Source of the DNA: Rhodoferax ferrireducens T118
Lineage (GTDB): Bacteria; Pseudomonadota; Gammaproteobacteria; Burkholderiales; Burkholderiaceae_C
NCBI RefSeq assembly: GCF_000013605.1
Contig: NC_007908.1
Location: 2,108,001 to 2,172,000, forward strand
DNA length: 64,000 bases
Direction: 5' to 3'
The notes under the pieces are model-generated. The model was not told the origin of the DNA. It saw only the letters and a list, made by a program, of their open reading frames with translations, and made no database searches. The translations under genes and the position numbers were made by a program. Shown here one piece after another: positions 1 through 64,000 of the stretch. Numbering within the stretch: the first letter of the stretch is position 1; each line of letters opens with the position of its first letter.

Positions 1-2046
1 TCGGGCTGTCCGCGTTTTTCCGGCACGCGCCGCCAAGGCCAGCTCGCGCACACGCTCAATGTCTGCATCGGAAAACACGCCATTGACGCCGGAGATGGCC
101 GCCAGCTTCATGCCATGCTTTAGGCCCAGGCGGTAGATCTCGCGCACCTTCTCCCATTCGATGGAACGGCCGACCGTGTAGTTCTCGAACCGCCCCTCCA
201 AGGCCAGCACGATGGTCTCGGCCAGGCAGGCATAGGCCAGGTTTTTGGGCAGGCCGATGTTCTTCATCTGGACATCCCCTGGCAGCTGGATTTCGCCGGA
301 TTCGATCACCAGCACATCCGGGCGCTTAACGACCTCCTCGGGCGGCAGGTCCAGCGGGCGTGCCACATCGGTGATGACGCAGCCGGGCTTGACCTTCATG
401 ATGTCGAGCACCTTCCTGCCGGCGCCGGAGGTGGCGGTCACGATCATGTCCATGCCGGCAATGTCCTTGTTGGCCCGGGCTGACAGAAACAGCCGGGCGT
501 CCGGTGTCTCTTTCAGGATGGAGTCCTTGAGCGACAGCAGTTTGGCGGTCTCTGGGGAGACGAGGTAAAGCTCCTCGGCGAAAGTGGCCAGCAGGCGGGC
601 GCAGACCGAGCCGATAGCCCCGGTGGCGCCGACCACCATGGCCTTGAATTGCACTTTCTGGCCCTTTCTGGGCATGGGTAGCAGTCGCATACGCAACAAG
701 GCATCATGCGCGGCCCACAGCGCCCCGGAGGCGCTGTAGCTGTTGCCCGTGGTGATAGGCAGGGGCGCGCGTTTGGCGACGGTCAGCCCCGCATCGCCCA
801 CCACCTTGGTGAAAGCGCCCAGGCCCATGATCTGCGCGCCCAGCTTTTGGGCCATGTCGGCCGCGGCCAGCAAGCGGCGGTAGGTAAATTCGGGGCTGTG
901 GGCCATGATCTCCCTGGGTGTTCCCCCCACCGAAATCAGCCACCCTTCAGCTTCCACACCCGTGGGCGACTTGATTCCCGTCACCCTTGAATAAACAAAA
1001 GGCGGGGCATAGGCCAGCACCTTTTCCAGTGAGTCCATGAACAGGGGCGGCGAGACCTGCGACAGCAACTCGATGGGCTTGACCACCTTGAAATACTCCT
1101 GCGACAGGGGATGGATGACGAAGGCAAAGCGGTTGACACGTTTGAATCCGCCTGGGTACAGAAGGCGTGGTTCCATCTGCAAATCGGTGATGATTTCCAG
1201 GTAGTCGTCCTCCAGCAGATCTGGTGGGTTCTTGCCGCTGGCGGCGATGATCATGGCATCCAGGATATTGGGGCCCAGCACGTGCTCGAACATTCTGGGC
1301 GCGCCATCAATCACCAGGTGAACGCCCTTCTCCTTGAATCGGGCCAAGCGCTCGTCATTGACAGAGGTGGTGATGAGGGTCTTGCCAGCCAATTCTTCCG
1401 CATTGAAATCGTCCAGTTCATGCACCGGTGCCACGATCACGGTCGCTTCCTGCATCGCCTTGCCCAGAACGAAACGGGTCCACTGCTTGACGGGGGCGCA
1501 AGACATCACACTTGGCAACGCCCAGTCGGATACGTAGTGCGCACCAGCGGCATACAGCTCCAGGGCATTCAGCGAGGTCAGCAGCTTGGGCACCCCGAAC
1601 TGCAACAGCGGGTCGGCAAACTGCAGGTTCTGGCTGTACTCTGCCATGCACGTTGCCAGCTTGTAGTTGCTCATGCCGGAAAAAAACAGGGTTCTGGCGT
1701 TGTTGAAATAGTTGCCCAGCTTGATCTGCACATGGCGCAAAGCCCATTCCTGCAGGATGTCGTTCAAGCGACCCCCGGTGGTCACCGGGATGCGCTTGAC
1801 AACGCCTGCCATGCGGGCGCTGTCTTTTTCAATGTAGCGGCGGGAACCGACGTTGTAGCTGTCTTTCGCGACCCCCAAGCCCAGCACATCGGCGTGTTTT
1901 TCCCAGTGTTTCAGCAGGCTTACGGCCTTGCTCGTGCTGCCGTCGGTGCCCAGGCGCTGAACACTGATTTGCTGTCCCATGAAGGATGCAACAAACTCAA
2001 AATCCTGGGCACGCGCGCCCAAGCTGATGCTGACGACTCTTTTCAT
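1..2046 (-). CDS. Acyl-ACP/acyl-CoA reductase-like dehydrogenase (AAR-like core with long N-terminal extension), 3' end outside window
   Basis: An open frame runs from ATG (2046) through the window edge: 682 codons without a stop, so the C-terminus is missing. From about residue 400 it matches the cyanobacterial long-chain acyl-ACP reductase core as I remember it: LGAF near 409-412, TTGN at 432-435, a Rossmann loop GATGAIG at 473-479, and AYACLAET, whose Cys607 lines up with the acyl-accepting Cys294 of the Synechococcus enzyme. The loop-to-Cys spacing is also close (about 135 versus 130 residues). Such enzymes reduce acyl thioesters to aldehydes with NAD(P)H. The first ~370 residues are an extra domain that I cannot name and that cyanobacterial AAR lacks. 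The divergent alcohol dehydrogenase at 2235 could take the aldehyde on to an alcohol. The family assignment is fairly firm; the substrate is inferred. Confidence 0.75.
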   Translation of the reverse strand, partial: MKRVVSISLGARAQDFEFVASFMGQQISVQRLGTDGSTSKAVSLLKHWEKHADVLGLGVAKDSYNVGSRRYIEKDSARMAGVVKRIPVTTGGRLNDILQEWALRHVQIKLGNYFNNARTLFFSGMSNYKLATCMAEYSQNLQFADPLLQFGVPKLLTSLNALELYAAGAHYVSDWALPSVMSCAPVKQWTRFVLGKAMQEATVIVAPVHELDDFNAEELAGKTLITTSVNDERLARFKEKGVHLVIDGAPRMFEHVLGPNILDAMIIAASGKNPPDLLEDDYLEIITDLQMEPRLLYPGGFKRVNRFAFVIHPLSQEYFKVVKPIELLSQVSPPLFMDSLEKVLAYAPPFVYSRVTGIKSPTGVEAEGWLISVGGTPREIMAHSPEFTYRRLLAAADMAQKLGAQIMGLGAFTKVVGDAGLTVAKRAPLPITTGNSYSASGALWAAHDALLRMRLLPMPRKGQKVQFKAMVVGATGAIGSVCARLLATFAEELYLVSPETAKLLSLKDSILKETPDARLFLSARANKDIAGMDMIVTATSGAGRKVLDIMKVKPGCVITDVARPLDLPPEEVVKRPDVLVIESGEIQLPGDVQMKNIGLPKNLAYACLAETIVLALEGRFENYTVGRSIEWEKVREIYRLGLKHGMKLAAISGVNGVFSDADIERVRELALAARAGKTRTAR

Positions 2047-2094
2047 GTGTCCGTCCAGTGAAGGTATTTCCACTTTGCCGCTGGCCACGGATTC

Positions 2095-2118
2095 GCGGGT
2101 TGATCATGATCAACCCGC
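2095..2118. promoter_or_regulatory. Perfect 24-bp palindrome containing an FNR/ANR-type box, with a class II-spaced promoter
   Basis: A 24-bp perfect inverted repeat has the core TTGATCATGATCAA (2100-2113), which is the FNR consensus TTGAT-N4-ATCAA without mismatch. Its centre is 2106.5. A -10-like TTAAAT at 2136-2141 would put transcription start near 2148, so the box would be centred at -41.5 for the rightward alcohol dehydrogenase, the classic class II activator position. The leftward gene starts at 2046, but I see no equally good -10 for it. This suggests anaerobic control of the divergent pair. Confidence 0.7.
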
Positions 2119-2234
2119 TACCTTCTACCTTGTCATTAAATTGCACATATTTCACTGAATGCTCGGCAGACGCCACTGGCTGGTTTTGCGGCAAGTTCTG
2201 AGCGCCGGGGCCACCAGGCGCAACCAGGAGAACG

Positions 2235-3494
2235 ATGTTGACCATGAATCTGATCGCGGACGTGGGGCGCTCGGTGGGGCTTTCGGCCGTCATGCGGGCG
2301 GCGGGTCTGGTGACGCGACTGATGCCCATACCGCAGCCCACCCTGCTGGTGGGACCCGGCTCAAGTGCGCGGCTGGGACAAGCTGTCTGCGGCTTTGGTC
2401 ACCGCAAGGTCCTGATCGTCACCGACCCCATCGTCTCCGGTCTGGGCTTGCTGAATCGATTGACCCAGGCCTTGACCGAAGGCGGAACGGCCTTTGTGGT
2501 GTTTGATGAAATCACCCAGGACGCGCCCATCCCGCTGATCGAGAAAGGAATTGCGGTTTTCAAGACCGAGGGCTGTGACGCCATCGTGGCCTTTGGCGGT
2601 GGCTCGGCGATGGATGCCGCCAAGGCTATTGGGCTGTCGGCGGCCAACCACAAGTCGCCGCGCAGCCTGGCGGGGTATTTCCGGGGCTTGCACGCACCCG
2701 TTCCCATCTATGCCGTGCCAACCACCGCCGGCACCGGTTCTGAAGTGACCGTGGCCGCTGTCATTTCCGACCCTGAAAACAAGATGAAATTGGTGATTGC
2801 GGATACCCGCATTGTGCCAAAGATGGCGGCCCTGGACCCCGTCTTGATGACCGGGCTGCCGCGCCATGTCACTGCCGCCACCGGCATGGATGCGCTGACC
2901 CATGCAATTGAAGCTTTCATCGGCCACTGGTCCACCGACGACTCCGATCGCATGGCGCTGGCCGCGGTGCGCCTGATTTATCACAATTTGCGTGCGGTCT
3001 ACAAGGACGGCAACAACCTCGAGGCGCGCGAACAAATGGCGCTGGCGGCGACCTATGCCGGCCTGGCATTCACCCGGGCCAATGTAGGCAATGTCCACGC
3101 CATTGCCCACCAACTGGGCGGCAAATACCACACGCCGCATGGTCTCGCCAATGCCATCATGTTGCCGCATGTCCTGCGGTTTTACGGCCCTGCCGTCAAT
3201 GACAGATTGGCGGTTCTGGCGCTGCACGCCGAAGTGGGGACCCAGGGGGAGCCAGAGGACGTGCTGGCGCAGGAGTTTCTGGCGTCGATCGACGCGTTAA
3301 GCCGCGACCTTGGCATTCCGCGCCAACTGAACGCGCTGCGCAAAGCGGACATTCCCGCCTTGGCGAGAGCTGCCTGCCGTGAAGCGGATACCAATTACCC
3401 GGTGCCACGCTATATGTCGGTCGAAAGCTGTGCGGCCTTGATTCGCGCCGTGTTGCCAAAACCCGCCGCACGCAAAAAACTCAAGGCGCTGTGA
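2235..3494 (+). CDS. Iron-containing (group III) alcohol dehydrogenase
   Basis: A 419-aa NAD(P)-dependent alcohol/aldehyde oxidoreductase of the Fe-ADH family, usual length 380-420. GGGSAMDAAK near residue 120 is the nucleotide-binding loop. The metal ligands are visible in GMDALTHAIEAF (Asp and His) and in VHAIAHQLGG...HTPHGLANA (two His). The start is ATG 2235, preceded by CAGGAGAACG; a second in-frame ATG lies at 2244. The gene is transcribed away from the AAR-like gene and shares its intergenic FNR-type site, so it may reduce the aldehyde that enzyme makes or run the reverse oxidation. A hairpin terminator follows. The physiological substrate cannot be read from sequence. Confidence 0.88.
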   Translation: MLTMNLIADVGRSVGLSAVMRAAGLVTRLMPIPQPTLLVGPGSSARLGQAVCGFGHRKVLIVTDPIVSGLGLLNRLTQALTEGGTAFVVFDEITQDAPIPLIEKGIAVFKTEGCDAIVAFGGGSAMDAAKAIGLSAANHKSPRSLAGYFRGLHAPVPIYAVPTTAGTGSEVTVAAVISDPENKMKLVIADTRIVPKMAALDPVLMTGLPRHVTAATGMDALTHAIEAFIGHWSTDDSDRMALAAVRLIYHNLRAVYKDGNNLEAREQMALAATYAGLAFTRANVGNVHAIAHQLGGKYHTPHGLANAIMLPHVLRFYGPAVNDRLAVLALHAEVGTQGEPEDVLAQEFLASIDALSRDLGIPRQLNALRKADIPALARAACREADTNYPVPRYMSVESCAALIRAVLPKPAARKKLKAL

Positions 3495-3502
3495 CGGGCT
3501 CT

Positions 3503-3529
3503 GACTGACGTCTTCAGTCCTGTCTTTTT
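3503..3529 (+). terminator. Intrinsic terminator after the alcohol dehydrogenase
   Basis: Stem GACTGA/TCAGTC with a 5-nt loop, followed by CTGTCTTTTT, 9 nt after the stop codon at 3494. Confidence 0.6.
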
Positions 3530-3730
3530 CAATACTGCCAGCAATAAGCGGTTTGTGACAATTTTCGCCTCGGTACGCGAGCGCACATACAGCGCGGGAT
3601 TTTTGGCCTAGCCTTCAACAATGCAATGTGGTCCCCCTGTCAGCCGCTCCATGCGCCAGCCGGCTATAACAAGCGGCCTGCGGTCTCAGACCCTCTGCAT
3701 TCGTCATTTCGTATCACCGAGGAGTTCATC

Positions 3731-4126
3731 ATGACCAGCATACGCTTTGCGTTTCGCAATCTCGCCCTTGCCGCAGCGGCCACCTTGCTGTGCACTTCAG
3801 CCGCGCTGGCGGTGAACGCCAGTGCCACGGCCGACGCGCAGGCGCGCTACCGCCAGGATATGGCGGCGTGTGCCAGCGGGCAATCAAACCAGGATCTTGC
3901 AGCCTGCCGTCGGGAGGCCAAAAACGCCTTGGCCGAAGCCAGGCGCGGTGCCCTCAACAGTGCCCCTGACCAGTATCAGCAGAATACGCTGCGGCGCTGT
4001 GACGCCCACCAAGGTGAGGACCGCATCGCTTGCCAGGCGCGCATTCTTGGTGAGGGCAATGTCCAAAGTGGTGTCGAGGCTGGCGGAATCTTGCGCAAGA
4101 GCGTGACGGTCACGCCTGCCCAATAG
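3731..4126 (+). CDS. Small secreted Cys-containing protein of unknown function
   Basis: 131 aa from ATG 3731, chosen because GAGGAG lies 7 nt upstream and the protein then begins with a typical signal peptide (Arg-rich start, LALAAAATLLC core, likely cleavage after ALA near residue 27). The mature part is about 100 residues, hydrophilic and Ala/Arg-rich, with four cysteines in two pairs (ACASGQ...AACRRE and RCDAHQ...ACQARI), suggesting two disulfides in the periplasm. I do not recognise a named family, although similar small proteins occur in Comamonadaceae. It stands alone between convergent neighbours, with its own 236-bp upstream gap. Function unknown. Confidence 0.7.
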   Translation: MTSIRFAFRNLALAAAATLLCTSAALAVNASATADAQARYRQDMAACASGQSNQDLAACRREAKNALAEARRGALNSAPDQYQQNTLRRCDAHQGEDRIACQARILGEGNVQSGVEAGGILRKSVTVTPAQ

Positions 4127-4187
4127 GCTGGGTAATGCAACGCAGCACGGTGATGGGCAGGTCCTGGCAAAGCTGCCGGGCTCCGGC

Positions 4188-5552
4188 TCAGGTCGGCCAG
4201 GTTGAACCGTGCTCCGGCATGATGGCCCGCCAGCCCAACTCGTGCTTGATGCGTTTGCGAAATTCGTCTGAAGCACCCCACTCGCCGTGGGTCACATAGA
4301 CTTGGTCAGGTGCCTGGGGCATCGTGCGCAGCCAGGCCAGCAGCTGACTGGCGTCTGCGTGCGCTGAGGCCGACTGCAACTGCACCACTTCAGCCTGGAG
4401 TTCCACATCGTGGCCGTGGATGCGCACCGACTTGGCGCCACCGGCGATGGTCGCGCCGCGGGTGCCGGGTGCCTGGTAGCCGGTCAGGATGATCATGTTG
4501 CGGTGGTTCCCCGCGTAGTGCGCGAGGTGATGCAGCACGCGCCCGCCGGTGGCCATGCCGCTGGCTGACAGAATCACCATCGGGCCATGGCGACTGGCCA
4601 GGGCACGTGACTCATCGGTGCTGTTGACCATGGTGGCGCTGTGCGTCAGCGCGTGGGTGTCCTTGCTGCTGAGCCGGTGTTCACCCTGATGCGCCTCAAA
4701 TAAATGGGTGGTGTGCACGGCCATCGGGCTGTCCAGAAATACAGGTAGCGAGGTGGGGAGTTCGCCGCGCAGCTTGAGTTGATGAATCGCGTGCAGCAGG
4801 GCTTGTGCCCGCCCCACAGCAAACACCGGAATCACCGCCACGCCGCCGCGCTTGGCCAGCTTTTGCAACGCGGGCGCCAGTTCGGCCAGCACGTCTTCCT
4901 TGGGGTGTTCGCGGTCGCCATAGGTGGACTCGATCAAGACCGTGTTGGCGGCTGGCGCCTTCGCCGGGGGATTCATGATCAGGTCGTCGGTGCGACCCAG
5001 ATCACCTGAGAACAGAATGCGCCGTCCGGCCACTTCCAGCAACACACTGGCGGCACCCAGAATATGCCCGGCCGTGGAGAACGTGACGCGCCAGCCGGGG
5101 ATGGGCTGGAAGGTCTTGCCAAAGTCGACCGCCTTGATCCGGGGCAGGCAATCGAGTGCATCTTGCCGGGTGTACAAGGGCAGGGCGGGCGCGTGTTTGG
5201 AGAAACCGTGGCGGTTGGCAAACGCAGCGTCTTCTTCCTGGATGTGGCCGCTGTCGGGCAGCAGGATGCGGCACAGGTCGCGTGTGCCGCTGGTGGCGTG
5301 CACATGGCCGGCGAAGCCTTCCCTGACCAGCAGCGGCAGGTAGCCGCTGTGGTCCAGGTGGGCATGGGTCAATACAACCGCATCAATCTGGTTCGGCGCG
5401 ACCGGCAAACGGGTCCAGTTGCGCAAGCGCAGCGGCTTGTAGCCCTGAAACAGGCCGCAGTCGACCAGCAGAGATTCGGCGCCGTGGCGCACCAGGTATT
5501 TGGAGCCGGTGACGGTGCCAGCGCCCCCCAGAAAAGTAATGTTGACGCTCAT
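4188..5552 (-). CDS. Metallo-beta-lactamase/beta-CASP RNA-processing-type hydrolase
   Basis: 454 aa. The N-terminal MBL fold carries the zinc motif THAHLDHSG, and the middle has the beta-CASP insertion with ILSASGMATGGR, as in CPSF73/YSH1-like (COG1236) proteins. The C-terminal THGEWGASDEF supplies the late His of the RMMBL segment. Members are probable zinc-dependent endo- or exoribonucleases; the bacterial single-copy type is poorly characterised. The start at ATG 5552 has GGGAG about 7 nt upstream. It lies downstream of dnaJ but is separated by a strong terminator at 5601-5637, so it is probably a separate unit. Confidence 0.85.
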   Translation of the reverse strand: MSVNITFLGGAGTVTGSKYLVRHGAESLLVDCGLFQGYKPLRLRNWTRLPVAPNQIDAVVLTHAHLDHSGYLPLLVREGFAGHVHATSGTRDLCRILLPDSGHIQEEDAAFANRHGFSKHAPALPLYTRQDALDCLPRIKAVDFGKTFQPIPGWRVTFSTAGHILGAASVLLEVAGRRILFSGDLGRTDDLIMNPPAKAPAANTVLIESTYGDREHPKEDVLAELAPALQKLAKRGGVAVIPVFAVGRAQALLHAIHQLKLRGELPTSLPVFLDSPMAVHTTHLFEAHQGEHRLSSKDTHALTHSATMVNSTDESRALASRHGPMVILSASGMATGGRVLHHLAHYAGNHRNMIILTGYQAPGTRGATIAGGAKSVRIHGHDVELQAEVVQLQSASAHADASQLLAWLRTMPQAPDQVYVTHGEWGASDEFRKRIKHELGWRAIMPEHGSTWPT

Positions 5553-5600
5553 GTGGAAATCTCCCGCTTAGGTGATGTCATGCCCACACTATGCACAGAA

Positions 5601-5637
5601 AAATGCCACGAAGACAGTTAAATCTTTCGTGGCATTT
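5601..5637 (-). terminator. Intrinsic terminator of the grpE-dnaK-dnaJ operon
   Basis: A perfect 12-bp stem (AAATGCCACGAA at 5601-5612, its complement at 5626-5637) with a 13-nt loop. Read on the minus strand it runs into TTTTTCTG. It lies 38 nt after the dnaJ stop. Confidence 0.8.
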
Positions 5638-5674
5638 CTGGTGCGTCAATTTTTATGACGTTATGTGATTTTCC

Positions 5675-6814
5675 TCAACTGAAAAAACTTTTCAGCCGGT
5701 CGGTCCAGCTGTCGCCGCTGGGCGAATGTTTGCTGCCCCCTTTTTTCAGCGACTCGTCAAGCTCGCGCAGCAGCTTGCGCTGGTGTTCGCTCAACTTGAC
5801 CGGTGTCTCCACCAGAATGTGGCAATACAGATCACCGGGATAGCTGGCGCGCACGCCCTTGATACCTTTGCCGCGCAGCCGGAATTGCTTGCCGGTTTGG
5901 GTTCCTTCGGGGATATCAATGGCGGCCTTGCCGCTCAGTGTTGGTACATCAATTTCACCACCCAGCGAAGCCGTGATGATGCTGATCGGCACCGAGCAAT
6001 GGATGTCATCGCCGTCACGCTCAAAAATGTCGTGTTTCTTGAGGCGGATTTCGATGTACAGGTCACCGGCCGGGCCGCCGTTGGTGCCAGGCTCCCCGTT
6101 GCCGGCGCTGCGAATGCGCATGCCACCGTCGATACCGGCTGGAATCTTGACTTCCAGCGTTTTCTGCTTTTTGATCTTGCCCTGCCCATGACAGGCCGTG
6201 CAGGGCTCGGGAATGACTTTGCCAGTGCCGCGGCAGGTCGGGCAGGTTTGCTGCACGCTGAAAAAGCCCTGGCGCATTTGCACGGCGCCCGAGCCGCTGC
6301 AGGTGCCGCAGGTCTTGGCCTGGGTGCCGGGTTTGGCACCGCTGCCATGGCACACGTCGCACGCGTCCCAGCTCGGAATCCGGATCTGGGCATCCTTGCC
6401 CCGAGCCGCCTCTTCCAGCGTCACCTCCATCGCATAGCTCAGATCGCTGCCACGGAAAACCTGGCGTCCACCCCCCGCACCGGCCCGACCGCGCTGCTGG
6501 CCAAACATGTCGCCAAAAATATCGCCAAAGGCTTCGGCGAACCCGCCATAACCTTCCGCACCGGGTCCGCCGCGCATATTGGGATCAACACCGGCATGAC
6601 CGTGCTGGTCGTAGGCCGCACGCTTTTGCGGGTCCGACAGCATTTCGTAGGCTTCCTTGGACTCCTTGAATTTTTCCTCAGCCGCCTTGGAGGCGTCGCC
6701 CTGATTGCGGTCCGGGTGATGCTTCATCGCATGTTTGCGATAAGCCTTTTTGATTTCTTCGTCCGATGCGTTCTTGGGAACGCCCAGGACTTCGTAGTAG
6801 TCTCTTTTAGCCAT
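5675..6814 (-). CDS. dnaJ: Chaperone protein DnaJ (Hsp40)
   Basis: 379-aa cochaperone that stimulates DnaK ATPase and delivers substrates. It has an N-terminal J domain with HPD (KHHPDRNQ near residue 33), a Gly-rich linker ([11 protein letters not shown]), four CxxCxGxG zinc-finger repeats ([32 protein letters not shown]) and the C-terminal substrate-binding domains. Length is normal. It is the last gene of grpE-dnaK-dnaJ, 97 bp after dnaK, with a stable hairpin in that gap. Confidence 0.97.
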
Positions 6815-6842
6815 GTCTTTGAGTGCCTGGTTTCAACGCAAA

Positions 6843-6872
6843 CGCCGCGTTGAACAATTATTCAACGCGGCG
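6843..6872 (-). terminator. Intercistronic hairpin between dnaK and dnaJ
   Basis: A 12-bp perfect stem (CGCCGCGTTGAA / TTCAACGCGGCG) with a 6-nt loop. On the minus strand it is followed only by TTTG, so it is more likely a partial terminator or an mRNA-stabilising structure that lowers dnaJ relative to dnaK than a full stop. Confidence 0.6.
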
Positions 6873-6911
6873 CCCCTTTTCAGTGTTTACAACAATGTCC
6901 AGCGCAAGCGC

Positions 6912-8867
6912 TTAACCTTTTTTGACTTCTTTCACTTCCGCGTCGACCACATTGTCGTCAGCCGCCTGGTTTGAAGTGTTTTGTGCACCCGCTGCCGCTT
7001 GGGCACCTGGATCGCCTGCGCCCGCTTCAGCTGCTTGTTTGGCCTGCATATCGGCATACATTTTTTCGCCCAGCTTCTGGCTGATGGTCATCAAAGCGGT
7101 GCTTTTTTCCTCAATATGCGCCTTATCGTCGCCTTTGATGGCTTCTTCCAGGTGCTTGATCGCTTCTTCGATCTTTTCCTTCTCGCCGGCTTCGAGCTTG
7201 TCGCCGTATTCGGTCAGGCTCTTCTTCACGCTGTGCAAGCTGGCATCGGCCTGGTTCTTGGCCTGCACCAGGTCAAGCTTGCGCTTGTCGTCGGCGGCGT
7301 TCAACTCAGCGTCTTTCACCATTTGCTGAATTTCCGCTTCGGTCAAGCCGGAATTGGCCTTGATCGTGATCTTGTTTTCTTTACCTGTGCCTTTGTCCTT
7401 GGCGCCCACATGCAGGATGCCGTTGGCGTCGATGTCAAACGACACTTCAATTTGCGGTGTGCCCCGGGCGGACGGTGGAATACCTTCCAGGTTGAACTCA
7501 CCGAGCATCTTGTTGCCAGCGGCGATTTCACGTTCGCCCTGAAACACCTTGATGGTCACAGCCGGCTGGTTGTCGTCGGCGGTCGAGAAGGTCTGTGCAA
7601 ACTTGGTCGGGATGGTGGTGTTCTTGGTGATCATCTTGGTCATGACACCGCCCAGCGTTTCAATACCCAGGCTCAAAGGCGTCACGTCGAGCAACAACAC
7701 GTCCTTGCGGTCGCCGGACAGCACCTGGCCTTGAATGGCAGCACCGACGGCCACGGCTTCGTCCGGGTTCACGTCCTTGCGCGGCTCGCGTCCAAACAAT
7801 TCCTTGACCTTTTCCTGCACCTTGGGCATGCGCGTCATGCCGCCGACCAGAATCACGTCGTTGATGTCAGCCACGTTGACACCAGCGTCCTTGATGGCGG
7901 TGCGGCAAGGCGCAATGGTGCGTTCGATCAATTCTTCAACCAGTGACTCAAGCTTGGCGCGGGTGAGCTTGATGCTCAGGTGTTTCGGGCCGGAAGCATC
8001 GGCCGTCACGTACGGCAGGTTGATGTCAGTCTGCGCACTGCTGGAGAGCTCAATCTTGGCCTTCTCGGCGGCTTCTTTCAGGCGCTGCAGGGCCAGCACG
8101 TCCTTGCCCAGATCAACCCCTTGCTCTTTCTTGAACTCGGCGATGACGAAGTCGATGATGCGTTGGTCAAAATCTTCGCCGCCCAAGAAGGTATCGCCGT
8201 TGGTGGACAAAACTTCAAACTGCTTTTCGCCGTCAACGTCGGCAATTTCAATGATGGACACGTCAAAAGTGCCGCCACCCAAGTCAAAAACCGCGATTTT
8301 GCGGTCGCCTTTTTCAGTCTTGTCCAGACCGTAAGCCAGTGCTGCAGCGGTAGGTTCGTTGATGATGCGTTTGACATCGAGTCCGGCGATGCGACCCGCA
8401 TCTTTGGTGGCCTGACGCTGTGCGTCATTGAAATAAGCCGGCACCGTAATAACGGCCTCGGTGACCGTTTCGCCCAGGTAGTCCTCGGCCGTCTTTTTCA
8501 TTTTGCGCAGCACATCGGCGCTGACCTGCTGGGGCGCCATCCGGTTGCCGCGCACTTCGACCCAGGCGTCACCATTGTCAGCGGCTGCAATTTTGTAAGG
8601 CATCAGGTTGATGTCTTTCTGGACTTCCTTTTCAGTGAACTTGCGGCCAATCAGCCGCTTGACGGCGTACAGCGTGTTCTTCGGGTTGGTCACCGCCTGA
8701 CGCTTGGCCGAGGCGCCGACCAGTACTTCGCCGTCTTCCTGATAAGCAATGATGGACGGCGTGGTGCGCGCCCCTTCAGAGTTTTCAATGACCTTGGGCG
8801 TGTTGCCCTCCATGATGGCGACGCAACTGTTGGTCGTGCCCAGATCGATGCCGATGATTCTTCCCAT
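6912..8867 (-). CDS. dnaK: Molecular chaperone DnaK (Hsp70)
   Basis: 651 aa, full length. The ATPase domain begins [19 protein letters not shown] and contains the phosphate-binding motif [11 protein letters not shown]. The substrate-binding domain follows ([14 protein letters not shown], then FQGERE), with the helical lid and an acidic tail ending [10 protein letters not shown]. It works with DnaJ and GrpE in protein folding and in sigma-32 feedback. The gene is 85 bp after grpE and is read from the heat-shock promoter upstream of grpE. Confidence 0.98.
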
Positions 8868-8952
8868 GATTTTTCCTTAAATGAAAGTCAGATGCTGTTA
8901 ACGTGTGGATCAGCCGAAAATTTTCAAGTCACGACGACCATCACGTTGCTAA

Positions 8953-9516
8953 TTATTTTGGTGCGGCGACGGTGACCAGCGCTGGGCGCAGCACGCGATC
9001 GGCGATGGCGTAACCTTTTTGCAGCACCGTGACCACGATGTTGGCATCGAACTCCGAGGGCACCACGCTGATGGCCTGGTGCTGATGGGGATCAAATTTA
9101 GTCGTTCCAGGCTGTGGGTTGATGGGAATCACCTTGTTGCGCTCCAGTGCTGCCAGCAATTGGCGCAGGGTCGCCTGGGTACCTTCGCGAAGATGGTCAA
9201 TGGTGGCGTCCTTGATGATCAGACCCGCCTCCAAGCTGTCTGCTACGGGCAGCAGACTTTCGGCAAAAGCCTCGACCGCAAACTTGCGCGCCTTGGAGAT
9301 TTCGTCTTCGGCACGGCGCCGGGCGTTGTCAGCCTCGGCCTTGGCCCGCAGATACTGGTCGGCGAGTTCAGCGCTTTTGGCTTGTAATTCAGCCAGATCG
9401 GCTTGTGCACGCGACAAAGCGTCCGACTCGTAGGCGCCCTGCGCGGCGACCATTTCTTCGGTGCTCTGATACCCGGTAGCAGGTGGTTTGGTTTGGTTTG
9501 GATTGGTTTCAGACAT
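8953..9516 (-). CDS. grpE: Nucleotide exchange factor GrpE
   Basis: 187 aa. A charged N-terminal region and long coiled coil (about residues 35-100, [20 protein letters not shown] and the [13 protein letters not shown] segment) are followed by the beta domain with [19 protein letters not shown], the GrpE signature. It releases ADP from DnaK. First gene of the operon. ATG 9516 lacks a strong Shine-Dalgarno but follows a clear sigma-32 promoter. Confidence 0.96.
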
Positions 9517-9550
9517 GCTATTGAGCCAAATTTCAAATACTAAGCCCTCG

Positions 9551-9578
9551 ATATGGGGCCATACACAGACAATTCAAG
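9551..9578 (-). promoter_or_regulatory. Sigma-32 heat-shock promoter of grpE-dnaK-dnaJ
   Basis: On the minus strand the -35 element CTTGAA (9578-9573) and the -10 element CCCCATAT (9558-9551) are separated by 14 nt, matching the RpoH consensus CTTGAA-N13-15-CCCCATNT. It lies 35-62 nt upstream of the grpE ATG. Confidence 0.88.
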
Positions 9579-9678
9579 AGCGCAAGACGTACGAGCCGAA
9601 AGCCGGCTCAGGAACAAAGCGAGCGCGCCGGATGTGGCGCCCGGGTCGCTGGGTAAGCCGCTTGGGTGGCGCAGCAGG

Positions 9679-10032
9679 TCAGCCTGACAGGCCGAGCAGT
9701 TCGACGTCAAACTTCAATGTGGCATTGGGCGGAATGACACCACCGGCACCACGCGCGCCATAACCCAGCGCCGCCGGGATGATCAGGGTGCGTGAGCCGC
9801 CTACCTGCATGCCTGCCACGCCTTCGTCCCAACCTCGAATCACCATGCCGGCGCCCAGCGAAAAGACAAATGGGTCGTTGCGATCTTTGCTGGAGTCAAA
9901 CTTGGCACCTTGAACGCCGTCGTTATAAAGCCAGCCGGTGTAGTGAACCGTGACGCTTTGGCCCTTGGTCGCCTGTGGGCCGGAGCCGATTACGGTGTCT
10001 TCATATTGAAGTCCAGAGGGGGTCGTTGTCAT
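9679..10032 (-). CDS. FKBP-type peptidyl-prolyl cis-trans isomerase
   Basis: 117 aa, a single cytoplasmic FKBP domain without signal peptide. VTVHYTGWLYNDG, FVFSLGAGMVIRGWDEGVAGM and LIIPAALGYGARG contain the ligand-pocket aromatic and hydrophobic residues of the fold. It catalyses proline isomerisation. The start at ATG 10032 has AAGGA 6-7 nt upstream. It is a single-gene unit between the heat-shock operon and the HxlR-like gene, with a 50-bp repeat just upstream. Confidence 0.93.
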   Translation of the reverse strand: MTTTPSGLQYEDTVIGSGPQATKGQSVTVHYTGWLYNDGVQGAKFDSSKDRNDPFVFSLGAGMVIRGWDEGVAGMQVGGSRTLIIPAALGYGARGAGGVIPPNATLKFDVELLGLSG

Positions 10033-10047
10033 GTTGAAATCCTTGTT

Positions 10048-10097
10048 TGCTATAAAAAGTATAGCTTAATACGCCCTGTCTACAAGGGCTACAGCCA
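10048..10097 (-). repeat. 50-bp dispersed element, intergenic copy
   Basis: On the minus strand the copy starts TGGCTGTAGCCC and ends AAGCTATACTTTTTATAGC. Its centre has a self-complementary GCCCT/AGGGC pair. It lies between the HxlR-like gene and the FKBP gene, in the same orientation as both. Confidence 0.8.
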
Positions 10098-10127
10098 TTA
10101 ATAAAAAGTCTCAGCAGACCGGGGTGT

Positions 10128-10439
10128 TCAAATGTCTTTCTTGGCAAGGGTTGCCACCCATTTGGTGGCAAATGCCGGAAGGTCGGCCAAGCGTTTGAGC
10201 AGATCCGCCCCCAAAGTCGTGACGACGTAGCCCTCATTGCCATGATCGACCAGTCCGGCTGCGCGCAAATTCTTGATGCGGGTGTTCAGCGTGTTGGGAG
10301 TAATGGTGCCTACGCTGTCCTGCAGCAATCGAAAAGTCTGCGCGTGACCATCCCTCAAGGCCCACAGAACCCGAATGGCATAACGCGACTCGAGAAGTTC
10401 AAGCAGTTGACCGATTGCAGCATTTTCTTTGGAACTCAT
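10128..10439 (-). CDS. HxlR-like winged-helix transcriptional regulator
   Basis: 103 aa, one winged helix-turn-helix domain. LLELLESRYAIRVLWALRDG, then TFRLLQDSVGTITPNTLNTR (recognition-helix region) and a wing with LVDHGNEGYVVTTLGADLL, fit the HxlR/MarR-like pattern. It lacks the early Cys used for redox sensing in some HxlR proteins. The start at ATG 10439 is supported by AAGGAGAG 8 nt upstream. It is divergent from the ComFB-like gene, a possible target. The regulon is unknown. Confidence 0.75.
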   Translation of the reverse strand: MSSKENAAIGQLLELLESRYAIRVLWALRDGHAQTFRLLQDSVGTITPNTLNTRIKNLRAAGLVDHGNEGYVVTTLGADLLKRLADLPAFATKWVATLAKKDI

Positions 10440-10560
10440 GAGACAACTCTCCTTTTGGTATTGATTGATCGACGAGCGTCTTGAACTGGCAAAAGTCGTC
10501 AGACATTTGATATCTGTAGTTTTCCGGCGCTGGCCGAAACTATAGCGCAGATTGAAGACA

Positions 10561-10604
10561 TGCTACATGTTTCATAGCTATCATCAGTCGCACTGCCACA
10601 GCCA
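10561..10604 (-). repeat. Shortened variant of the 50-bp dispersed element
   Basis: On the minus strand GGCTGTGGC at one end and TAGCTATGAAACATGTAGCA at the other match the element ends, but the centre is about 6 nt shorter. It sits in the 276-bp gap between the HxlR-like and ComFB-like genes, where I see nothing else firm. Confidence 0.4.
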
Positions 10605-10715
10605 CGGAAGTTTTTCTCATTCTTTTTCAGGATGATTGTTCTTGTCAGGGGCCAGTGGAGCTGCTAAGGTGATTTTCTTGAAGGCTTGATGTCTGGCGAT
10701 ATTTTGGAGGATTTC

Positions 10716-11003
10716 ATGGTTATCAATTTTGAACAGGTTCACAATTATTACGAACGACTGGTGTTTGAGGCGGTGGCGCGGCAGTCTGCGGCGCACCCGG
10801 GTTTCACGTCCGATATGCTGGCTGATGTGGCCTGTGTCGCATTGAACCGCCTGCCTGCGCGTTATGTCCGGCACGATGTGGACATGATGTTCTACCTGAC
10901 TGAACATGAACGCCATGCCATCGAACAATCCATGGCCGAAGGGCTGATTTTTGCCTTTGCTTTTGTCGCTGATCGGGTGGCCAAGCGCCAGGCGCTGGTT
11001 TAA
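10716..11003 (+). CDS. ComFB-family protein (possible cyclic-dinucleotide receptor)
   Basis: 95 aa from ATG 10716, preferred over the ATG at 10686 because TTGGAGG lies 5-7 nt upstream. The pattern VHNYYERLVFEAV near the start and DVACVALNRLPARYVRHDVD in the middle is that of ComFB (late competence) proteins. The Cys-rich zinc motif of the Bacillus protein is absent. Recent work has proposed ComFB proteins as cyclic-di-nucleotide receptors, which would fit the large c-di-GMP gene block 6 kb away; that link is inference. It stands alone, divergent from the HxlR-like gene. I see nothing firm in the 284 bp downstream. Confidence 0.75.
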   Translation: MVINFEQVHNYYERLVFEAVARQSAAHPGFTSDMLADVACVALNRLPARYVRHDVDMMFYLTEHERHAIEQSMAEGLIFAFAFVADRVAKRQALV

Positions 11004-11287
11004 CAAGCCTGTTGGCTGATGTGGTTGGCGAGTTCAAGGACGCCAGCAAGGCATTTCAAGATTGCCGGGTATTGAGGGTGTGTTGGCGCGTGTTGTCTTG
11101 ATAGACGGTTAAAATATACCGCTTGGACTGTAATTTGATCGCTTTGAGTCCCGTTGTGCCGGCAATTATTTTTTAGTTGCACTTGGCCTCAGGGTAAACC
11201 TCGGGACGTTAGTGCTGGTGTAATCCCTAAAATGTGCTGCAGTGCAATACAGCTATTTCAGCTTCGAACTGTGCTTAAGGGAATCCC

Positions 11288-11821
11288 ATGCAATCCAAGA
11301 AAGTCGCTGAGCCAAAAGTCACCCAGCGGATCATAAAAAAATACCCTAACCGACGCCTTTACGACACCGACACGTCGAGTTACATCACGCTGGCCCAGGT
11401 CAAGCGCCTGGTGATGGACAGTGAGCCCTTTGTCGTGATGGATGTCAAAACCGGCGAAGACCTGACGCGCAGCATTCTGCTTCAAATCATTCTGGAAGAA
11501 GAGTCCAATGACTCTCCCATGTTCACCGCGCCAGTGCTGGCCAGTGTGATCCGTTTCTATGGCCATGCCATGCAGGGTTTCATGGGTGGCTACCTGGAAA
11601 AAAACATGCAGCAATTGATGGACGTTCAGGCCAAATTTGCAGAACAAAGCAAAGGTCTGTCACCGGAAATGTGGACCCAGTTCATGGCATTGCAGTCCCC
11701 CGTGCTGCAGAGCATGCTGGGCGGCAAACTGGAACAGTCCAAAAACCTGTTCGAGCAAATGCAGGAACAGATGCAAAAACAGACCGGTCAGATGCTCGGG
11801 GCGTTTGGCATCAAACGCTGA
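11288..11821 (+). CDS. phaR: Polyhydroxyalkanoate synthesis repressor PhaR
   Basis: 177 aa. The N-terminal DNA-binding domain is diagnostic: [20 protein letters not shown] followed by TLAQVKRLV and [21 protein letters not shown]-accumulation regulatory domain and a Gln/Met-rich C-terminal helix follow. PhaR binds PHA granules and represses phasin genes until polymer forms. The start ATG 11288 has AAGGGA 6 nt upstream. phaP/phaC genes are not in the window. rimO follows after 34 bp. Confidence 0.93.
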
Positions 11822-11855
11822 TCGTGGCGCGAATGCTGGAACAATTTATTTATTT

Positions 11856-13250
11856 ATGAGCGAAGTTATTACAAAAAGCAATACAGCACCCAAAGTCGGT
11901 TTCGTCAGCTTGGGTTGCGCCAAGGCGCTGACAGATTCCGAACTGATCCTCACGCAATTGAGCGCCGAGGGTTATCAAACCTCCAAGACATTTCAGGGTG
12001 CCGATCTGGTGATCGTCAACACTTGTGGTTTCATCGATGATGCGGTCAAAGAGAGTCTGGACACCATCGGTGAAGCGCTGGCCGAAAACGGCAAGGTGAT
12101 CGTCACCGGTTGTTTGGGCGCCAAGACCGCCGAGGGTGGTGGCAACCTGGTGCGGCAAATGCACCCGAGCGTGCTGGCCGTCACCGGCCCGCAGGCAACG
12201 CAGGAGGTGATGGATGCGGTGCATGCCAACCTGCCCAAGCCGCACGACCCGTTTATTGATCTGGTGCCCAATGCTTTTGGTGTGGCGGGCATCAAGCTCA
12301 CGCCCCGGCACTACGCCTACATCAAGATCAGCGAAGGCTGCAACCACCGCTGCACGTTTTGCATCATTCCGTCCATGCGCGGCGATCTGGTGTCGCGCCC
12401 GATTGGTGACGTGCTCAAGGAAGCGCGCGCCCTGTTTGAAGGCGGTGTGAAAGAGTTGCTGGTGATCAGCCAGGACACGTCAGCGTATGGCGTGGATGTC
12501 AAATACCGCACCGGTTTCTGGGATGGCAAACCCACCAAGACCCGCCTGCTGGAACTTGCCGCAGCACTGGGCGACATGGCTGAGCCTTATGGTGCCTGGG
12601 TGCGTTTGCACTATGTTTACCCGTACCCGAGTGTCGATGACTTGTTGCCTTTGATGGCCGCCGGCAAAGTGTTGCCCTACCTGGATGTGCCTCTGCAACA
12701 CAGTCACCCGGAGGTGCTCAAGCGCATGAAACGCCCGGCCAGCGGCGAGAAAAATCTGGAGCGCATCCAGCGCTGGCGTGAGGTCTGTCCCGATATTGTG
12801 GTGCGCAGCACGTTCATCGCAGGATTTCCGGGCGAAACGGAAGAAGAGTTTTCGCATTTGCTCGATTTCATGCGGGAGGCTCAAATTGACCGTGCCGGTT
12901 GTTTTGCCTACAGCCCGGTGCAGGGTGCTGTCGCCAATGACATTGGCGGCATGTTGCCGATTGAATTGCGCGAAGAGCGGCGCGCACGCTTCATGGCGGT
13001 CGCCGAGGCAGTCTCAAGCGCCAAACTGCAACAGCGCATCGGCGCCACGATGCAGGTGTTGGTCGATTCCGCGCCTGGTTTGGGTAAAAAGGGTGGCCTC
13101 GGCCGCTCCTATGCCGATGCGCCTGAGATTGACGGTGTGGTGAAACTGCTGCCGCCGGAAAAGATCAGCAAGACTTTACGGGTTGGTGAATTTACCAAAG
13201 CGCGCATTGTCGGTGCACAGGGACACGATCTTGTGGCTCAGCCGTTTTAA
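11856..13250 (+). CDS. rimO: Ribosomal protein S12 methylthiotransferase RimO
   Basis: 464 aa, radical-SAM enzyme that adds a methylthio group to the conserved Asp of ribosomal protein S12. The UPF0004 domain carries three Cys for the auxiliary cluster (SLGCAK, VNTCGF, VTGCLG). The radical-SAM motif is [15 protein letters not shown], and a TRAM domain closes the protein. I place the start at ATG 11856 (MSEVITKS), because the frame upstream is only an extension across phaR. Confidence 0.96.
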
Positions 13251-13311
13251 GATTCAAGCCTTGAAACATTTCAGGACAAGCCGGGAGCCAATGCAAGAGC
13301 AGTGCTTCCTG

Positions 13312-13353
13312 GCCAAAAAAAAACCAGAAATCTTGCTAGAAGATCTCTGGTTT
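13312..13353 (-). terminator. Intrinsic terminator of tRNA-Leu
   Basis: On the minus strand, outer stem AAACCAGA/TCTGGTTT and inner stem ATCTT/AAGAT, followed by a run of nine T (13312-13320), about 10 nt beyond the encoded CCA. Confidence 0.85.
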
Positions 13354-13363
13354 TCATTAACAT

Positions 13364-13448
13364 TGGTGCCCGGAAGAGGACTCGAACCTCCACACCTTTC
13401 GGCACACGGACCTGAACCGTGCGCGTCTACCAATTCCGCCATCCGGGC
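13364..13448 (-). tRNA. tRNA-Leu (anticodon CAG)
   Basis: 85 nt on the minus strand. It starts GCCCGGAT, pairs with the 3' acceptor ATCCGGGC-type end (TTCCGGGCACCA), and has D-loop AATTGGTAGACG. The anticodon arm is CACGG-TTCAGGT-CCGTG, giving CAG. A long variable arm (TGCCGAAAGGTGT) is typical of Leu tRNA, followed by T-arm GGTTCGAGTCC. CCA is encoded. Confidence 0.96.
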
Positions 13449-13498
13449 ATTTCAGGAAAGAGGATTATTGTATCAAAAATATTAGCCAAACCAGCGGC

Positions 13499-15739
13499 TT
13501 GCTGGACGAAGTTGAAGGAACCGTGCTGGGGCACCGTGATGGACATGGGTTTGTGACCCGTGATGACGGTCAACCCGACATCTATTTGCCACCCAACGAG
13601 ATGCGTGCCGTGCTGCACAAGGACCGGGTCAAGGTGCGCATTGTGCGCAGTGATCGCAAAGGTCGCCCCGAAGGCCGCGTGCTTGAGATCATCGAAAGAA
13701 CAAGTCAAACCATCATTGGGCGCTTGTTGCAGGAAAGTGGCATCTGGATTGTGGTGCCGGAAGACAAATGCTACGGGCAGGATGTATTGATTCCGAAGTC
13801 GGCGACCGGCCTGGCCAAGCCGGGTCAGGTCGTGGTCGTTGAGTTGACCGAGCCACCGTCCCTGTACGGACAGCCGGTTGGGCGCATCAAGGAAATACTC
13901 GGCGAGGTCGACGACCCCGGCATGGAGATTGAAATTGCGGTGCGCAAATACAGTGTGCCGCATGAGTTCTCAGAGGCCTGCACTGCATTGGCGCGCACCT
14001 TGCCCGACCACGTGCGTCCGCAAGACAAGAAGCACCGGGTCGATCTGACCGACGTGCCCTTGGTCACGATCGACGGCGAGGATGCCCGTGATTTTGACGA
14101 TGCGGTGTACTGCGAACCAGTGAAAATTGGCAAGGGCAAGACGGCGGAGCAGGGCTGGCGTTTGCTGGTGGCCATTGCCGACGTGAGCCATTATGTGGAA
14201 AACGGCTCGGCCATTGATATCGACGCCTATGAACGCGCCACCAGCGTGTATTTTCCGCGCCGCGTGATCCCGATGCTGCCGGAGAAACTCTCCAACGGTC
14301 TGTGTTCGCTCAACCCTGAAGTCGAACGCCTGTGCATGGTGTGCGACATGATGATCAGCGCGGACGGGGAGGTTTCGGCTTACCAGTTTTACCCGGCTGT
14401 GATGTGGAGCCATGCTCGCTTTACCTACACCGAGGTAGCTGCAATTTTGGCCAATACGCATGGCCCCGAAGCCCTCAAGCGCAAAGAGCGGGTAGGTGAT
14501 TTGATCAACCTGCACGATGTCTTTCAGGCCCTGCTGAAGGCGCGTGCACGCCGCGGCGCGGTTGATTTTGAAACCGTTGAGACGCAGATCGTGTGTGATG
14601 AGAGTGGGCGAATCGAGAAAATCATTCCGCGCACGCGCAACGATGCGCACAAAATTGTCGAAGAGGCCATGCTGGCGGCCAACGTCTGCAGTGCAGACTT
14701 TATTGCCCAGAGCAAGCATGCAGGGTTGTTTCGGGTGCATGAAGGCCCGACACCCGAGAAAAAAGAGATTCTGCGCAACTACCTTAAAGTGACCGGCGTG
14801 GGGCATTCCATCAGTGACAATCCCTCGCCGGGCGAGTTTCAGACCATTGCCAACGCCACCAAAGACCGGCCCGACGCCCAGCAGATTCACTCCATGCTGC
14901 TGCGTTCCATGCAGCAGGCGATTTACACGCCCGTGAATGAAGGGCATTTTGGTCTGGCGTTTGATGCCTATACCCATTTCACCAGTCCGATTCGGCGCTA
15001 CCCGGATCTGCTGGTGCACCGGGTCATCAAGGCGATTCTGGCCGGGACCAAATACCACTTGCCGGTGTTGCCGCTGCCGGGCGAGGCTCACGCCAAGCTC
15101 TCACGGCGACTCGAAAAGGGCTTGGCCGCGCGCGTCGCCGAGCCGGGGCAGAAGCCCAAAAAATTGAGTGCCGAAACGCAGGCCTGGCAAGCTGCGGGCA
15201 TGCATTGCAGCGCCAATGAACGTCGCGCCGACGAGGCCAGCCGCGATGTCGAAGCCTGGCTCAAGTGCAAGTACATGCGCGAGCATTTGGGTGAGGAGTA
15301 CGGGGGTGTTGTCAGCTCCGTGACCAGCTTCGGCATTTTTGTCACGCTGGACGCCATGTATGTTGAGGGCCTGGTGCATATCACGGAGCTCGGTGGCGAT
15401 TATTTCAAGTTTGATGAGATGCGCCAGGAGTTGCGCGGTGAGCGCACGGGTATGCGCTACGCGATTGGCACCCGGCTTCAGGTGCAGGTGAGCCGGGTGG
15501 ACCTGGATGGGCGACGCATTGATTTCCGGCTGATTCACGAGGGGGAGGCACTGGCGGCGCGGGGCGGCAAAGACAAGGAGTTGCCGCGCGCCGCTGGCAG
15601 CCGTGATGCTCCCGCTGGCGAGTCTGCCAATGCAGCGGGCAAGCGCCGCGCACGAAAAACTTCGGAACCCGATGTGCGCGCGCCAAAATCCGCCAGCAAG
15701 AGCAAGGATCCAGGACGCAAGCCGCGTCGACGCTCCTGA
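13499..15739 (+). CDS. rnr: Ribonuclease R (3'-5' exoribonuclease), start uncertain
   Basis: About 746 aa. Cold-shock domain starts GHRDGHGFVTRDDGQ. The RNB catalytic core includes the acidic site GEDARDFDDAVY and later FTSPIRRYPDLLVHR. The S1 domain follows (YGGVVSSVTSFGIFVTL), then a basic Lys/Arg-rich tail (RKTSEPDV...PGRKPRRRS). It degrades structured RNA processively. No in-frame ATG or GTG precedes the cold-shock domain. TTG 13499 is listed, but AAAGAGGA at 13457-13464 would better serve a non-AUG codon near 13472-13481. The winged-helix N-terminal domain of E. coli RNase R is absent. Confidence 0.9.
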   Translation: MLDEVEGTVLGHRDGHGFVTRDDGQPDIYLPPNEMRAVLHKDRVKVRIVRSDRKGRPEGRVLEIIERTSQTIIGRLLQESGIWIVVPEDKCYGQDVLIPKSATGLAKPGQVVVVELTEPPSLYGQPVGRIKEILGEVDDPGMEIEIAVRKYSVPHEFSEACTALARTLPDHVRPQDKKHRVDLTDVPLVTIDGEDARDFDDAVYCEPVKIGKGKTAEQGWRLLVAIADVSHYVENGSAIDIDAYERATSVYFPRRVIPMLPEKLSNGLCSLNPEVERLCMVCDMMISADGEVSAYQFYPAVMWSHARFTYTEVAAILANTHGPEALKRKERVGDLINLHDVFQALLKARARRGAVDFETVETQIVCDESGRIEKIIPRTRNDAHKIVEEAMLAANVCSADFIAQSKHAGLFRVHEGPTPEKKEILRNYLKVTGVGHSISDNPSPGEFQTIANATKDRPDAQQIHSMLLRSMQQAIYTPVNEGHFGLAFDAYTHFTSPIRRYPDLLVHRVIKAILAGTKYHLPVLPLPGEAHAKLSRRLEKGLAARVAEPGQKPKKLSAETQAWQAAGMHCSANERRADEASRDVEAWLKCKYMREHLGEEYGGVVSSVTSFGIFVTLDAMYVEGLVHITELGGDYFKFDEMRQELRGERTGMRYAIGTRLQVQVSRVDLDGRRIDFRLIHEGEALAARGGKDKELPRAAGSRDAPAGESANAAGKRRARKTSEPDVRAPKSASKSKDPGRKPRRRS

Positions 15740-15775
15740 TTTGAGACCACTAATTTCTTTACGTAAGCAACAGAT

Positions 15776-16531
15776 ATGACCTCAAATTCAAAAGTCGCCA
15801 TCGTCACCGGCGCGGGCAGTGGCATCGGCAAGGCGGCTGCGCTGGCGCTGCTGGCACACGGCTACCGGGTGGTGCTGGCCGGTCGACGCTCTGGGCCACT
15901 GGCCGAGGTGATCGCCTTGGGTGCGGCGCCCGAGCGAGCGCTGGCCGTGCCCACCGATGTGTCTGACGCTGATTCTGTCAAGGCACTGTTTGATGCCACG
16001 GTGAGCGCATTTGGGCGCGTTGATGTGCTGTTCAATAATGCGGGTGTCGGTGCGCCCGCTATTGCCCTGGAAGACCTGACGCTGGCGCAGTGGAATAATG
16101 TGGTGGACATCAACCTGACCGGTATGTTCCTGTGCATCCAGCAGGCGTTTCGGGTCATGAAGGCGCAGACCCCGCTAGGTGGGCGCATCATCAACAACGG
16201 CTCTATTTCTGCCACCACGCCGCGCCCCAATTCGATTGCCTACACCGCGACCAAACACGCCGTCACGGGCCTGACCAAGGCGGCTTCGCTTGATGGCCGC
16301 AAGTACGATATTGCCGTCGGGCAAATCGACGTTGGCAATGCCGCCACTGAGATGGCCCAGCGCATGGCAACCGGCATCTTGCAGGCCAATGGGGACATCG
16401 CCATCGAGCCGTTAATGGATGTCAACATCGTCGGCCAATCGGTGCTGTACATGGCCAATTTGCCGCTGGAAGCGAACGTGATGTTCCATACCGTGATGGC
16501 GACCAAGATGCCGTTTGCCGGGCGTGGCTAG
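15776..16531 (+). CDS. Short-chain dehydrogenase/reductase (classical SDR)
   Basis: 251 aa NAD(P)-dependent oxidoreductase. It has the TGAGSGIG cofactor motif (residues 12-19), NNAG, the active-site Ser in NNGSISA, and YTATK with the catalytic Tyr and Lys. Arg-rich AGRRSGP after beta-2 suggests NADP preference. It starts at ATG 15776, 36 bp after rnr, and may be cotranscribed. The substrate cannot be told from sequence. Confidence 0.88.
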
Positions 16532-16548
16532 ACTTTATATGAGAAATC

Positions 16549-16598
16549 GGGCTGTAGCCCTCATGTGGATTGCTTAATTAGCTACTATTTTTATAGTG
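16549..16598 (+). repeat. 50-bp dispersed element overlapping a stop codon
   Basis: The plus strand begins GGGCTGTAGCCC and ends TAGCTACTATTTTTATAGTG. It lies between convergent genes. Its last 8 bp encode, on the other strand, the final Leu codon CTA and TAA stop of the histidine kinase (stop at 16591). Confidence 0.85.
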
Positions 16599-18252
16599 TC
16601 TTGGTTTTCTTGGGCAGGATCACCCTGAACACCGTCCCCTGTCCCAATTCGCTCTTGACCTCAATGCGCCCATCGTGTTTTTTGACAATACCGTAAGCCA
16701 GTGAAAGGCCCAGCCCGGTGCCTTGGCCGACTGGTTTGGTCGTGAAGAACGGTTCAAAAATCCGGGACAGATGCTCCGGCTGGATGCCGCGGCCGCTGTC
16801 TTGCACTTCCACCCACACACAGGCGTCGTCGTGCCCGGTGCGGATGGCAATGGTGCCACGCCCTTCAATGGCGTGCGAGGCGTTGATCAAGAGGTTCATG
16901 AACACCTGGTTAAGCTGAAAAGCAAAGCATTCGACTTGCGGAATACCTGCAAACTCCTTGATCACCTCGGCCTTGTACTTGAGCTCGTTCCAGACCACGC
17001 GCAAGGTGCTCTCCAGCCCGGCCTCCAGGTCGGCCCACTGGCGCTCTGATTCATCCACATGAGAAAAATCTTTCAAGTCCTGCACGATGCGCGTGACGCG
17101 CTTGAGCCCGTCCAGCGATTCGACGAGCAAGTTGGCGACGTCTTCGCGCAGGAACTCGACATCAATGTCCGCCTTGACCTGGTTTATCTCTTGCGTCGCC
17201 GCCCCAGGGAGGGCGCCTTCAGCCTTCTCGTAGACCGACAGCAACCTGAGCATGTCGGTGACATAGCGCTGCAAGGAGCCCAGATTGGAGTTGACAAACC
17301 CCACCGGATTGTTGATTTCATGCGCGACGCCGGCCGCCAGTTGGCCGATGGACGCCATGCGCTCCGATTGCAGCAGCTGGTTTTGCGCCTCTTCCAGTCG
17401 CTTGATCAAAATGGCCTGGCGCTCCTTTTCCTGCTGCAGCGTCTCATTGGCGGTATTCAAGTCGGCTGTTCGGGATCGCACCCTTTGTTCCAGCAAGTCG
17501 CGCGATTCACGCAATGCGGCTTCGGCCAGCGTGCGCTGGGTGATGTCCTGAAAACCAAACACGCGGCCGATAATCTGCTCACCCAGGTACTGCGGACGCG
17601 AGCTGACCTCGAACACGCGACCGTCCTGGTGGTGCAGCAGGTCTTCGGTCTCGCGCTTGTCCACGATCGCACCCAGTCGCGCGTGAAGCAGCCCGGACTC
17701 GATGACACGCCCGGCCACAAAACCCAGAATGCGCGCATCGTCATGCGAGTCGAGCAGATCGTCAGAAATCTCCCACATCTTGCCAAACAGGCGGTTCATA
17801 CTCTCGATCCGGCCTTGCCAGCCAATGACCAGGATGCCATTGCCAGTGGACTCCAGCGTGGCTCGCAACTGCGACAAGGTTTGTGCCAGCGCGTCCTCCG
17901 CCTTGCGCTCATTGCGGGTCTGCACGGCCTGCACCAGCAGCAGAGGCGCCCCGTCTTGGTCAAGCAGCCGAATTGACTTGCTGACCGTCAAAAGTTCTCC
18001 CTGCGCGCAGCGATACTGCCCCTCCTGACTCTGTACTTCAAGACACTGGCCAGTTCGAACGTCCTCCCAATAAAAAACATCCTGTAGCGCACTTTCAATC
18101 TCGGTGATCGCCAAGCCCTGCAACTGCGCCAGCGAGTAGCCCAGTGTCTTGACCACCGACGCGTTGGCCATCATGATCTGCAGTGTTGCCGGGTTGACCA
18201 ACAGCACCATCTCGGGGCTGTTGTCGAGCATCAGTCTGGCCAGCGCATTCAT
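16591..18252 (-). CDS. PAS-domain sensor histidine kinase
   Basis: 553 aa, no membrane segment. Two PAS domains (about 5-115 and 125-245) and a coiled coil lead to the H-box ([12 protein letters not shown], His near 311) and an HATPase domain with the N-box region INASHAI, G1 [16 protein letters not shown] and G2 GTGLGLSLA. No receiver is fused to it. Its ATG overlaps the stop of the HD-GYP gene (ATGA), so it ends a signalling operon. Likely partners are the REC domains at 19664-21013 and 22144-26211 (inference). The stop codon is supplied by a 50-bp repeat. Confidence 0.9.
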
Positions 18253-19544
18253 GGCATGCCCGCCTGTGGCCGTGCAGAGGACGCATCAAAGTAGTAGCTG
18301 ACCCGTTTGCGCGGGCTCAAGTAGTTGTACACCTCTTGCGGCACTTGGGCCGGCCGGATGGCTTTCGCAATGTTGACCTCGGTCTCACGTTCCATGTCAA
18401 GCAGGATGGCTTCATCCTTGGGCACCTCGGCGTCGTACACCATCAACGTGGGCTTCATGGGGCGTGCCGTGTTGACGGTCACCACCATGCCAATGGCGCC
18501 GTTGGATAGCTGGACGATCGTGCCTGGCGGATACACCCCCAGACATCGAATGAAGACCTGCAGCAGCTTGGGATCGAACTTGCTGCGTAACTTGGCAAAC
18601 ATGAGGGACAGTGCTTCATGCGGTGTCAGCGCATCGGCAATGGCAGACGGGTTGCACAACTCATCGTAATAATTGGCAATGACCACAATGCGCGACAGCA
18701 GGCTGACCGATTCGCCTTGGAGCTTGGCCGGATAGCCGCTGCCGTCAAACAGCTCGTGATGCTCCCGGATGATTGACAGCGCTGCCGGTGCCAGACCCAT
18801 GCGCTGACCCATCCCCACTCCAAACTGGCAGTGCATTTCATAGAAACTGCGCTCTGCCTGCGTCAGTGCTTCGGTTTTGCGCAAGATCTTGTCGGGCACT
18901 TCTTTGTGCCCAATATCGTGCAGCAGCGCACCGACGCCGAGCACGCTCACGACCTCAACGGGCAGTTTGATGTCGCGGGCCATCATGATCGACAGCATGG
19001 TGACGTTAAGCGAATGCAAGTACAGCTCTTCGCCCCCCATCTTGTCGCCCATCACATGAATCGCCAGTTCCGGGGCACTGAGAATCGAATCGGTGATCTG
19101 GCCAATCAGCAGGGTGGCCTGCTGCACGGTTTCAAGCGGTCGGCTGTACAGGTTTTTCTCGATGTTGCGGATGGTCTTGGCGGTGTTGACAAAGGCATTC
19201 TCGATGCGCTCGGTCGCCTGCCTTCGCAGCCGCATCTGCGCCATCATGGCCTGCTTGGTCAGCATGATCTGGGACAGCTCCGGCGCCATGCTGGCAGCCG
19301 CAGCCGTGTTGGGTATGGGGGTGAGCGGCGCGACCACCTGGGGAGGGGGACTGCCCTCGCTCAGTTCCTGGCTGAAGCGCACCGTCTTCAGACCCAGGTT
19401 GCGGATCAGCGTGATTTGTTCCTCGGACTTGATCCTGAAATGGCCAAACGCGAACGGATGCTCAAACCACTTCAAGTCAAGATGGACGTACAGCCCCACG
19501 CGAAGCTGGTCCACGGAGATATTGCGGTTGGCCGTGGCGTTCAA
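18249..19544 (-). CDS. HD-GYP cyclic-di-GMP phosphodiesterase with DUF3391 N-terminus
   Basis: 431 aa. The N-terminal DUF3391-like domain (about 8-130, VDQLRVGLYVHLDLKWFEHP) precedes an HD-GYP domain with LLHDIGH near 208 and EHHELFDGSGYP near 260-270. The HD metal ligands and GYP are intact; the usual HDIGK Lys is His. The predicted activity is c-di-GMP hydrolysis to pGpG/GMP. The start is TTG 19544 with AGGAG 6-7 nt upstream, and that site lies inside a palindrome (19545-19558). The gene overlaps the histidine kinase by 4 bp. Confidence 0.9.
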   Translation of the reverse strand: MNATANRNISVDQLRVGLYVHLDLKWFEHPFAFGHFRIKSEEQITLIRNLGLKTVRFSQELSEGSPPPQVVAPLTPIPNTAAAASMAPELSQIMLTKQAMMAQMRLRRQATERIENAFVNTAKTIRNIEKNLYSRPLETVQQATLLIGQITDSILSAPELAIHVMGDKMGGEELYLHSLNVTMLSIMMARDIKLPVEVVSVLGVGALLHDIGHKEVPDKILRKTEALTQAERSFYEMHCQFGVGMGQRMGLAPAALSIIREHHELFDGSGYPAKLQGESVSLLSRIVVIANYYDELCNPSAIADALTPHEALSLMFAKLRSKFDPKLLQVFIRCLGVYPPGTIVQLSNGAIGMVVTVNTARPMKPTLMVYDAEVPKDEAILLDMERETEVNIAKAIRPAQVPQEVYNYLSPRKRVSYYFDASSARPQAGMP

Positions 19545-19663
19545 ACCAGGCTCCTGGTCGCCTTGTCACAACCCAAGCCGCGGGTAAAAACCCGGCGCTG
19601 GCGGGCCGGTCCAAAAATCTGGCGCTTGTTTGTGTATCGGATGTTCATTGAGAAAATTCCCAC

Positions 19664-21013
19664 TCAGGATGCGCTAGCCACGCGAATGTAGGCGGTTAAT
19701 TCCATGCCGCCTGATTTTTCAAAAGTGATGATCTTGCCGATCATGCGTTGATCGAGCACATGCTCTGCCGACAGCATCAATAGGCCGCTCGGTGCGAGGA
19801 GATCGCGTGCCAGCATCATGCCTGCTTTCAGGTTGCACGCTTTGACCCTCATTTCAGAAAAGCTTTCCTTGTCAGCGGCTTGTCGTGGCACGCCACTGAA
19901 GACTTCCAGGAAGGCGCTCACCACCTCCGGGTCATAGCGCTGCCCGCTGCCACGGACAATCAGGGTTTTGGCTTCTTCCGGCTTTAGACGGCTGTGCGTC
20001 AGCGTGCCGATTTGCATGTTGTCGTAGTCACTGGCCAGCGACAAAATCCGGGTTCCGATAGGTATGTTTGGACCGCCAAGCCGGGCTGGGAAGCCGCTGC
20101 CATCAAAGCGTTCAAATTGTGCCGTGATGATGTCAGAGGCAGCGCGCAATTCGGCCAGCGGCAGCAGCAACTGCTCGGCTTGCACCGTGTGTTTTCGGTA
20201 GGCGTCCAACTGTTCAGGTTTCATCATCGCCACCGGCGTGTTCAGCAGTTCGTCGGCAAAACCGACCTTGCCAATTTCGTGCAACAGGCCGGCGACAAAT
20301 ATATCCTGCACCAGTTTGCTGTCGAGTTTGAGCTTGGTGGCCATGCGCCGCGCCAGATCGGCCACACGACGCGAGTGCCCGGCCAAATTGCCGCCGCGCA
20401 TTTCCATCAGGGTGGAAAACACCTTGATCGAAGTGACGAAGCTGCTTTTCAGTCGCTCATTGGCGTCTTGCAGTGACTCGTTGGCGATCCTGAGTTCAGT
20501 CGTGCGCGCTTCCACCTTGGCTTCCAGACTCGTGTTGAGGGCCTTGAGTTCTTCGTTCTGGCGGGTGGTCAGCGCTTCCAGGCGCTTCTTCTCATGCTCC
20601 AGTGCCTGGCGCTCCAGCGCCTGGCGCACGATCAGCACGATGTCGTTGTCGTCCCACGGTTTGGTGATGTAGCGGTAAATCTCCCCCCGGTTGATGGCGT
20701 CAATGATGGCGTCGATGTCGGAGTGACCCGTCAGCAGCAGGCGTACCGTGTCGGGCCAGCGTACGCGCACTTGCGCCAAAAACTGGGCACCATCCATCTC
20801 CGGCATGCGCATGTCGGAGATGACCAGGTCAACCGACTGCGTCTGCAGCAGCGCCAGGGCGGCCTGGCCCCCTTCGGCGGACAGTACCTGCCAGCCTTTG
20901 CCGCGAAACAGCCGTTTGAGCGCCGACAGAATGTTGGGTTCATCGTCGACGCACAAAATGGTGGGCAGCAGCGCTGCACTGGCGCCGGGTGTCGTGGTGC
21001 TGTTATCCGTCAT
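19664..21013 (-). CDS. Response regulator with degenerate HD-GYP domain
   Basis: 449 aa from ATG 21013 (GGAG 10 nt upstream). The REC domain (about 18-135) has CVDDEP, the phospho-acceptor in ISDMRMP and the Lys in ITKPWDD. A coiled coil (140-200) links it to an HD-GYP-like domain in which the signature is altered: LLHEIGK instead of HD (near 244), QFERFDGSGFP instead of HHExxDGxGYP (near 300-310). Loss of the metal-binding Asp and the paired His suggests it does not hydrolyse c-di-GMP and acts by binding or dimerisation. It resembles RpfG in layout. Confidence 0.87.
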   Translation of the reverse strand: MTDNSTTTPGASAALLPTILCVDDEPNILSALKRLFRGKGWQVLSAEGGQAALALLQTQSVDLVISDMRMPEMDGAQFLAQVRVRWPDTVRLLLTGHSDIDAIIDAINRGEIYRYITKPWDDNDIVLIVRQALERQALEHEKKRLEALTTRQNEELKALNTSLEAKVEARTTELRIANESLQDANERLKSSFVTSIKVFSTLMEMRGGNLAGHSRRVADLARRMATKLKLDSKLVQDIFVAGLLHEIGKVGFADELLNTPVAMMKPEQLDAYRKHTVQAEQLLLPLAELRAASDIITAQFERFDGSGFPARLGGPNIPIGTRILSLASDYDNMQIGTLTHSRLKPEEAKTLIVRGSGQRYDPEVVSAFLEVFSGVPRQAADKESFSEMRVKACNLKAGMMLARDLLAPSGLLMLSAEHVLDQRMIGKIITFEKSGGMELTAYIRVASAS

Positions 21014-21135
21014 GTTGCGTTGGCTCCATTGGCTGCTGGCGTAGTGGTTTGCTTGAGCGGTGGCGCGACGTGAAAGGCGCTGCCTTTGCCAACGGTCTTG
21101 GTGGTGTAGAAATGGCTTGATCGACGTCGGCAAGA
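21010..21135 (-). pseudogene. C-terminal remnant of a histidine kinase
   Basis: Directly upstream of the response regulator one frame encodes YTTKTVGKGSAFHVAPPL and ends in TGA overlapping the regulator ATG (ATGA). The preceding frame encodes IKPF, so one extra base splits an original IxPFYTTKTVGKG, the end of a kinase ATPase domain. The region normally between the G2 box and the final GSxFxVxLP is missing, apparently lost between two GKG stretches. No start or kinase core remains. I infer a lost, translationally coupled kinase. Confidence 0.6.
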
Positions 21136-21188
21136 CCTTGAGCTGCCGCCGCATTGGCCCGGATTGGACTGTTCATAAGCTTGAGTCC

Positions 21189-22031
21189 TCAGCCGTTCAA
21201 AAGCAGGCTGGTGGCGTCGAACTGTTGTTCGACGCTCGCAAAAACCTGCAGCAGGGTCGCTTCATCCAGACCCAATTGTTGCCACAGACCCGGCGGCACA
21301 GGCGCAACCAGGTCGTCGGCGTCCATCGACAAGTCCAGCGCATGGGCAATGGCGTCAGCGGCCATCACCACCAGCGAGAGCGGCTGCATGCCAAGGCTGC
21401 TGGGCGCATGGTGCTCGGCCAGCGCCTGTTGCATGCTCAGCGGGAACTGCCAGAGCTGCGTCAGCGCATGGCCCACCTGCGCGTGGTCAAGGCCCAGCAC
21501 GGCGTGTTCTGCATCCAGCAGATGGCAATCCCGCTCGGCCCGGTACGTCATGGTGGCCCGGTACTGCGGCTGAAACTGCGTGACCAACACCAAGCGCCCA
21601 ATGTCGTGCAGCAGGCCTGCGGTGTAGGCCTGGTCCGGGTTGAGATGGAGGTGGGGCGCCAGTTCCCGGGCGCACACGGCAGCCCCAATGGCGTGGCGCC
21701 AGAACGGGGTGAAATCGAAGCTGTTGCCAGGGTTGGCGGAGAAGTTGCCAATCAGGGCGGCTGTGGCGGCCAGGCTGCGCACCGTTCTGAAACCCAGGAT
21801 GGCAATGGCTTCCTGGATGGTGGTGACCTGGCGCGCCATGCCATAAAAGGATGAATTGGCAAGGCGCAAGGTCTTGGCCGACAAGGCCTGGTCCTTTGTG
21901 ATCTTTTCCGCCAGTGCCTCAATGTTGGCATCGTCCTGGCCCATGCACGCCAACAACTCCATCACCACCACTGGCAGCGAGGGCAGGTTGTGGATTCTTT
22001 CCAGCACGTCATCCATCACGATGTGGTTCAT
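21189..22031 (-). CDS. HDOD-domain signalling protein
   Basis: 280 aa. The HDOD domain occupies about residues 10-210: LPSLPVVVMELL, KDQALSAKTLRLANSSFYGM, AIAILGFRTVRSLA and AGLLHDIGRLVLV. HDOD proteins are catalytically uncertain relatives of HD hydrolases, often found with c-di-GMP and chemotaxis genes. The start at ATG 22031 has GGAGG 11 nt upstream, inside the preceding 39-aa ORF, which it overlaps by 4 bp. It is part of the operon running from 26211 to 16591. Confidence 0.88.
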   Translation of the reverse strand: MNHIVMDDVLERIHNLPSLPVVVMELLACMGQDDANIEALAEKITKDQALSAKTLRLANSSFYGMARQVTTIQEAIAILGFRTVRSLAATAALIGNFSANPGNSFDFTPFWRHAIGAAVCARELAPHLHLNPDQAYTAGLLHDIGRLVLVTQFQPQYRATMTYRAERDCHLLDAEHAVLGLDHAQVGHALTQLWQFPLSMQQALAEHHAPSSLGMQPLSLVVMAADAIAHALDLSMDADDLVAPVPPGLWQQLGLDEATLLQVFASVEQQFDATSLLLNG

Positions 22032-22147
22032 GGCACGGCAACCCTCCGGTAGCGCGCCATGAGCGCAAGCAGGTAGCGCCCCTCTGCGTTGTTGCCGGCC
22101 AGCCGAAATAATCGTTTCAGCCGTTCTTGTCGCTGCAAATCGCTCAT
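22028..22147 (-). CDS. 39-aa basic ORF between two signalling genes
   Basis: MSDLQRQERLKRLFRLAG begins a 39-residue, Arg/Leu-rich, probably helical product. Its ATG overlaps the stop of the giant EAL-REC gene (ATGA, 22147-22144), and its TGA overlaps the ATG of the HDOD gene (22031-22028), so it is coupled at both ends. No independent ribosome site is visible. It could be a real small adaptor protein or simply a translational bridge that carries ribosomes to the HDOD start, whose GGAGG lies inside it. I recognise no family. Confidence 0.5.
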   Translation of the reverse strand: MSDLQRQERLKRLFRLAGNNAEGRYLLALMARYRRVAVP

Positions 22148-25100
22148 GCGGCAGGCCCGGTATGAATCAAGGTGACTATTTTTCCTCTGGAGCGCGAGTT
22201 GATGCCCATGGGGTTCCACTTGACCAGGTAGCGGGTGTCGTCAATCAGCAGCTCGCAGGGCGTCCCTTCAACGGCAGCGGCGATGGCTGCATCGACGGCG
22301 GGTAGCGCCCGAGCCAGTTCAATGCCGAGCAAGGCGCCGGCGTCGGCGAACCGGTGTTCGGCAGCCACATTTGCAAACGCAATCAAGCCTTCGTCATCCA
22401 CCCCAATCACGGGCAGCGGCATGTGCTGCAAGGCTTCACGCGCAATCGCCAGACTGGTTTCGTCGCGCTCGATCTGGTGGCGCTTGTTTTGCAGGATGTC
22501 GCCGAGTTGCCGATTGGCGGCAATCAACTCCTGGTTGGTGGTGCGAATCTTGACGTCGAGCTGGCGGTTTTCCTCCAGCAACTCCTTGTATTCAAAGGCC
22601 TTGTTGATGTGCTCGCGCAGTGGCTCATCCTCCCACGGCTTGGTCAAGAAGCGGTAGACGGCGCCTTCATTGATGGCATCCGTCACGGACTGCAACTCGG
22701 TGTAGCCTGACAGCACGATGCGAATCGTGTCAGGGTACAGGGCTTTGGCGGCGCGCAGGAACTCCACCCCGGTCATGCCCGGCATGCGCTGATCCGAGAT
22801 GATCAGATCGACCTTTTGCCGGGACAACAGCTCCAGCCCCTCAGCGCCACTGTTGGCGGTCAGGATCAGATGGCCATCGCGCCTGAACAGGCGCTTGAGC
22901 GAGGCCAGGATGTTGGGCTCGTCGTCCACCAGCAGCAGCGTGCGCTGCGGCTTTTGCAGGCGCAGCAGATGCGCTGGCAACTGGCGACCTTCAGAAAACA
23001 GTTCTTCAATCGCCTGGGCTGAGATAGGCTTGCAAAAGAAATAGCCCTGAATTTCGTCACAGATGCTGGTGCGCATGATCTCGCACTGGGCTTCGGTTTC
23101 CACCCCTTCGGCAATGACCTTCATGCCCAAGCCATGGGCCATGGACACAATCACCTTCACCAGCAGGCTGTCGCTCTGGCTGGTGGCAATGTCCCGTACA
23201 AAAGATTGGTCGATCTTGACCTGGTCGAATGGAAAGCGCTTGAGGTAGCTCAGCGACGAGTAACCGGTGCCGAAGTCGTCCAGCGAGAGCTTGATGCCCA
23301 GGTCTTTTAGCGCCTTGAGCATGGCTTCGTTGCGTGGCACGTCATCCATCAGTGCACTCTCGGTGACCTCGATATAAATCAGCGCCGGGTCAATCTGCGA
23401 TTCGGTCAGGGCGGCTTTGACCTGAAGCACCAAATTGTTGTCGCGAAATTGCAAGGGCGACGCATTGATCGCCACATGCGGGACTTTGATGCCGTGATCA
23501 AGCCAGCGGCGAATGTCCTGGCAGGCACGTCGCAACACCCACTCACCGATGCCGATGATGAGGCCCGATTCCTCGGCCAGGGGAATGAACTGCCCCGGCG
23601 ATACGGCGCCCAGCTCGGGGTGCTGCCAGCGCAACAGCGCCTCGACACCGCAGATTTGCCCGGTTTGCAAGTCCACCTGGGGCTGGTACACCAGTTGCAG
23701 TTGATCCAGAACGATCGCCTGGCGCAAGGCTTTTATCAGGCGGTCGTGCGCCAGCACTTGCTCATACATGTCGTCGCTGTAGAACTGATAGGTGTCGCGC
23801 CCTTTGAGCTGCGCACGATGCATGGCGATTTCAACCGCTTTGAACAGCGTGTCAAAGTCAGCCCCGTTGTCCGGGAAGCTGGCAATGCCGATCGATGCGG
23901 TCAGGGTCAGTTCGTGCATGCCCAGTGAGCAGGGCCGGGACAGTTTCCAGAGCAGTTCAGTGGCCAGGTGTGCGGCTCCCATGGCCGGCGTGCCAGGCAA
24001 GACCAGCACAAATTCTTTGCCACCCATACGGGACACGGTATCTTGCTCGCGCACTGAATCGCTCAGGCGTCTGGCCATTTCGACCAATAGCTCGTCGCCA
24101 AGCTGATGCCCCAGGGTGTCATTGACGGCGCCAAAATGATCGATGGCGACCAGCAGCATGGTCAGCGGCTCCCGCGCGCGCTGCACCATGCTGAGGGCCA
24201 GCGCCGTGCGGTCCTGCAGCAGGGTGCGGTTGGGCAGGCCGGTGAGGGTGTCGAATTGCGACAGCCACTGGATGCGGCTTTCAGCGGCCTTGGCGGTGCT
24301 CAAGTCGCTAAAGCTCGCGACATAGTGCGTGGTTAGGCCCTGGCTGTCACGCAGCGCCGAGATGGCCATCCACTCCGGGTACACCGTACCGTCTTTTTTC
24401 CGATTCCACATTTCGCCAGCCCAATGGCCCGACGTGGTGAGCGCAGTCCACATGTCGAGGTAAAACTCCGGGCTTTGTCGCTCGGATTTCAGGATGCGCG
24501 GGTTTTGCCCCAGCACCTCGGCTTGCGTATAGCCGGTGATCTCGCTAAAGGCCCGGTTGACCATGATGATGTGGCCCCGAGCATCGGTGACAGTGATACC
24601 TTCGCGCCCCTGTGCAAACACCTGCGCCGCGAGTTGAAGCTGTTGTTGCTGGGCTTTGCGCTCGGTGATGTTGCGGCTGACGCCGACGATACCGACAAAG
24701 TCACCTTGCTCATTGCGCATGCCATTGGTGGAAATCTCGGTCCAGACCGTTGATCCGTCTTTGCAAGGTTGTTCCAGCTCGCCCCTGAATCCGATGAAGG
24801 GCAAACCGGCCGCCATGGAAGCCATGGACTTGCCCAGCGCCTCGGTCGCTACCGGGATCGATGAGGGGCACAGAGTTTGCGCCAGGGTTTGCTGCATCAC
24901 CTCCGCACTGGTGAAACCGCGAAGCTTTTCGACCGAAGGACTGACGTAGGTAAAGCGGCCTTTCAGGTCCATGGTCCAGATGACATCACTGGCGTTGTCG
25001 GCGAGCAGACGATGCCGCTGTTCGCTTTCGTGCAGCGCTGTCTCGGCCCGGCGTTGACGCACGATGCGCCAGACGGCGTCGGCGATCAGGCGCACTGTTT

Positions 25101-26211
25101 CCACGTCGGCCTCGGTGTAGGGCTCGGGCTTGTTGCCGACGCCGGCCATCATGCGCACCAGGCCGCCGTCGATGACCGGCACGTTGATCAGGCGGTCGAG
25201 CTGCGCATGGCCTTCAGGCAGGCCATGTTTGCCCATCACGCTGGCGTAGTCATTGATGACCACCGACGTGCGCAGGCGCAGTGCATCGGCCCAGATGCGG
25301 GCCTGGCTGACGGGGTAGTGCCTGTCAAAAGCGCTGGTGCAGTACTGCGCCAGCGTGCTGCGCGACCAGTTCACCAGTTCAATCGTTTCCTGGTCATCGT
25401 GCACCAGATGAATGAAGGCGATCTGGCTGCCGGTGAGCTGCTCGGCCAACTCTTGCCCGTGCTGCATGAAGGCGCTCTCAGTCATGATTTCGGCTGCGCC
25501 AGGCAGCGTCAACAGCGCCTCGGCGCGGCGCGCTTCCAGGGTGAGTCTGGTTTCGTCTCTTTTTCGGTCGGTGATGTCGCGCGAGATGCCAAACAGGCCA
25601 ATGACTTGTCCATTGCTGTCGCGCAGGGGCCCCTTGGTGGCAAGAAAAACGCGCTCGCCATCGACCGTTTCCAGTGTCTCCTCGTAGCTGGTGGTCCGGT
25701 TCAACGCGAGTACGCGCTGATCGTTGGCGCGGATCAACTCGGCTTGCTCAGGCGGGAACAGTGCCGTGTCATCATGGCCCAGCGCCCGCTCAGGTGTGGT
25801 GCCCATGACGCGCGTGGTTTCGTGGTTGAACAATAAGTAGCGTCCGGCCAGGTCTTTGGCGAAAATGGCGTCCGTTGAACTGTCAATCAGAGCCGTCAGC
25901 AACTGCTGGCTGCGATGATTTTCGGCTTGCGCTTCTTGCTCGCGCATCGAGGCAACTAGGCTCTGCCTCAGCAGTCGCCGTAGCAAGCCATAAAGCAACA
26001 GGGACGTGGCGACCACAAACAGCCAGCCTTTAAAGATGCTGGCCTGGACGATTTCGGCCGGATCGCTGACCAGCCACGCCAGCAATTCATCCGAGAGCCA
26101 AATCCACAAGCCGGCAAAGACAGCATAGACGAGCACCAGCCGCCCGGCAGCACGGATCAGTGAGGTACCCGCCAGATCATCGGGCGTCCTGGTGACGGGA
26201 TTCATGGTCAT
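22144..26211 (-). CDS. Membrane PAS-GAF-PAS-PAS-GGDEF*-EAL-REC-PAS cyclic-di-GMP signalling protein
   Basis: 1355 aa. Two N-terminal membrane helices (about 22-40 and 60-80), PAS (105-215), GAF (235-385), two PAS (395-640), a GGDEF domain whose signature is GGKEF (near 729) but which keeps the I-site REQD five residues upstream, a complete EAL domain (830-1075: VEALLRW, DDFGTGYSS, VKIDQSF, AEGVET), a receiver (1088-1205, VDDEPN, ISDQRMP, LTKPWED), a coiled coil and a final PAS. I expect phosphodiesterase activity, no cyclase activity, c-di-GMP sensing by the I-site and control by phosphorylation. First intact gene of the operon. Confidence 0.9.
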   Translation of the reverse strand: MTMNPVTRTPDDLAGTSLIRAAGRLVLVYAVFAGLWIWLSDELLAWLVSDPAEIVQASIFKGWLFVVATSLLLYGLLRRLLRQSLVASMREQEAQAENHRSQQLLTALIDSSTDAIFAKDLAGRYLLFNHETTRVMGTTPERALGHDDTALFPPEQAELIRANDQRVLALNRTTSYEETLETVDGERVFLATKGPLRDSNGQVIGLFGISRDITDRKRDETRLTLEARRAEALLTLPGAAEIMTESAFMQHGQELAEQLTGSQIAFIHLVHDDQETIELVNWSRSTLAQYCTSAFDRHYPVSQARIWADALRLRTSVVINDYASVMGKHGLPEGHAQLDRLINVPVIDGGLVRMMAGVGNKPEPYTEADVETVRLIADAVWRIVRQRRAETALHESEQRHRLLADNASDVIWTMDLKGRFTYVSPSVEKLRGFTSAEVMQQTLAQTLCPSSIPVATEALGKSMASMAAGLPFIGFRGELEQPCKDGSTVWTEISTNGMRNEQGDFVGIVGVSRNITERKAQQQQLQLAAQVFAQGREGITVTDARGHIIMVNRAFSEITGYTQAEVLGQNPRILKSERQSPEFYLDMWTALTTSGHWAGEMWNRKKDGTVYPEWMAISALRDSQGLTTHYVASFSDLSTAKAAESRIQWLSQFDTLTGLPNRTLLQDRTALALSMVQRAREPLTMLLVAIDHFGAVNDTLGHQLGDELLVEMARRLSDSVREQDTVSRMGGKEFVLVLPGTPAMGAAHLATELLWKLSRPCSLGMHELTLTASIGIASFPDNGADFDTLFKAVEIAMHRAQLKGRDTYQFYSDDMYEQVLAHDRLIKALRQAIVLDQLQLVYQPQVDLQTGQICGVEALLRWQHPELGAVSPGQFIPLAEESGLIIGIGEWVLRRACQDIRRWLDHGIKVPHVAINASPLQFRDNNLVLQVKAALTESQIDPALIYIEVTESALMDDVPRNEAMLKALKDLGIKLSLDDFGTGYSSLSYLKRFPFDQVKIDQSFVRDIATSQSDSLLVKVIVSMAHGLGMKVIAEGVETEAQCEIMRTSICDEIQGYFFCKPISAQAIEELFSEGRQLPAHLLRLQKPQRTLLLVDDEPNILASLKRLFRRDGHLILTANSGAEGLELLSRQKVDLIISDQRMPGMTGVEFLRAAKALYPDTIRIVLSGYTELQSVTDAINEGAVYRFLTKPWEDEPLREHINKAFEYKELLEENRQLDVKIRTTNQELIAANRQLGDILQNKRHQIERDETSLAIAREALQHMPLPVIGVDDEGLIAFANVAAEHRFADAGALLGIELARALPAVDAAIAAAVEGTPCELLIDDTRYLVKWNPMGINSRSRGKIVTLIHTGPAA

Positions 26212-26218
26212 ATTTTCG

Positions 26219-26380
26219 TCATGGTTTCGTCAATGCCTGGCTGGTCTTGGTGCAGCGTGCGGTTGGCGTAGAACGCCTGCGCCCAGATGTTGAGTACAAA
26301 AATGACCAGTGAGCGCGACTGAAGAAATCTGGATTCATGCGGACTTTGACCGTGGGGGCTTCTTTCAATAGGCGTTGACG
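26219..26380 (-). pseudogene. Decayed copy of the start region of a CACHE-type sensor gene
   Basis: On the minus strand, ATG 26338 and the bases around it match the start of the gene at 30654. After a deletion and frame change, one frame reads SLVIFVLNIWAQAFYANRTL against SLTIFVLSIWALALFASRML in that gene. The similarity extends upstream of the ATG (AAGAAGCCCCCACGGTCAAA versus AAGAAAGCACCCCAATTCAA). The copy stops where the intact giant gene begins at 26211. I read it as a duplication fossil, not a gene. The rest of 26381-26544 shows nothing I can identify. Confidence 0.65.
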
Positions 26381-26544
26381 CCGGGACAGCGCTTGTGCAG
26401 TGCAGAGAATAATGGTTTTTCCAGGATTGGCGCTAGGTGTTTGCGATGAGACGGGTGCGTTTTGGGTACTGCCGCAACAGGTTGGTTCAAAATTGACCTG
26501 CACTCTTGATGCAGGTCAGCGCCACTGCTTATTTATATAAAATG

Positions 26545-26594
26545 AGCCTCTAGTCCACGTTCAGTCTGCATTTAATGCTATCTATTTAGTAGCT
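26545..26594 (+). repeat. 50-bp dispersed element overlapping a stop codon
   Basis: A more diverged copy: AGCCTCTAGTCC at the left, ATGCTATCTATTTAGTAGC at the right. The TAG stop (26593-26595, minus strand) of the GGDEF-EAL gene overlaps its right edge. Confidence 0.7.
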
Positions 26595-29500
26595 ATTGAA
26601 GGGTTGCCATGAGCGACGGGTGGTCCGTGCCGCCCGCGGCAACCCAGGCTGCATCGCGCTGCCAGCTTGCCGCCCAGGCCGGAAAGAGGTCGGCGGGCAT
26701 GGGCCGCGCAATGCCGAAGCCTTGCCCCAGATCGCAGCCCAGTTGCAGCAGCAAGGTGCCGTGGGCAATGGTCTCCACACCTTCGGCAATGACGTTGCGC
26801 CGAAACGCACCGGCCAGGCCGATAACACCCTGCAAAATGGCCATGTCGTCGGGGTCGTCGAGCATGTCGCGCACAAAGCTCTGGTCAATCTTGAGCAGAT
26901 CGACTTGCAGACGTTTGAGGTAGGTCAGCGACGAATAGCCGGTACCAAAATCGTCCAGGGCAAACAGCACCCCCATTTCCCGGCATTCTTCAATCGATTG
27001 CGACACGCCAACCCAGTCTTCGAGGGCACTGGTCTCCAGCACCTCGATTTCCAGCTGAAACGGCTTGACCCCGGGTTGTGCGGCCAGCAGCTCGCGCAGG
27101 CGTGGCACGAAGTCGGCCTGCTGGAGCTGGCGTGCGCCGACGTTGACGCTAATCGGCATGTCCAGCCCGTCGGCCTGCCAAAGCTCGTTCTGGATCAGCG
27201 CGGTGGCGATCACCCACTCGCCAATATCGACGGCCAGCGGATGATCCTCGATCACGGGCAAAAACAGGGCCGGGGCAAGCAGCCCTTTTTCGGGATGTTG
27301 CCAGCGAATCAGCGCTTCAGCACCAATCACGGCGCCGGTGCGCATGTTGACCTTGGGCTGGTAATAGAGCACGAATTCACGTCGGTCAAGCGCCTGGCGG
27401 ATGCGCTCCAGGCTCTCATGATGTCCGCGCGCGCTGCGGTCTTGTGCCGCGTCAAAAAAGTGGTAGCGGTTTTTGCCCGCCAGCTTGGCCTGGTACATGG
27501 CCTGATCGGCCTGGCGCAGCAACTGGTCAGCTTCCATCTCATCGACCTGCGGATAAAAGGTCACACCCAGGCTGGCCGAAACTTGCAGCGCCAGATCGCC
27601 CAGGCGCACCGGTTCGGCCGCCGCCGCCAACAAGCGGCTGAGCATGGGCGCGCTGGCCTTGCTGTCGCTCAGATCGAGCAGCACCGCCACGAACTCGTCG
27701 CCACCAATGCGCGCCAGCGTGTCGCCCTCGCGCAGGGTCTGCTTCATGCGGGTGGCGACTGTCATGAGCAGCAGATCGCCGGCTTCATGGCCATGGCGGT
27801 CGTTGATGGCCTTGAAGCCGTCGAGGTCGAGGTAGGCCAGCGCCAGCATCTGGCCACGGCGCTGCGCCTGCGCCATGGCTTGCTGCAAGCGGTCGGCCAG
27901 CAGCACCCGGTTGGGCAAGTTGGTGAGGGCGTCAAAGTGGGCAATGTGTTCGAGCTCGTGTTGGTGCGCCTTGATGGCGCTGATGTCGGAAAACAGCGCG
28001 ACATAGTTCTGGACCTGGCCCTGGTCCGTGCGCACGGCGCTGATGGTGAGCATCTCGGGGTACAACTCGCCGTTTTTGCGCCGGTTCCAGATTTCACCGT
28101 ACCAATGGCCTTGTTCGCCCAGGTCGTGCCACATGGCGGCGTAAAACGCCTTGTCCTGGCGGCCCGAGCCCAGCACTCGCGGGTTCTGGCCCAGCACTTC
28201 GTCCCGGCTGTAGCCGGTGATGCGGCAAAAAGCCTCATTGACATCAATGATGGTGGCGCGTGCGTCGGTGATGGCGATGCCCTCGCGGGCATGGCTGAAG
28301 ACGTTGGCCGCAAGTTGCAGCTTGTCGTGCGCCAGTTTGCGCTCGGAGATGTCGCGAAAAGCAGTCCGGATGGCCGCTAGCCCCTCGTAAATAATCGAAG
28401 TGCTCTGGACTTCCACGTCAATCGGCGTGCCATCGAGCCTGAGATATTTTTCATCGATCAGAGGCGCCGCATGGCCGGTGTTGGTGATGTGCCTGACGCG
28501 CGCCGTGGCGACTTGATGGGAATCCGGATGAATCAAATCAAGGAGGGCCTTGCCGACCAGTTCTTGCGCTGTGCGGGCACCAAACATCGCGATGGCGGCT
28601 GGATTGAGATAAATGATGCGCAGCTCACGATGGACCAGGATCGCGGCGGGTGATTCCTCGATCAGGGTGCGAAAACGTTCTTCGCTGTCGCGCATTTTTT
28701 TGGCCGCGGCTTGTCCTTCAATCACGATGGCGGCGATCCGGGCAAAGCGCTCAACCGAGGCAATTTCAGCCGACGTCGGCGTGTGGGTGGTGTGGTGGTA
28801 GCTGGCAAAGGTTCCCAGCACCTGGCCCAGGGAGGAAAGAATGGGCTGCGACCAGCAGGCGCCCAAGTCGGCGCGTGCCGCGAGTTCCTTGTAGCGCTGC
28901 CAATACACATGGGTTGCAATGTCGCTGACGATGACGCGCTCCGCGGTAAAGGCGGACGTGCCGCAGGAGCCGGCACCGGCGCCGATTTCAATGCCGTCGA
29001 TGGCCGCGTTATAAAAGTCGGGCAGACTCGGCGCCACACCTTGGCCCAGATGCTGGCCGTCGCCGCTGAGCAGCAAGATGCTGCACAGCATGGTGGGGTT
29101 GAGTTGCTCCACGCCGCGCACCAGGGCTTCAAGAATGAGGGGCAGTGGCTCACCGCTTGCCAGAAGCTCCAGAATGCGGCTGCGAAGTTGCTCGAATTTC
29201 CCGACCTGGATCCGTTCGGTGATGTCCGTAATGACACCGACAAAGCAATGTTGATGGGTGCTGGCGTCGTGGAAGCCGCGGCACGCCAGGTGGCCCCAGA
29301 ATTCGGATTCGTCGGCGCGCCAATACAGGCGCTCCAAATCGGAGGACGAGACTTTGTTGGCCAGCAAAGCCAGCATGTTCTGTTGTCCGACATTGCGCTC
29401 CGCCGGGTGCACCAGGCTGACGTAGTCATGCCCGATCAGGGTGTCGAGCGGGCAACCGAACATCTCGGCCATGCGCTGGTTGGCTTGCGTGATGCGGCCC

Positions 29501-30654
29501 TGTGAGTCGATGACAAAGATGGCGGCGCTGGAGGTGTCAAGAATCTGCTTGAGCAGGGTCTCACGCTGGTGCAGGTGAGCCAGCAGGTGATTGAAGCCAT
29601 CAATCAAGTGGCCAATTTCGTCCGGGTGAGCGACGGGCAGCGCGATCGGAAATGTCTGGGCTGTGGGCAGGGCCACCAAGGTTTCGGCGGTGGCGAGCAG
29701 CGGCGCCAGTTGCCGGCGCAGCATCCACCATGTCAGGCCGCCCGCCAGCAGGGTCAGCAGCACGGTGGCCAGCACAATACGCCGCTGCATGGCGTCGATG
29801 GGTGCAAAGGCTTCGGCGGTGGGCAATGCCGCCGCCACGTACCAATCGGCCAGCGTGATGCCCTTGGCCGAGGTCAGTGTTTCCACCTCAAAGGGGTCAA
29901 CGAAAATTGCGGAACCCTCATAACCCTGCATGAAGCGGTCAATCAGGCGGTTGACGCCGGGCGCAGGCGCTGCCTCCATGACCCGTTTTTTGTCGGTGTT
30001 GGTGATCACCATCCGGGCTGGTCGCGCAACCAGCAGATAGCTGCCAGTCTTGCCATAACGGCCCTGGCTGATCGGGTCCAGCAGATTAGGCAATGTTAGA
30101 TTGATCATGCCAGCCAGAGCCCCGATCACCTGGCCCTGTGGATTGCGAATGGGCGCCGCCATGGTGATCAGTGGCGCTGGCAGCGCCTTGTCCATCACCG
30201 GCTGACCGACCGTTGTGCGCCCCTGCCGCAGCGCGGCGGCAATCGCCCCGATCGCCAGGGTAGTAACGCCGATCCGTTCCTTGGCGAACGGCACCGCGTG
30301 GCTGACCGTGCCGTCCAGCGTGGTGACGATGACGCCGGCATTGAATAGACCGCGAAAAACCGGCTGTGCCTCCAGGAATTCTTGCAGTGCGGCGTCATGA
30401 CGCAGCAGGGCCGGATCCATGCGTTCGGCCACCTGATCCAGTGCTACCAAACGTTCTTCCAATTTGTGACTGATCCCTGCCGCCACCCCAGTCACGCTCG
30501 CCAGTTGCTGGTCCCCCAATTGCTGCTGCATGTCCGCGCGCAACATGCGACTGGCAAACAGCGCCAGCGCCCAGATACTGAGCACAAAAATTGTCAGCGA
30601 AAAGAGGGTCACGCGGGCCTTGAGCGAGTGTGACTGAAAGATATTCAAATCCAT
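26593..30654 (-). CDS. Membrane dCACHE-HAMP-PAS-GAF-PAS-PAS-GGDEF-EAL protein
   Basis: 1353 aa bifunctional-type c-di-GMP enzyme. A membrane helix (about 17-35), a periplasmic dCACHE-like sensor (40-285, with AAPIRNPQGQVIGALAGMIN), a second helix (290-312), HAMP (313-365), PAS, GAF (500-665), two PAS, GGDEF with intact GGDEF (near 983) and I-site REGD, and EAL (1105-1345) with AEALIRW, DDFGTGYSS, LKIDQSF and AEGVET. Both catalytic signatures are complete, so net activity depends on the sensed ligand. It is separated from the next gene by 381 bp holding a repeat and a pseudogene, so it may be its own unit. Confidence 0.92.
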   Translation of the reverse strand: MDLNIFQSHSLKARVTLFSLTIFVLSIWALALFASRMLRADMQQQLGDQQLASVTGVAAGISHKLEERLVALDQVAERMDPALLRHDAALQEFLEAQPVFRGLFNAGVIVTTLDGTVSHAVPFAKERIGVTTLAIGAIAAALRQGRTTVGQPVMDKALPAPLITMAAPIRNPQGQVIGALAGMINLTLPNLLDPISQGRYGKTGSYLLVARPARMVITNTDKKRVMEAAPAPGVNRLIDRFMQGYEGSAIFVDPFEVETLTSAKGITLADWYVAAALPTAEAFAPIDAMQRRIVLATVLLTLLAGGLTWWMLRRQLAPLLATAETLVALPTAQTFPIALPVAHPDEIGHLIDGFNHLLAHLHQRETLLKQILDTSSAAIFVIDSQGRITQANQRMAEMFGCPLDTLIGHDYVSLVHPAERNVGQQNMLALLANKVSSSDLERLYWRADESEFWGHLACRGFHDASTHQHCFVGVITDITERIQVGKFEQLRSRILELLASGEPLPLILEALVRGVEQLNPTMLCSILLLSGDGQHLGQGVAPSLPDFYNAAIDGIEIGAGAGSCGTSAFTAERVIVSDIATHVYWQRYKELAARADLGACWSQPILSSLGQVLGTFASYHHTTHTPTSAEIASVERFARIAAIVIEGQAAAKKMRDSEERFRTLIEESPAAILVHRELRIIYLNPAAIAMFGARTAQELVGKALLDLIHPDSHQVATARVRHITNTGHAAPLIDEKYLRLDGTPIDVEVQSTSIIYEGLAAIRTAFRDISERKLAHDKLQLAANVFSHAREGIAITDARATIIDVNEAFCRITGYSRDEVLGQNPRVLGSGRQDKAFYAAMWHDLGEQGHWYGEIWNRRKNGELYPEMLTISAVRTDQGQVQNYVALFSDISAIKAHQHELEHIAHFDALTNLPNRVLLADRLQQAMAQAQRRGQMLALAYLDLDGFKAINDRHGHEAGDLLLMTVATRMKQTLREGDTLARIGGDEFVAVLLDLSDSKASAPMLSRLLAAAAEPVRLGDLALQVSASLGVTFYPQVDEMEADQLLRQADQAMYQAKLAGKNRYHFFDAAQDRSARGHHESLERIRQALDRREFVLYYQPKVNMRTGAVIGAEALIRWQHPEKGLLAPALFLPVIEDHPLAVDIGEWVIATALIQNELWQADGLDMPISVNVGARQLQQADFVPRLRELLAAQPGVKPFQLEIEVLETSALEDWVGVSQSIEECREMGVLFALDDFGTGYSSLTYLKRLQVDLLKIDQSFVRDMLDDPDDMAILQGVIGLAGAFRRNVIAEGVETIAHGTLLLQLGCDLGQGFGIARPMPADLFPAWAASWQRDAAWVAAGGTDHPSLMATLQ

Positions 30655-30789
30655 GCCGATTTTGAATTGGGGTGCTTTCTTACCTTTTTGCTCAACGCCA
30701 CGCCGTTGATGACTCTGGGTGCCGTATTGTGCATCTGCTTGATGGGCACTGCCGCTGGCTGCTGTCTACTCCCTGATTGATATGAAACT

Positions 30790-30839
30790 GGCCTCCAGCC
30801 CTTGTATTTATTGCATTAGTAGCTATTAATGTAATAGTA
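30790..30839 (+). repeat. 50-bp dispersed element supplying the nnrDE stop codon
   Basis: GGCCTCCAGCCC at the left and TAGCTATTAATGTAATAGTA at the right. On the minus strand it encodes the last codons CTA TTA CAT TAA of nnrDE. Confidence 0.85.
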
Positions 30840-32289
30840 GACGAGACAAGGCTCCAGCCGTCAAGGCGCGCCCGGGGGGCCACCGATCGGCCGCCAGACC
30901 GTGCTGGTAGACCGCCTGGCAAGCGGCCTCAAAAGCGTCCAGGCCGCCCGCCAGGCGCGCGCCAATCAGCCCCGCCAATACATCGCCCGTACCTGCGGTG
31001 GCCAGGCGGGCGTTGCCGGTGGGATTGATGACGGAGGTCTGGCCGGGGGCAGCCATCAGCGTGCCCGAACCTTTGAGCACCACGGTGCAGTGATAGCGCT
31101 CGGCCAGTTGCCCGCAAGCGGCTAGGCGATCCGCCTGGACCTGTGCGGCGCTGGTGCCCAGCAGGCGCGCGGCTTCCAGTGGGTGCGGTGTCAGCACGGT
31201 GGCGGCACCACGCTGGCTGCGCTCGGTCAGCAAGGTTTGAAGCTTGGTGTCATTTGCTATTACATTTATAGCATCTGCATCAATAACGACGGCGGCTGCA
31301 GCCGATAAAATCCTGGGCAGCTGCGCACAAATGGCGTCCCCGCCACCACAGCCGCAAACAACCGTCATGGCGGACAGCTCAAGTGCCTCGACCGGTCGGA
31401 ACATCAGCTCGGGTTGGCTGGTATCCACGCTCAGCGTGCCACCGTCGAGCAAGCCGACAAAAACCCGCCCGGCGCCCGCGTGCAGCGCGGCCGACGCTGC
31501 CAGCAGGGCGGCACCGGTCATGCCGGGTGCGCCGCCCACCACGGCGATATCGCCGTAGCTGCCTTTGTGCGAGGCATGCGGGCGCTCGGCCGCCGGCGGC
31601 GCGCCTGCCAGCCAGGCCGTTGGTGCAAGCGGTTGTTGCGCCAGGGCGGTGAGTTGATCCACGCCGAGGTCAGCCAGCCAGACGCTGCCAGCGGCGTCGC
31701 GCCCATGCGCGGTGAACAAGCCGGGTTTGAGTGTGAGCAGGCTCAAGGTGTGCGTGGCCTTGACGCTCAGTTGCGTCACGGCGCCGGTGTCGGCGTGCAG
31801 GCCGGTGGGCAAGTCCACCGCCAGCACCGCCTGCTTGCTGGCGTTGATCAACCTGATCCAGTCGGCCATGCGACCGTCGGGCTCGCGTACCTGGCTGCCG
31901 ATGCCCAGCAAGGCATCAATGCACAAATCAAACGCGTCGGGCGGCGTCTGCGAGAAGGTGACGCCGGCCTGCAGCGCACGCTGGTAAGAAGCCGCGGCAT
32001 CTGCTGGCGCCGTGTCTGCGCTGCCGAGCCAGGTGAGCACCGGCTGCTTGCCCCAGCGCTGCAAGTGCATGGCGGCCTCCAGCCCGTCGCCGCCGTTGTT
32101 GCCGGGCCCGCAGGCGATCCAGATGCGCCGGGCGTGCGGCGCCAGGGCGAGCGCCAGTTGCGCCACGGCCAGCCCGGCGCGCGCCATCAGGGTGTGAGCG
32201 GGCAGGGCGGCCTGTGCCGCCTGCTCCATGGCGCGTGTGGCCGCCACGTTGAACAAGGCGTGGCGGGTTCGGAAGTCTATTTTTTGCAT
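30826..32289 (-). CDS. nnrDE: Bifunctional NAD(P)H-hydrate epimerase / ADP-dependent NAD(P)H-hydrate dehydratase
   Basis: 487 aa metabolite-repair enzyme. The N-terminal YjeF_N domain (about 10-210, with CGPGNNGGDGLEAAMHL and AVDLPTGLHADTG) epimerises damaged NAD(P)HX. The C-terminal ribokinase-like domain (220-485, KGSYGDIAVVGGAPGMTGA, VVIDADAINVIA, VLTPHPLEAARLLG, NPTGNARLATAGTGDVLAG) dehydrates it using ADP. VVIDADAINVIA lies inside a 50-bp repeat copy whose codons (ATA, GTA, ATA) are unusual here, and the last residues come from another copy. The MBL gene is 5 bp upstream, so the two are probably cotranscribed. Confidence 0.95.
   Translation of the reverse strand: MQKIDFRTRHALFNVAATRAMEQAAQAALPAHTLMARAGLAVAQLALALAPHARRIWIACGPGNNGGDGLEAAMHLQRWGKQPVLTWLGSADTAPADAAASYQRALQAGVTFSQTPPDAFDLCIDALLGIGSQVREPDGRMADWIRLINASKQAVLAVDLPTGLHADTGAVTQLSVKATHTLSLLTLKPGLFTAHGRDAAGSVWLADLGVDQLTALAQQPLAPTAWLAGAPPAAERPHASHKGSYGDIAVVGGAPGMTGAALLAASAALHAGAGRVFVGLLDGGTLSVDTSQPELMFRPVEALELSAMTVVCGCGGGDAICAQLPRILSAAAAVVIDADAINVIANDTKLQTLLTERSQRGAATVLTPHPLEAARLLGTSAAQVQADRLAACGQLAERYHCTVVLKGSGTLMAAPGQTSVINPTGNARLATAGTGDVLAGLIGARLAGGLDAFEAACQAVYQHGLAADRWPPGRALTAGALSRLLLH
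31255..31304 (-). repeat. 50-bp dispersed element inside nnrDE
   Basis: In the coding strand it starts CGGCTGCAGC and ends ATGCTATAAATGTAATAGCA, with GCT and ATAG at the same offsets (33 and 45) as in intergenic copies. It is in frame and encodes the conserved VIDADAINVIA motif with AT-rich codons. Confidence 0.6.
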
Positions 32290-32294
32290 CGGTT

Positions 32295-33182
32295 CTAAAA
32301 CTCGTAGGTTTCGCCCTCGCGCGCGAGTCGAACCTCGGGGCCACCGGGGAGCGGCGGGTTGTCAAGCAGCACTTGGCGGAAAGCGGCTTCGAGTGCATCG
32401 TCGCTGCGGGTCGGTTCATGGTGCGTGCAAAACAGCATCTTGGCGCCAGCCGCCTTGGCGTACGCCATGCTGGAGTTGAAGGTGCCGTGGCCCCAGCCTT
32501 TTTTGGCCGGGTATTCCGCTTCAGTGTAGGAACTGTCGGCAATCAGCACGTCGACGCCGTGCATGGCGCGCAGGATGCTGTGGGCTTTTTCATCAATGAA
32601 ACCCTGGTACTCGTCGTAGCTCTCGTCGCCGGGTTCGTAGATGTTGAGCGGCGGCTCATGGTCTCCGGTAAAGAACACCGACTTGCCGTTGGCTTCAATG
32701 CGGTAGCCGAAGTCAATCACGGGGTGATTCATGAGAAAAGGTGTGACCGTGGCGGAGCCAATCTGCAGGCTCTGCTCGGGCTTGAGCGTGACGTATTCCA
32801 TGCGCGCCTTCATCTCGGCCTCGCGCACCGGGAAATAGCTGTACTGCAGTTGCACCGCCATCACCTGCTCCACGCCCTTGCCCGACACCGGGTCAAACGC
32901 ACCATGCAGGCGCAAGGTGTTGCCGGGAATGAAGTTGGGGATGAAAAACGGCAGGCCCTGAATGTGGTCCCAGTGCGAGTGGCTGATGAACACGTTGGCA
33001 GTCACCGGCAGCTCGGCCAGCAGCGTCTGCGACAGCGGAAAAATGCCGGTGCCGGCGTCCAGGATGATCAGCTCGTTGTTGTCGGTGCGAATCTCGATGC
33101 AGGTGGTGTTGCCGCCATAACGCACGGTGCTCGGGCCGGGTGAAGCAATGGAGCCGCGCACGCCCCAAAATCTGATTTTCAT
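32295..33182 (-). CDS. MBL-fold metallohydrolase (phosphodiesterase-like)
   Basis: 295 aa. MKIRFWGVRGSIASPGP at the start, GGNTTCIEI, the zinc motif SHSHWDHIQGLPFF (HxHxDH), NHPVIDFGYRI, FTGDHEPP and a late CTHHEP are typical of the PhnP/cyclic-phosphodiesterase-like MBL group. The substrate may be a cyclic nucleotide or phosphate ester, but it is not known. The gene sits between nnrDE (5 bp) and an HDOD gene (9 bp), indicating one operon; its position after an HDOD gene hints at signalling. Confidence 0.85.
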   Translation of the reverse strand: MKIRFWGVRGSIASPGPSTVRYGGNTTCIEIRTDNNELIILDAGTGIFPLSQTLLAELPVTANVFISHSHWDHIQGLPFFIPNFIPGNTLRLHGAFDPVSGKGVEQVMAVQLQYSYFPVREAEMKARMEYVTLKPEQSLQIGSATVTPFLMNHPVIDFGYRIEANGKSVFFTGDHEPPLNIYEPGDESYDEYQGFIDEKAHSILRAMHGVDVLIADSSYTEAEYPAKKGWGHGTFNSSMAYAKAAGAKMLFCTHHEPTRSDDALEAAFRQVLLDNPPLPGGPEVRLAREGETYEF

Positions 33183-33191
33183 GCAGTGACC

Positions 33192-34034
33192 TCAAACTTT
33201 TGAAAATATTTTGGCTTCTTCCAGCAGGGGTGCCAGGTCGCCCAAAGAGACAATCAGTTCGTCCAAGGTGCCACCCAGCCGCTGCGCAATAGCGGGTGGC
33301 AGTTGTTCGATGTAGGGGTTGCCGGCAAAGCCGAATTCGAGCTTCTTGCTGATCTGGTTGGCGGCAAAGACACAGGCGATCATCGGTGTGTCTTTGATTT
33401 CCGGGCCGTACTGGTAGCGAATGGTTTCCACCAGGTCGGCCGGGAAACGCCATTTTTCGACCAGCATCGCACCGACGACCGCGTGATCAGCACCGATCAC
33501 GTCTCGCAGCGCCAGGTGCAGTGAGCTCTCGTTCCATTGGCTGGTTTCCAGGGCCTTGCGAAATTCGGTCGGCATGAACTGCGCGAACACCACCTTGCCA
33601 AAATCGTGCAGCAGGCCGGCAATAAAACAGTCCATCGGGTCGGCATCATCCAGACGCAAGGCCAGCTGCTTGGCGATGGCCGCCGTGGACAGCGAGTGAA
33701 TCAGGTACTGCGCGCCGTCAAAACCGGCCGCATTGCTGGCCGGCAGCATGCCGATGGCGGCGATGCTCAAGGCCAGGTTTTTGATGGTGTTAAAGCCCAA
33801 GTAAACCACCGCATGGTTGATGGAGGTGATCTGCTTGGGCAGGCTGTAGTAAGCCGAGTTGACCACGCGCAGCACCTTGACCGTGACCACCGGATCCTTG
33901 TCAATGACTTGCACCAGATCCTTGGGCGAGCAGTTGACGTCGCGCGTGAGTTCCAGGATCTTTTGCACGCTTTTGGGAAACGCAGGCATGCCGTCCACGG
34001 CGGCGGCGAGTTTTAAAGAGAGTTCAGGGCTCAT
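33192..34034 (-). CDS. HDOD-domain signalling protein
   Basis: 280 aa, same length and fold as the protein at 21189-22031 but clearly diverged. MPAFPKSVQKILELT, KDPVVTVKVLRVVNSAYYSL, HAVVYLGFNTIKNLAL and AGLLHDFGKVVFAQ mark the HDOD domain (about 12-210). The C-terminal ~70 residues, ending LLEEAKIFSKV, are outside it. It is the first gene of the HDOD-MBL-nnrDE run. It probably acts as a scaffold or regulator; catalytic activity is not established for this family. Confidence 0.87.
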   Translation of the reverse strand: MSPELSLKLAAAVDGMPAFPKSVQKILELTRDVNCSPKDLVQVIDKDPVVTVKVLRVVNSAYYSLPKQITSINHAVVYLGFNTIKNLALSIAAIGMLPASNAAGFDGAQYLIHSLSTAAIAKQLALRLDDADPMDCFIAGLLHDFGKVVFAQFMPTEFRKALETSQWNESSLHLALRDVIGADHAVVGAMLVEKWRFPADLVETIRYQYGPEIKDTPMIACVFAANQISKKLEFGFAGNPYIEQLPPAIAQRLGGTLDELIVSLGDLAPLLEEAKIFSKV

Positions 34035-34096
34035 GCGGGAATTTTCTGTGAACCGGTTAGGCTGACAATGTAGCAGGCCCTGATGAATGTCTTGTT

Positions 34097-35323
34097 TTAG
34101 CGCCCCAGCCGTTCGATGCCGAATGCGTTGACGTCGAGGTCAGGTGGTCTGCCCGCCATCAGGTCGGCCAAAACACGGGCTGAGCCGCAACTCAAGGCCC
34201 AGCCACTGGCCCCATGCCCCAGGTTCAGCCACAGGCCCGGCACACCGCTGGCGCCCACAACCGGCGCCCCGTCGGGCAACATCGGGCGTGCACCTTTCCA
34301 CTCCTGCACGCCGCTTGACAGTTTGGCGGCGCCCGGGAACCAGTCATGCAACACCCGGTAGAGGGTTTGCAGGGCGTCGGCCCGGTTTCTTCCAGGTACG
34401 CCGCCCAGTTCGGCCAGGCCTGACACGCGCACCCGGTTGCCCAGGCGGGTGATAGCCACTTGGTGGCGCCGATCGATGACGCCACTGCGCGGCGCGTTGA
34501 GCGGCTCGCGAATAGGCGCGCTGATGGAGTAGCCATGGACGGCGGCCAGCGCCAGCCTGATGCCCAGCGGGCCGAGCAAGCGCGCCGAATCGGTCCCCGC
34601 GCAGATCACAGCGGCGTCAAAGGGGCGGGCGCCGGTTTCGCCGGCGACCGTGAGCGTGACGCCGCCGGCGCTGCTGATGTGTGTGACTTCGGTGTTGAAC
34701 TCAAATTTGACGCCACAGCGTTGCGACTCGTTTTTGAGCAGCAGGGCAAACTGGCGGCAGTTGGCGACCTCCGCATCGATGAGTTGAATGGCACCAAAAA
34801 ATGGCGTGTCCGGACTCAAGGCCGGCTCCAGCTTGCGGACGTCGGGTGCGCTCAGTTCCTTGAAATCCCGGCCCGCTTCACGCATCAGCTGCAGACCAGG
34901 CTGTACCATTTTGCTGTCCTGCTCGGAGCGCAGCAACATCAGGAGACCCTCGCTGCGTTCGTAGTCCAGTTTTAAATCCGCCGTGATGTGGTGCAAACGT
35001 TCACGGCTGTAGCTGGCCAGGCTCTGCCTCTGAGCCTGACTGGCCCGATGGCGGTCAAGCCGACGGGCGCGGCGCCACTTCCAGAACCAGGCCAGCTCGT
35101 GAGCCGAAATTGGCCAGCTCAGTCTGATGGGGGTAGGGCGGCTGAAAATAGGGCTCACTTCCCGGTTCGGCATGCCGGGTGCCACGATGCCGGCATTGGC
35201 AAAACTGGCTTCTTCGGCTGCGGCACCACAGCGTTCCAGCACGGTGACATCGTGCCCATCACGGCTCAGCTCATAGGCCGTGGTGACGCCGATGATGCCG
35301 GCGCCAATAACTGCAATCTTCAT
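34097..35323 (-). CDS. dadA: D-amino-acid dehydrogenase (FAD-dependent)
   Basis: 408 aa membrane-associated flavoprotein that oxidises D-amino acids to 2-oxo acids and passes electrons to the quinone pool. FAD-binding MKIAVIGAGIIGVTTAYELS at the N-terminus, PGMPNREVSPIF, and the C-terminal GARPMLPDGAPVVGASG...NLGHGASGWALSCGSAR are DAO/DadA hallmarks. The start at ATG 35323 has AAGGGA 6 nt upstream. No racemase (dadX) is adjacent. Confidence 0.9.
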   Translation of the reverse strand: MKIAVIGAGIIGVTTAYELSRDGHDVTVLERCGAAAEEASFANAGIVAPGMPNREVSPIFSRPTPIRLSWPISAHELAWFWKWRRARRLDRHRASQAQRQSLASYSRERLHHITADLKLDYERSEGLLMLLRSEQDSKMVQPGLQLMREAGRDFKELSAPDVRKLEPALSPDTPFFGAIQLIDAEVANCRQFALLLKNESQRCGVKFEFNTEVTHISSAGGVTLTVAGETGARPFDAAVICAGTDSARLLGPLGIRLALAAVHGYSISAPIREPLNAPRSGVIDRRHQVAITRLGNRVRVSGLAELGGVPGRNRADALQTLYRVLHDWFPGAAKLSSGVQEWKGARPMLPDGAPVVGASGVPGLWLNLGHGASGWALSCGSARVLADLMAGRPPDLDVNAFGIERLGR

Positions 35324-35345
35324 GAATCCCTTTATTCTTGCAAAC

Positions 35346-35390
35346 CTTGCGGGACAGACCGTAGCGAAGCGGAACTCTGTCTTAAACTAA
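35346..35390 (+). repeat. TTGCGGGACAG repeat family, single copy
   Basis: CTTGCGGGACAGACCGTAG followed by CGAAGCGGAACTCTGTCTT; GACAGA and TCTGTC at its ends can pair. It matches the tandem copies at 47553-47671 and sits 11 bp from a 50-bp element. Confidence 0.75.
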
Positions 35391-35400
35391 CTGATGAAAT

Positions 35401-35450
35401 GGCCTCTAGCCACCGTGTATTATGCACAATGTGCTATTATTTTTGTAGTA
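35401..35450 (+). repeat. 50-bp dispersed element supplying the amidase stop codon
   Basis: GGCCTCTAGC at the left, GTGCTATTATTTTTGTAGTA at the right. The TAA stop of the amidase (35437-35439, minus strand) and its last codons CGA ATA CTA CAA AAA overlap the element. Confidence 0.85.
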
Positions 35451-36765
35451 TTCGCTCGATCTGCAGCGCGATATTGAGCACGGTGTCGTCGCGCAACGCA
35501 CCGGCCCAGACCATCAAACCCACGGGTAACTCATCGGCGGTCTGGCACGGCAGCGACAGCGCGCAGCCATCGAGCATGTTGACCACGCTGGGGTTGCGCA
35601 GCAGCAGGGCGTTGACGCGCAAGAAAGCAGCGTCGCGCGCGAGGCCTGGTGCCAGCTCCGCCATGGGTGGTGCCACGATCGGGACGGTGGGCGACAACAC
35701 CGCGTCAAAGCCCTGCAGGGCCGATGCCATCTGGCTGATCCAGCGTTGCCGCTCGCGCAGCAGCGTGATGTAGTCATAGGCACTCATGCTGGCGCCGCGC
35801 TGGATGCGGCTTGCCACGCGTGGGTCGTAAGCAGCGGCGTTGCGCTCAAGTAACTGGCGATGCCAAACGTAACTCTCGGCCGCCGCCAAGCTGCCAGCGG
35901 CCTGAATCGACTGCAGCTGGCCGATCTCGGTCAGGTTGACTTCTTCAACCTGGGCTCCGGCCCGGCGCAGGGTGGCCAGGGTGCGCTGCCAGGCGCGTGA
36001 AACGGTGTCGTCCAGCTCGTCCTGCATCAGGGTGCGGGCAACGGCCAGGCGGTAGGCGGCCAGTGGCGCGGAGCTGCGCGTCACCTGGCGCTGGGCCAGC
36101 AGCTCGTGCGCCAGCATCGCGTCACGCACGCTGCGGGTCATGGCGCAGACCGTGTCAAGTGTGGTGGACAGTGGCAGAGCACCTTGGGTCGGCACCAGGC
36201 GGGCGGTGCTTTTAAAGCCAACAATGCCGTTCAGAGCGGCCGGGATGCGGATGGAGCCGCCGGTGTCGCTTCCCAGACCGATGAAGGCGGCGCCGGTAGC
36301 GACTGATACGCCAGCGCCCGACGAGGAGCCACCGGGAATGCGTGGCACATCGGTGCTGCACGGGTTGACCGGTGTACCAAAGTGTGGATTGGTGCCGACG
36401 CCCGAGAATGCAAATTCCACCATATGGGTGCGCCCCATGAAGGCGGCGCCAGCGCGGCGCAAACGCGCAACGGCCGGGCTGTCTTGCTCGGCGGGCGGGT
36501 TGTCCTTGAGGACCACCGAGCCGGCGCAGGTGGTTTGTCCGGCCACATCAAACAGGTCCTTGATGGAAACGGCCAGGCCCGCCAGCGGCTTGGTCTGGAT
36601 GCCCGGGGTGTTGGCGATGGCGCGGGCCTCGTCAAATGTGGTCTGCACGAAGGCATGCTGGCAGGCAGGTGATTGCGCGGCCTGAATGGCCCGCTCAATT
36701 TCGCTTGTTGCCTGGGTTTGGCCAGTGCGCAAGCGCTGCCGGGTGGTGTGGAGGTCTGAAAGCAT
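35437..36765 (-). CDS. Amidase-signature family enzyme
   Basis: 442 aa from ATG 36765 (MLSDLHTTRQ); the longer frame to 36900 is less likely because typical amidases start close to here. The Ser-cisSer-Lys triad is visible: VSIKDLFDV (Lys), GGSSSGAGVSVATG (cis-Ser) and GSDTGGSIRIPA (nucleophile Ser). It hydrolyses an unidentified amide. It is not GatA in context, as no gatB/gatC is near. No clear Shine-Dalgarno is visible. Its last codons come from a 50-bp repeat. Confidence 0.88.
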   Translation of the reverse strand: MLSDLHTTRQRLRTGQTQATSEIERAIQAAQSPACQHAFVQTTFDEARAIANTPGIQTKPLAGLAVSIKDLFDVAGQTTCAGSVVLKDNPPAEQDSPAVARLRRAGAAFMGRTHMVEFAFSGVGTNPHFGTPVNPCSTDVPRIPGGSSSGAGVSVATGAAFIGLGSDTGGSIRIPAALNGIVGFKSTARLVPTQGALPLSTTLDTVCAMTRSVRDAMLAHELLAQRQVTRSSAPLAAYRLAVARTLMQDELDDTVSRAWQRTLATLRRAGAQVEEVNLTEIGQLQSIQAAGSLAAAESYVWHRQLLERNAAAYDPRVASRIQRGASMSAYDYITLLRERQRWISQMASALQGFDAVLSPTVPIVAPPMAELAPGLARDAAFLRVNALLLRNPSVVNMLDGCALSLPCQTADELPVGLMVWAGALRDDTVLNIALQIERILQK

Positions 36766-36776
36766 GGAATCGCAGG

Positions 36777-36782
36777 CTATAA
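36777..36782 (+). promoter_or_regulatory. Candidate -10 (TATAAT) of a long rpsB leader
   Basis: A perfect TATAAT would start transcription near 36789, giving a leader of about 150 nt before the rpsB ATG, similar to the length of the autoregulated E. coli rpsB leader. The -35 is poor (TCTGAA at 17-nt spacing), so this rests mainly on the -10. Confidence 0.4.
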
Positions 36783-36939
36783 TTGTCAGGCTTTGCTGGG
36801 TGGCCCAAGTGGCTATTTGGTGAGCAAAACAGCAAACCAGTTTCATCAAGGTGTTGCAACTTTTTACCGGCGCATCAGTAGCGCCATCGAAAAGTGGCAA
36901 AAACGAACTGGATTTTAGACCTAACCTTTGGAATTAATT

Positions 36940-37692
36940 ATGGCAATTACCATGCGCGAAATGCTGGAAGCCGGTGTCCATTTTGGCCACCAAACCCGCT
37001 TCTGGAACCCCAAAATGGCCCCGTTCATCTTCGGCCATCGCAACAAGATTCACATCATCAACCTGGAAAAATCGTTGCCGATGTTCCAGGAGGCCGCCAA
37101 GTTTGCGAGCCAGGTTTCCGCCCGGCGCGGCACCGTGCTGATGGTGGGTACCAAACGCCAGGCACGTGAGACCGTCGCCCTGGAAGCCCAGCGTGCCGGC
37201 GTGCCTTATGTTGACCAGCGTTGGCTCGGCGGCATGTTGACCAACTTCAAGACGGTCAAGACCTCCATCAAACGCCTCAAAGACATGAAGATCCAGCAAG
37301 AAGCGGGTCTGGACAGCTTGAGCAAGAAAGAGCAGCTCATGTTCGCCCGTGAGCTGGCCAAGCTCGAACGCGACATTGGCGGCATTCAGGATATGACGGT
37401 GCTGCCGGATGCGATTTTCGTGATTGACGTCGGTTTCCACAAAATTGCGATTGCCGAAGCCAAAAAGCTCGGCATTCCCCTGATTGCCGTGGTCGACACC
37501 AATCACTCGCCTGAAGGAATTGATTACATCATTCCTGGCAATGATGACTCATCCAAGGCGGTTATTTTGTATGCTCGCGGCATTGCCGATGCGATCATTG
37601 AAGGTCGTTCCAATGCGGTGGACGATGTGGTCAAGGCCGTCGTCGCTGAGAGCTCTGACGAATTTGTTGAAGTGAATGAAACAGCAGCCTGA
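36940..37692 (+). CDS. rpsB: 30S ribosomal protein S2
   Basis: 250 aa. [48 protein letters not shown] and the signature [15 protein letters not shown] are all S2. The start is ATG 36940 (MAITMREM); the in-frame ATG at 36928 is less likely. First gene of rpsB-tsf-pyrH-frr. A strong hairpin lies between it and tsf. Confidence 0.97.
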
Positions 37693-37707
37693 GCTGTCTG
37701 CTGCCCT

Positions 37708-37738
37708 AAAAAAAAGGGGGCTTCTGGGCCCCTTTTTT
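37708..37738 (+). terminator. rpsB-tsf intercistronic terminator/attenuator
   Basis: An A8-G5 arm pairs with GCCCCTTTTTT across a short loop, directly after the rpsB stop. Partial termination here would make more S2 than EF-Ts, as known for rpsB-tsf elsewhere. Confidence 0.75.
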
Positions 37739-37779
37739 GAGTCCCCATTTAAATATTTGAACTGATGACGGAGAAAAAA

Positions 37780-38703
37780 ATGGCTGCAATTACCGCAAGC
37801 ATGGTGGCTGAACTGCGTGGCAAGACGGATGCTCCCATGATGGAATGCAAGCGCGCCTTGACCGAGGCGCAAGGTGACATGGTCAAGGCGGAAGAGTTGC
37901 TGCGCGTCAAGCTTGGCAGCAAAGCCGGCAAGGCTGCTGGACGCATTACCGCCGAAGGCGTGATCACCAGCTACATGGAGGCTGACGTCGGCGCTTTGCT
38001 CGAAGTCAACTGCGAAACCGACTTTGTCACCAAGAACGACAGCTTTTTGGCATTGGCCAATGCGGCGGTCAAGCTGATTGCGCAGAACAATCCCGCTGAC
38101 CTGGCGGCGCTGGCTGCCTTGCCTTACACCCAGGATGGTTTTGGGCCGACGCTTGAAGATGTGCGCAAGGGCCTGATCGGCAAGATCGGCGAGAACATGA
38201 GCTTTCGCCGCTTCAAACGTTTTGCGTCAGGTGCCAAGCTGGCCTCTTATTTGCACGGCACCCGCATTGGCGTCGTGGTTGAGTTTGACGGTGACGCCAC
38301 TGCCGCCAAGGACGTGGCGATGCACGTCGCTGCCATGAAGCCGGTGGCTTTGTCCAGCGACGATGTCCCGGCCGAACTGGTGGCCAGGGAGCGTTCCGTG
38401 GCAGCCGCCAAGGCAGCTGAAGATGCTTCCGTGGCGACGGCTGCTGGCAAGCCGGTTCAGTCGGCCGAGATCGTCGCCAAGCGCATTGAAGGCGGCGTAC
38501 AAAAATACCTCAAGGAAGTATCGCTGTTTAACCAGTCATTTGTGAAGAATGACAAGCAGACGGTTGAGCAGATGCTCAAGGCCACGGGTACGACGGTGAA
38601 GGCGTTTACGCTGTACGTGGTGGGTGAAGGCATCGAGAAGAAAGTCGAGGACTTTGCCGCTGAAGTGGCGGCCCAGATGGCGGCTGCCAAACAGGCCAGC
38701 TGA
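37780..38703 (+). CDS. tsf: Translation elongation factor Ts
   Basis: 307 aa GDP/GTP exchange factor for EF-Tu. The UBA-like N-terminus and the TDFV motif are present ([20 protein letters not shown] and [13 protein letters not shown]), followed by the core subdomains with AMKPVALS. The start is ATG 37780 after CGGAGAAAAAA. Confidence 0.97.
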
Positions 38704-38812
38704 TTGCCCTTGCCCCTGCGAAAACCAGGTATTTCAATCCGGGTTCAGATCGAAACCATAGATCTGAATTTGGATTTACCCCGCTCAACCGTCATCACAT
38801 CAGGAGTTCATC

Positions 38813-39535
38813 ATGTCCGTCGCCAAACCAGCCCATAAGCGTATTTTGCTCAAGCTGTCAGGCGAGGCCTTGATGGGCGATGACCAGTTCGGTATTAACC
38901 ATGACACTATCGTGCGCATGGTCGACGAGATCGCTGAGGTGACACGTTTGGGCGTGGAGGTGGCGGTCGTCATTGGCGGTGGCAATATTTTTCGGGGTGT
39001 GGCGGGTGGCTCGGTCGGGATGGATCGGGCGACTGCCGATTACATGGGCATGTTGGCCACCGTCATGAATGCCCTTGCCCTGGGTGACACCATGAACAAG
39101 GCGGGGCTGACCGCACGCGTCATGTCGGCCATTGCGATTGAACAGGTGGTGGAGCCCTATGTTCGACCCAAGGCGCTGCAATACCTTGAAGAAGGCAAAG
39201 TGGTGATTTTTGCGGCCGGTACCGGCAACCCGTTTTTCACCACCGACACCGCTGCCGCTTTGCGTGGCGCTGAAATCGGCGCCGAGGTGGTGCTGAAGGC
39301 GACCAAGGTCGATGGTGTTTACACCGCCGATCCCAAGAAAGACCCGCAGGCTACTCGTTACAGCAAAATTTCATTTGATGACGCGATGACGCAAAACCTG
39401 GGCATCATGGATGCCACTGCGTTTGCCTTGTGCCGCGATCAAAAACTACCCATCAAAGTGTTCTCCATATTGAAACATGGTGCCCTCAAGCGTGTGGTGA
39501 TGGGCCAAGATGAGGGCACGCTGGTTTATGCCTGA
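38813..39535 (+). CDS. pyrH: Uridylate kinase
   Basis: 240 aa, makes UDP from [66 protein letters not shown] and [10 protein letters not shown] are the UMP-kinase motifs. AGGAG precedes ATG 38813. Confidence 0.97.
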
Positions 39536-39595
39536 CCGTGTCAAAATCGCATTTTTTTGAACAGTGTCCTTTGAACAGTCGAGTGAGGAATAAAC

Positions 39596-40156
39596 ATGAC
39601 GATTGCCGAGATAAAAAACACGGTTGAAGGCAAGATGGACCAATCCATCGAAGCGTTTAAACACAACCTGACCAAGATTCGGACCGGTCGCGCCAACCCT
39701 GCGTTGCTGGACACCGTGCACGTTGACTATTACGGTGCCATGCTGCCGATCAGCCAGGTGGCCAATGTGTCCTTGCTGGATGCCCGAACCATCAGTGTGC
39801 AACCCTGGGAAAAGGGGATGGGCGCCAAGATCGAAAAAGCCATTCGCGACAGCGATCTGGGACTCAACCCGTCGTCCATGGGTGACTTGATCCGCGTCCC
39901 GATGCCAGCCATGTCGGAGGAGCGACGCAAGGAGCTCTCCAAAGTGGTTCGCGGTGAAGGCGAAGGCGCCAAGATCGCGATACGCAATTTGCGCCGTGAT
40001 GCCAATGAAGCGATCAGAAAAGCCGTCAAGGACAAGCTGGCCTCGGAAGATGAGCAAAAACGCTGCGAGACCGACATTCAGAAAGTGACTGACCGGCACG
40101 TCATCGTGATCGACCAACTGGTGGCTGCCAAAGAGCAAGACATCATGGCGGTCTGA
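39596..40156 (+). CDS. frr: Ribosome recycling factor
   Basis: 186 aa. [17 protein letters not shown] and [19 protein letters not shown] mark RRF, which with EF-G splits post-termination ribosomes. It is preceded by GAGGAATAAAC. The expected uppS does not follow; cdsA starts 98 nt later. Confidence 0.97.
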
Positions 40157-40254
40157 TTTGCACCAAGCTTGCCTCAGGTGTTTCCTCCCCCATCGCCATG
40201 CAGATCAGCTTGTCATGCCGACTGTTGTGCGTGGTTTGGCTTGAGAACCAATAG

Positions 40255-41100
40255 ATGTTGAAGCAGCGTGTTATCACCGCCCTGGTCATGCTGCTTATCT
40301 TGCTGCCAGCGATGTTCTATCGCTCGCCTGAGCCATTTTGTGCCATCGCCCTGTTGCTGATTGTTGCCGGTGGGTGGGAGTGGGCTCGCCTGAACGGCTA
40401 TTCCCAGTCGGCCTCGCTTGGCGCTGGGCTGGTCTGCGGGCTGCTGTGTGCTGCGGCTTGGTGGTCAGGCTGGCTGGAGCGATCGCTGGGCGGGCTCTGG
40501 ATGACTGCTGGTGCTGTTTGGGTGCTGGCTGGCGCCTGGGTGTTGCACCGTGGTGTGTCGGCCTGGTCGGCCCATCCGCGGGCGCTGCGGCTGTTGGCGG
40601 GTCTGCTGGCGCTGTGCCTGGCCTGGCTGGCAGTGGCGCAGGCGAGGGTGATTGGCATTAATTTTTTGCTCTCCATCCTGGTGCTGGTGTGGGTGGCGGA
40701 CATTGGTGCCTATTTTGCGGGCCGCACCTTCGGCGGGCGTTTTAGCCGAAGCAAACTGGCGCCCAGCATCAGCCCCGGCAAAAGCTGGGAAGGTGTATGG
40801 GGCGGCATGGTAGGTGTCATTGCGCTGGCCTTTGCCTGGCGTTGGTTGGATGCCGCATGGGCCAGCACCGTACCCAGTTTTTATACCCACGTGGGTCGAC
40901 AAGGTGGCTGGTTGCTGCTGATTGCCGCCATTTTCATGGCGGCGATGAGCGTTGTGGGTGACTTGTTTGAGTCGCTGGTGAAACGCAGTGCGGGCGTCAA
41001 GGACAGCAGCGGCTTGCTGCCAGGTCATGGCGGTGTATTGGACCGGGTGGACGCCTTGTTGCCTACCTTGCCGCTGGCCATGATGCTTTACTCTGTGTGA
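40255..41100 (+). CDS. cdsA: Phosphatidate cytidylyltransferase
   Basis: 281 aa integral membrane enzyme making CDP-diacylglycerol for phospholipid synthesis. There are about six hydrophobic helices. The C-terminal signature S-x-x-KRxxGxKD-x-x-x-x-x-PGHGGxxDR is visible as VKRSAGVKDSSGLLPGHG followed by GVLDR. It starts at ATG 40255 with no clear ribosome site and ends overlapping the dxr GTG. Confidence 0.94.
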   Translation: MLKQRVITALVMLLILLPAMFYRSPEPFCAIALLLIVAGGWEWARLNGYSQSASLGAGLVCGLLCAAAWWSGWLERSLGGLWMTAGAVWVLAGAWVLHRGVSAWSAHPRALRLLAGLLALCLAWLAVAQARVIGINFLLSILVLVWVADIGAYFAGRTFGGRFSRSKLAPSISPGKSWEGVWGGMVGVIALAFAWRWLDAAWASTVPSFYTHVGRQGGWLLLIAAIFMAAMSVVGDLFESLVKRSAGVKDSSGLLPGHGGVLDRVDALLPTLPLAMMLYSV

Positions 41101-42323
41101 CGGTGCCAATGAATGATGTGAAAAACTTGCCCAAGCAGCGGGTTGCTATTTTGGGCTCGACGGGATCCATTGGGGTCAGCACGCTCGATGTGATTGCGCG
41201 CCATCCCGATCGGTTCGAGGTCTTCGCCCTGAGCGCTGCGACTCAGACTCAATTGATGCTGGAACAGTGCGTGCGGTTCAAACCCGTGTTTGCCGTTATG
41301 GTCAGTGAGCCCCATGGACGCGCGCTGGAGCGCCAATGCCGCGAACTTCATTTGACGACACGGGTTCTTTGGGGCGCATCGGCTCTTGCCATGATTGCCT
41401 CGCATGAACTGGTGGACGCGGTTATGGCGGCGATCGTGGGGGCGGCCGGATTGGCCTCCTGTTTGGCGGCAGCCCAGGCGGGCAAACGTTTGTTGCTGGC
41501 CAACAAGGAAGCTTTGGTGGTGGGTGGTGCCTATTTCATGCAGGCGGTGGCCAAAGGGGGCGCCAAGCTGCTGCCGATTGACAGCGAGCATTCGGCCATT
41601 TTTCAGTCATTACCCGACGATGCTGCCGTCTGGTCGAGCCAGATCGACAAAATTATTCTCACCGCCTCAGGTGGGCCGTTCAGACAGCGCGAGCCCCAAA
41701 CGCTGCGGGACGTGACGCCGGACCAGGCCTGCGCCCACCCCAATTGGGTCATGGGACGCAAGATATCGGTCGACTCTGCCACCATGATGAACAAGGCGCT
41801 GGAAGTCATTGAGGCCAGATTCCTGTTCGGTGTCAATCCGGAGCAGATTGAGGTGGTGATTCACCCGCAGAGCGTCATTCATTCAATGGTGCAGTACAAA
41901 GACAATTCCGTCCTGGCCCAGCTCGGCACGCCCGACATGAAAGTGCCGATTGCCTATGGCCTGTGCTGGCCGGATCGCATGGTCTCGGGTGCTGGTGCGC
42001 TGGATTTTCGGGCGATGGCTGACCTGACGTTCGAGTCGCTGGACTCGAACGGCCATGAACAACGTTTTCCGGGTTTGCAGCTGGCGTGGGCAGTGTTGCG
42101 GGCGCCTTCCGGTTCGACTGCCGTGTTGAACGCCGCCAATGAAGTGGCGGTCGCTGCGTTTCTTGACGGCCAAATACGGTTTGACCAGATTCATGGGGTT
42201 AATCTGGAAACACTTGAATCGGTTGTCCCAGCCAGCCCGCAGTCGCTGGAGGATCTGCTGGCGCTGGACGCCGAGTCGCGTGCTGCCGCGCAGCAGGTGG
42301 TGCGCCGTGTCGGCAATCAATAG
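41097..42323 (+). CDS. dxr: 1-deoxy-D-xylulose 5-phosphate reductoisomerase
   Basis: About 408 aa, second step of the MEP isoprenoid pathway (DXP to MEP, NADPH). ILGSTGSIGVSTLDVI binds NADPH. LLLANKEALVVGG, PIDSEHSAIFQ, LTASGGPFR and KISVDSATMMNKALEVIEA hold metal and substrate residues. GTG 41097 overlaps the cdsA stop; ATG 41109 is an equally plausible start. Confidence 0.95.
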   Translation: MTVPMNDVKNLPKQRVAILGSTGSIGVSTLDVIARHPDRFEVFALSAATQTQLMLEQCVRFKPVFAVMVSEPHGRALERQCRELHLTTRVLWGASALAMIASHELVDAVMAAIVGAAGLASCLAAAQAGKRLLLANKEALVVGGAYFMQAVAKGGAKLLPIDSEHSAIFQSLPDDAAVWSSQIDKIILTASGGPFRQREPQTLRDVTPDQACAHPNWVMGRKISVDSATMMNKALEVIEARFLFGVNPEQIEVVIHPQSVIHSMVQYKDNSVLAQLGTPDMKVPIAYGLCWPDRMVSGAGALDFRAMADLTFESLDSNGHEQRFPGLQLAWAVLRAPSGSTAVLNAANEVAVAAFLDGQIRFDQIHGVNLETLESVVPASPQSLEDLLALDAESRAAAQQVVRRVGNQ

Positions 42324-42341
42324 ATTTCCAATAGAAGACGC

Positions 42342-43703
42342 ATGCTGACTCTTGCCGCCTTTGTACTTGCCCTTGGTGTTTTGATCGCCATCCATGAGTA
42401 TGGCCACTACCGGGTGGCCGTGGCTTGTGGTGTCAAAGTGCTGCGTTTTTCCATTGGATTTGGCAAGACCTTGTATCAATGGCAGCGCAAGGGTTCATCG
42501 ACCGAATTTGCGCTGTGCGCTTTTCCGCTGGGCGGCTACGTCAAGATGCTGGATGAGCGCGAGGCACCGGTGCCCGAGGGTGAGCGGCATCTGGCATTCA
42601 ACAACCAGCCTTTGCGTTCGCGCGTCGCCATTGTGGCGGCGGGCCCGGTGGCCAATTTGCTGCTCGCGGTGTTGTTGTACGCGGTGGTGAACTGGAGCGG
42701 CGTGCAATATCCGGCAGCGATACTGGCCAGCCCCGAGGCGGGTTCGATTGCGCAGCAGGCCGGATTGGCGGGCGGTGAGCGGGTCCAGCGTGCCGGCTTT
42801 GCCGACGACGAAATGAAGAGCGTGGCGTCGTTTGAAGACCTGCGCTGGTTCTTGACCCGGGGGGCGCTGGAAGGGCAAGACGTGCGACTGGAGCTGACGG
42901 GGCCGGGACGTACGACGACAAGCGACGTGCTGCTGAAGCTCTCGGCCATGGATGCCAGCGAGGCCAATGCGGACTTGTTTCGCAGAATCGGGGTCGTGGG
43001 CCCGTACACCCGTCCTGTCATTGGCGAGGTCACCGTGGGCGCCGCGGCCGACAAAGCTGGTTTGCGCGATGGTGATGTGGTGCGCCAGGTCGGGTCGGTG
43101 CCGGTGGTGGACGGCCAGCAATTGCGTCGGCTGATTCGCGCATCGATCGTGAACGGCCGAACCGTCCCAGCCACCTGGAAAATTGACCGGGCCGGAATCG
43201 AACTTGAAATCATCGTCACGCCCGAGACTCGACAAGACGGAGAGTTGTTGGTGGGGAGAATCGGCGCCTATGTTGGGGCCATGCCGGAGCTGGTGACGGT
43301 GCGCTATGGCGCTGTCGACGGTTTGTGGCGCGGCGTGACGCATACTTGGGATGTCTCTCTCTTGACGCTCAGAATGATGGGCAAGATGTTGATTGGCGAG
43401 GCTTCAGTCAAAAACCTCAGCGGTCCTTTGACAATTGCGGACTACGCCGGCAAATCCGCTGCCATGGGACTGACGCAGTACTTGCTGTTCCTGGCCTTGA
43501 TCAGTGTCAGCTTGGGCGTTTTGAATTTGCTGCCGCTGCCGGTTTTGGACGGTGGTCACCTGATGTATTATCTTTGGGAAGGCGTGACGGGCAAACCGGT
43601 TCCGGATGCCTGGATGGAGACTTTGCAGCGGGGTGGCGTTGCCATCCTGTTTCTTCTGATGTCGATTGCCCTCTTTAACGACATCACCCGCTTATTTGGC
43701 TAA
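42342..43703 (+). CDS. rseP: Site-2 protease RseP
   Basis: 453 aa inner-membrane zinc metalloprotease that cleaves anti-sigma factor in the envelope stress response. IAIHEYGHYRVAV carries HExxH in the first membrane segment. Two PDZ domains follow in the periplasmic part (about 110-300, including IGEVTVGAAADKAGLRDGDV), and LNLLPLPVLDGGHLMYY is the second active-site motif. It sits just before bamA, as in most proteobacteria. Confidence 0.95.
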   Translation: MLTLAAFVLALGVLIAIHEYGHYRVAVACGVKVLRFSIGFGKTLYQWQRKGSSTEFALCAFPLGGYVKMLDEREAPVPEGERHLAFNNQPLRSRVAIVAAGPVANLLLAVLLYAVVNWSGVQYPAAILASPEAGSIAQQAGLAGGERVQRAGFADDEMKSVASFEDLRWFLTRGALEGQDVRLELTGPGRTTTSDVLLKLSAMDASEANADLFRRIGVVGPYTRPVIGEVTVGAAADKAGLRDGDVVRQVGSVPVVDGQQLRRLIRASIVNGRTVPATWKIDRAGIELEIIVTPETRQDGELLVGRIGAYVGAMPELVTVRYGAVDGLWRGVTHTWDVSLLTLRMMGKMLIGEASVKNLSGPLTIADYAGKSAAMGLTQYLLFLALISVSLGVLNLLPLPVLDGGHLMYYLWEGVTGKPVPDAWMETLQRGGVAILFLLMSIALFNDITRLFG

Positions 43704-43752
43704 ATGTCTGGTGTTGACATTCAACATCGGCTTGATTTTTTTAATACTAAAA

Positions 43753-46035
43753 ATGCAATTCAATCGCTTTGCTCTGCGCACCGTATCCGCCGTCGCGTCT
43801 CTGGTTTTTGTGGCCGGCACGGCCTGGGCGGTCAGTCCTTTCACTGTGCGCGATATTCGTATTGAGGGCTTGCAGCGGGTGGAGCCAGGCACTGTTTTCG
43901 TGTCGCTGCCGGTTCGCGTCGGCGACGTCTATAACGACGAAGTGGGCTCTTCCGCAATCCGGACACTTTTTGCGCTGGGTCTGTTCAAGGACGTCCGCAT
44001 TGAGGTCAGTGGTGACGTGTTGGTGATTGTGGTCGAGGAGCGGCCCACCGTTGCGGAGGTTGAGTTTGTCGGCACCAAAGAGTTTGACAAGGACGTCCTC
44101 AAAAAAGCCTTGCGTGATATCGGCCTGGCTGATGGCCGCCCGTTTGACAAAGCCCAGCTTGACCGCGCTGAACAGGAACTCAAACGGCAATACATCAATC
44201 GCAGCCTGTATGCCGCAGAAGTGGTGACGACGGTGACGCCGATTGAACGCAACCGGGTCAACCTGACGTTTACTGTCACCGAGGGCGAGGCGGCAAAGAT
44301 CAGCGAAATTCGGATCGTTGGCAACCATGTTTTTGGCGAGTCAACCTTGCGTGGCCTGTTTGATCTGGACACCGGTGGCTGGCTGAGCTGGTACACCAAG
44401 TCGGATCGTTATTCACGTGCCAAACTCAATGCTGATATTGAAACCCTGCGTTCTTATTACCTGACACGGGGTTATCTGGAGTTCAAAGTGGACTCAACGC
44501 AGGTGGCGATTTTGCCTAATAAGACGGATATTTCCATCACGATCAACATCACCGAAGGTGAGCGCTTTATCGTGAGTGGCGTCAAGCTTGAAGGTAATTT
44601 TCTGGGCAAAGACGACGAGTTCAAGTCGTTGGTGACAATTCGACCGGGGCAGGCCTATAACGCCGATGAAGTTGCCAAGACCACGAAGGCGTTCACCGAC
44701 TATTTCGGCAATTTCGGCTTTGCTTTTGCGCGGGTGCAGGCGCGCCCTGACATCGATCGCGTCAACAACCGTGTCGCCCTGGTCCTGCAGGCAGAGCCGT
44801 CGCGGCGGGCCTATGTGCGCAAAATCAATGTAGCAGGCAACAGTCGCACGCGTGATGTGGTGGTGCGCCGGGAGTTTCGGCAATTTGAGGCATCCTGGTA
44901 CGACGCCGACAAGATCAAGCTGTCACGCGACCGCGTGGATCGCCTGGGCTACTTCAGTGAGGTGGGTATCGAAACCCAGGAAGTAGCCGGGTCACCGGAT
45001 CAGGTTGACCTGAGCATCAATGTTGTTGAAAAACCGACCGGTAGCCTGAGTCTGGGTGCTGGCTTTTCAAGTGCCGATGGGCTCGGGCTTTCCTTTGGTT
45101 TGAAGCAGGAAAACGCCTTTGGTTCGGGTAACTCCTTGGGTGTGCAAGTCAACACCAGCAAGATCAACCGGGTCATCGTTTTCAACACCACCGACCCCTA
45201 TTTCACGGCGGACGGTGTGTCCAGAACCATTGATGTCTACCATCGGACCAGCAGTCCGTATCAGGATACAAGCTATTACAAGGTGGTGACCTCCGGCGGC
45301 AGTTTGCGCTTTGGCGTTCCTTTCACCGAGACGGATACCGTTTATTTTGGGGCTGGCGCCGAGAAGACGACGATCACGCCCGGTACTCTGCTGCCAAATT
45401 CGTACCTCCCTTACGTTGACCATGACAACGTGGCGATTCCGTTGACGGTGGGCTGGTCGCGTGATCGGCGTGACAGTGCATTGGCGCCGAACTCTGGTCG
45501 TTATCAACGAGCGAATGCCGAGTGGTCCGTTGCAGGCGACCTTCGTTATGTGCGTGCCACTTATCAGTACCAAGAATACATACCGCTCAACAAGCAGTTC
45601 ACGGCTGCGTTTAACGGCGAATTGGGCTTGGGTGCGGCCGTCGGCGATAAAACTTATCCAGTGTTTAAAAATTTCTACGGGGGCGGTTTGGGGTCGGTGC
45701 GGGGTTTTGAACAGGGCAGTCTGGGACCGAAGGACAGCACAGGAACCGTCCTGGGTGGTACCAAAAAGGTGAATTTGAACGCCGAAATACTTTCCCCCTT
45801 TCCCGGCGCCGGCAATGACAGGACCTTGCGGATGTTTGCGTTCCTTGATGTTGGCAGTGTGTCGGGTTCGGGCGCGGTCAATGAAAATGCGGGCAGCCTG
45901 CGCTCATCAGTCGGGGTGGGCGTCAGCTGGATATCGCCGGTCGGTCCGTTGCGACTGGCGATTGCCAAGCCCATCAAAAAGTTCGAAGGCGATAAAATCC
46001 AGACCATGCAATTTCAAATTGGAACGACTTTCTAA
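43753..46035 (+). CDS. bamA: Outer membrane protein assembly factor BamA
   Basis: 760 aa from ATG 43753 (MQFNRFALRTVSAVASLVFV), where a signal peptide begins. It has five POTRA domains (about 28-425), including the conserved FxV-x-I-x-IEGLQR start, and a 16-strand barrel with GSVRGFEQGSLGPKD (VRGF lid motif) ending in a C-terminal Phe. It inserts beta-barrel proteins. The upstream frame to 43666 overlaps the rseP end and is not used. Confidence 0.96.
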   Translation: MQFNRFALRTVSAVASLVFVAGTAWAVSPFTVRDIRIEGLQRVEPGTVFVSLPVRVGDVYNDEVGSSAIRTLFALGLFKDVRIEVSGDVLVIVVEERPTVAEVEFVGTKEFDKDVLKKALRDIGLADGRPFDKAQLDRAEQELKRQYINRSLYAAEVVTTVTPIERNRVNLTFTVTEGEAAKISEIRIVGNHVFGESTLRGLFDLDTGGWLSWYTKSDRYSRAKLNADIETLRSYYLTRGYLEFKVDSTQVAILPNKTDISITINITEGERFIVSGVKLEGNFLGKDDEFKSLVTIRPGQAYNADEVAKTTKAFTDYFGNFGFAFARVQARPDIDRVNNRVALVLQAEPSRRAYVRKINVAGNSRTRDVVVRREFRQFEASWYDADKIKLSRDRVDRLGYFSEVGIETQEVAGSPDQVDLSINVVEKPTGSLSLGAGFSSADGLGLSFGLKQENAFGSGNSLGVQVNTSKINRVIVFNTTDPYFTADGVSRTIDVYHRTSSPYQDTSYYKVVTSGGSLRFGVPFTETDTVYFGAGAEKTTITPGTLLPNSYLPYVDHDNVAIPLTVGWSRDRRDSALAPNSGRYQRANAEWSVAGDLRYVRATYQYQEYIPLNKQFTAAFNGELGLGAAVGDKTYPVFKNFYGGGLGSVRGFEQGSLGPKDSTGTVLGGTKKVNLNAEILSPFPGAGNDRTLRMFAFLDVGSVSGSGAVNENAGSLRSSVGVGVSWISPVGPLRLAIAKPIKKFEGDKIQTMQFQIGTTF

Positions 46036-46559
46036 TGAACTATCTTCTACGTCGCAGTTTTGCCAGTATTCTGTTCGGCGGCCTGCTGGTATCGGCCCAA
46101 ATGCAGGCTCAAGCCCAGGAGTTCAGGATCGGATTCGTCAGTACCGACCGGATTTTCAAGGAGGCGAGTACGGCCAAGTCGGCCCAACTCAAGCTTGAGC
46201 AGGAGTTTTCCAAGCGCGAAAAAGAGATCATTGATCTGGGGGCTGCGTTGAAGACGCTGGCTGACACCTTTGACCGTGAAGCTCCTACTTTGTCGGCGGG
46301 GCAGCGCACCACGCGGCAAAAGCAGTTGGTGGAGCAGGATCGTGACTTCCAGCGCAAACGTCGTGAATTTCAGGAAGATCTGAATGCCCGCAAAAACGAA
46401 GAGTTGCAGCAGGTGATTGAGCGCGCCAACAAAGTGGTGAAGCAGGTGGCTGAAGCCGAAAAATACGACCTGATTCTGCAGGACGCGGTGTATGTCAATC
46501 CAAGACTGGATATCACCGACAAAGTCCTCAAGGTCCTGAATTCGAACGGCGTTAAATAG
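46035..46559 (+). CDS. ompH: Periplasmic OmpH/Skp-family chaperone
   Basis: 174 aa with signal peptide (about 1-27). IGFVSTDRIFKEASTAKSAQ is typical of Skp, and the rest is coiled-coil helix rich in Lys/Glu. It carries unfolded outer membrane proteins to the Bam complex. Its ATG overlaps the bamA stop (TAATG). Confidence 0.92.
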   Translation: MNYLLRRSFASILFGGLLVSAQMQAQAQEFRIGFVSTDRIFKEASTAKSAQLKLEQEFSKREKEIIDLGAALKTLADTFDREAPTLSAGQRTTRQKQLVEQDRDFQRKRREFQEDLNARKNEELQQVIERANKVVKQVAEAEKYDLILQDAVYVNPRLDITDKVLKVLNSNGVK

Positions 46560-46581
46560 CGGTGCCTCAGGCAAGTGACGT

Positions 46582-47571
46582 GTGACGCTGCTTCTAGGTT
46601 CGATTGTCGAATTGCTTGGCGGAGATTTGCAGGGCGATGCAAGTCTCAAAATCGAGGGCTTGGCGCCACTTGAAAGCGCAACGCCACAACAGTTGAGTTT
46701 TCTCAGCCACCCCAAGTACCAGAACCAATTGGCGGCCTCCAGAGCCGCTTGTGTCATCGTCAGCCCGGAAATGCGAGGAGTGGCGCTGGCGCGCGGGGCT
46801 TGCATCGTGACCGAGCAACCTTATCTGTACTTTGCCCGTGTCACGCAACTCTGGAAAAAGAGTCTGCCGCGGACGGTACGGCCGCAGATTCACCCGAGCG
46901 CTGTGATTGACCCTGAGGCTTTTGTGCACCCGCGCGCCTGCATTGGCGCCCTGTGCGTGATTGAGAGTGGCGCCAGCGTGGGTGCCGATACGGTGCTCAA
47001 GTCGCGCGTGACGGTGGGTGAAAACTGTGTCATCGGCGAGCGTTGTCTGCTGCATTCAGGCGTTGTGATCGGTGCCGATGGTTTTGGTTTTGCGCCCCAT
47101 GCAGGGGCGTGGGAAAAAATTGAACAACTCGGTGCGGTTCGCATCGGCAACGACGTTGAAATTGGCGCCAATACCTGCATTGACCGCGGCGCCTTGCAAG
47201 ACACGGTGATTGAAGACGGCGTCAAGCTCGACAACTTGATACAGATCGGCCACAACGTACACGTTGGAAAACATACCGCGATGGCCGGTTGCGCCGGTGT
47301 GGCTGGCAGCGCCACCATTGGCGCTCATTGCACCCTGGGCGGCGGTGCCATTGTGCTGGGACATCTGACGCTGGCCGATGGTGTCAACATCTCGGCGGCC
47401 ACAGTGGTCACCCGCTCGCTTCGCAAGCCCGGTCACTACACGGGCATGTTCCCGATTGATGACAATGCCGCCTGGGAAAAAAATGCTGCGTCACTGAAAC
47501 AACTGCACAGTTTGCGCGACCGCATTCGGGCGCTGGAAGATAAACTAATGACTTTGCGGGACAGACCGTAG
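46582..47571 (+). CDS. lpxD: UDP-3-O-acylglucosamine N-acyltransferase
   Basis: 329 aa, GTG start. The N-terminal substrate-binding domain is followed by a left-handed beta-helix of hexapeptide repeats ([20 protein letters not shown] onward), the catalytic region [23 protein letters not shown] and a C-terminal helix. Third step of lipid A synthesis. The final residues (LRDRP and stop) are encoded by the first copy of the TTGCGGGACAG repeat. Confidence 0.95.
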
Positions 47572-47671
47572 TTACACGCAGTGAACAAGCTCTGTCCTCA
47601 ACTAAATAAAAACCTTGCGGGACAGACCGTAGTGACACGAAGCGAACAAGCTGGGTCCCCAATTGAATAGA
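47553..47671 (+). repeat. Tandem pair of TTGCGGGACAG repeats between lpxD and fabZ
   Basis: Two copies about 61 bp apart (ttgcggg at 47554 and 47615). Both share TTGCGGGACAGACCGTAG, then GACACGAAGCGAACAAGCT-like sequence, then GTCC and an AT-rich tail. In the first copy GGACAGA pairs with TCTGTCC. The first copy supplies the lpxD stop codon (47569-47571). The second ends 6 bp before the fabZ ATG. Confidence 0.85.
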
Positions 47672-47677
47672 AATACC

Positions 47678-48115
47678 ATGGACATTTATAAAATTCTCAA
47701 GCAACTGCCACACCGTTACCCCTTCCTGCTGGTGGATCGGGTGCTGGCGATTGACAAGGGTAAGAGCATCCGGGCGGTGAAAAATGTCACCATCAATGAG
47801 CCTTTTTTTCAAGGCCATTTTCCCTATCGGCCGGTGATGCCGGGCGTGTTGATGCTTGAAGCCCTGGCGCAGGCCGCCGCGCTGCTGGCGTTTGACGCGA
47901 TCGATACGACGCCAGACGAGGATTCTGTTTACTATTTTGCCGGCATGGATGGCGTGCGCTTCAAGCGTCCGGTGGAGCCTGGCGATCAACTGATTCTTGA
48001 AGTTGAGTTGGTGCGCATGAAGGCGGGCATTTTCAAGTTCAAGGCGCGCGCCCTGGTGGACAATGAACTCGCAGTGGAAGCCGAGTTGACCTGCGCTGTG
48101 CGCAAAATAGCCTGA
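47678..48115 (+). CDS. fabZ: 3-hydroxyacyl-ACP dehydratase FabZ
   Basis: 145 aa hot-dog dehydratase of fatty acid synthesis. [40 protein letters not shown] (with the catalytic His and Glu) are diagnostic. ATG 47678 is chosen; an in-frame TTG at 47663 lies inside the repeat. The ribosome site is weak (GAATAGAAATACC). Confidence 0.95.
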
Positions 48116-48125
48116 AGGTGTTGGT

Positions 48126-48920
48126 TTGACAACCATTCATGCCACGGCGATTGTCGATTCCCAGGCCCAGCTGGACAGCTCGGTGACCGTTGGCCCCTAC
48201 AGCCTGATTGGCCCCAACGTCAAGGTGGGGGCGGGGACCACCATTGGTCCGCATTGCGTGATTGAAGGACACACCACGATCGGACGCGACAACCGCATTT
48301 TCCAATTCAGCTCTTTGGGTGCTATTCCGCAAGACAAGAAGTACGCCGGAGAACCCTGTGAACTGGTCATTGGCGACCGCAACACCATTCGCGAGTTCTG
48401 CACCTTCAACATTGGCTCGCCAGGGGATCTGGGTGTAACCCGCGTCGGCGATGACAACTGGCTGATGGCCTATGTGCACCTTGCGCACGATTGCGTCGTC
48501 GGCAACAAGACCATATTTGCCAACAATTCCCAGTTGGCGGGCCACGTCCATGTGGGAGACTGGGCGATTCTGGGCGGCTTCACCGTGGTGCATCAGTTTG
48601 TGAAGATTGGCGCCCACAGCATGACGGCCCTGTGCACGGTGTTGTTGGCCGATTTGCCGCCGTTCGTCATGTGTCAGGGCCAGCCGGCGCAGGCCCGCTC
48701 CATGAACTATGAAGGACTGCGCCGTCGTGGTTTTTCGCCAGAGCGTATTGCTGTCGTCAAAGCCATGCACAAAGCCCTGTATCGCGAGAGTCTGACGCTA
48801 CAGCTGGCGCGTGAGCGCATTGCGGATTTGGTGAAAAATAGCCCTGAGTCCCTGCCAGATGTGGAGATGATGCTCTTATTTTTGGAGCAAACGTCGCCCC
48901 AGCGTGGCATTGTGCGCTGA
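48126..48920 (+). CDS. lpxA: UDP-N-acetylglucosamine O-acyltransferase
   Basis: 264 aa, first step of lipid A synthesis. Hexapeptide beta-helix ([20 protein letters not shown]...), [10 protein letters not shown] with the catalytic His, and [14 protein letters not shown] start 48126 with GAAGG 7 nt upstream. The last ~27 codons overlap a 50-bp element copy. Confidence 0.95.
48840..48889 (+). repeat. 50-bp dispersed element inside the 3' end of lpxA
   Basis: AGCCCTGAGTCC at the left and ATGCTCTTATTTTTGGAGCA at the right, with GCT and the T-run at the same offsets as other copies. It is in frame and encodes the segment ending MMLLFLEQ. Confidence 0.5.
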
Positions 48921-48943
48921 ATCAAAAGCGCGCTGAAGCCTGG

Positions 48944-50113
48944 ATGGCAAATCAAATTAGCCAACATCTCCAGGTGGCGCTGGTGGCCGGCGAAACCTCG
49001 GGTGATCTGCTTGCGGGTTTGCTGCTGGATGGTCTGCGGGAGCAATGGCCACTTATGACCGCAGTCGGCATCGGCGGCCCTCAGATGGCGCGCCGTGGCC
49101 TGGTGGCCTGGTGGGGGCATGACAAACTCTCGGTGCATGGCTTTGGTTGGGAGGTGCTGCGCCGCTACCGCGAGATTGTAGGTATTCGCCGCCAACTCAA
49201 AACCCGGCTGCTGCGGCAGCAGCCCGATGTCTTCATTGGTGTGGATGCGCCCGACTTCAACCTGGATCTGGAGCAAGACCTGAAAGCCCAGGGCATCAAG
49301 ACCGTGCATTTTGTGTCACCGTCCATCTGGGCCTGGCGCCCTGAGCGGGTAGAGAAGATTCGCCGCAGTGTCGACCATGTGTTGTGTATTTTCCCGTTCG
49401 AGCCCGCTCTGCTGGCCCGGCACGGCATCGCCGCGACCTACGTTGGGCACCCATTGGCCAACGTGATTCCGATGGAGCCCGATCGATCGGCTGCGCGTGC
49501 CGCCTTGGGACTGGCCGATGGGGACCAAGTTGTCGCGATCTTGCCCGGCAGTCGTCAATCTGAAATCAATCATCTGGCTTTAAGGTTCTTTCAGGCTGCA
49601 GCCCTTATCAACAAAGCGCATCCAGCTATTAAATTTATAGTTCCTGCCATTCCAGCGTTGAGGGCAGGCATTGAGCACGCCGCCCGTGCCAGCGGCATGC
49701 AGGCGCATCTGCAAATCATTGCGGGCCAGTCGCACACGGTGCTGGCGGCTTGTGATGTCACCTTGATCGCCAGTGGCACTGCCACGCTGGAAGCGGCCCT
49801 GTTCAAGCGTCCGATGGTGATCGCCTACCGCATGGGTTGGCTCTCCTGGCAGATCATGCGGCGCAAACAGTTGCAGCCCTGGGTCGGTTTGCCCAATATT
49901 TTGTGCCAGGATTTTGTCGTGCCCGAATTGCTGCAAGACGCTGCCACAGCACAAGCGCTGGCTGACGCGGTGTTGCTCTGGATCGATGCCAAGGCATCGC
50001 ATCCTGCGAAAATAGCGGCTCTGCAACAAAAATTCACCGCCCTGCACACAGAGTTGCAGCGCGACACTCCTCGATTGGCCGCCCATGCGATCCAGCAAGT
50101 CCTCCAAGGCTGA
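48944..50113 (+). CDS. lpxB: Lipid-A-disaccharide synthase
   Basis: 389 aa GT19 glycosyltransferase joining two acylated glucosamines. [52 protein letters not shown] and [13 protein letters not shown] are family motifs. A 50-bp repeat copy lies in the middle, in frame, and encodes the conserved segment [17 protein letters not shown]. Confidence 0.95.
49593..49642 (+). repeat. 50-bp dispersed element inside lpxB
   Basis: AGGCTGCAGCCC at the left, CAGCTATTAAATTTATAGTT at the right, with an inner GCcCTT/AAGcGC pairing. The protein shows no insertion here relative to the family pattern, but the codons turn AT-rich (ATT AAA TTT ATA GTT). Confidence 0.75.
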
Positions 50114-50744
50114 ACAAGCCGTGCTTCACACGCCATCCATCAAACAGGCATCGCTCCTGTGGGATGTTGCTGGATTGGTCGCCGGGGTGGACGAGGCCGG
50201 GCGCGGCCCGCTGGCGGGCCCCGTGGTGGCCGCCGCCGTGATCCTGGACGACCTGCAGCCGATCAAAGGTTTGGCGGATTCCAAGATACTCAGCGCGCGG
50301 CGTCGCGAGCAGTTGTTTGACGAGATTCGTGCCAAAGCTCTGTGCTGCTGCATTGCCCAGGCCAGCGTGGAGGAAATTGAGCGACTCAACATTCTGCAAG
50401 CCACGCTGCTCGCGATGCGCCGGGCGGTTGAGGGTCTGCGGCTTAAGCCCGCACTGGTGCTGGTGGATGGCAACCGGCTGCCGGTGTTGACCATGCGGGC
50501 TGAAGCCATTGTCAAAGGCGACGCACTGGTCGCTGCCATATCGGCCGCCTCGATTCTGGCCAAGGTCCACCGCGACCGCTGGTGCGCCGAGGTGGATGTG
50601 CAGTACCCGCAATATGGTTTTGCACGGCACAAAGGCTATGGCACGGTGCAGCACCTGGCGGCCTTGACAAAGCATGGGGCTTGCCCGCAGCACCGCAAAA
50701 CCTTTGGCCCGGTGGCTGAGGTGTTGCGAGAGGCGCTGCCATGA
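50085..50744 (+). CDS. rnhB: Ribonuclease HII
   Basis: 219 aa, cuts RNA in RNA-DNA hybrids. [17 protein letters not shown] (Asp, Glu), [12 protein letters not shown] (Asp) and [14 protein letters not shown] are the conserved sites. ATG 50085 overlaps lpxB by 29 bp; GTG 50121 would remove the overlap and is possible. Confidence 0.94.
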
Positions 50745-51535
50745 GTGCGCCAGAGGTTCAGCACATCACGTCGCGCGACAACGCTTTTCTCAAAGACCTG
50801 CGTCGCCTGGCGCAAGATAACACCGGCTATCGGAAACAGGGCCGGTTCTGGGCCGAGGGTGAGCACCTGGGTGCTGCCGCACTGGCCCGTCATGTGACGC
50901 CCGCCATCGGTGTTTTTTCAGAGTCATTTTGGCCTCTAGCCCCCGCGAAATATGCGCAGGCAGCTATAAAAAGTATAGTTATCCCGGATTCCTTGTTCGC
51001 GGCGATCAGTGGCCTTGAGTCACCCGCCCAGATGGGCTTTGTCTTTGATTTGCCGCTGGTGGCGGCTTTGCAGCCGGTCATGGCGTCGGTTATTCTGGAC
51101 CGGGTGCAAGACGCAGGCAATGTCGGATCGATTCTGCGCAGTGCCTCAGCCTTCGGCTTCAAACAAGTCATCGCCTTGAAAGGTACGGCTGCGCTGTGGA
51201 GCCCCAAAGTGCTGCGCGCCGGTATGGGCGCGCATTGGGGTTTGCAATTGATCGAAGGCGTGGCGCTGGCTGATCTGGCGCTACTGGCCGTGCCGATCGT
51301 GGTGACCAGCTCGCATCGGGGCTCCTATTTGCATCAGGCGATCGCCAATCAGGCGCTGCCGATGCCCTGCGCCTGGGCGCTGGGGCACGAAGGGCAGGGC
51401 GTCAGCGCCGAGTTGGAGGCGCTGGCCCGCTTGCATGTGCGTATTGCCCAGCCCGGCGGTGAAGAGTCTCTTAACGTCGCTGCCGCCGCTGCCATTTGCC
51501 TGCATGCCAGTGCGGCAACCTCCTTGGTGGGGTGA
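50741..51535 (+). CDS. TrmH/SpoU-family RNA 2'-O-methyltransferase
   Basis: 264 aa. SPOUT motifs are [21 protein letters not shown] (motif 1, Asn and Arg), [12 protein letters not shown] (motif 2) and [20 protein letters not shown] (motif 3). The N-terminal ~100 residues form the RNA-binding domain, inside which a 50-bp element encodes [19 protein letters not shown] in frame. It overlaps the rnhB stop by ATGA. The target nucleotide is unknown. Confidence 0.9.
50931..50980 (+). repeat. 50-bp dispersed element inside the SpoU-type methyltransferase gene
   Basis: GGCCTCTAGCCCC at the left and CAGCTATAAAAAGTATAGTT at the right, with centre CGC/GCG and GCC/GGC pairings. In frame. Confidence 0.85.
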
Positions 51536-51687
51536 TCGCTGCCTGACGGCCCCTCGGTTATACTTGGAGGCCTCATCGCACCCTGTACGCCTAGCGCCTT
51601 CTCAAGCCAATTCTCCCGACAATGCAAGCCAAGAGTTCAATCTTGAGCGGGCGTGGGCGTACCCGAAAACCCCTTCCGGAGAACCCA

Positions 51688-52875
51688 GTGCTTTTGTCTT
51701 TACAGGGAAATGTTCCCCCCGCCATCTTGGCGCTCGCAGACGGCACAGTCTATGTTGGTCATTCCATTGGAGCCGCCGGCTCCACCGTCGGCGAGGTGGT
51801 GTTCAACACCGCCATGACCGGCTACCAGGAAATCCTCACAGACCCGAGCTACTGCCAGCAAATCGTTACCCTCACGTATCCGCACATAGGCAACTACGGC
51901 GTCAATTTTGACGATGTTGAGGCCGATAAAGTGCATGTGGCCGGTCTGGTCATCAAGGACTTGCCGCTGCTGGCATCCAATTTCCGTCAAACCATGTCCC
52001 TGGGTGACTACCTGGTGCGCGAAGGCACGGTGGCGATTGCCAACATCGATACCCGCAAGCTGACGCGCCAGTTGCGCAGCCAGGGTGCGCAAAACGGCTG
52101 CATCATGGCCTTGGCGCAGGGCGAGGCGGTGACCCAGAGCCTGATCGACAAGGCCATTGCGCTGGCGCAGGCGGCGCCTGCCATGGCCGGACTGGATCTG
52201 GCCCGGGTGGTCACGGTCAAAGAGCCCTATGCATGGACCCAGACCGAGTGGCGCTTGTCCCAGCCAGTCCTCGGCGGCAAGCCCGGTTATGGAGAACTCA
52301 CAAAGCCGAAGTTTCATGTCGTGGCGTACGACTTTGGCATTAAAAAGAACATTTTGCGCATGTTGGCCGAGCGTGGTTGCAGGGTGACCGTGGTGCCAGC
52401 GCAGACCCCTGCGTTTGATGCGCTCAAGTACCAGCCCGATGGCATCTTCTTGAGCAACGGGCCCGGCGACCCGCAGCCGTGCGACTACGCCATTGCCGCC
52501 GTTGCCGAGTTGATCGAGTCCGGCATTCCGACCTTTGGCATTTGCCTGGGGCATCAAATCATGGCGCTGGCCAGTGGTGCCAGGACCTTCAAAATGAAGT
52601 TTGGCCACCACGGGGCCAACCATCCGGTCAAAGACCTTGATAGCGGGCGCGTCAGCATCACCAGTCAAAACCACGGTTTTGCGGTGGATGAAAACATGTT
52701 GCCGACTCATTTGCGTGCCACCCATATCAGCCTGTTCGACGGCACGCTGCAGGGGCTGGAGCGCACCGACAAACCGGCGTTTTGTTTCCAAGGCCACCCG
52801 GAGGCCTCGCCGGGGCCGCACGATATCGGCTACCTGTTTGACCGTTTCCTGCTGGCGATGGAGCACAGGGCATGA
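51688..52875 (+). CDS. carA: Carbamoyl-phosphate synthase small subunit
   Basis: 395 aa from GTG 51688, with CCGGAG 6-7 nt upstream; the ATG at 51622 adds a non-homologous leader. The N-terminal CPSase domain ([19 protein letters not shown]) and class I glutaminase domain ([27 protein letters not shown] with Cys near 286, [13 protein letters not shown] with His and Glu) are complete. It supplies ammonia to CarB for pyrimidines and arginine. Confidence 0.96.
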
Positions 52876-53552
52876 GTTTTTACGGCGTCACCGACCTGTG
52901 GACTTATGTTGTCGGTGCTTTCGGCATCATTTTGCTGCCTGGGCCCAACTCGCTGTATGTGCTGTCCGTGGCCACCGTGCGCGGTGTCCGTGCCGGCTAT
53001 CAAGGCGCGTTTGGGGTGTTTGTGGGCGACACTATTTTGCTGCTGTGTACCGCTTTGGGCGCGGCCAGCCTGCTGCGCACGCATCCGGCCGTGTTCATGG
53101 TGGTCAAGTACGCCGGTGCGGCGTATCTGTTTTGGGTCGGGTTGAATTTGCTGCGTGGCGCCATCGCTGGCTTGCGCGCGCGTGCGGATGTTCTGCCGTC
53201 GACGGCGGCGGCGCCTGCTCCCAAACCGGCAGCGGCGGCTGCGCACTTGCAGCGGCCATTTCGCCGGGCGCTGCTGATCAGCTTGCTCAACCCAAAGGCG
53301 ATCTTGTTTTTGCTGTCGTTCTTTGTGCAGTTCATTGACCCTGCCTACGCCCAGCCTGAAGTGCCGTTTTTGATTTTGAGCGCCATTTTGATGAGCTTCA
53401 GTGCCGCCTACCTGACGGCGCTGATTTTTGCGGGTGCCCGGCTGGCGCAAGCCTTCAGCCAGCGCAAGCGGCTCTCAAGCGGGCTCTCCAGCCTGGTGGG
53501 TGGTTTGTTTGTCTGGTTTGGGGCCAAACTGGCCACAGCCAGCCTGAACTGA
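52872..53552 (+). CDS. LysE/RhtB-family amino-acid exporter
   Basis: 226 aa, about six membrane helices. [21 protein letters not shown] is the RhtB/LysE signature, and [20 protein letters not shown] is the second conserved segment. It probably exports an amino acid such as leucine, threonine or homoserine lactone; the specificity is unknown. Its ATG overlaps the carA stop by 4 bp, so it is translationally coupled to carA, while carB starts 86 bp later. Confidence 0.92.
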
Positions 53553-53638
53553 TTCAGTTTGATACACCATTTTTGAGTTTATGAATTTGCAGATGCAGCC
53601 TCAAGGTTGCACCTGACAACGAGAGAGCAGTCAACAAT

Positions 53639-56600
53639 ATGCCAAAACGTACCGACATCAAAAGCATCCTCATCATTGGCGCCGGCCCGATCATCATCGG
53701 CCAGGCTTGCGAGTTTGACTACTCTGGTGTGCAGGCCTGCAAGGCGTTGCGCGAAGAAGGCTTCAAAGTCATTCTGATCAACAGCAACCCGGCCACCATC
53801 ATGACCGACCCGGCCACGGCGGACGTCACCTACATCGAGCCGATCACCTGGCAGACGGTTGAAAAAATCATCGCCAAGGAGCGTCCCGATGCGATCCTGC
53901 CGACCATGGGCGGTCAGACCGCGCTGAACTGTGCGCTCGACCTGTGGCACCACGGCGTGCTGGAAAAGTACAACGTCGAATTGATTGGCGCCAAGCCCGA
54001 GGCCATCGACAAGGCCGAAGATCGCCTGAAGTTCAAGGACGCCATGACCAAAATTGGTCTGGGTTCGGCCCGCTCCGGCATTGCCCACAGCATGGAAGAA
54101 GCCTGGGGCGTGCAAAAGACGGTGGGTTTCCCGACCGTGATCCGGCCCAGTTTCACGCTGGGCGGCACTGGTGGCGGCATTGCCTACAACTCGGAAGAAT
54201 TCGAAGTCATCTGCAAGCGCGGTCTGGAGGCGTCGCCGACCAATGAGCTGCTGATTGAAGAATCGCTGCTCGGCTGGAAAGAGTACGAGATGGAGGTGGT
54301 GCGCGACCAGGCTGACAACTGCATCATCATTTGTTCCATTGAAAACCTGGATCCGATGGGTGTGCACACGGGCGACTCGATCACGGTCGCGCCGGCGCAG
54401 ACGCTGAGCGACAAGGAGTACCAGATTCTGCGCAACGCCAGTCTGGCCGTGCTGCGCGAAATCGGCGTCGATACCGGTGGCTCCAACGTGCAGTTTTCCA
54501 TCAACCCCGAAGATGGGCGCATGGTGGTGATCGAGATGAATCCGCGCGTCAGCCGCTCCTCGGCGCTGGCTTCCAAGGCTACTGGTTTTCCGATTGCCAA
54601 GATCGCCGCCAAACTCGCAGTCGGTTACACGCTGGACGAATTGCGCAATGACATCACGGGCGGGGCCACACCCGCCAGCTTTGAGCCGAGCATTGACTAC
54701 GTGGTGACGAAGATTCCGCGTTTCGCGTTCGAAAAATTCCCGGCGGCCGACAGCCGCCTGACGACGCAGATGAAATCGGTCGGTGAAGTGATGGCGATGG
54801 GGCGCACCTTTCAGGAGTCGTTCCAGAAAGCCCTGCGTGGCCTCGAAGTTGGCGTCGATGGCATGAATGAGAAAACGCAGGACCGTGAAGTACTGGAAAA
54901 AGAGTTGGGCGAGCCCGGCCCCGAGCGTATCTGGTACGTGGGCGACGCGTTTGCCGCCGGCTGGAGCGTGGACGAGGTGTTTGAGCTGACCAAAATTGAC
55001 CGTTGGTTTCTGGTGCAGATTGAGCAGATCGTCAAGATTGAGCTGGAGATTGAGCGCTTGCCCGCGCCGGAACAGGGCTCCGCGCTGGATGCGATGGACG
55101 GCGCGACCTTGCGCGCTTTGAAGCAAAAAGGATTTTCCGATCGGCGCCTGGCCAAGCAGTTCAAGACCACCGACACGGCTGTGCGTGAGAAGCGCCACGC
55201 CCTGGGTGTGCGCCCGGTCTATAAGCGTGTTGACACCTGCGCGGCCGAGTTCGCCACCAACACGGCGTATCTGTACTCGACCTATGAGTCGTCCAGCCCG
55301 TTCGACACCGGTAGCGAGTGCGAGGCCGATCCCACGGACCGGAAAAAAATCATGGTGCTCGGCGGTGGCCCGAACCGCATTGGCCAGGGCATTGAGTTTG
55401 ACTACTGCTGTGTGCATGCGGCGCTGGCGATGCGCGAGGACGGCTATGAGACCATCATGGTCAACTGCAACCCCGAGACTGTGTCGACCGACTACGACAC
55501 CTCGGATCGTCTCTATTTCGAGCCGGTCACGCTGGAAGACGTGCTTGAAATTGTGGACAAGGAAAAGCCCTATGGCGTGATCGTGCAGTACGGGGGCCAG
55601 ACACCACTCAAACTGGCGTTGGCGCTGGAAGCCAACGGCGTGCCCATCATCGGCACCTCGCCTGACATGATTGACGCCGCCGAAGACCGTGAGCGCTTTC
55701 AGAAGTTGCTGCATCAACTCGGGCTTCGTCAACCTGCCAACGCGACTGCCCGCACCGAGCCCGAGGCGCTTGAAAAAGCGGCCGCGCTGGGCTACCCGCT
55801 GGTGGTGCGACCGAGCTATGTGCTGGGTGGCCGGGCCATGGAAATTGTGCATGAGCAGCGCGACCTGGAGCGCTACATGCGCGAGGCGGTCAAGGTCAGC
55901 CACGATTCGCCGGTGCTGCTGGACCGTTTCTTGAATGACGCCATTGAGTGCGATGTGGACTGTGTGCGCGACGCGCAGGGGCAGACCTTCATCGGCGGCG
56001 TCATGGAACACATTGAACAGGCGGGCGTGCACAGTGGCGACTCGGCCTGCTCGCTGCCGCCCTACAGCTTGTGTGCCGAAACAGTGACAGAGATCAGGCG
56101 GCAAACGGCGGCCATGGCCGAGGCCTTGAACGTGGTCGGCTTGATGAACGTGCAGTTCGCCATTCAGACCCTGGAGGGCGCTGACGTTATTTTTGTGCTG
56201 GAAGTCAATCCAAGAGCGTCCCGCACCGTGCCCTTTGTGTCCAAAGCCACCGGTGTTCAGTTGGCCAAGGTGGCGGCCCGCTGCATGGTCGGTCAGTCGC
56301 TCGCCTCTCAGGGCATCGGGACGGAAGTGACGCCACCCTATTTCAGCGTGAAAGAAGCGGTGTTCCCCTTTGTCAAATTTCCCGGCGTTGATACCATTCT
56401 TGGCCCCGAGATGAAGTCCACTGGCGAGGTGATGGGCGTGGGCAAGACTTTTGGCGAGGCCTTTGTGAAGTCTCAAATCGGGGCCGGCACCAAATTGCCA
56501 CGGCCGCGCACCCCCTCGGGCGAGCCTGCGGGCAAGGTGTTCATCTCGGTCAAAAACAACGACAAACCCCGTGTCATTGAGGTCGCGCGTGATCTGGTGG

Positions 56601-56935
56601 AACTGGGGTTCACGCTGCTGGCAACCAAGGGAACGGCCTTGGCCATCAACGCGGCCGGTGTGAGCTGTGCCACGGTTAACAAGGTGACCGAAGGGCGCCC
56701 CAACATTGTGGACATGATCAAGAACCAGGAAATTGCGCTGGTCATCAATACAGTGGAAGAGCGGCGCAATGCGATCGCGGACTCGCGTCATATTCGCACC
56801 TCGGCTTTGTTCGGGCGGGTAACCACCTTCACGACCATTGCCGGCGCCGAGGCGGCCGTGCAGGGAATGCGCTACATGGACGACCTGAGTGTTATTTCGA
56901 TCCAGGAAATGCATGCCCAGTTGGCGGGTGCTTGA
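53639..56935 (+). CDS. carB: Carbamoyl-phosphate synthase large subunit
   Basis: 1098 aa. Two tandem ATP-grasp halves (about 1-400 and 555-935; [20 protein letters not shown] starts the second), an oligomerisation domain (400-550), and an MGS-like allosteric domain (935-1098, [15 protein letters not shown]). Makes carbamoyl phosphate from bicarbonate, ATP and ammonia supplied by CarA. Confidence 0.97.
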
Positions 56936-56960
56936 TGCGACCTGACAATCACTGCATAAT
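56932..56960 (+). promoter_or_regulatory. Promoter of greA (overlaps the carB stop)
   Basis: TTGATG (56932-56937) and CATAAT (56955-56960) with exact 17-bp spacing give a sigma-70-type promoter. The -35 spans the carB TGA. Start near 56967 would leave a leader of about 154 nt before greA, with an intrinsic terminator inside it. Confidence 0.65.
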
Positions 56961-57057
56961 CTAACCCATTGGGGGCGCAGCTTGCCAGTTTCGCGTGACT
57001 TCCGTCTGTTGCGCAAACTTCCAGAAATACGGTTGCCCCTCGAACTCTTAGTCCATG

Positions 57058-57092
57058 CCGCCGAACGGTAACGCTCGGCGGTTTTATTTTTA
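57058..57092 (+). terminator. Intrinsic terminator in the carB-greA gap (greA leader)
   Basis: Stem CCGCCGA/TCGGCGG, 10-nt loop, then TTTTATTTTTAT. It ends the carB transcript and would also attenuate transcription from the greA promoter upstream. Confidence 0.85.
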
Positions 57093-57120
57093 TATCCCAT
57101 TCCCTTTAACGGAGCAGCAC

Positions 57121-57597
57121 GTGGCTACCCTTCCTATTACCAAACGCGGCGCTGAAAAGCTCAAAGCCGAGTTGCACAAGCTGAAAACGGTTGATCGCCC
57201 CTGGGTCATCAACGCCATCGCCGAGGCGCGCGCCCAGGGTGACCTGAGCGAAAACGCCGAGTACGAGGTCGCCAAAGACAAGCAGGGCTTTATCGAAGGA
57301 CGCATTCAGGAGATTGAAGGCAAGCTCTCGGTCTGCCAGGTCATTGACCCCGTTGAACTGCATGCGGAAGGCCGGGTGGTGTTTGGTGCCACGGTGCAAC
57401 TTGAGGACGAGGCGTCCGGCGCAGCCGTGACTTACCAGATCGTCGGCGAAGATGAAGCCGATATCAAACTGGGCTTGATCAACATTGGCAGCCCGATTGC
57501 CCGGGCGCTGATTGGCAAAGAACAAGGTGACACGGCCGAAGTGCAGGCGCCGGGTGGCATCAAACACTATGAAGTGGTGGCGGTGAGCTACGTCTAA
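57121..57597 (+). CDS. greA: Transcription elongation factor GreA
   Basis: 158 aa from GTG 57121 (ACGGAG 7-8 nt upstream). The ATG at 57055 lies inside the terminator region and is rejected. LPITKRGAEKLKAELHKLKT and the coiled coil with EARAQGDLSENAEYEVAKDK (acidic tip) are GreA. It rescues backtracked RNA polymerase by stimulating cleavage. Confidence 0.96.
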   Translation: MATLPITKRGAEKLKAELHKLKTVDRPWVINAIAEARAQGDLSENAEYEVAKDKQGFIEGRIQEIEGKLSVCQVIDPVELHAEGRVVFGATVQLEDEASGAAVTYQIVGEDEADIKLGLINIGSPIARALIGKEQGDTAEVQAPGGIKHYEVVAVSYV

Positions 57598-57601
57598 GCT
57601 G

Positions 57602-58012
57602 ATGTCACGGTTGCCGTTGTGGGCGGCTGCTCTGTGGTGGGGCAGCCTGAGCACGATCGGATTCCTGGTTGTGCCCCTGCTGTTTGCGACTTTGCCGACC
57701 CCGGCGCTGGCGGGTAATATGGCGGCACGCCTGTTCGCCGCTCAGACCGGGGTGTCCTGTGTGTGTGCTTTGCTGCTGCTCATGAGTTCAAGGAAAAATC
57801 AGGCTCTAGCCCCCGCCCCAATTGAACAAACAGCTATTATTTTTATAGTGGGAGGGATGCTGCTGGCGCTGCTGGCCGAGTTTGCCGTGGCGCCCCGCAT
57901 TGTGGCGCGCGAGAATTTGCGCTTGTGGCACAGCGTGGGCAGCGCGATGTATTTGCTGCAATGGTTGTGCGCTGGGGCGACTTTCTGGAAGTTGACGTCG
58001 CAACGTACTTAG
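57602..58012 (+). CDS. DUF4149-family membrane protein
   Basis: 136 aa with four predicted membrane helices, starting MSRLPLWAAALWWGSLSTIG and containing GFLVVPLLFATLP, AARLFAAQT and the late WHSVGSAMYLLQW of DUF4149 (TMEM205-like). Function unknown. It follows greA by 4 bp. A 50-bp element encodes the loop QALAPAPIEQTAIIFIV in frame, at the edge of the third helix. Confidence 0.8.
   Translation: MSRLPLWAAALWWGSLSTIGFLVVPLLFATLPTPALAGNMAARLFAAQTGVSCVCALLLLMSSRKNQALAPAPIEQTAIIFIVGGMLLALLAEFAVAPRIVARENLRLWHSVGSAMYLLQWLCAGATFWKLTSQRT
57801..57850 (+). repeat. 50-bp dispersed element inside the DUF4149 gene
   Basis: The clearest copy: AGGCTCTAGCCCC at the left and CAGCTATTATTTTTATAGTG at the right. 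In frame, no stop. Confidence 0.9.
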
Positions 58013-58066
58013 AAAGGGCAGGTTTGATGCGTGTGGCTGGGACCTGTCCCGCAAGTTCTCGGAACT

Positions 58067-58540
58067 TCAGGTTTGACTGCGCTTCTTGATGCTGATTTGT
58101 TTCGGTTTGGAACGCTTCACCTGGCCCCCCGAAGTGAGGCGCTGGTTGCCCAGCACACGCAAGGTCTTGACTTCGGGACGCTGGCCGCCGCGTTTGCTGT
58201 ATTTCAGTACTTTGAAGTCGCGTGGGCCGGGCATGCGATCTTCATCAACTGTTTTCTCCCGTTCCGGCATCGGTCGCCAGAGTACCAGCAGCTTGCCGAT
58301 ATGCTGAATCGGTGCGGCGCCCAGTTCGTCGGCCAGGGTCTGAAACATGGCTTCGCGTGTGGCCCGATCGTCCGAGAAGACGCGAATCTTGATCAGCCCG
58401 TGTGCGTTCAAGGCGGCATCGGCTTCTTTTTTAACCGCAGCGGTGAGCCCGTCACCACCCACCATGACGACGGGGTCAAGGTGATGCGCTTCGGAGCGGT
58501 GTTCTTTGCGTTGGGCGGGGGTCAGTTGAATTTGAGACAT
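58067..58540 (-). CDS. yhbY: YhbY-family CRM-domain RNA-binding protein
   Basis: 157 aa from ATG 58540 ([11 protein letters not shown]). The CRM domain occupies the first ~97 residues ([46 protein letters not shown]); YhbY binds pre-50S ribosomes. A basic ~55-residue tail, ending [13 protein letters not shown], is extra compared with E. coli. It is divergent from rlmE, as usual, with 28 bp between them. Confidence 0.92.
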
Positions 58541-58568
58541 ATCGATATTATCGGCGAGGAAGGCCAAA

Positions 58569-59243
58569 ATGAAATCCCAAACTAAAAGCAGTAAGGTCAA
58601 TCGGGCCTGGTTAAACGACCACGTCAATGACACCTACGTCAAATTGGCAAAACTCGAAGGTTATCGTGCCCGCGCCGCGTACAAGCTCAAGGAAATCGAT
58701 GAAACGCTGGGTTTGATCAAGCCGGGTCAGCTGGTGGTGGATCTGGGCTCAACCCCCGGCGCGTGGAGCCAGTACGTGCGCCGCAAAATGTCACCCAAAA
58801 CCGCCACCGGCGGCGGCGCGGCGGTCGGGGCGCTCAACGGCACTATCATTGCGCTTGATATCCTGCCGATGGAGCCGGTGGAAGGCGTCGTCTTCCTGCA
58901 GGGGGATTTTCGGGAGTCCGATGTCTTGCTGCAGCTTGAGGCTGAAATGAAGGGGCGCCAAGCCGATCTGGTGCTCTCCGACATGGCCCCCAACTTGTCG
59001 GGCATTGACTCTGCCGACGCTGCCCGCATTGAGAATCTCGTTGAGTTGGCGCTTGAATTCGCCCAGAACCACATGAAGCCGGAGGGCGCGCTGGTGGCAA
59101 AAGTGTTTCATGGCGCTTCCTACGACCCACTGGTCAAACGATTCAAGGAGACCTTTTTGCTGGTCAAGCGGATCAAACCCAAGGCCTCACGTGACAAGTC
59201 GTCAGAAACTTTTCTTGTCGGTCTGGGTTTGAAACCCCATTGA
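58569..59243 (+). CDS. rlmE: 23S rRNA (U2552) 2'-O-methyltransferase
   Basis: 224 aa RrmJ/FtsJ enzyme. The KDKE tetrad is visible: Lys in [10 protein letters not shown], Asp in LSDMAPN, Lys in VAKVFHG, Glu in SSETFLV. SAM loop [13 protein letters not shown] short Gly/Ala insertion ([12 protein letters not shown]) follows the first strand. The normal partner gene ftsH is next downstream. Confidence 0.95.
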
Positions 59244-59361
59244 ATCCCATGCTTTGTCTGAGGATGAACGGCAGAAAACCATGTCCGGCGCATCTTGAAA
59301 CGCCTAAAATGCAACCCAAGTTATCTCTGTCTTCTTATTTGCTCACCCTTTGGAGCCTCGC

Positions 59362-61281
59362 TTGAATAATCAGTGGTTTTCAAAAATTGCCGTCTGGCTC
59401 GTTATTGCTCTTGTGCTTTTCACGGTATTCAAGCAGTTTGATGCGCGTGGGCCTGCGAGCGCCGGGTATCTGGGCTACTCTGACTTTCTGGAGGAAGTTC
59501 GAAATAATCGCATCAAGAGCGCTGTCATCCAGGAGGGGCAGGGCGGTACTGAAATTGTGGCTGTGACGACCGATGACCGCAGGGTCAGGACCACCGCGAC
59601 ATACCTGGACCGTGGTCTGGTGGGTGACTTGATCGCCAATGATGTCAAGTTTGATGTCAAACCGCGCGAAGAAGGTTCTTTGCTCATGACGCTGCTGGTC
59701 AGTTGGGGGCCGATGCTCTTGTTGATCGGTGTCTGGGTTTACTTTATGCGCCAGATGCAGGGCGGCGGCAAGGGTGGGGCCTTCAGTTTTGGTAAATCCA
59801 AGGCACGTCTGCTTGACGAAAACACCAACTTGGTGACCTTCGCTGATGTTGCGGGTTGTGACGAGGCCAAGGAAGAAGTCAAGGAAGTGGTTGACTTTCT
59901 GAAAGATCCGGCCAAATTCCAGAAGCTGGGTGGGCGCATTCCGCGCGGCCTGTTGCTGGTGGGCCCACCGGGCACTGGCAAGACGCTGCTGGCCAAAGGC
60001 ATTGCCGGTGAAGCCAAGGTTCCGTTCTTTTCGATTTCGGGTTCTGATTTTGTTGAAATGTTCGTCGGCGTCGGTGCTTCCCGGGTGCGCGACATGTTTG
60101 AGAACGCCAAGAAAAATGCACCTTGCATTATCTTTATCGACGAAATTGATGCTGTGGGTCGGCAACGTGGCGCCGGCTTGGGCGGTGGCAATGACGAGCG
60201 TGAACAAACACTGAACCAGATGCTGGTGGAGATGGATGGTTTTGAGACCAATGTTGGCGTGATCGTGGTGGCTGCCACCAATCGCCCTGACATTCTTGAC
60301 TCCGCGTTGCTGCGGCCGGGCCGCTTCGACCGGCAGGTGTATGTCACTCTGCCCGATATTCGGGGCCGTGAGCAAATTCTCAATGTACACATGCGCAAAG
60401 TGCCCTTGGGTCAGGATGTCAATGCCGGGGTGATCGCACGCGGTACACCGGGCATGTCGGGTGCCGATCTCGCTAATTTGTGCAATGAGGCGGCCTTGAT
60501 GGCGGCACGTCGCAATGCCCGCACGGTTGAGATGGCGGACTTTGAAAAAGCCAAGGACAAAATTCTGATGGGCCCGGAGCGCAAGAGCATGGTCATGCCC
60601 GAAAGCGAGCGCAAGAACACGGCTTATCACGAGTCGGGTCACGCGTTGATCGGCAAGTTGTTGTCCAAGTGCGATCCGGTGCACAAAGTGACCATCATTC
60701 CGCGTGGTCGTGCCTTGGGCGTCACCATGAGTTTGCCAGCGCAAGACCGCTACAGCTACGACAGCGAATACATGCTGCACCAGATCAGCATGCTGTTTGG
60801 TGGTCGTATTGCTGAAGAAGTGTTCATGAACCAGATGACCACCGGTGCCAGCAACGATTTTGAGCGTGCTACCCATATTGCGCGCGACATGGTGACGCGT
60901 TATGGCATGACCGATGCCCTGGGTCCGATGGTCTATGCCGAGAATGAGGGCGAGGTGTTTTTGGGTCGCTCGGTCACCAAGACCACCACCATGAGCGAAG
61001 AGACCATGCAGAAGGTTGACGCCGAGGTGCGCCGCATCATTGACCAGCAATACAGCCTGGCGCGCAAGCTCATTGAAGACAATCGCGACAAGATGCACGC
61101 CATGGCCAAGGCCTTGCTGGAGTGGGAAACCATTGACAGTGAACAGCTCGACGACATCATGGCCGGTAAAGAGCCCCGTCCGCCGAAAGACTGGACGCCA
61201 CGTATCCCGCCCGCTGGCAGTGACAGCAGCAGTGGTGGCACGCCCGCCGTCAAAACGGATGTGGCGCCAACGGCTGCCTGA
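59362..61281 (+). CDS. ftsH: ATP-dependent zinc metalloprotease FtsH
   Basis: 639 aa from TTG 59362 ([14 protein letters not shown]), GGAG 6 nt upstream; the in-frame TTG at 59350 overlaps that site. Two membrane helices (about 7-25 and 104-124) flank a periplasmic domain. The AAA module has GPPGTGKT (near 202), IIFIDEID and RPGRFDRQV. The protease has HESGH (near 423). It degrades RpoH and LpxC-type substrates, linking it to the heat-shock operon and lipid A genes in this window. Confidence 0.97.
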
Positions 61282-61300
61282 AAACGGTATTTATCAAAAA

Positions 61301-61325
61301 AACGGGGCGACAAGCCCCGTTTCTG
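61301..61325 (+). terminator. Intrinsic terminator after ftsH
   Basis: Stem AACGGGGC/GCCCCGTT with a 5-nt loop, followed by TCTGTTTT, 20 nt after the ftsH stop. It is probably leaky, because folP follows within 30 bp. Confidence 0.75.
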
Positions 61326-61354
61326 TTTTCAAATTTCTGGAGCGCTCTTTCAGC

Positions 61355-62233
61355 ATGAAATGGAACACGGCCCGATTCCTGATTGACCTCAGCCGCCCCC
61401 AGGTGATGGGCATTGTCAATATCACACCCGATTCGTTCTCGGACGGTGGTCAGCACGCATCCACCGCAGCGGCTCTGCGGCACTGTGAGACGCTGCTCAA
61501 AGAGGGGGCTGACATTCTGGATATCGGGGGGGAGTCGACCCGTCCCGGCGCTTTGTCCTTGCCACTGGATGAGGAGTTGGCGCGGGTGCTGCCTGTGGTG
61601 CGTGAAGCGGTTCGCTTGGGTGTGCCGGTATCGGTCGATACCTACAAGCCAAGGGTCATGCAAGCCGTGCTGGACCTTGGCGCTGACATCATCAACGACA
61701 TTTGGGCTCTGCGTTGGACTGAGCCCTGTGCCAACCCCGCACCCGCTGCCTTGAACGCCATGCAAGTGGTGGCAAAACACCCCAGTTGTGGCGTCTGTCT
61801 GATGCACATGCACCGTGAACCCTTGACGATGCAGATGGCCCCCATGGAGGGGGACGTGGTGCCGCAGGTGCTATTATTTTTGGAGCATTTGGCCCAATCG
61901 TTGCATGGGCTAGGGGTAGAAAAGAATCGTATCGTTATTGACCCCGGCATTGGCTTTGGCAAGACCGTGGCACAGAATTTTGCGCTACTGGCACGGCAGG
62001 GTGAGCTGCTGGGTGCGGGTTATCCGCTGCTGGTCGGTTGGTCGCGAAAATCATCATTGGCAGCGATCACAGCCACCCCGCTGGCCGCCGCGGCGACACT
62101 GGATGTTCATGAGCGCCTGGTGCCCAGTGTGGCCGCTGCGTTGTTGGCCGTGGAGCGTGGCGCAGCCATTGTCCGTGTGCATGACGTGCGGGAAACCGTG
62201 CAGGCTCTCAAGGTGCTCGGCGCTATAAGATAG
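61355..62233 (+). CDS. folP: Dihydropteroate synthase
   Basis: 292 aa from ATG 61355. VMGIVNITPDSFSDGGQH, DILDIGGESTRPGA, PVSVDTYKP, IDPGIGFGKT and LLVGWSRKSSL are the DHPS motifs; it condenses p-aminobenzoate with hydroxymethyl-dihydropterin diphosphate for folate. A 50-bp element lies in the gene on the opposite strand, coding for the VLLFLEHLAQSL segment. The ftsH-folP-glmM order is conserved. Confidence 0.95.
   Translation: MKWNTARFLIDLSRPQVMGIVNITPDSFSDGGQHASTAAALRHCETLLKEGADILDIGGESTRPGALSLPLDEELARVLPVVREAVRLGVPVSVDTYKPRVMQAVLDLGADIINDIWALRWTEPCANPAPAALNAMQVVAKHPSCGVCLMHMHREPLTMQMAPMEGDVVPQVLLFLEHLAQSLHGLGVEKNRIVIDPGIGFGKTVAQNFALLARQGELLGAGYPLLVGWSRKSSLAAITATPLAAAATLDVHERLVPSVAAALLAVERGAAIVRVHDVRETVQALKVLGAIR
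61869..61918 (-). repeat. 50-bp dispersed element inside folP (reverse orientation)
   Basis: On the minus strand CCCCTAGCCCA at the left and ATGCTCCAAAAATAATAGCA at the right. GCT and ATAG sit at the standard offsets, and the centre has a perfect GCCCA/TGGGC pair. In frame within folP. Confidence 0.6.
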
Positions 62234-62274
62234 TTGGCGTCGATTTCATTTAACAGATAGGCAAGAGTAGATCA

Positions 62275-63606
62275 ATGACTAGAAAATATTTTGGCACGGA
62301 TGGTATTCGCGGCACGGTTGGGCAAGCGCCCATCACCCCTGATTTTGTGTTGCGTCTGGCCCACGCGGTGGGTCGCGTGCTCAAAAAATCAGAAGCGCGT
62401 CCGACCGTGCTAATTGGCAAGGACACCCGCATCTCGGGCTACATGCTGGAGAGCGCGCTGGAGAGTGGTTTCAATTCTGCCGGTGTCGATGTCGTGTTGC
62501 TGGGTCCCTTGCCGACACCGGGCGTGGCCTACCTCACGCGCGCTCAGCGAGCCTCGCTGGGCGTGGTCATCAGCGCCAGCCACAACCCCTTTGCCGACAA
62601 TGGCATTAAGTTTTTCAGTGCTCAGGGCAGCAAACTGCCAGACGTTTGGGAGCATGACGTGGAGGCTGCGCTGGATGAGCCACCGGTATGGGCTGATTCC
62701 GCCAGCCTGGGCAAGACGCGGCGACTCGATGATGCCGCAGGCCGCTACATTGAATTTTGCAAAAGTACATTTGCCAACGACCTCACGCTCAAGGGGCTCA
62801 AAATCGTGGTGGATGCTGCGCACGGTGCGGCCTACCAGGTGGCGCCCAAGGTGTTTCACGAATTGGGGGCAGAAGTCGTCGCCATTGGCTGTTCGCCCGA
62901 CGGTTTAAACATCAACCACGAGGTGGGAGCCACACATCCGCAGGCCTTGATTGAAGCCGTCAAGGCGCACCAAGCTGATTTTGGTGTGGCGCTCGATGGC
63001 GATGCTGATCGTCTGCAGTTGGTTGACCATGCGGGTCGTCTGTACAACGGAGATGAGCTGTTATATCTGTTGGTGGACGAGCGACTGGGACGCGATGAAC
63101 CGGTACCGGGTGTGGTGGGTACCTTGATGACCAATATGGCCGTGGAGGTGGCGCTTCGAGCCCGTGGGGTGCAGTTTGTGCGCGCCAAGGTGGGGGATCG
63201 TTATGTGCTGGAAGAGCTTGAAAAGCACAAGTGGCTGCTTGGCGGAGAAGGCTCTGGCCACTTGCTGGCGCTGGACAAACATACCACCGGCGATGGGCTA
63301 ATCTCGGCTCTGCAGGTGTTGCAAGCCTGCGTACGCAGCGGGAAGAAGTTGGCTGAGTTGCTCGCTGAAGTAACACTGTTTCCGCAGACGCTGATCAATG
63401 TCCGCTTGCAGCCCGGCCAGGACTGGCAAGTCAGCGCCAACCTGGCCAGCGAATCTCGGGCGGTGGAGACAGAACTGGGTGCCGCGGGCCGATTGCTGAT
63501 TCGTGCCAGTGGCACAGAGCCCTTGGTGCGCGTGATGGTGGAGGCGCGTGATGCCGTCCAGGCCAGGGCGTGCGCCGAGCGGATTGCCAACACCCTCTCG
63601 GTATGA
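62275..63606 (+). CDS. glmM: Phosphoglucosamine mutase
   Basis: 443 aa, converts glucosamine-6-P to glucosamine-1-P for UDP-GlcNAc. [12 protein letters not shown] at the start, the phosphoserine loop [17 protein letters not shown], the metal site [17 protein letters not shown] and a C-terminal [12 protein letters not shown]. Full length. Confidence 0.97.
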
Positions 63607-64000
63607 CCATGGCGCCCAACACTTCCCTGCGCGTTTGTCGCGCTGATTACGCCAACCCCGTGCATGCGCAAGCACTGGTGAGCTTGCTGGACGCCTATGC
63701 CCAGGATCCGATGGGGGGTGCCGAGCCCCTGAGTGAATTCGCCAAAGTCAATCTCATCCCGGCACTCGCAGCGCGCCCGCAGGCCTTCAGTGTGCTGGCG
63801 TTTGATGATGTGGGCGGTCTTGGCGGTGGTCTTCCTGTCGGGTTTGTGAATTGCATTGAAGGCTTCTCGACCTTTGCCTGTCAGCCTTTGGTCAACGTAC
63901 ACGATGTGGCCGTGTTGCCTGCGTACCGGGGGCAGCGTGTGGCCGAAAAGATGCTGGCTCTGGCTGAGAAAATAGCGCGTGAGCGGGGTGCCTGCAAACT
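63603..64000 (+). CDS. GNAT-family N-acetyltransferase, 3' end outside window
   Basis: 132 codons from ATG 63603, overlapping the glmM stop by ATGA, open at the window edge. The segment [23 protein letters not shown] is GNAT motif A (V-x-P-x-x-R-G-x-x). The substrate is unknown; the missing part should be about 40 residues. Confidence 0.8.

Follow-up and report, generated by a model that had tools for sequence, protein, structure and literature searches.

The 64,000-nucleotide window of Rhodoferax ferrireducens T118 analysed here carries eleven copies of a dispersed motif, placed within, at the ends of and between genes (Table 1). An earlier note on this DNA had listed about eleven copies of a 50-bp element, and a profile trained on 50 copies from outside the window, then run on the 11 places, confirms the motif at all of them (20.7–55.2 bits, against 8.7 bits for the best score elsewhere in the window). 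The same profile reaches at most 7.9 bits on the reversed window and 9.3 bits in 30 order-3 Markov controls; no other place in the window scores above these controls. The lowest scores belong to the copies in lpxA and folP. As the earlier note had it, all eleven copies have GCT at offset 33 and most have ATAG at offset 45 (1-based). Its strands hold for the two copies that it placed on the minus strand (31255 and 61869), but the copy at 10048, given as plus, is also minus, which makes eight plus and three minus. Six copies fall within genes that have clear Pfam matches, a feature that the earlier note left unmentioned. An Rfam scan of the window at gathering thresholds returns tRNA only.

Table 1 Copies of the motif in the window, scored with the independent 50-copy profile.
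Feature	Position	Strand	Score (bits)	Context
Motif copy	10048..10097	-	42.8	Intergenic, just upstream of FKBP-type isomerase gene 9679-10032(-)
Motif copy	16549..16598	+	48.2	Overlaps 3' end of histidine-kinase gene 16591-18252(-), antisense
Motif copy	26545..26594	+	40.2	Touches 3' end of PAS/GGDEF/EAL gene 26593-30654(-)
Motif copy	30790..30839	+	54.2	Overlaps 3' end of nnrDE-type gene 30826-32289(-)
Motif copy	31255..31304	-	34.7	Within nnrDE-type gene, same strand, residues 329-345
Motif copy	35401..35450	+	55.2	Overlaps 3' end of amidase gene 35437-36900(-)
Motif copy	48840..48889	+	20.7 (lowest)	Within lpxA, residues 239-255; both core half-sites altered
Motif copy	49593..49642	+	40.3	Within lpxB, residues 217-233
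Motif copy	50931..50980	+	50.6	Within SpoU/TrmH-type RNA methyltransferase gene, residues 64-80
Motif copy	57801..57850	+	47.9	Within DUF4149 gene 57602-58012, residues 67-83
Motif copy	61869..61918	-	33.0	Within folP, antisense to gene

The wider T118 genome bears out a dispersed family far above chance, with 302 core matches over the two strands where the reversed pattern gives 5. At least 150 genome candidates were scored, 150 of 150 at E below 2e-7, and extrapolation gives about 600 copies per chromosome, or roughly one per 7 kb. From 66 own-genome matches, four that scored under 23 bits and one that overlapped a stronger match were removed to leave 61. The logo and the coupling tests used 58 of these, as three lay too near the end of a stretch. 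The fixed spacing that had been described is retained in these 58 aligned copies, but the length of exactly 50 bp is not: the conserved unit measures about 70 bp (56 bits), runs from about -17 to +52 between flat flanks and holds AT-rich tracts. The copies are dispersed unevenly. The first 1.25 Mb is copy-poor (5 copies in the 120 kb sampled), the other origin-side arm yields 17 in 100 kb, dnaA lies at position 7, and the sampled stretches show no symmetric ori-ter ordering. The bias toward one replication strand is mild (85 with and 57 against, n = 142; two-sided P 0.023, with ter taken near 2.5 Mb). The 257-kb plasmid holds no copy where 35 are expected, and it is on this one plasmid that absence from horizontally acquired DNA was seen.

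Among the 61 sampled copies, 23 lie in genes, 28 are intergenic and 10 overlap a gene end, in sequence of which about 11% is noncoding; the first two counts become 24 and 27 because the gene caller missed the DUF4149 gene. The in-gene copies comprise 15 on the same strand as the gene and 8 antisense, and their reading frames are restricted, a single phase being used by 13/15 and 7/8, respectively. The 3' ends of genes are favoured, with nine of the ten end-overlaps there and intergenic copies eight times between convergent genes versus twice between divergent ones. This preference would suit a signal acting at the RNA level, such as a terminator or an mRNA-stabilising hairpin, as would the copies of Xylophilus and Acidovorax, which fold more readily (mean z -1.0 to -1.9). 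We consider such a signal highly unlikely, since the in-gene copies occur on both strands, T118 copies fold only weakly (mean z -0.66 and -0.50 for the two strands) and no fixed pairing register is seen in them.

The earlier note had also proposed that the centre of the motif is selected for self-pairing, which finds no support in T118. The best pairing register among 63 copies reaches a z of 1.4 against column-shuffled copies, the strongest column couplings in the 58 aligned copies are mostly between adjacent bases, and the three pairings cited as examples sit, by our own indexing, in three registers (i+j = 32, 34 and 38). Other genera present inverted repeats at register 34: the centre consensus is CCGGCG-N5-CGCCGGC in Xylophilus, and it is partly of this kind in Acidovorax (GCGCT.G-N5-C..GCGC, with several copies reading GCGCTTG-N5-CAAGCG). 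Covariation of the centre within genera is slight (z 1.2 for Xylophilus and 2.2 for Acidovorax; 2.0 for P. wautersii, whose scan gave 30 matches versus 1 in the reversed control, the scan of C. odontotermitis giving 40 versus 5).

The structural relation of the motif to the genes that contain it is seen best in their orthologues. The first idea drawn from the six in-gene copies of the window, an in-frame insertion of the type of the Rickettsia palindromic elements, is ruled out by the LpxB, FolP and orthologue alignments. In lpxB, 33 orthologues carry the motif and 40 lack it, with no gap in either group or in any of the 80 orthologues; because they align gap-free, the in-gene copies are not inserted pieces, and the word "element" used for the family is misleading. 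The other tallies, which like that of lpxB omit intermediate scores, are 35 with (0 gapped) and 39 without (5 gapped) in trmH, three of the gapped trmH sequences counted as "without" holding the full motif 18 bp off register; 11 with (0 gapped) and 66 without (11 gapped) in lpxA; and 18 with (1 gapped) and 22 without (7 gapped) in DUF4149. Comparison with protein structures gives no gap in the motif segment of LpxB (5w8s) or FolP (2y5j), while NnrDE against 2ax3 differs by one residue inside the segment and by a two-residue gap at its right edge. The conserved NnrDE residues VIDADAINV are kept through the motif copy.

The motif is also visible in codon choice. In lpxB, trmH and DUF4149 no non-overlapping 17-codon window reaches the synonymous identity of the motif codons; the test is weak in lpxA, where 11 other windows match the motif codons, so that constraint appears in three of the four genes tested. 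This test is partly circular, in that genomes were sorted by motif score beforehand, though the distribution of lpxB scores is largely two-peaked (40 below 5 bits, 7 from 5 to 18 and 33 above 18, among the best 80 of 125 relatives). In the lpxB motif, ATA makes up 34 of 72 isoleucine codons, against 49 of 678 elsewhere in those genes and 0 of 24 at the corresponding positions of genomes without the motif. The segments that host the motif are permissive, ranking among the least conserved 3–9% of windows in motif-lacking genomes for all four genes.

These alignments bear on two explanations in which copies travel. The first is a mobile repeat of the REP or MITE kind, which a RAYT (Y1_Tnp) may have moved and which would have decayed in Rhodoferax; the excess of intergenic and gene-end copies and the inverted-repeat centres of Xylophilus and partly Acidovorax would favour it. 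Pairwise identities over the 50-bp box are consistent with it in being spread more widely than in all 500 column shuffles. We disfavour it as improbable, since the in-gene copies add no length and the highest pairwise identity is 80% over 50 bp, near the mean shuffled maximum of 77%. The spread of the centre alone is matched by 18 of 500 shuffles (maximum 88% versus 79%), and these comparisons give little sign of shared ancestry among the centres. Moreover, among 55 genomes Y1_Tnp is found in 53 whatever the motif count, motif-poor ones included, and gives no match in the motif-rich Xylophilus G058 (478 core matches) and Giesbergeria G072 (203; a small MAG). The second would have an abundant single-stranded copy overwrite resident DNA at microhomologies in short replacement patches, much as in short-patch double illegitimate recombination, a known process. 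It would account for in-gene copies of equal length, yet we hold it to be very improbable: conserved residues survive the copy in NnrDE, partial matches exist (the seven intermediate lpxB scores) and the centres hardly look related by descent.

The earlier note had the impression of a recurrence in Comamonadaceae, and this is borne out, with the core pattern in 55–62 of 200 family genomes. Presence is patchy, as 138 of the 200 hold at most 8 forward core matches (per-genome core counts otherwise sum both strands and count palindromic sites twice). Two genomes of one genus, G136 and G230, have 425 and 2 core matches. Motif-rich strains include R. ferrireducens, R. bucti and strain OS-4, and motif-poor genera include Limnohabitans, Hydrogenophaga and Variovorax, as judged by a core pattern that would miss divergent dialects. 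The ends of the motif are common to several genera and the centres differ by genus. Copies are assigned to their own genome by the centre columns in 145 of 224 cases, by the left end in 97 and by the right end in 81, where the largest class has 63; columns outside the motif place 38 and 46 of 224 correctly, a control that is not like for like because it uses 5 and 9 columns versus the 22–23 of the motif parts. Motif count in the 55 genomes is tracked by none of ComEC, ComP_DUS and Y1_Tnp (RAYT). Fifty-three genomes, some of them motif-poor, have ComEC, and the two that lack a match are motif-rich (G023, 380 core matches; G040, 211). A ComP_DUS-type pilin is found in 51, motif-rich and motif-poor alike, and the four genomes lacking it (G008, G013, G020 and G072) have 56–203 core matches, G013 being rated 100% complete; a receptor of another kind may still track the motif.

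These features could mark where an abundant protein of the nucleoid or of chromosome organisation binds, each site being maintained by direct selection. The restriction to the chromosome, with none on the plasmid, agrees with this, and the tracts at -4/-3 are interchangeable (TT in 29 and AA in 23 of 58 copies), which suggests shape recognition. AT content peaks near a 10.75-bp period, a non-significant result (permutation P 0.12). The ComEC and ComP_DUS results have no weight against such a protein, because competence is not required. We nevertheless judge it unlikely, if a serious contender: weak selection would have to act on each base of hundreds of 56-bit sites, in many core genes, the copies show neither symmetric ori-ter order nor more than a mild strand bias, and most of the 200 family genomes manage without the motif.

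The reading that we favour, at a little under an even chance, is that the motif is a chromosome-wide DNA recognition signal working like a DNA uptake sequence. A DNA-binding component of the cell, most likely a part of the natural-transformation machinery, would prefer DNA that bears the motif; such DNA, preferentially taken up, would by homologous recombination spread alleles closer to the consensus, and the motif would accumulate wherever proteins tolerate the sequence. A shift in the specificity of the putative reader would produce genus dialects, and its loss would let the motif decay. We count for this reading the in-gene motif almost without indels, in permissive segments and restricted frames, the synonymous constraint, the empty plasmid and the genus-specific centres. 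Against it we count a motif far longer and sparser than known uptake sequences, the failure of ComEC and ComP_DUS to predict the motif and the weak synonymous signal in lpxA. Uptake sequences have been described for Pasteurellaceae and Neisseriaceae, and we know of no other families with them. More tentatively, Comamonadaceae may be a third independent lineage of uptake-type self-DNA recognition, whose recognition unit spans about six helical turns and has ends in common and a centre that serves as a genus "password" and splits the family into sequence-coded gene-exchange groups. Our searches of the open-licence PMC literature found no report that connects such a motif with DNA uptake in Comamonadaceae and no uptake experiment on one; the text of PMC3733652 contains none of the genus and order names sought. 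If true, a long, modular signal with dialects in one more family would offer new ground for selfish-drive and safe-sex models, make gene-exchange barriers predictable among common bacteria of fresh water, soil and plants, and lead to a putative new DNA-binding protein. Even as a chromosome-organising site, a 70-bp signal that shapes codon choice in lpxB, trmH and other core genes would be unusual.

Several known repeats and signals resemble the motif in part. Rickettsia palindromic elements are insertions that add residues; the Comamonadaceae motif is similarly repeated within protein-coding genes and in frame, but adds no residues. With REP/RAYT repeats it shares shortness, a noncoding excess and, in some genera, inverted repeats, and differs in its lack of insertion in genes and of a link to Y1_Tnp. 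The likeness to the DUS of Neisseriaceae and the USS of Pasteurellaceae includes many copies on both strands in core genes and intergenic space, permissive segments, absence from the tested plasmid, genus dialects and patchiness by species. DUS and USS have cores of roughly 9–12 bp, unlike the sparser motif, which spans about 70 bp (56 bits), has no such short core and is a candidate uptake signal only. The uptake consensus of H. influenzae is reported as AAGTGCGGT, with about 1300 copies; DUS and USS are reported in permissive gene segments (PMC2397512), and DUS dialects are known in Neisseriaceae (PMC3630211). The BRE of Bordetella and other Betaproteobacteria, about 90 bp at full length and in Bordetella 69% GC and tandem, also occur in Comamonadaceae, some in coding sequence, with four in R. 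ferrireducens T118 (PMC3110155); by this description the present motif, which is dispersed, about 70 bp long and partly made of AT-rich tracts, is set apart from them. Pieces of the present motif were published in 2017 as two spaced pairs (PMC5217627), namely ATAGCT(N)22CAAAAG in Polaromonas naphthalenivorans CJ2 (125 copies, 81% intergenic) and GCTTAT(N)5AAGCG in Acidovorax ebreus TPSY (114 copies, 94% intergenic). The section that reports them, separately, calls them potential novel motifs, leaves them unexplained and, unlike the present analysis, gives no cross-genus link, full length or analysis of in-gene copies. By our own indexing of the published strings, the reverse complement of the CJ2 pair, CTTTTG(N)22AGCTAT, fits offsets 3-8 and 31-36 of the T118 motif, and the TPSY pair fits offsets 10-25.

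The dispersed element appears to be a signal of recognition rather than structure in the R. ferrireducens genome. A profile of 50 copies from 19 evenly spaced 20-kb stretches elsewhere on the chromosome recovered the eleven window copies listed in the earlier note, at 20.7–55.2 bits each, and found no twelfth copy in the window (next score 8.7 bits; maxima of 7.9 in the reversed window and 9.3 in 30 Markov controls). The copy at 10048, taken previously as plus, lies on the minus strand, and the exact length of 50 bp was not borne out. In 58 aligned copies conservation spans about −17 to +52 relative to the 50-bp box, between flat flanks, and the information is 56.0 bits across −20 to +55 and 44.6 within the box. 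The consensus is approximately TTTAT..(AAAA or TTTT).GGCCTCTAGCCCCCGT......TGCGTAAG.AGCTATTAATTTAATAGCA.

Self-pairing of the centre, proposed earlier as a sign of selected structure, is not supported here: no tested register beats shuffled columns (best z 1.4), and RNA foldability of the R. ferrireducens copies is weak. Column couplings are strongest between neighbours, with TT in 29/58 and AA in 23/58 copies at −4/−3, further couplings at 21/22, 19/20 and 30/31, and weaker ones within the left tract. Identity between copies never exceeds 80% over 50 bp. The spread of pairwise identity is equalled by 18 of 500 shuffles for the centre (top pair 88% vs a shuffled mean maximum of 79%) and lies beyond all 500 for the full box; the full-box excess may reflect good and poor copies, not families.

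The excess over control is genome-wide. The core GCTATN7ATAGY, with palindromic sites counted on both strands, gave 302 exact matches against 5 for the reversed pattern, and a 69-position model gave at least 150 matches, all with E below 2e-7 (150 scored among 2289 candidates). The sampled density (61 copies in 444 kb; 50 in 380 kb without the window) extrapolates to about 600–650 copies on the chromosome. The plasmid, read whole, contained no match above 7.5 bits and no core, where 35 would be expected at chromosomal density. Copies are unevenly spread: the first 1.2 Mb yielded 5 across its six stretches, the other thirteen stretches 45. Unlike this motif-poor region, the other origin-side arm is not depleted. 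Two 20-kb stretches (L112, 236–256 kb; L116, 1.18–1.20 Mb) hold none; of the 17 and 15 genes called there, 7 and 3 were inspected, and several of these concern sugar use or regulation.

The impression that such elements recur in Comamonadaceae held up in core counts. Among 40 relatives, 24 genomes of the same genus held 1–380 cores and 16 from other families were near control. With both strands added, counts were 569 in Acidovorax sp. Leaf160, 553 in Polaromonas sp. RGN.2, 478 in Xylophilus sp. Leaf220, 330 in Paracidovorax wautersii, 254 in strain OS-4 and 174 in Comamonas odontotermitis; low counts were found in Rhodoferax lacus (8), Hydrogenophaga borbori (3) and three Limnohabitans (3, 0 and 2). 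Of 200 genomes drawn evenly from the family, 62 had at least 10 forward matches (55 of them at least 30) and 138 had at most 8, the reversed-pattern control being at most 8 per strand throughout. Two genomes of one genus, G136 and G230, have 425 vs 2 matches, a pair suited to finding the gene for the reader, the presumed motif-binding protein.

With the centre masked, a scan of 444 kb of R. ferrireducens and of 200 kb per genome in six relatives showed ends common to the genera scanned and centres that differ. Leave-one-out assignment to genome was correct for 145/224 copies by the centre, 97/224 by the left end and 81/224 by the right end (largest class 63); outside columns, fewer than those of the motif parts, gave 38 and 46 of 224. 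Dialects are not unique per genome, since 12 P. wautersii copies were assigned to Acidovorax and 8 to P. wautersii.

Centres of the motif in the genomes and genera scanned
Source	Centre	Matches
R. ferrireducens	CCCCCGT-N6-TGCGTAAG	
OS-4	CGC.CGT.GAAT.TGCGCAAG	
Acidovorax	CGCT.G-N5-C..GCGC	
Xylophilus	CCGGCG-N5-CGCCGGC	
Polaromonas	CCAATAGATACGCACGTGAG	14

By a simple gene caller (88.8% coding), 23/61 sampled copies lie within genes, 10/61 across gene ends (nine of them 3') and 28/61 between genes (16 co-directional, 8 convergent, 2 divergent, 2 at stretch ends), although one of these 28 is inside a DUF4149 gene by Pfam. Within the window, the in-gene copies belong to nnrDE-type, lpxA, lpxB, SpoU-family methyltransferase, DUF4149 and folP genes; beyond it the gene was named for 10/18 in-gene copies, including metH-type, aconitase, ispDF-type and heptosyltransferase. 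Reading phase is restricted, one phase being shared by 13/15 same-strand copies and one by 7/8 antisense copies.

Insertion of the motif into these genes is rejected by near-gapless alignments of proteins with and without it. Against solved enzymes, LpxB (5w8s) and FolP (2y5j) align gap-free across the motif segment; LpxA (4eqy) has a two-residue gap at its right edge, NnrDE (2ax3) a single-residue difference within the segment plus a gap of two residues on the right, and the SpoU-family methyltransferase four residues of gap against a distant relative (7qiu). The 80 loci fetched via LpxB were the best of 125, and most carry titles of Comamonadaceae or Burkholderiales. Among them the lpxB motif is present in 33 and absent in 40, with gaps at the segment in 0/80. 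Gapped orthologues with and without the motif number 0/35 and 5/39 for trmH, 0/11 and 11/66 for lpxA, and 1/18 and 7/22 for DUF4149. Three gapped trmH rows (Rhodoferax-type L002, L006 and L015) were wrongly scored as lacking the motif, since a six-residue insertion just ahead of it puts the full motif 18 bp further on, out of register. Two loci, L028 and L036, are titled Akkermansia muciniphila and Gammaproteobacteria; their lpxB is closely related to that of Rhodoferax and the labels look wrong.

Pressure appears to act on the DNA. Synonymous codon identity was compared in a test that is partly circular, since motif score also served to divide the genomes. Values for the motif window vs the rest of the gene (motif-bearing genomes), and for the same codons in motif-lacking genomes, were 0.695, 0.500 and 0.412 for lpxB, 0.680, 0.500 and 0.418 for trmH, and 0.687, 0.434 and 0.449 for DUF4149; circularity is softened by lpxB motif scores that are largely two-peaked (33, 7 and 40 genomes). 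No other non-overlapping 17-codon window of these three genes matches the motif window; lpxA is weaker (0.662 vs 0.529 elsewhere, equalled by 11 other windows). ATA makes up 34/72 Ile codons in the lpxB motif, 49/678 elsewhere and 0/24 in motif-lacking genomes. The lpxA copy (48840–48889) has core half-sites GCTCT...GGAGC, and several relatives GCTCT...AGAGC, vs the usual GCTAT...ATAGC; the joint alteration keeps the dyad, and the variant is either chance or a second allowed form. In motif-lacking genomes the motif segments are among the least conserved 3–9% of windows in each of the four proteins, a placement in permissive segments described for DNA uptake sequences in the part of PMC2397512 consulted.

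Proteins of competence and transposition were found regardless of motif count: ComEC in 53/55 genomes, a ComP_DUS-type pilin in 51/55 and Y1 transposase (Y1_Tnp) in 53/55. The genomes without a match (G023 and G040; G008, G013, G020 and G072; G058 and G072, respectively) all bear the motif. Several of these genomes are less than complete or carry no completeness estimate, but G013 has a rating of 100%, and its lack of a match counts against ComP_DUS as reader.

BRE, as described in the portion of PMC3110155 consulted, differs from the motif in length, GC and arrangement, a distinction by description, not sequence alignment. The main rival reading is a site for a chromosome-organising protein. 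Taken jointly, the traits appear to match the behaviour of DNA uptake sequences: presence or absence in place, permissive positions, no plasmid copies, occurrence on either strand, dialects by genus and a patchy spread among genomes. The Comamonadaceae motif differs in its length and sparsity, so this reading remains one of likeness, not membership. The sections of PMC5217627 consulted list, among potential novel motifs, ATAGCT(N)22CAAAAG of P. naphthalenivorans (125 copies) and GCTTAT(N)5AAGCG of A. ebreus (114 copies), and indexing of these published patterns suggests that both fit the register of the Comamonadaceae motif.
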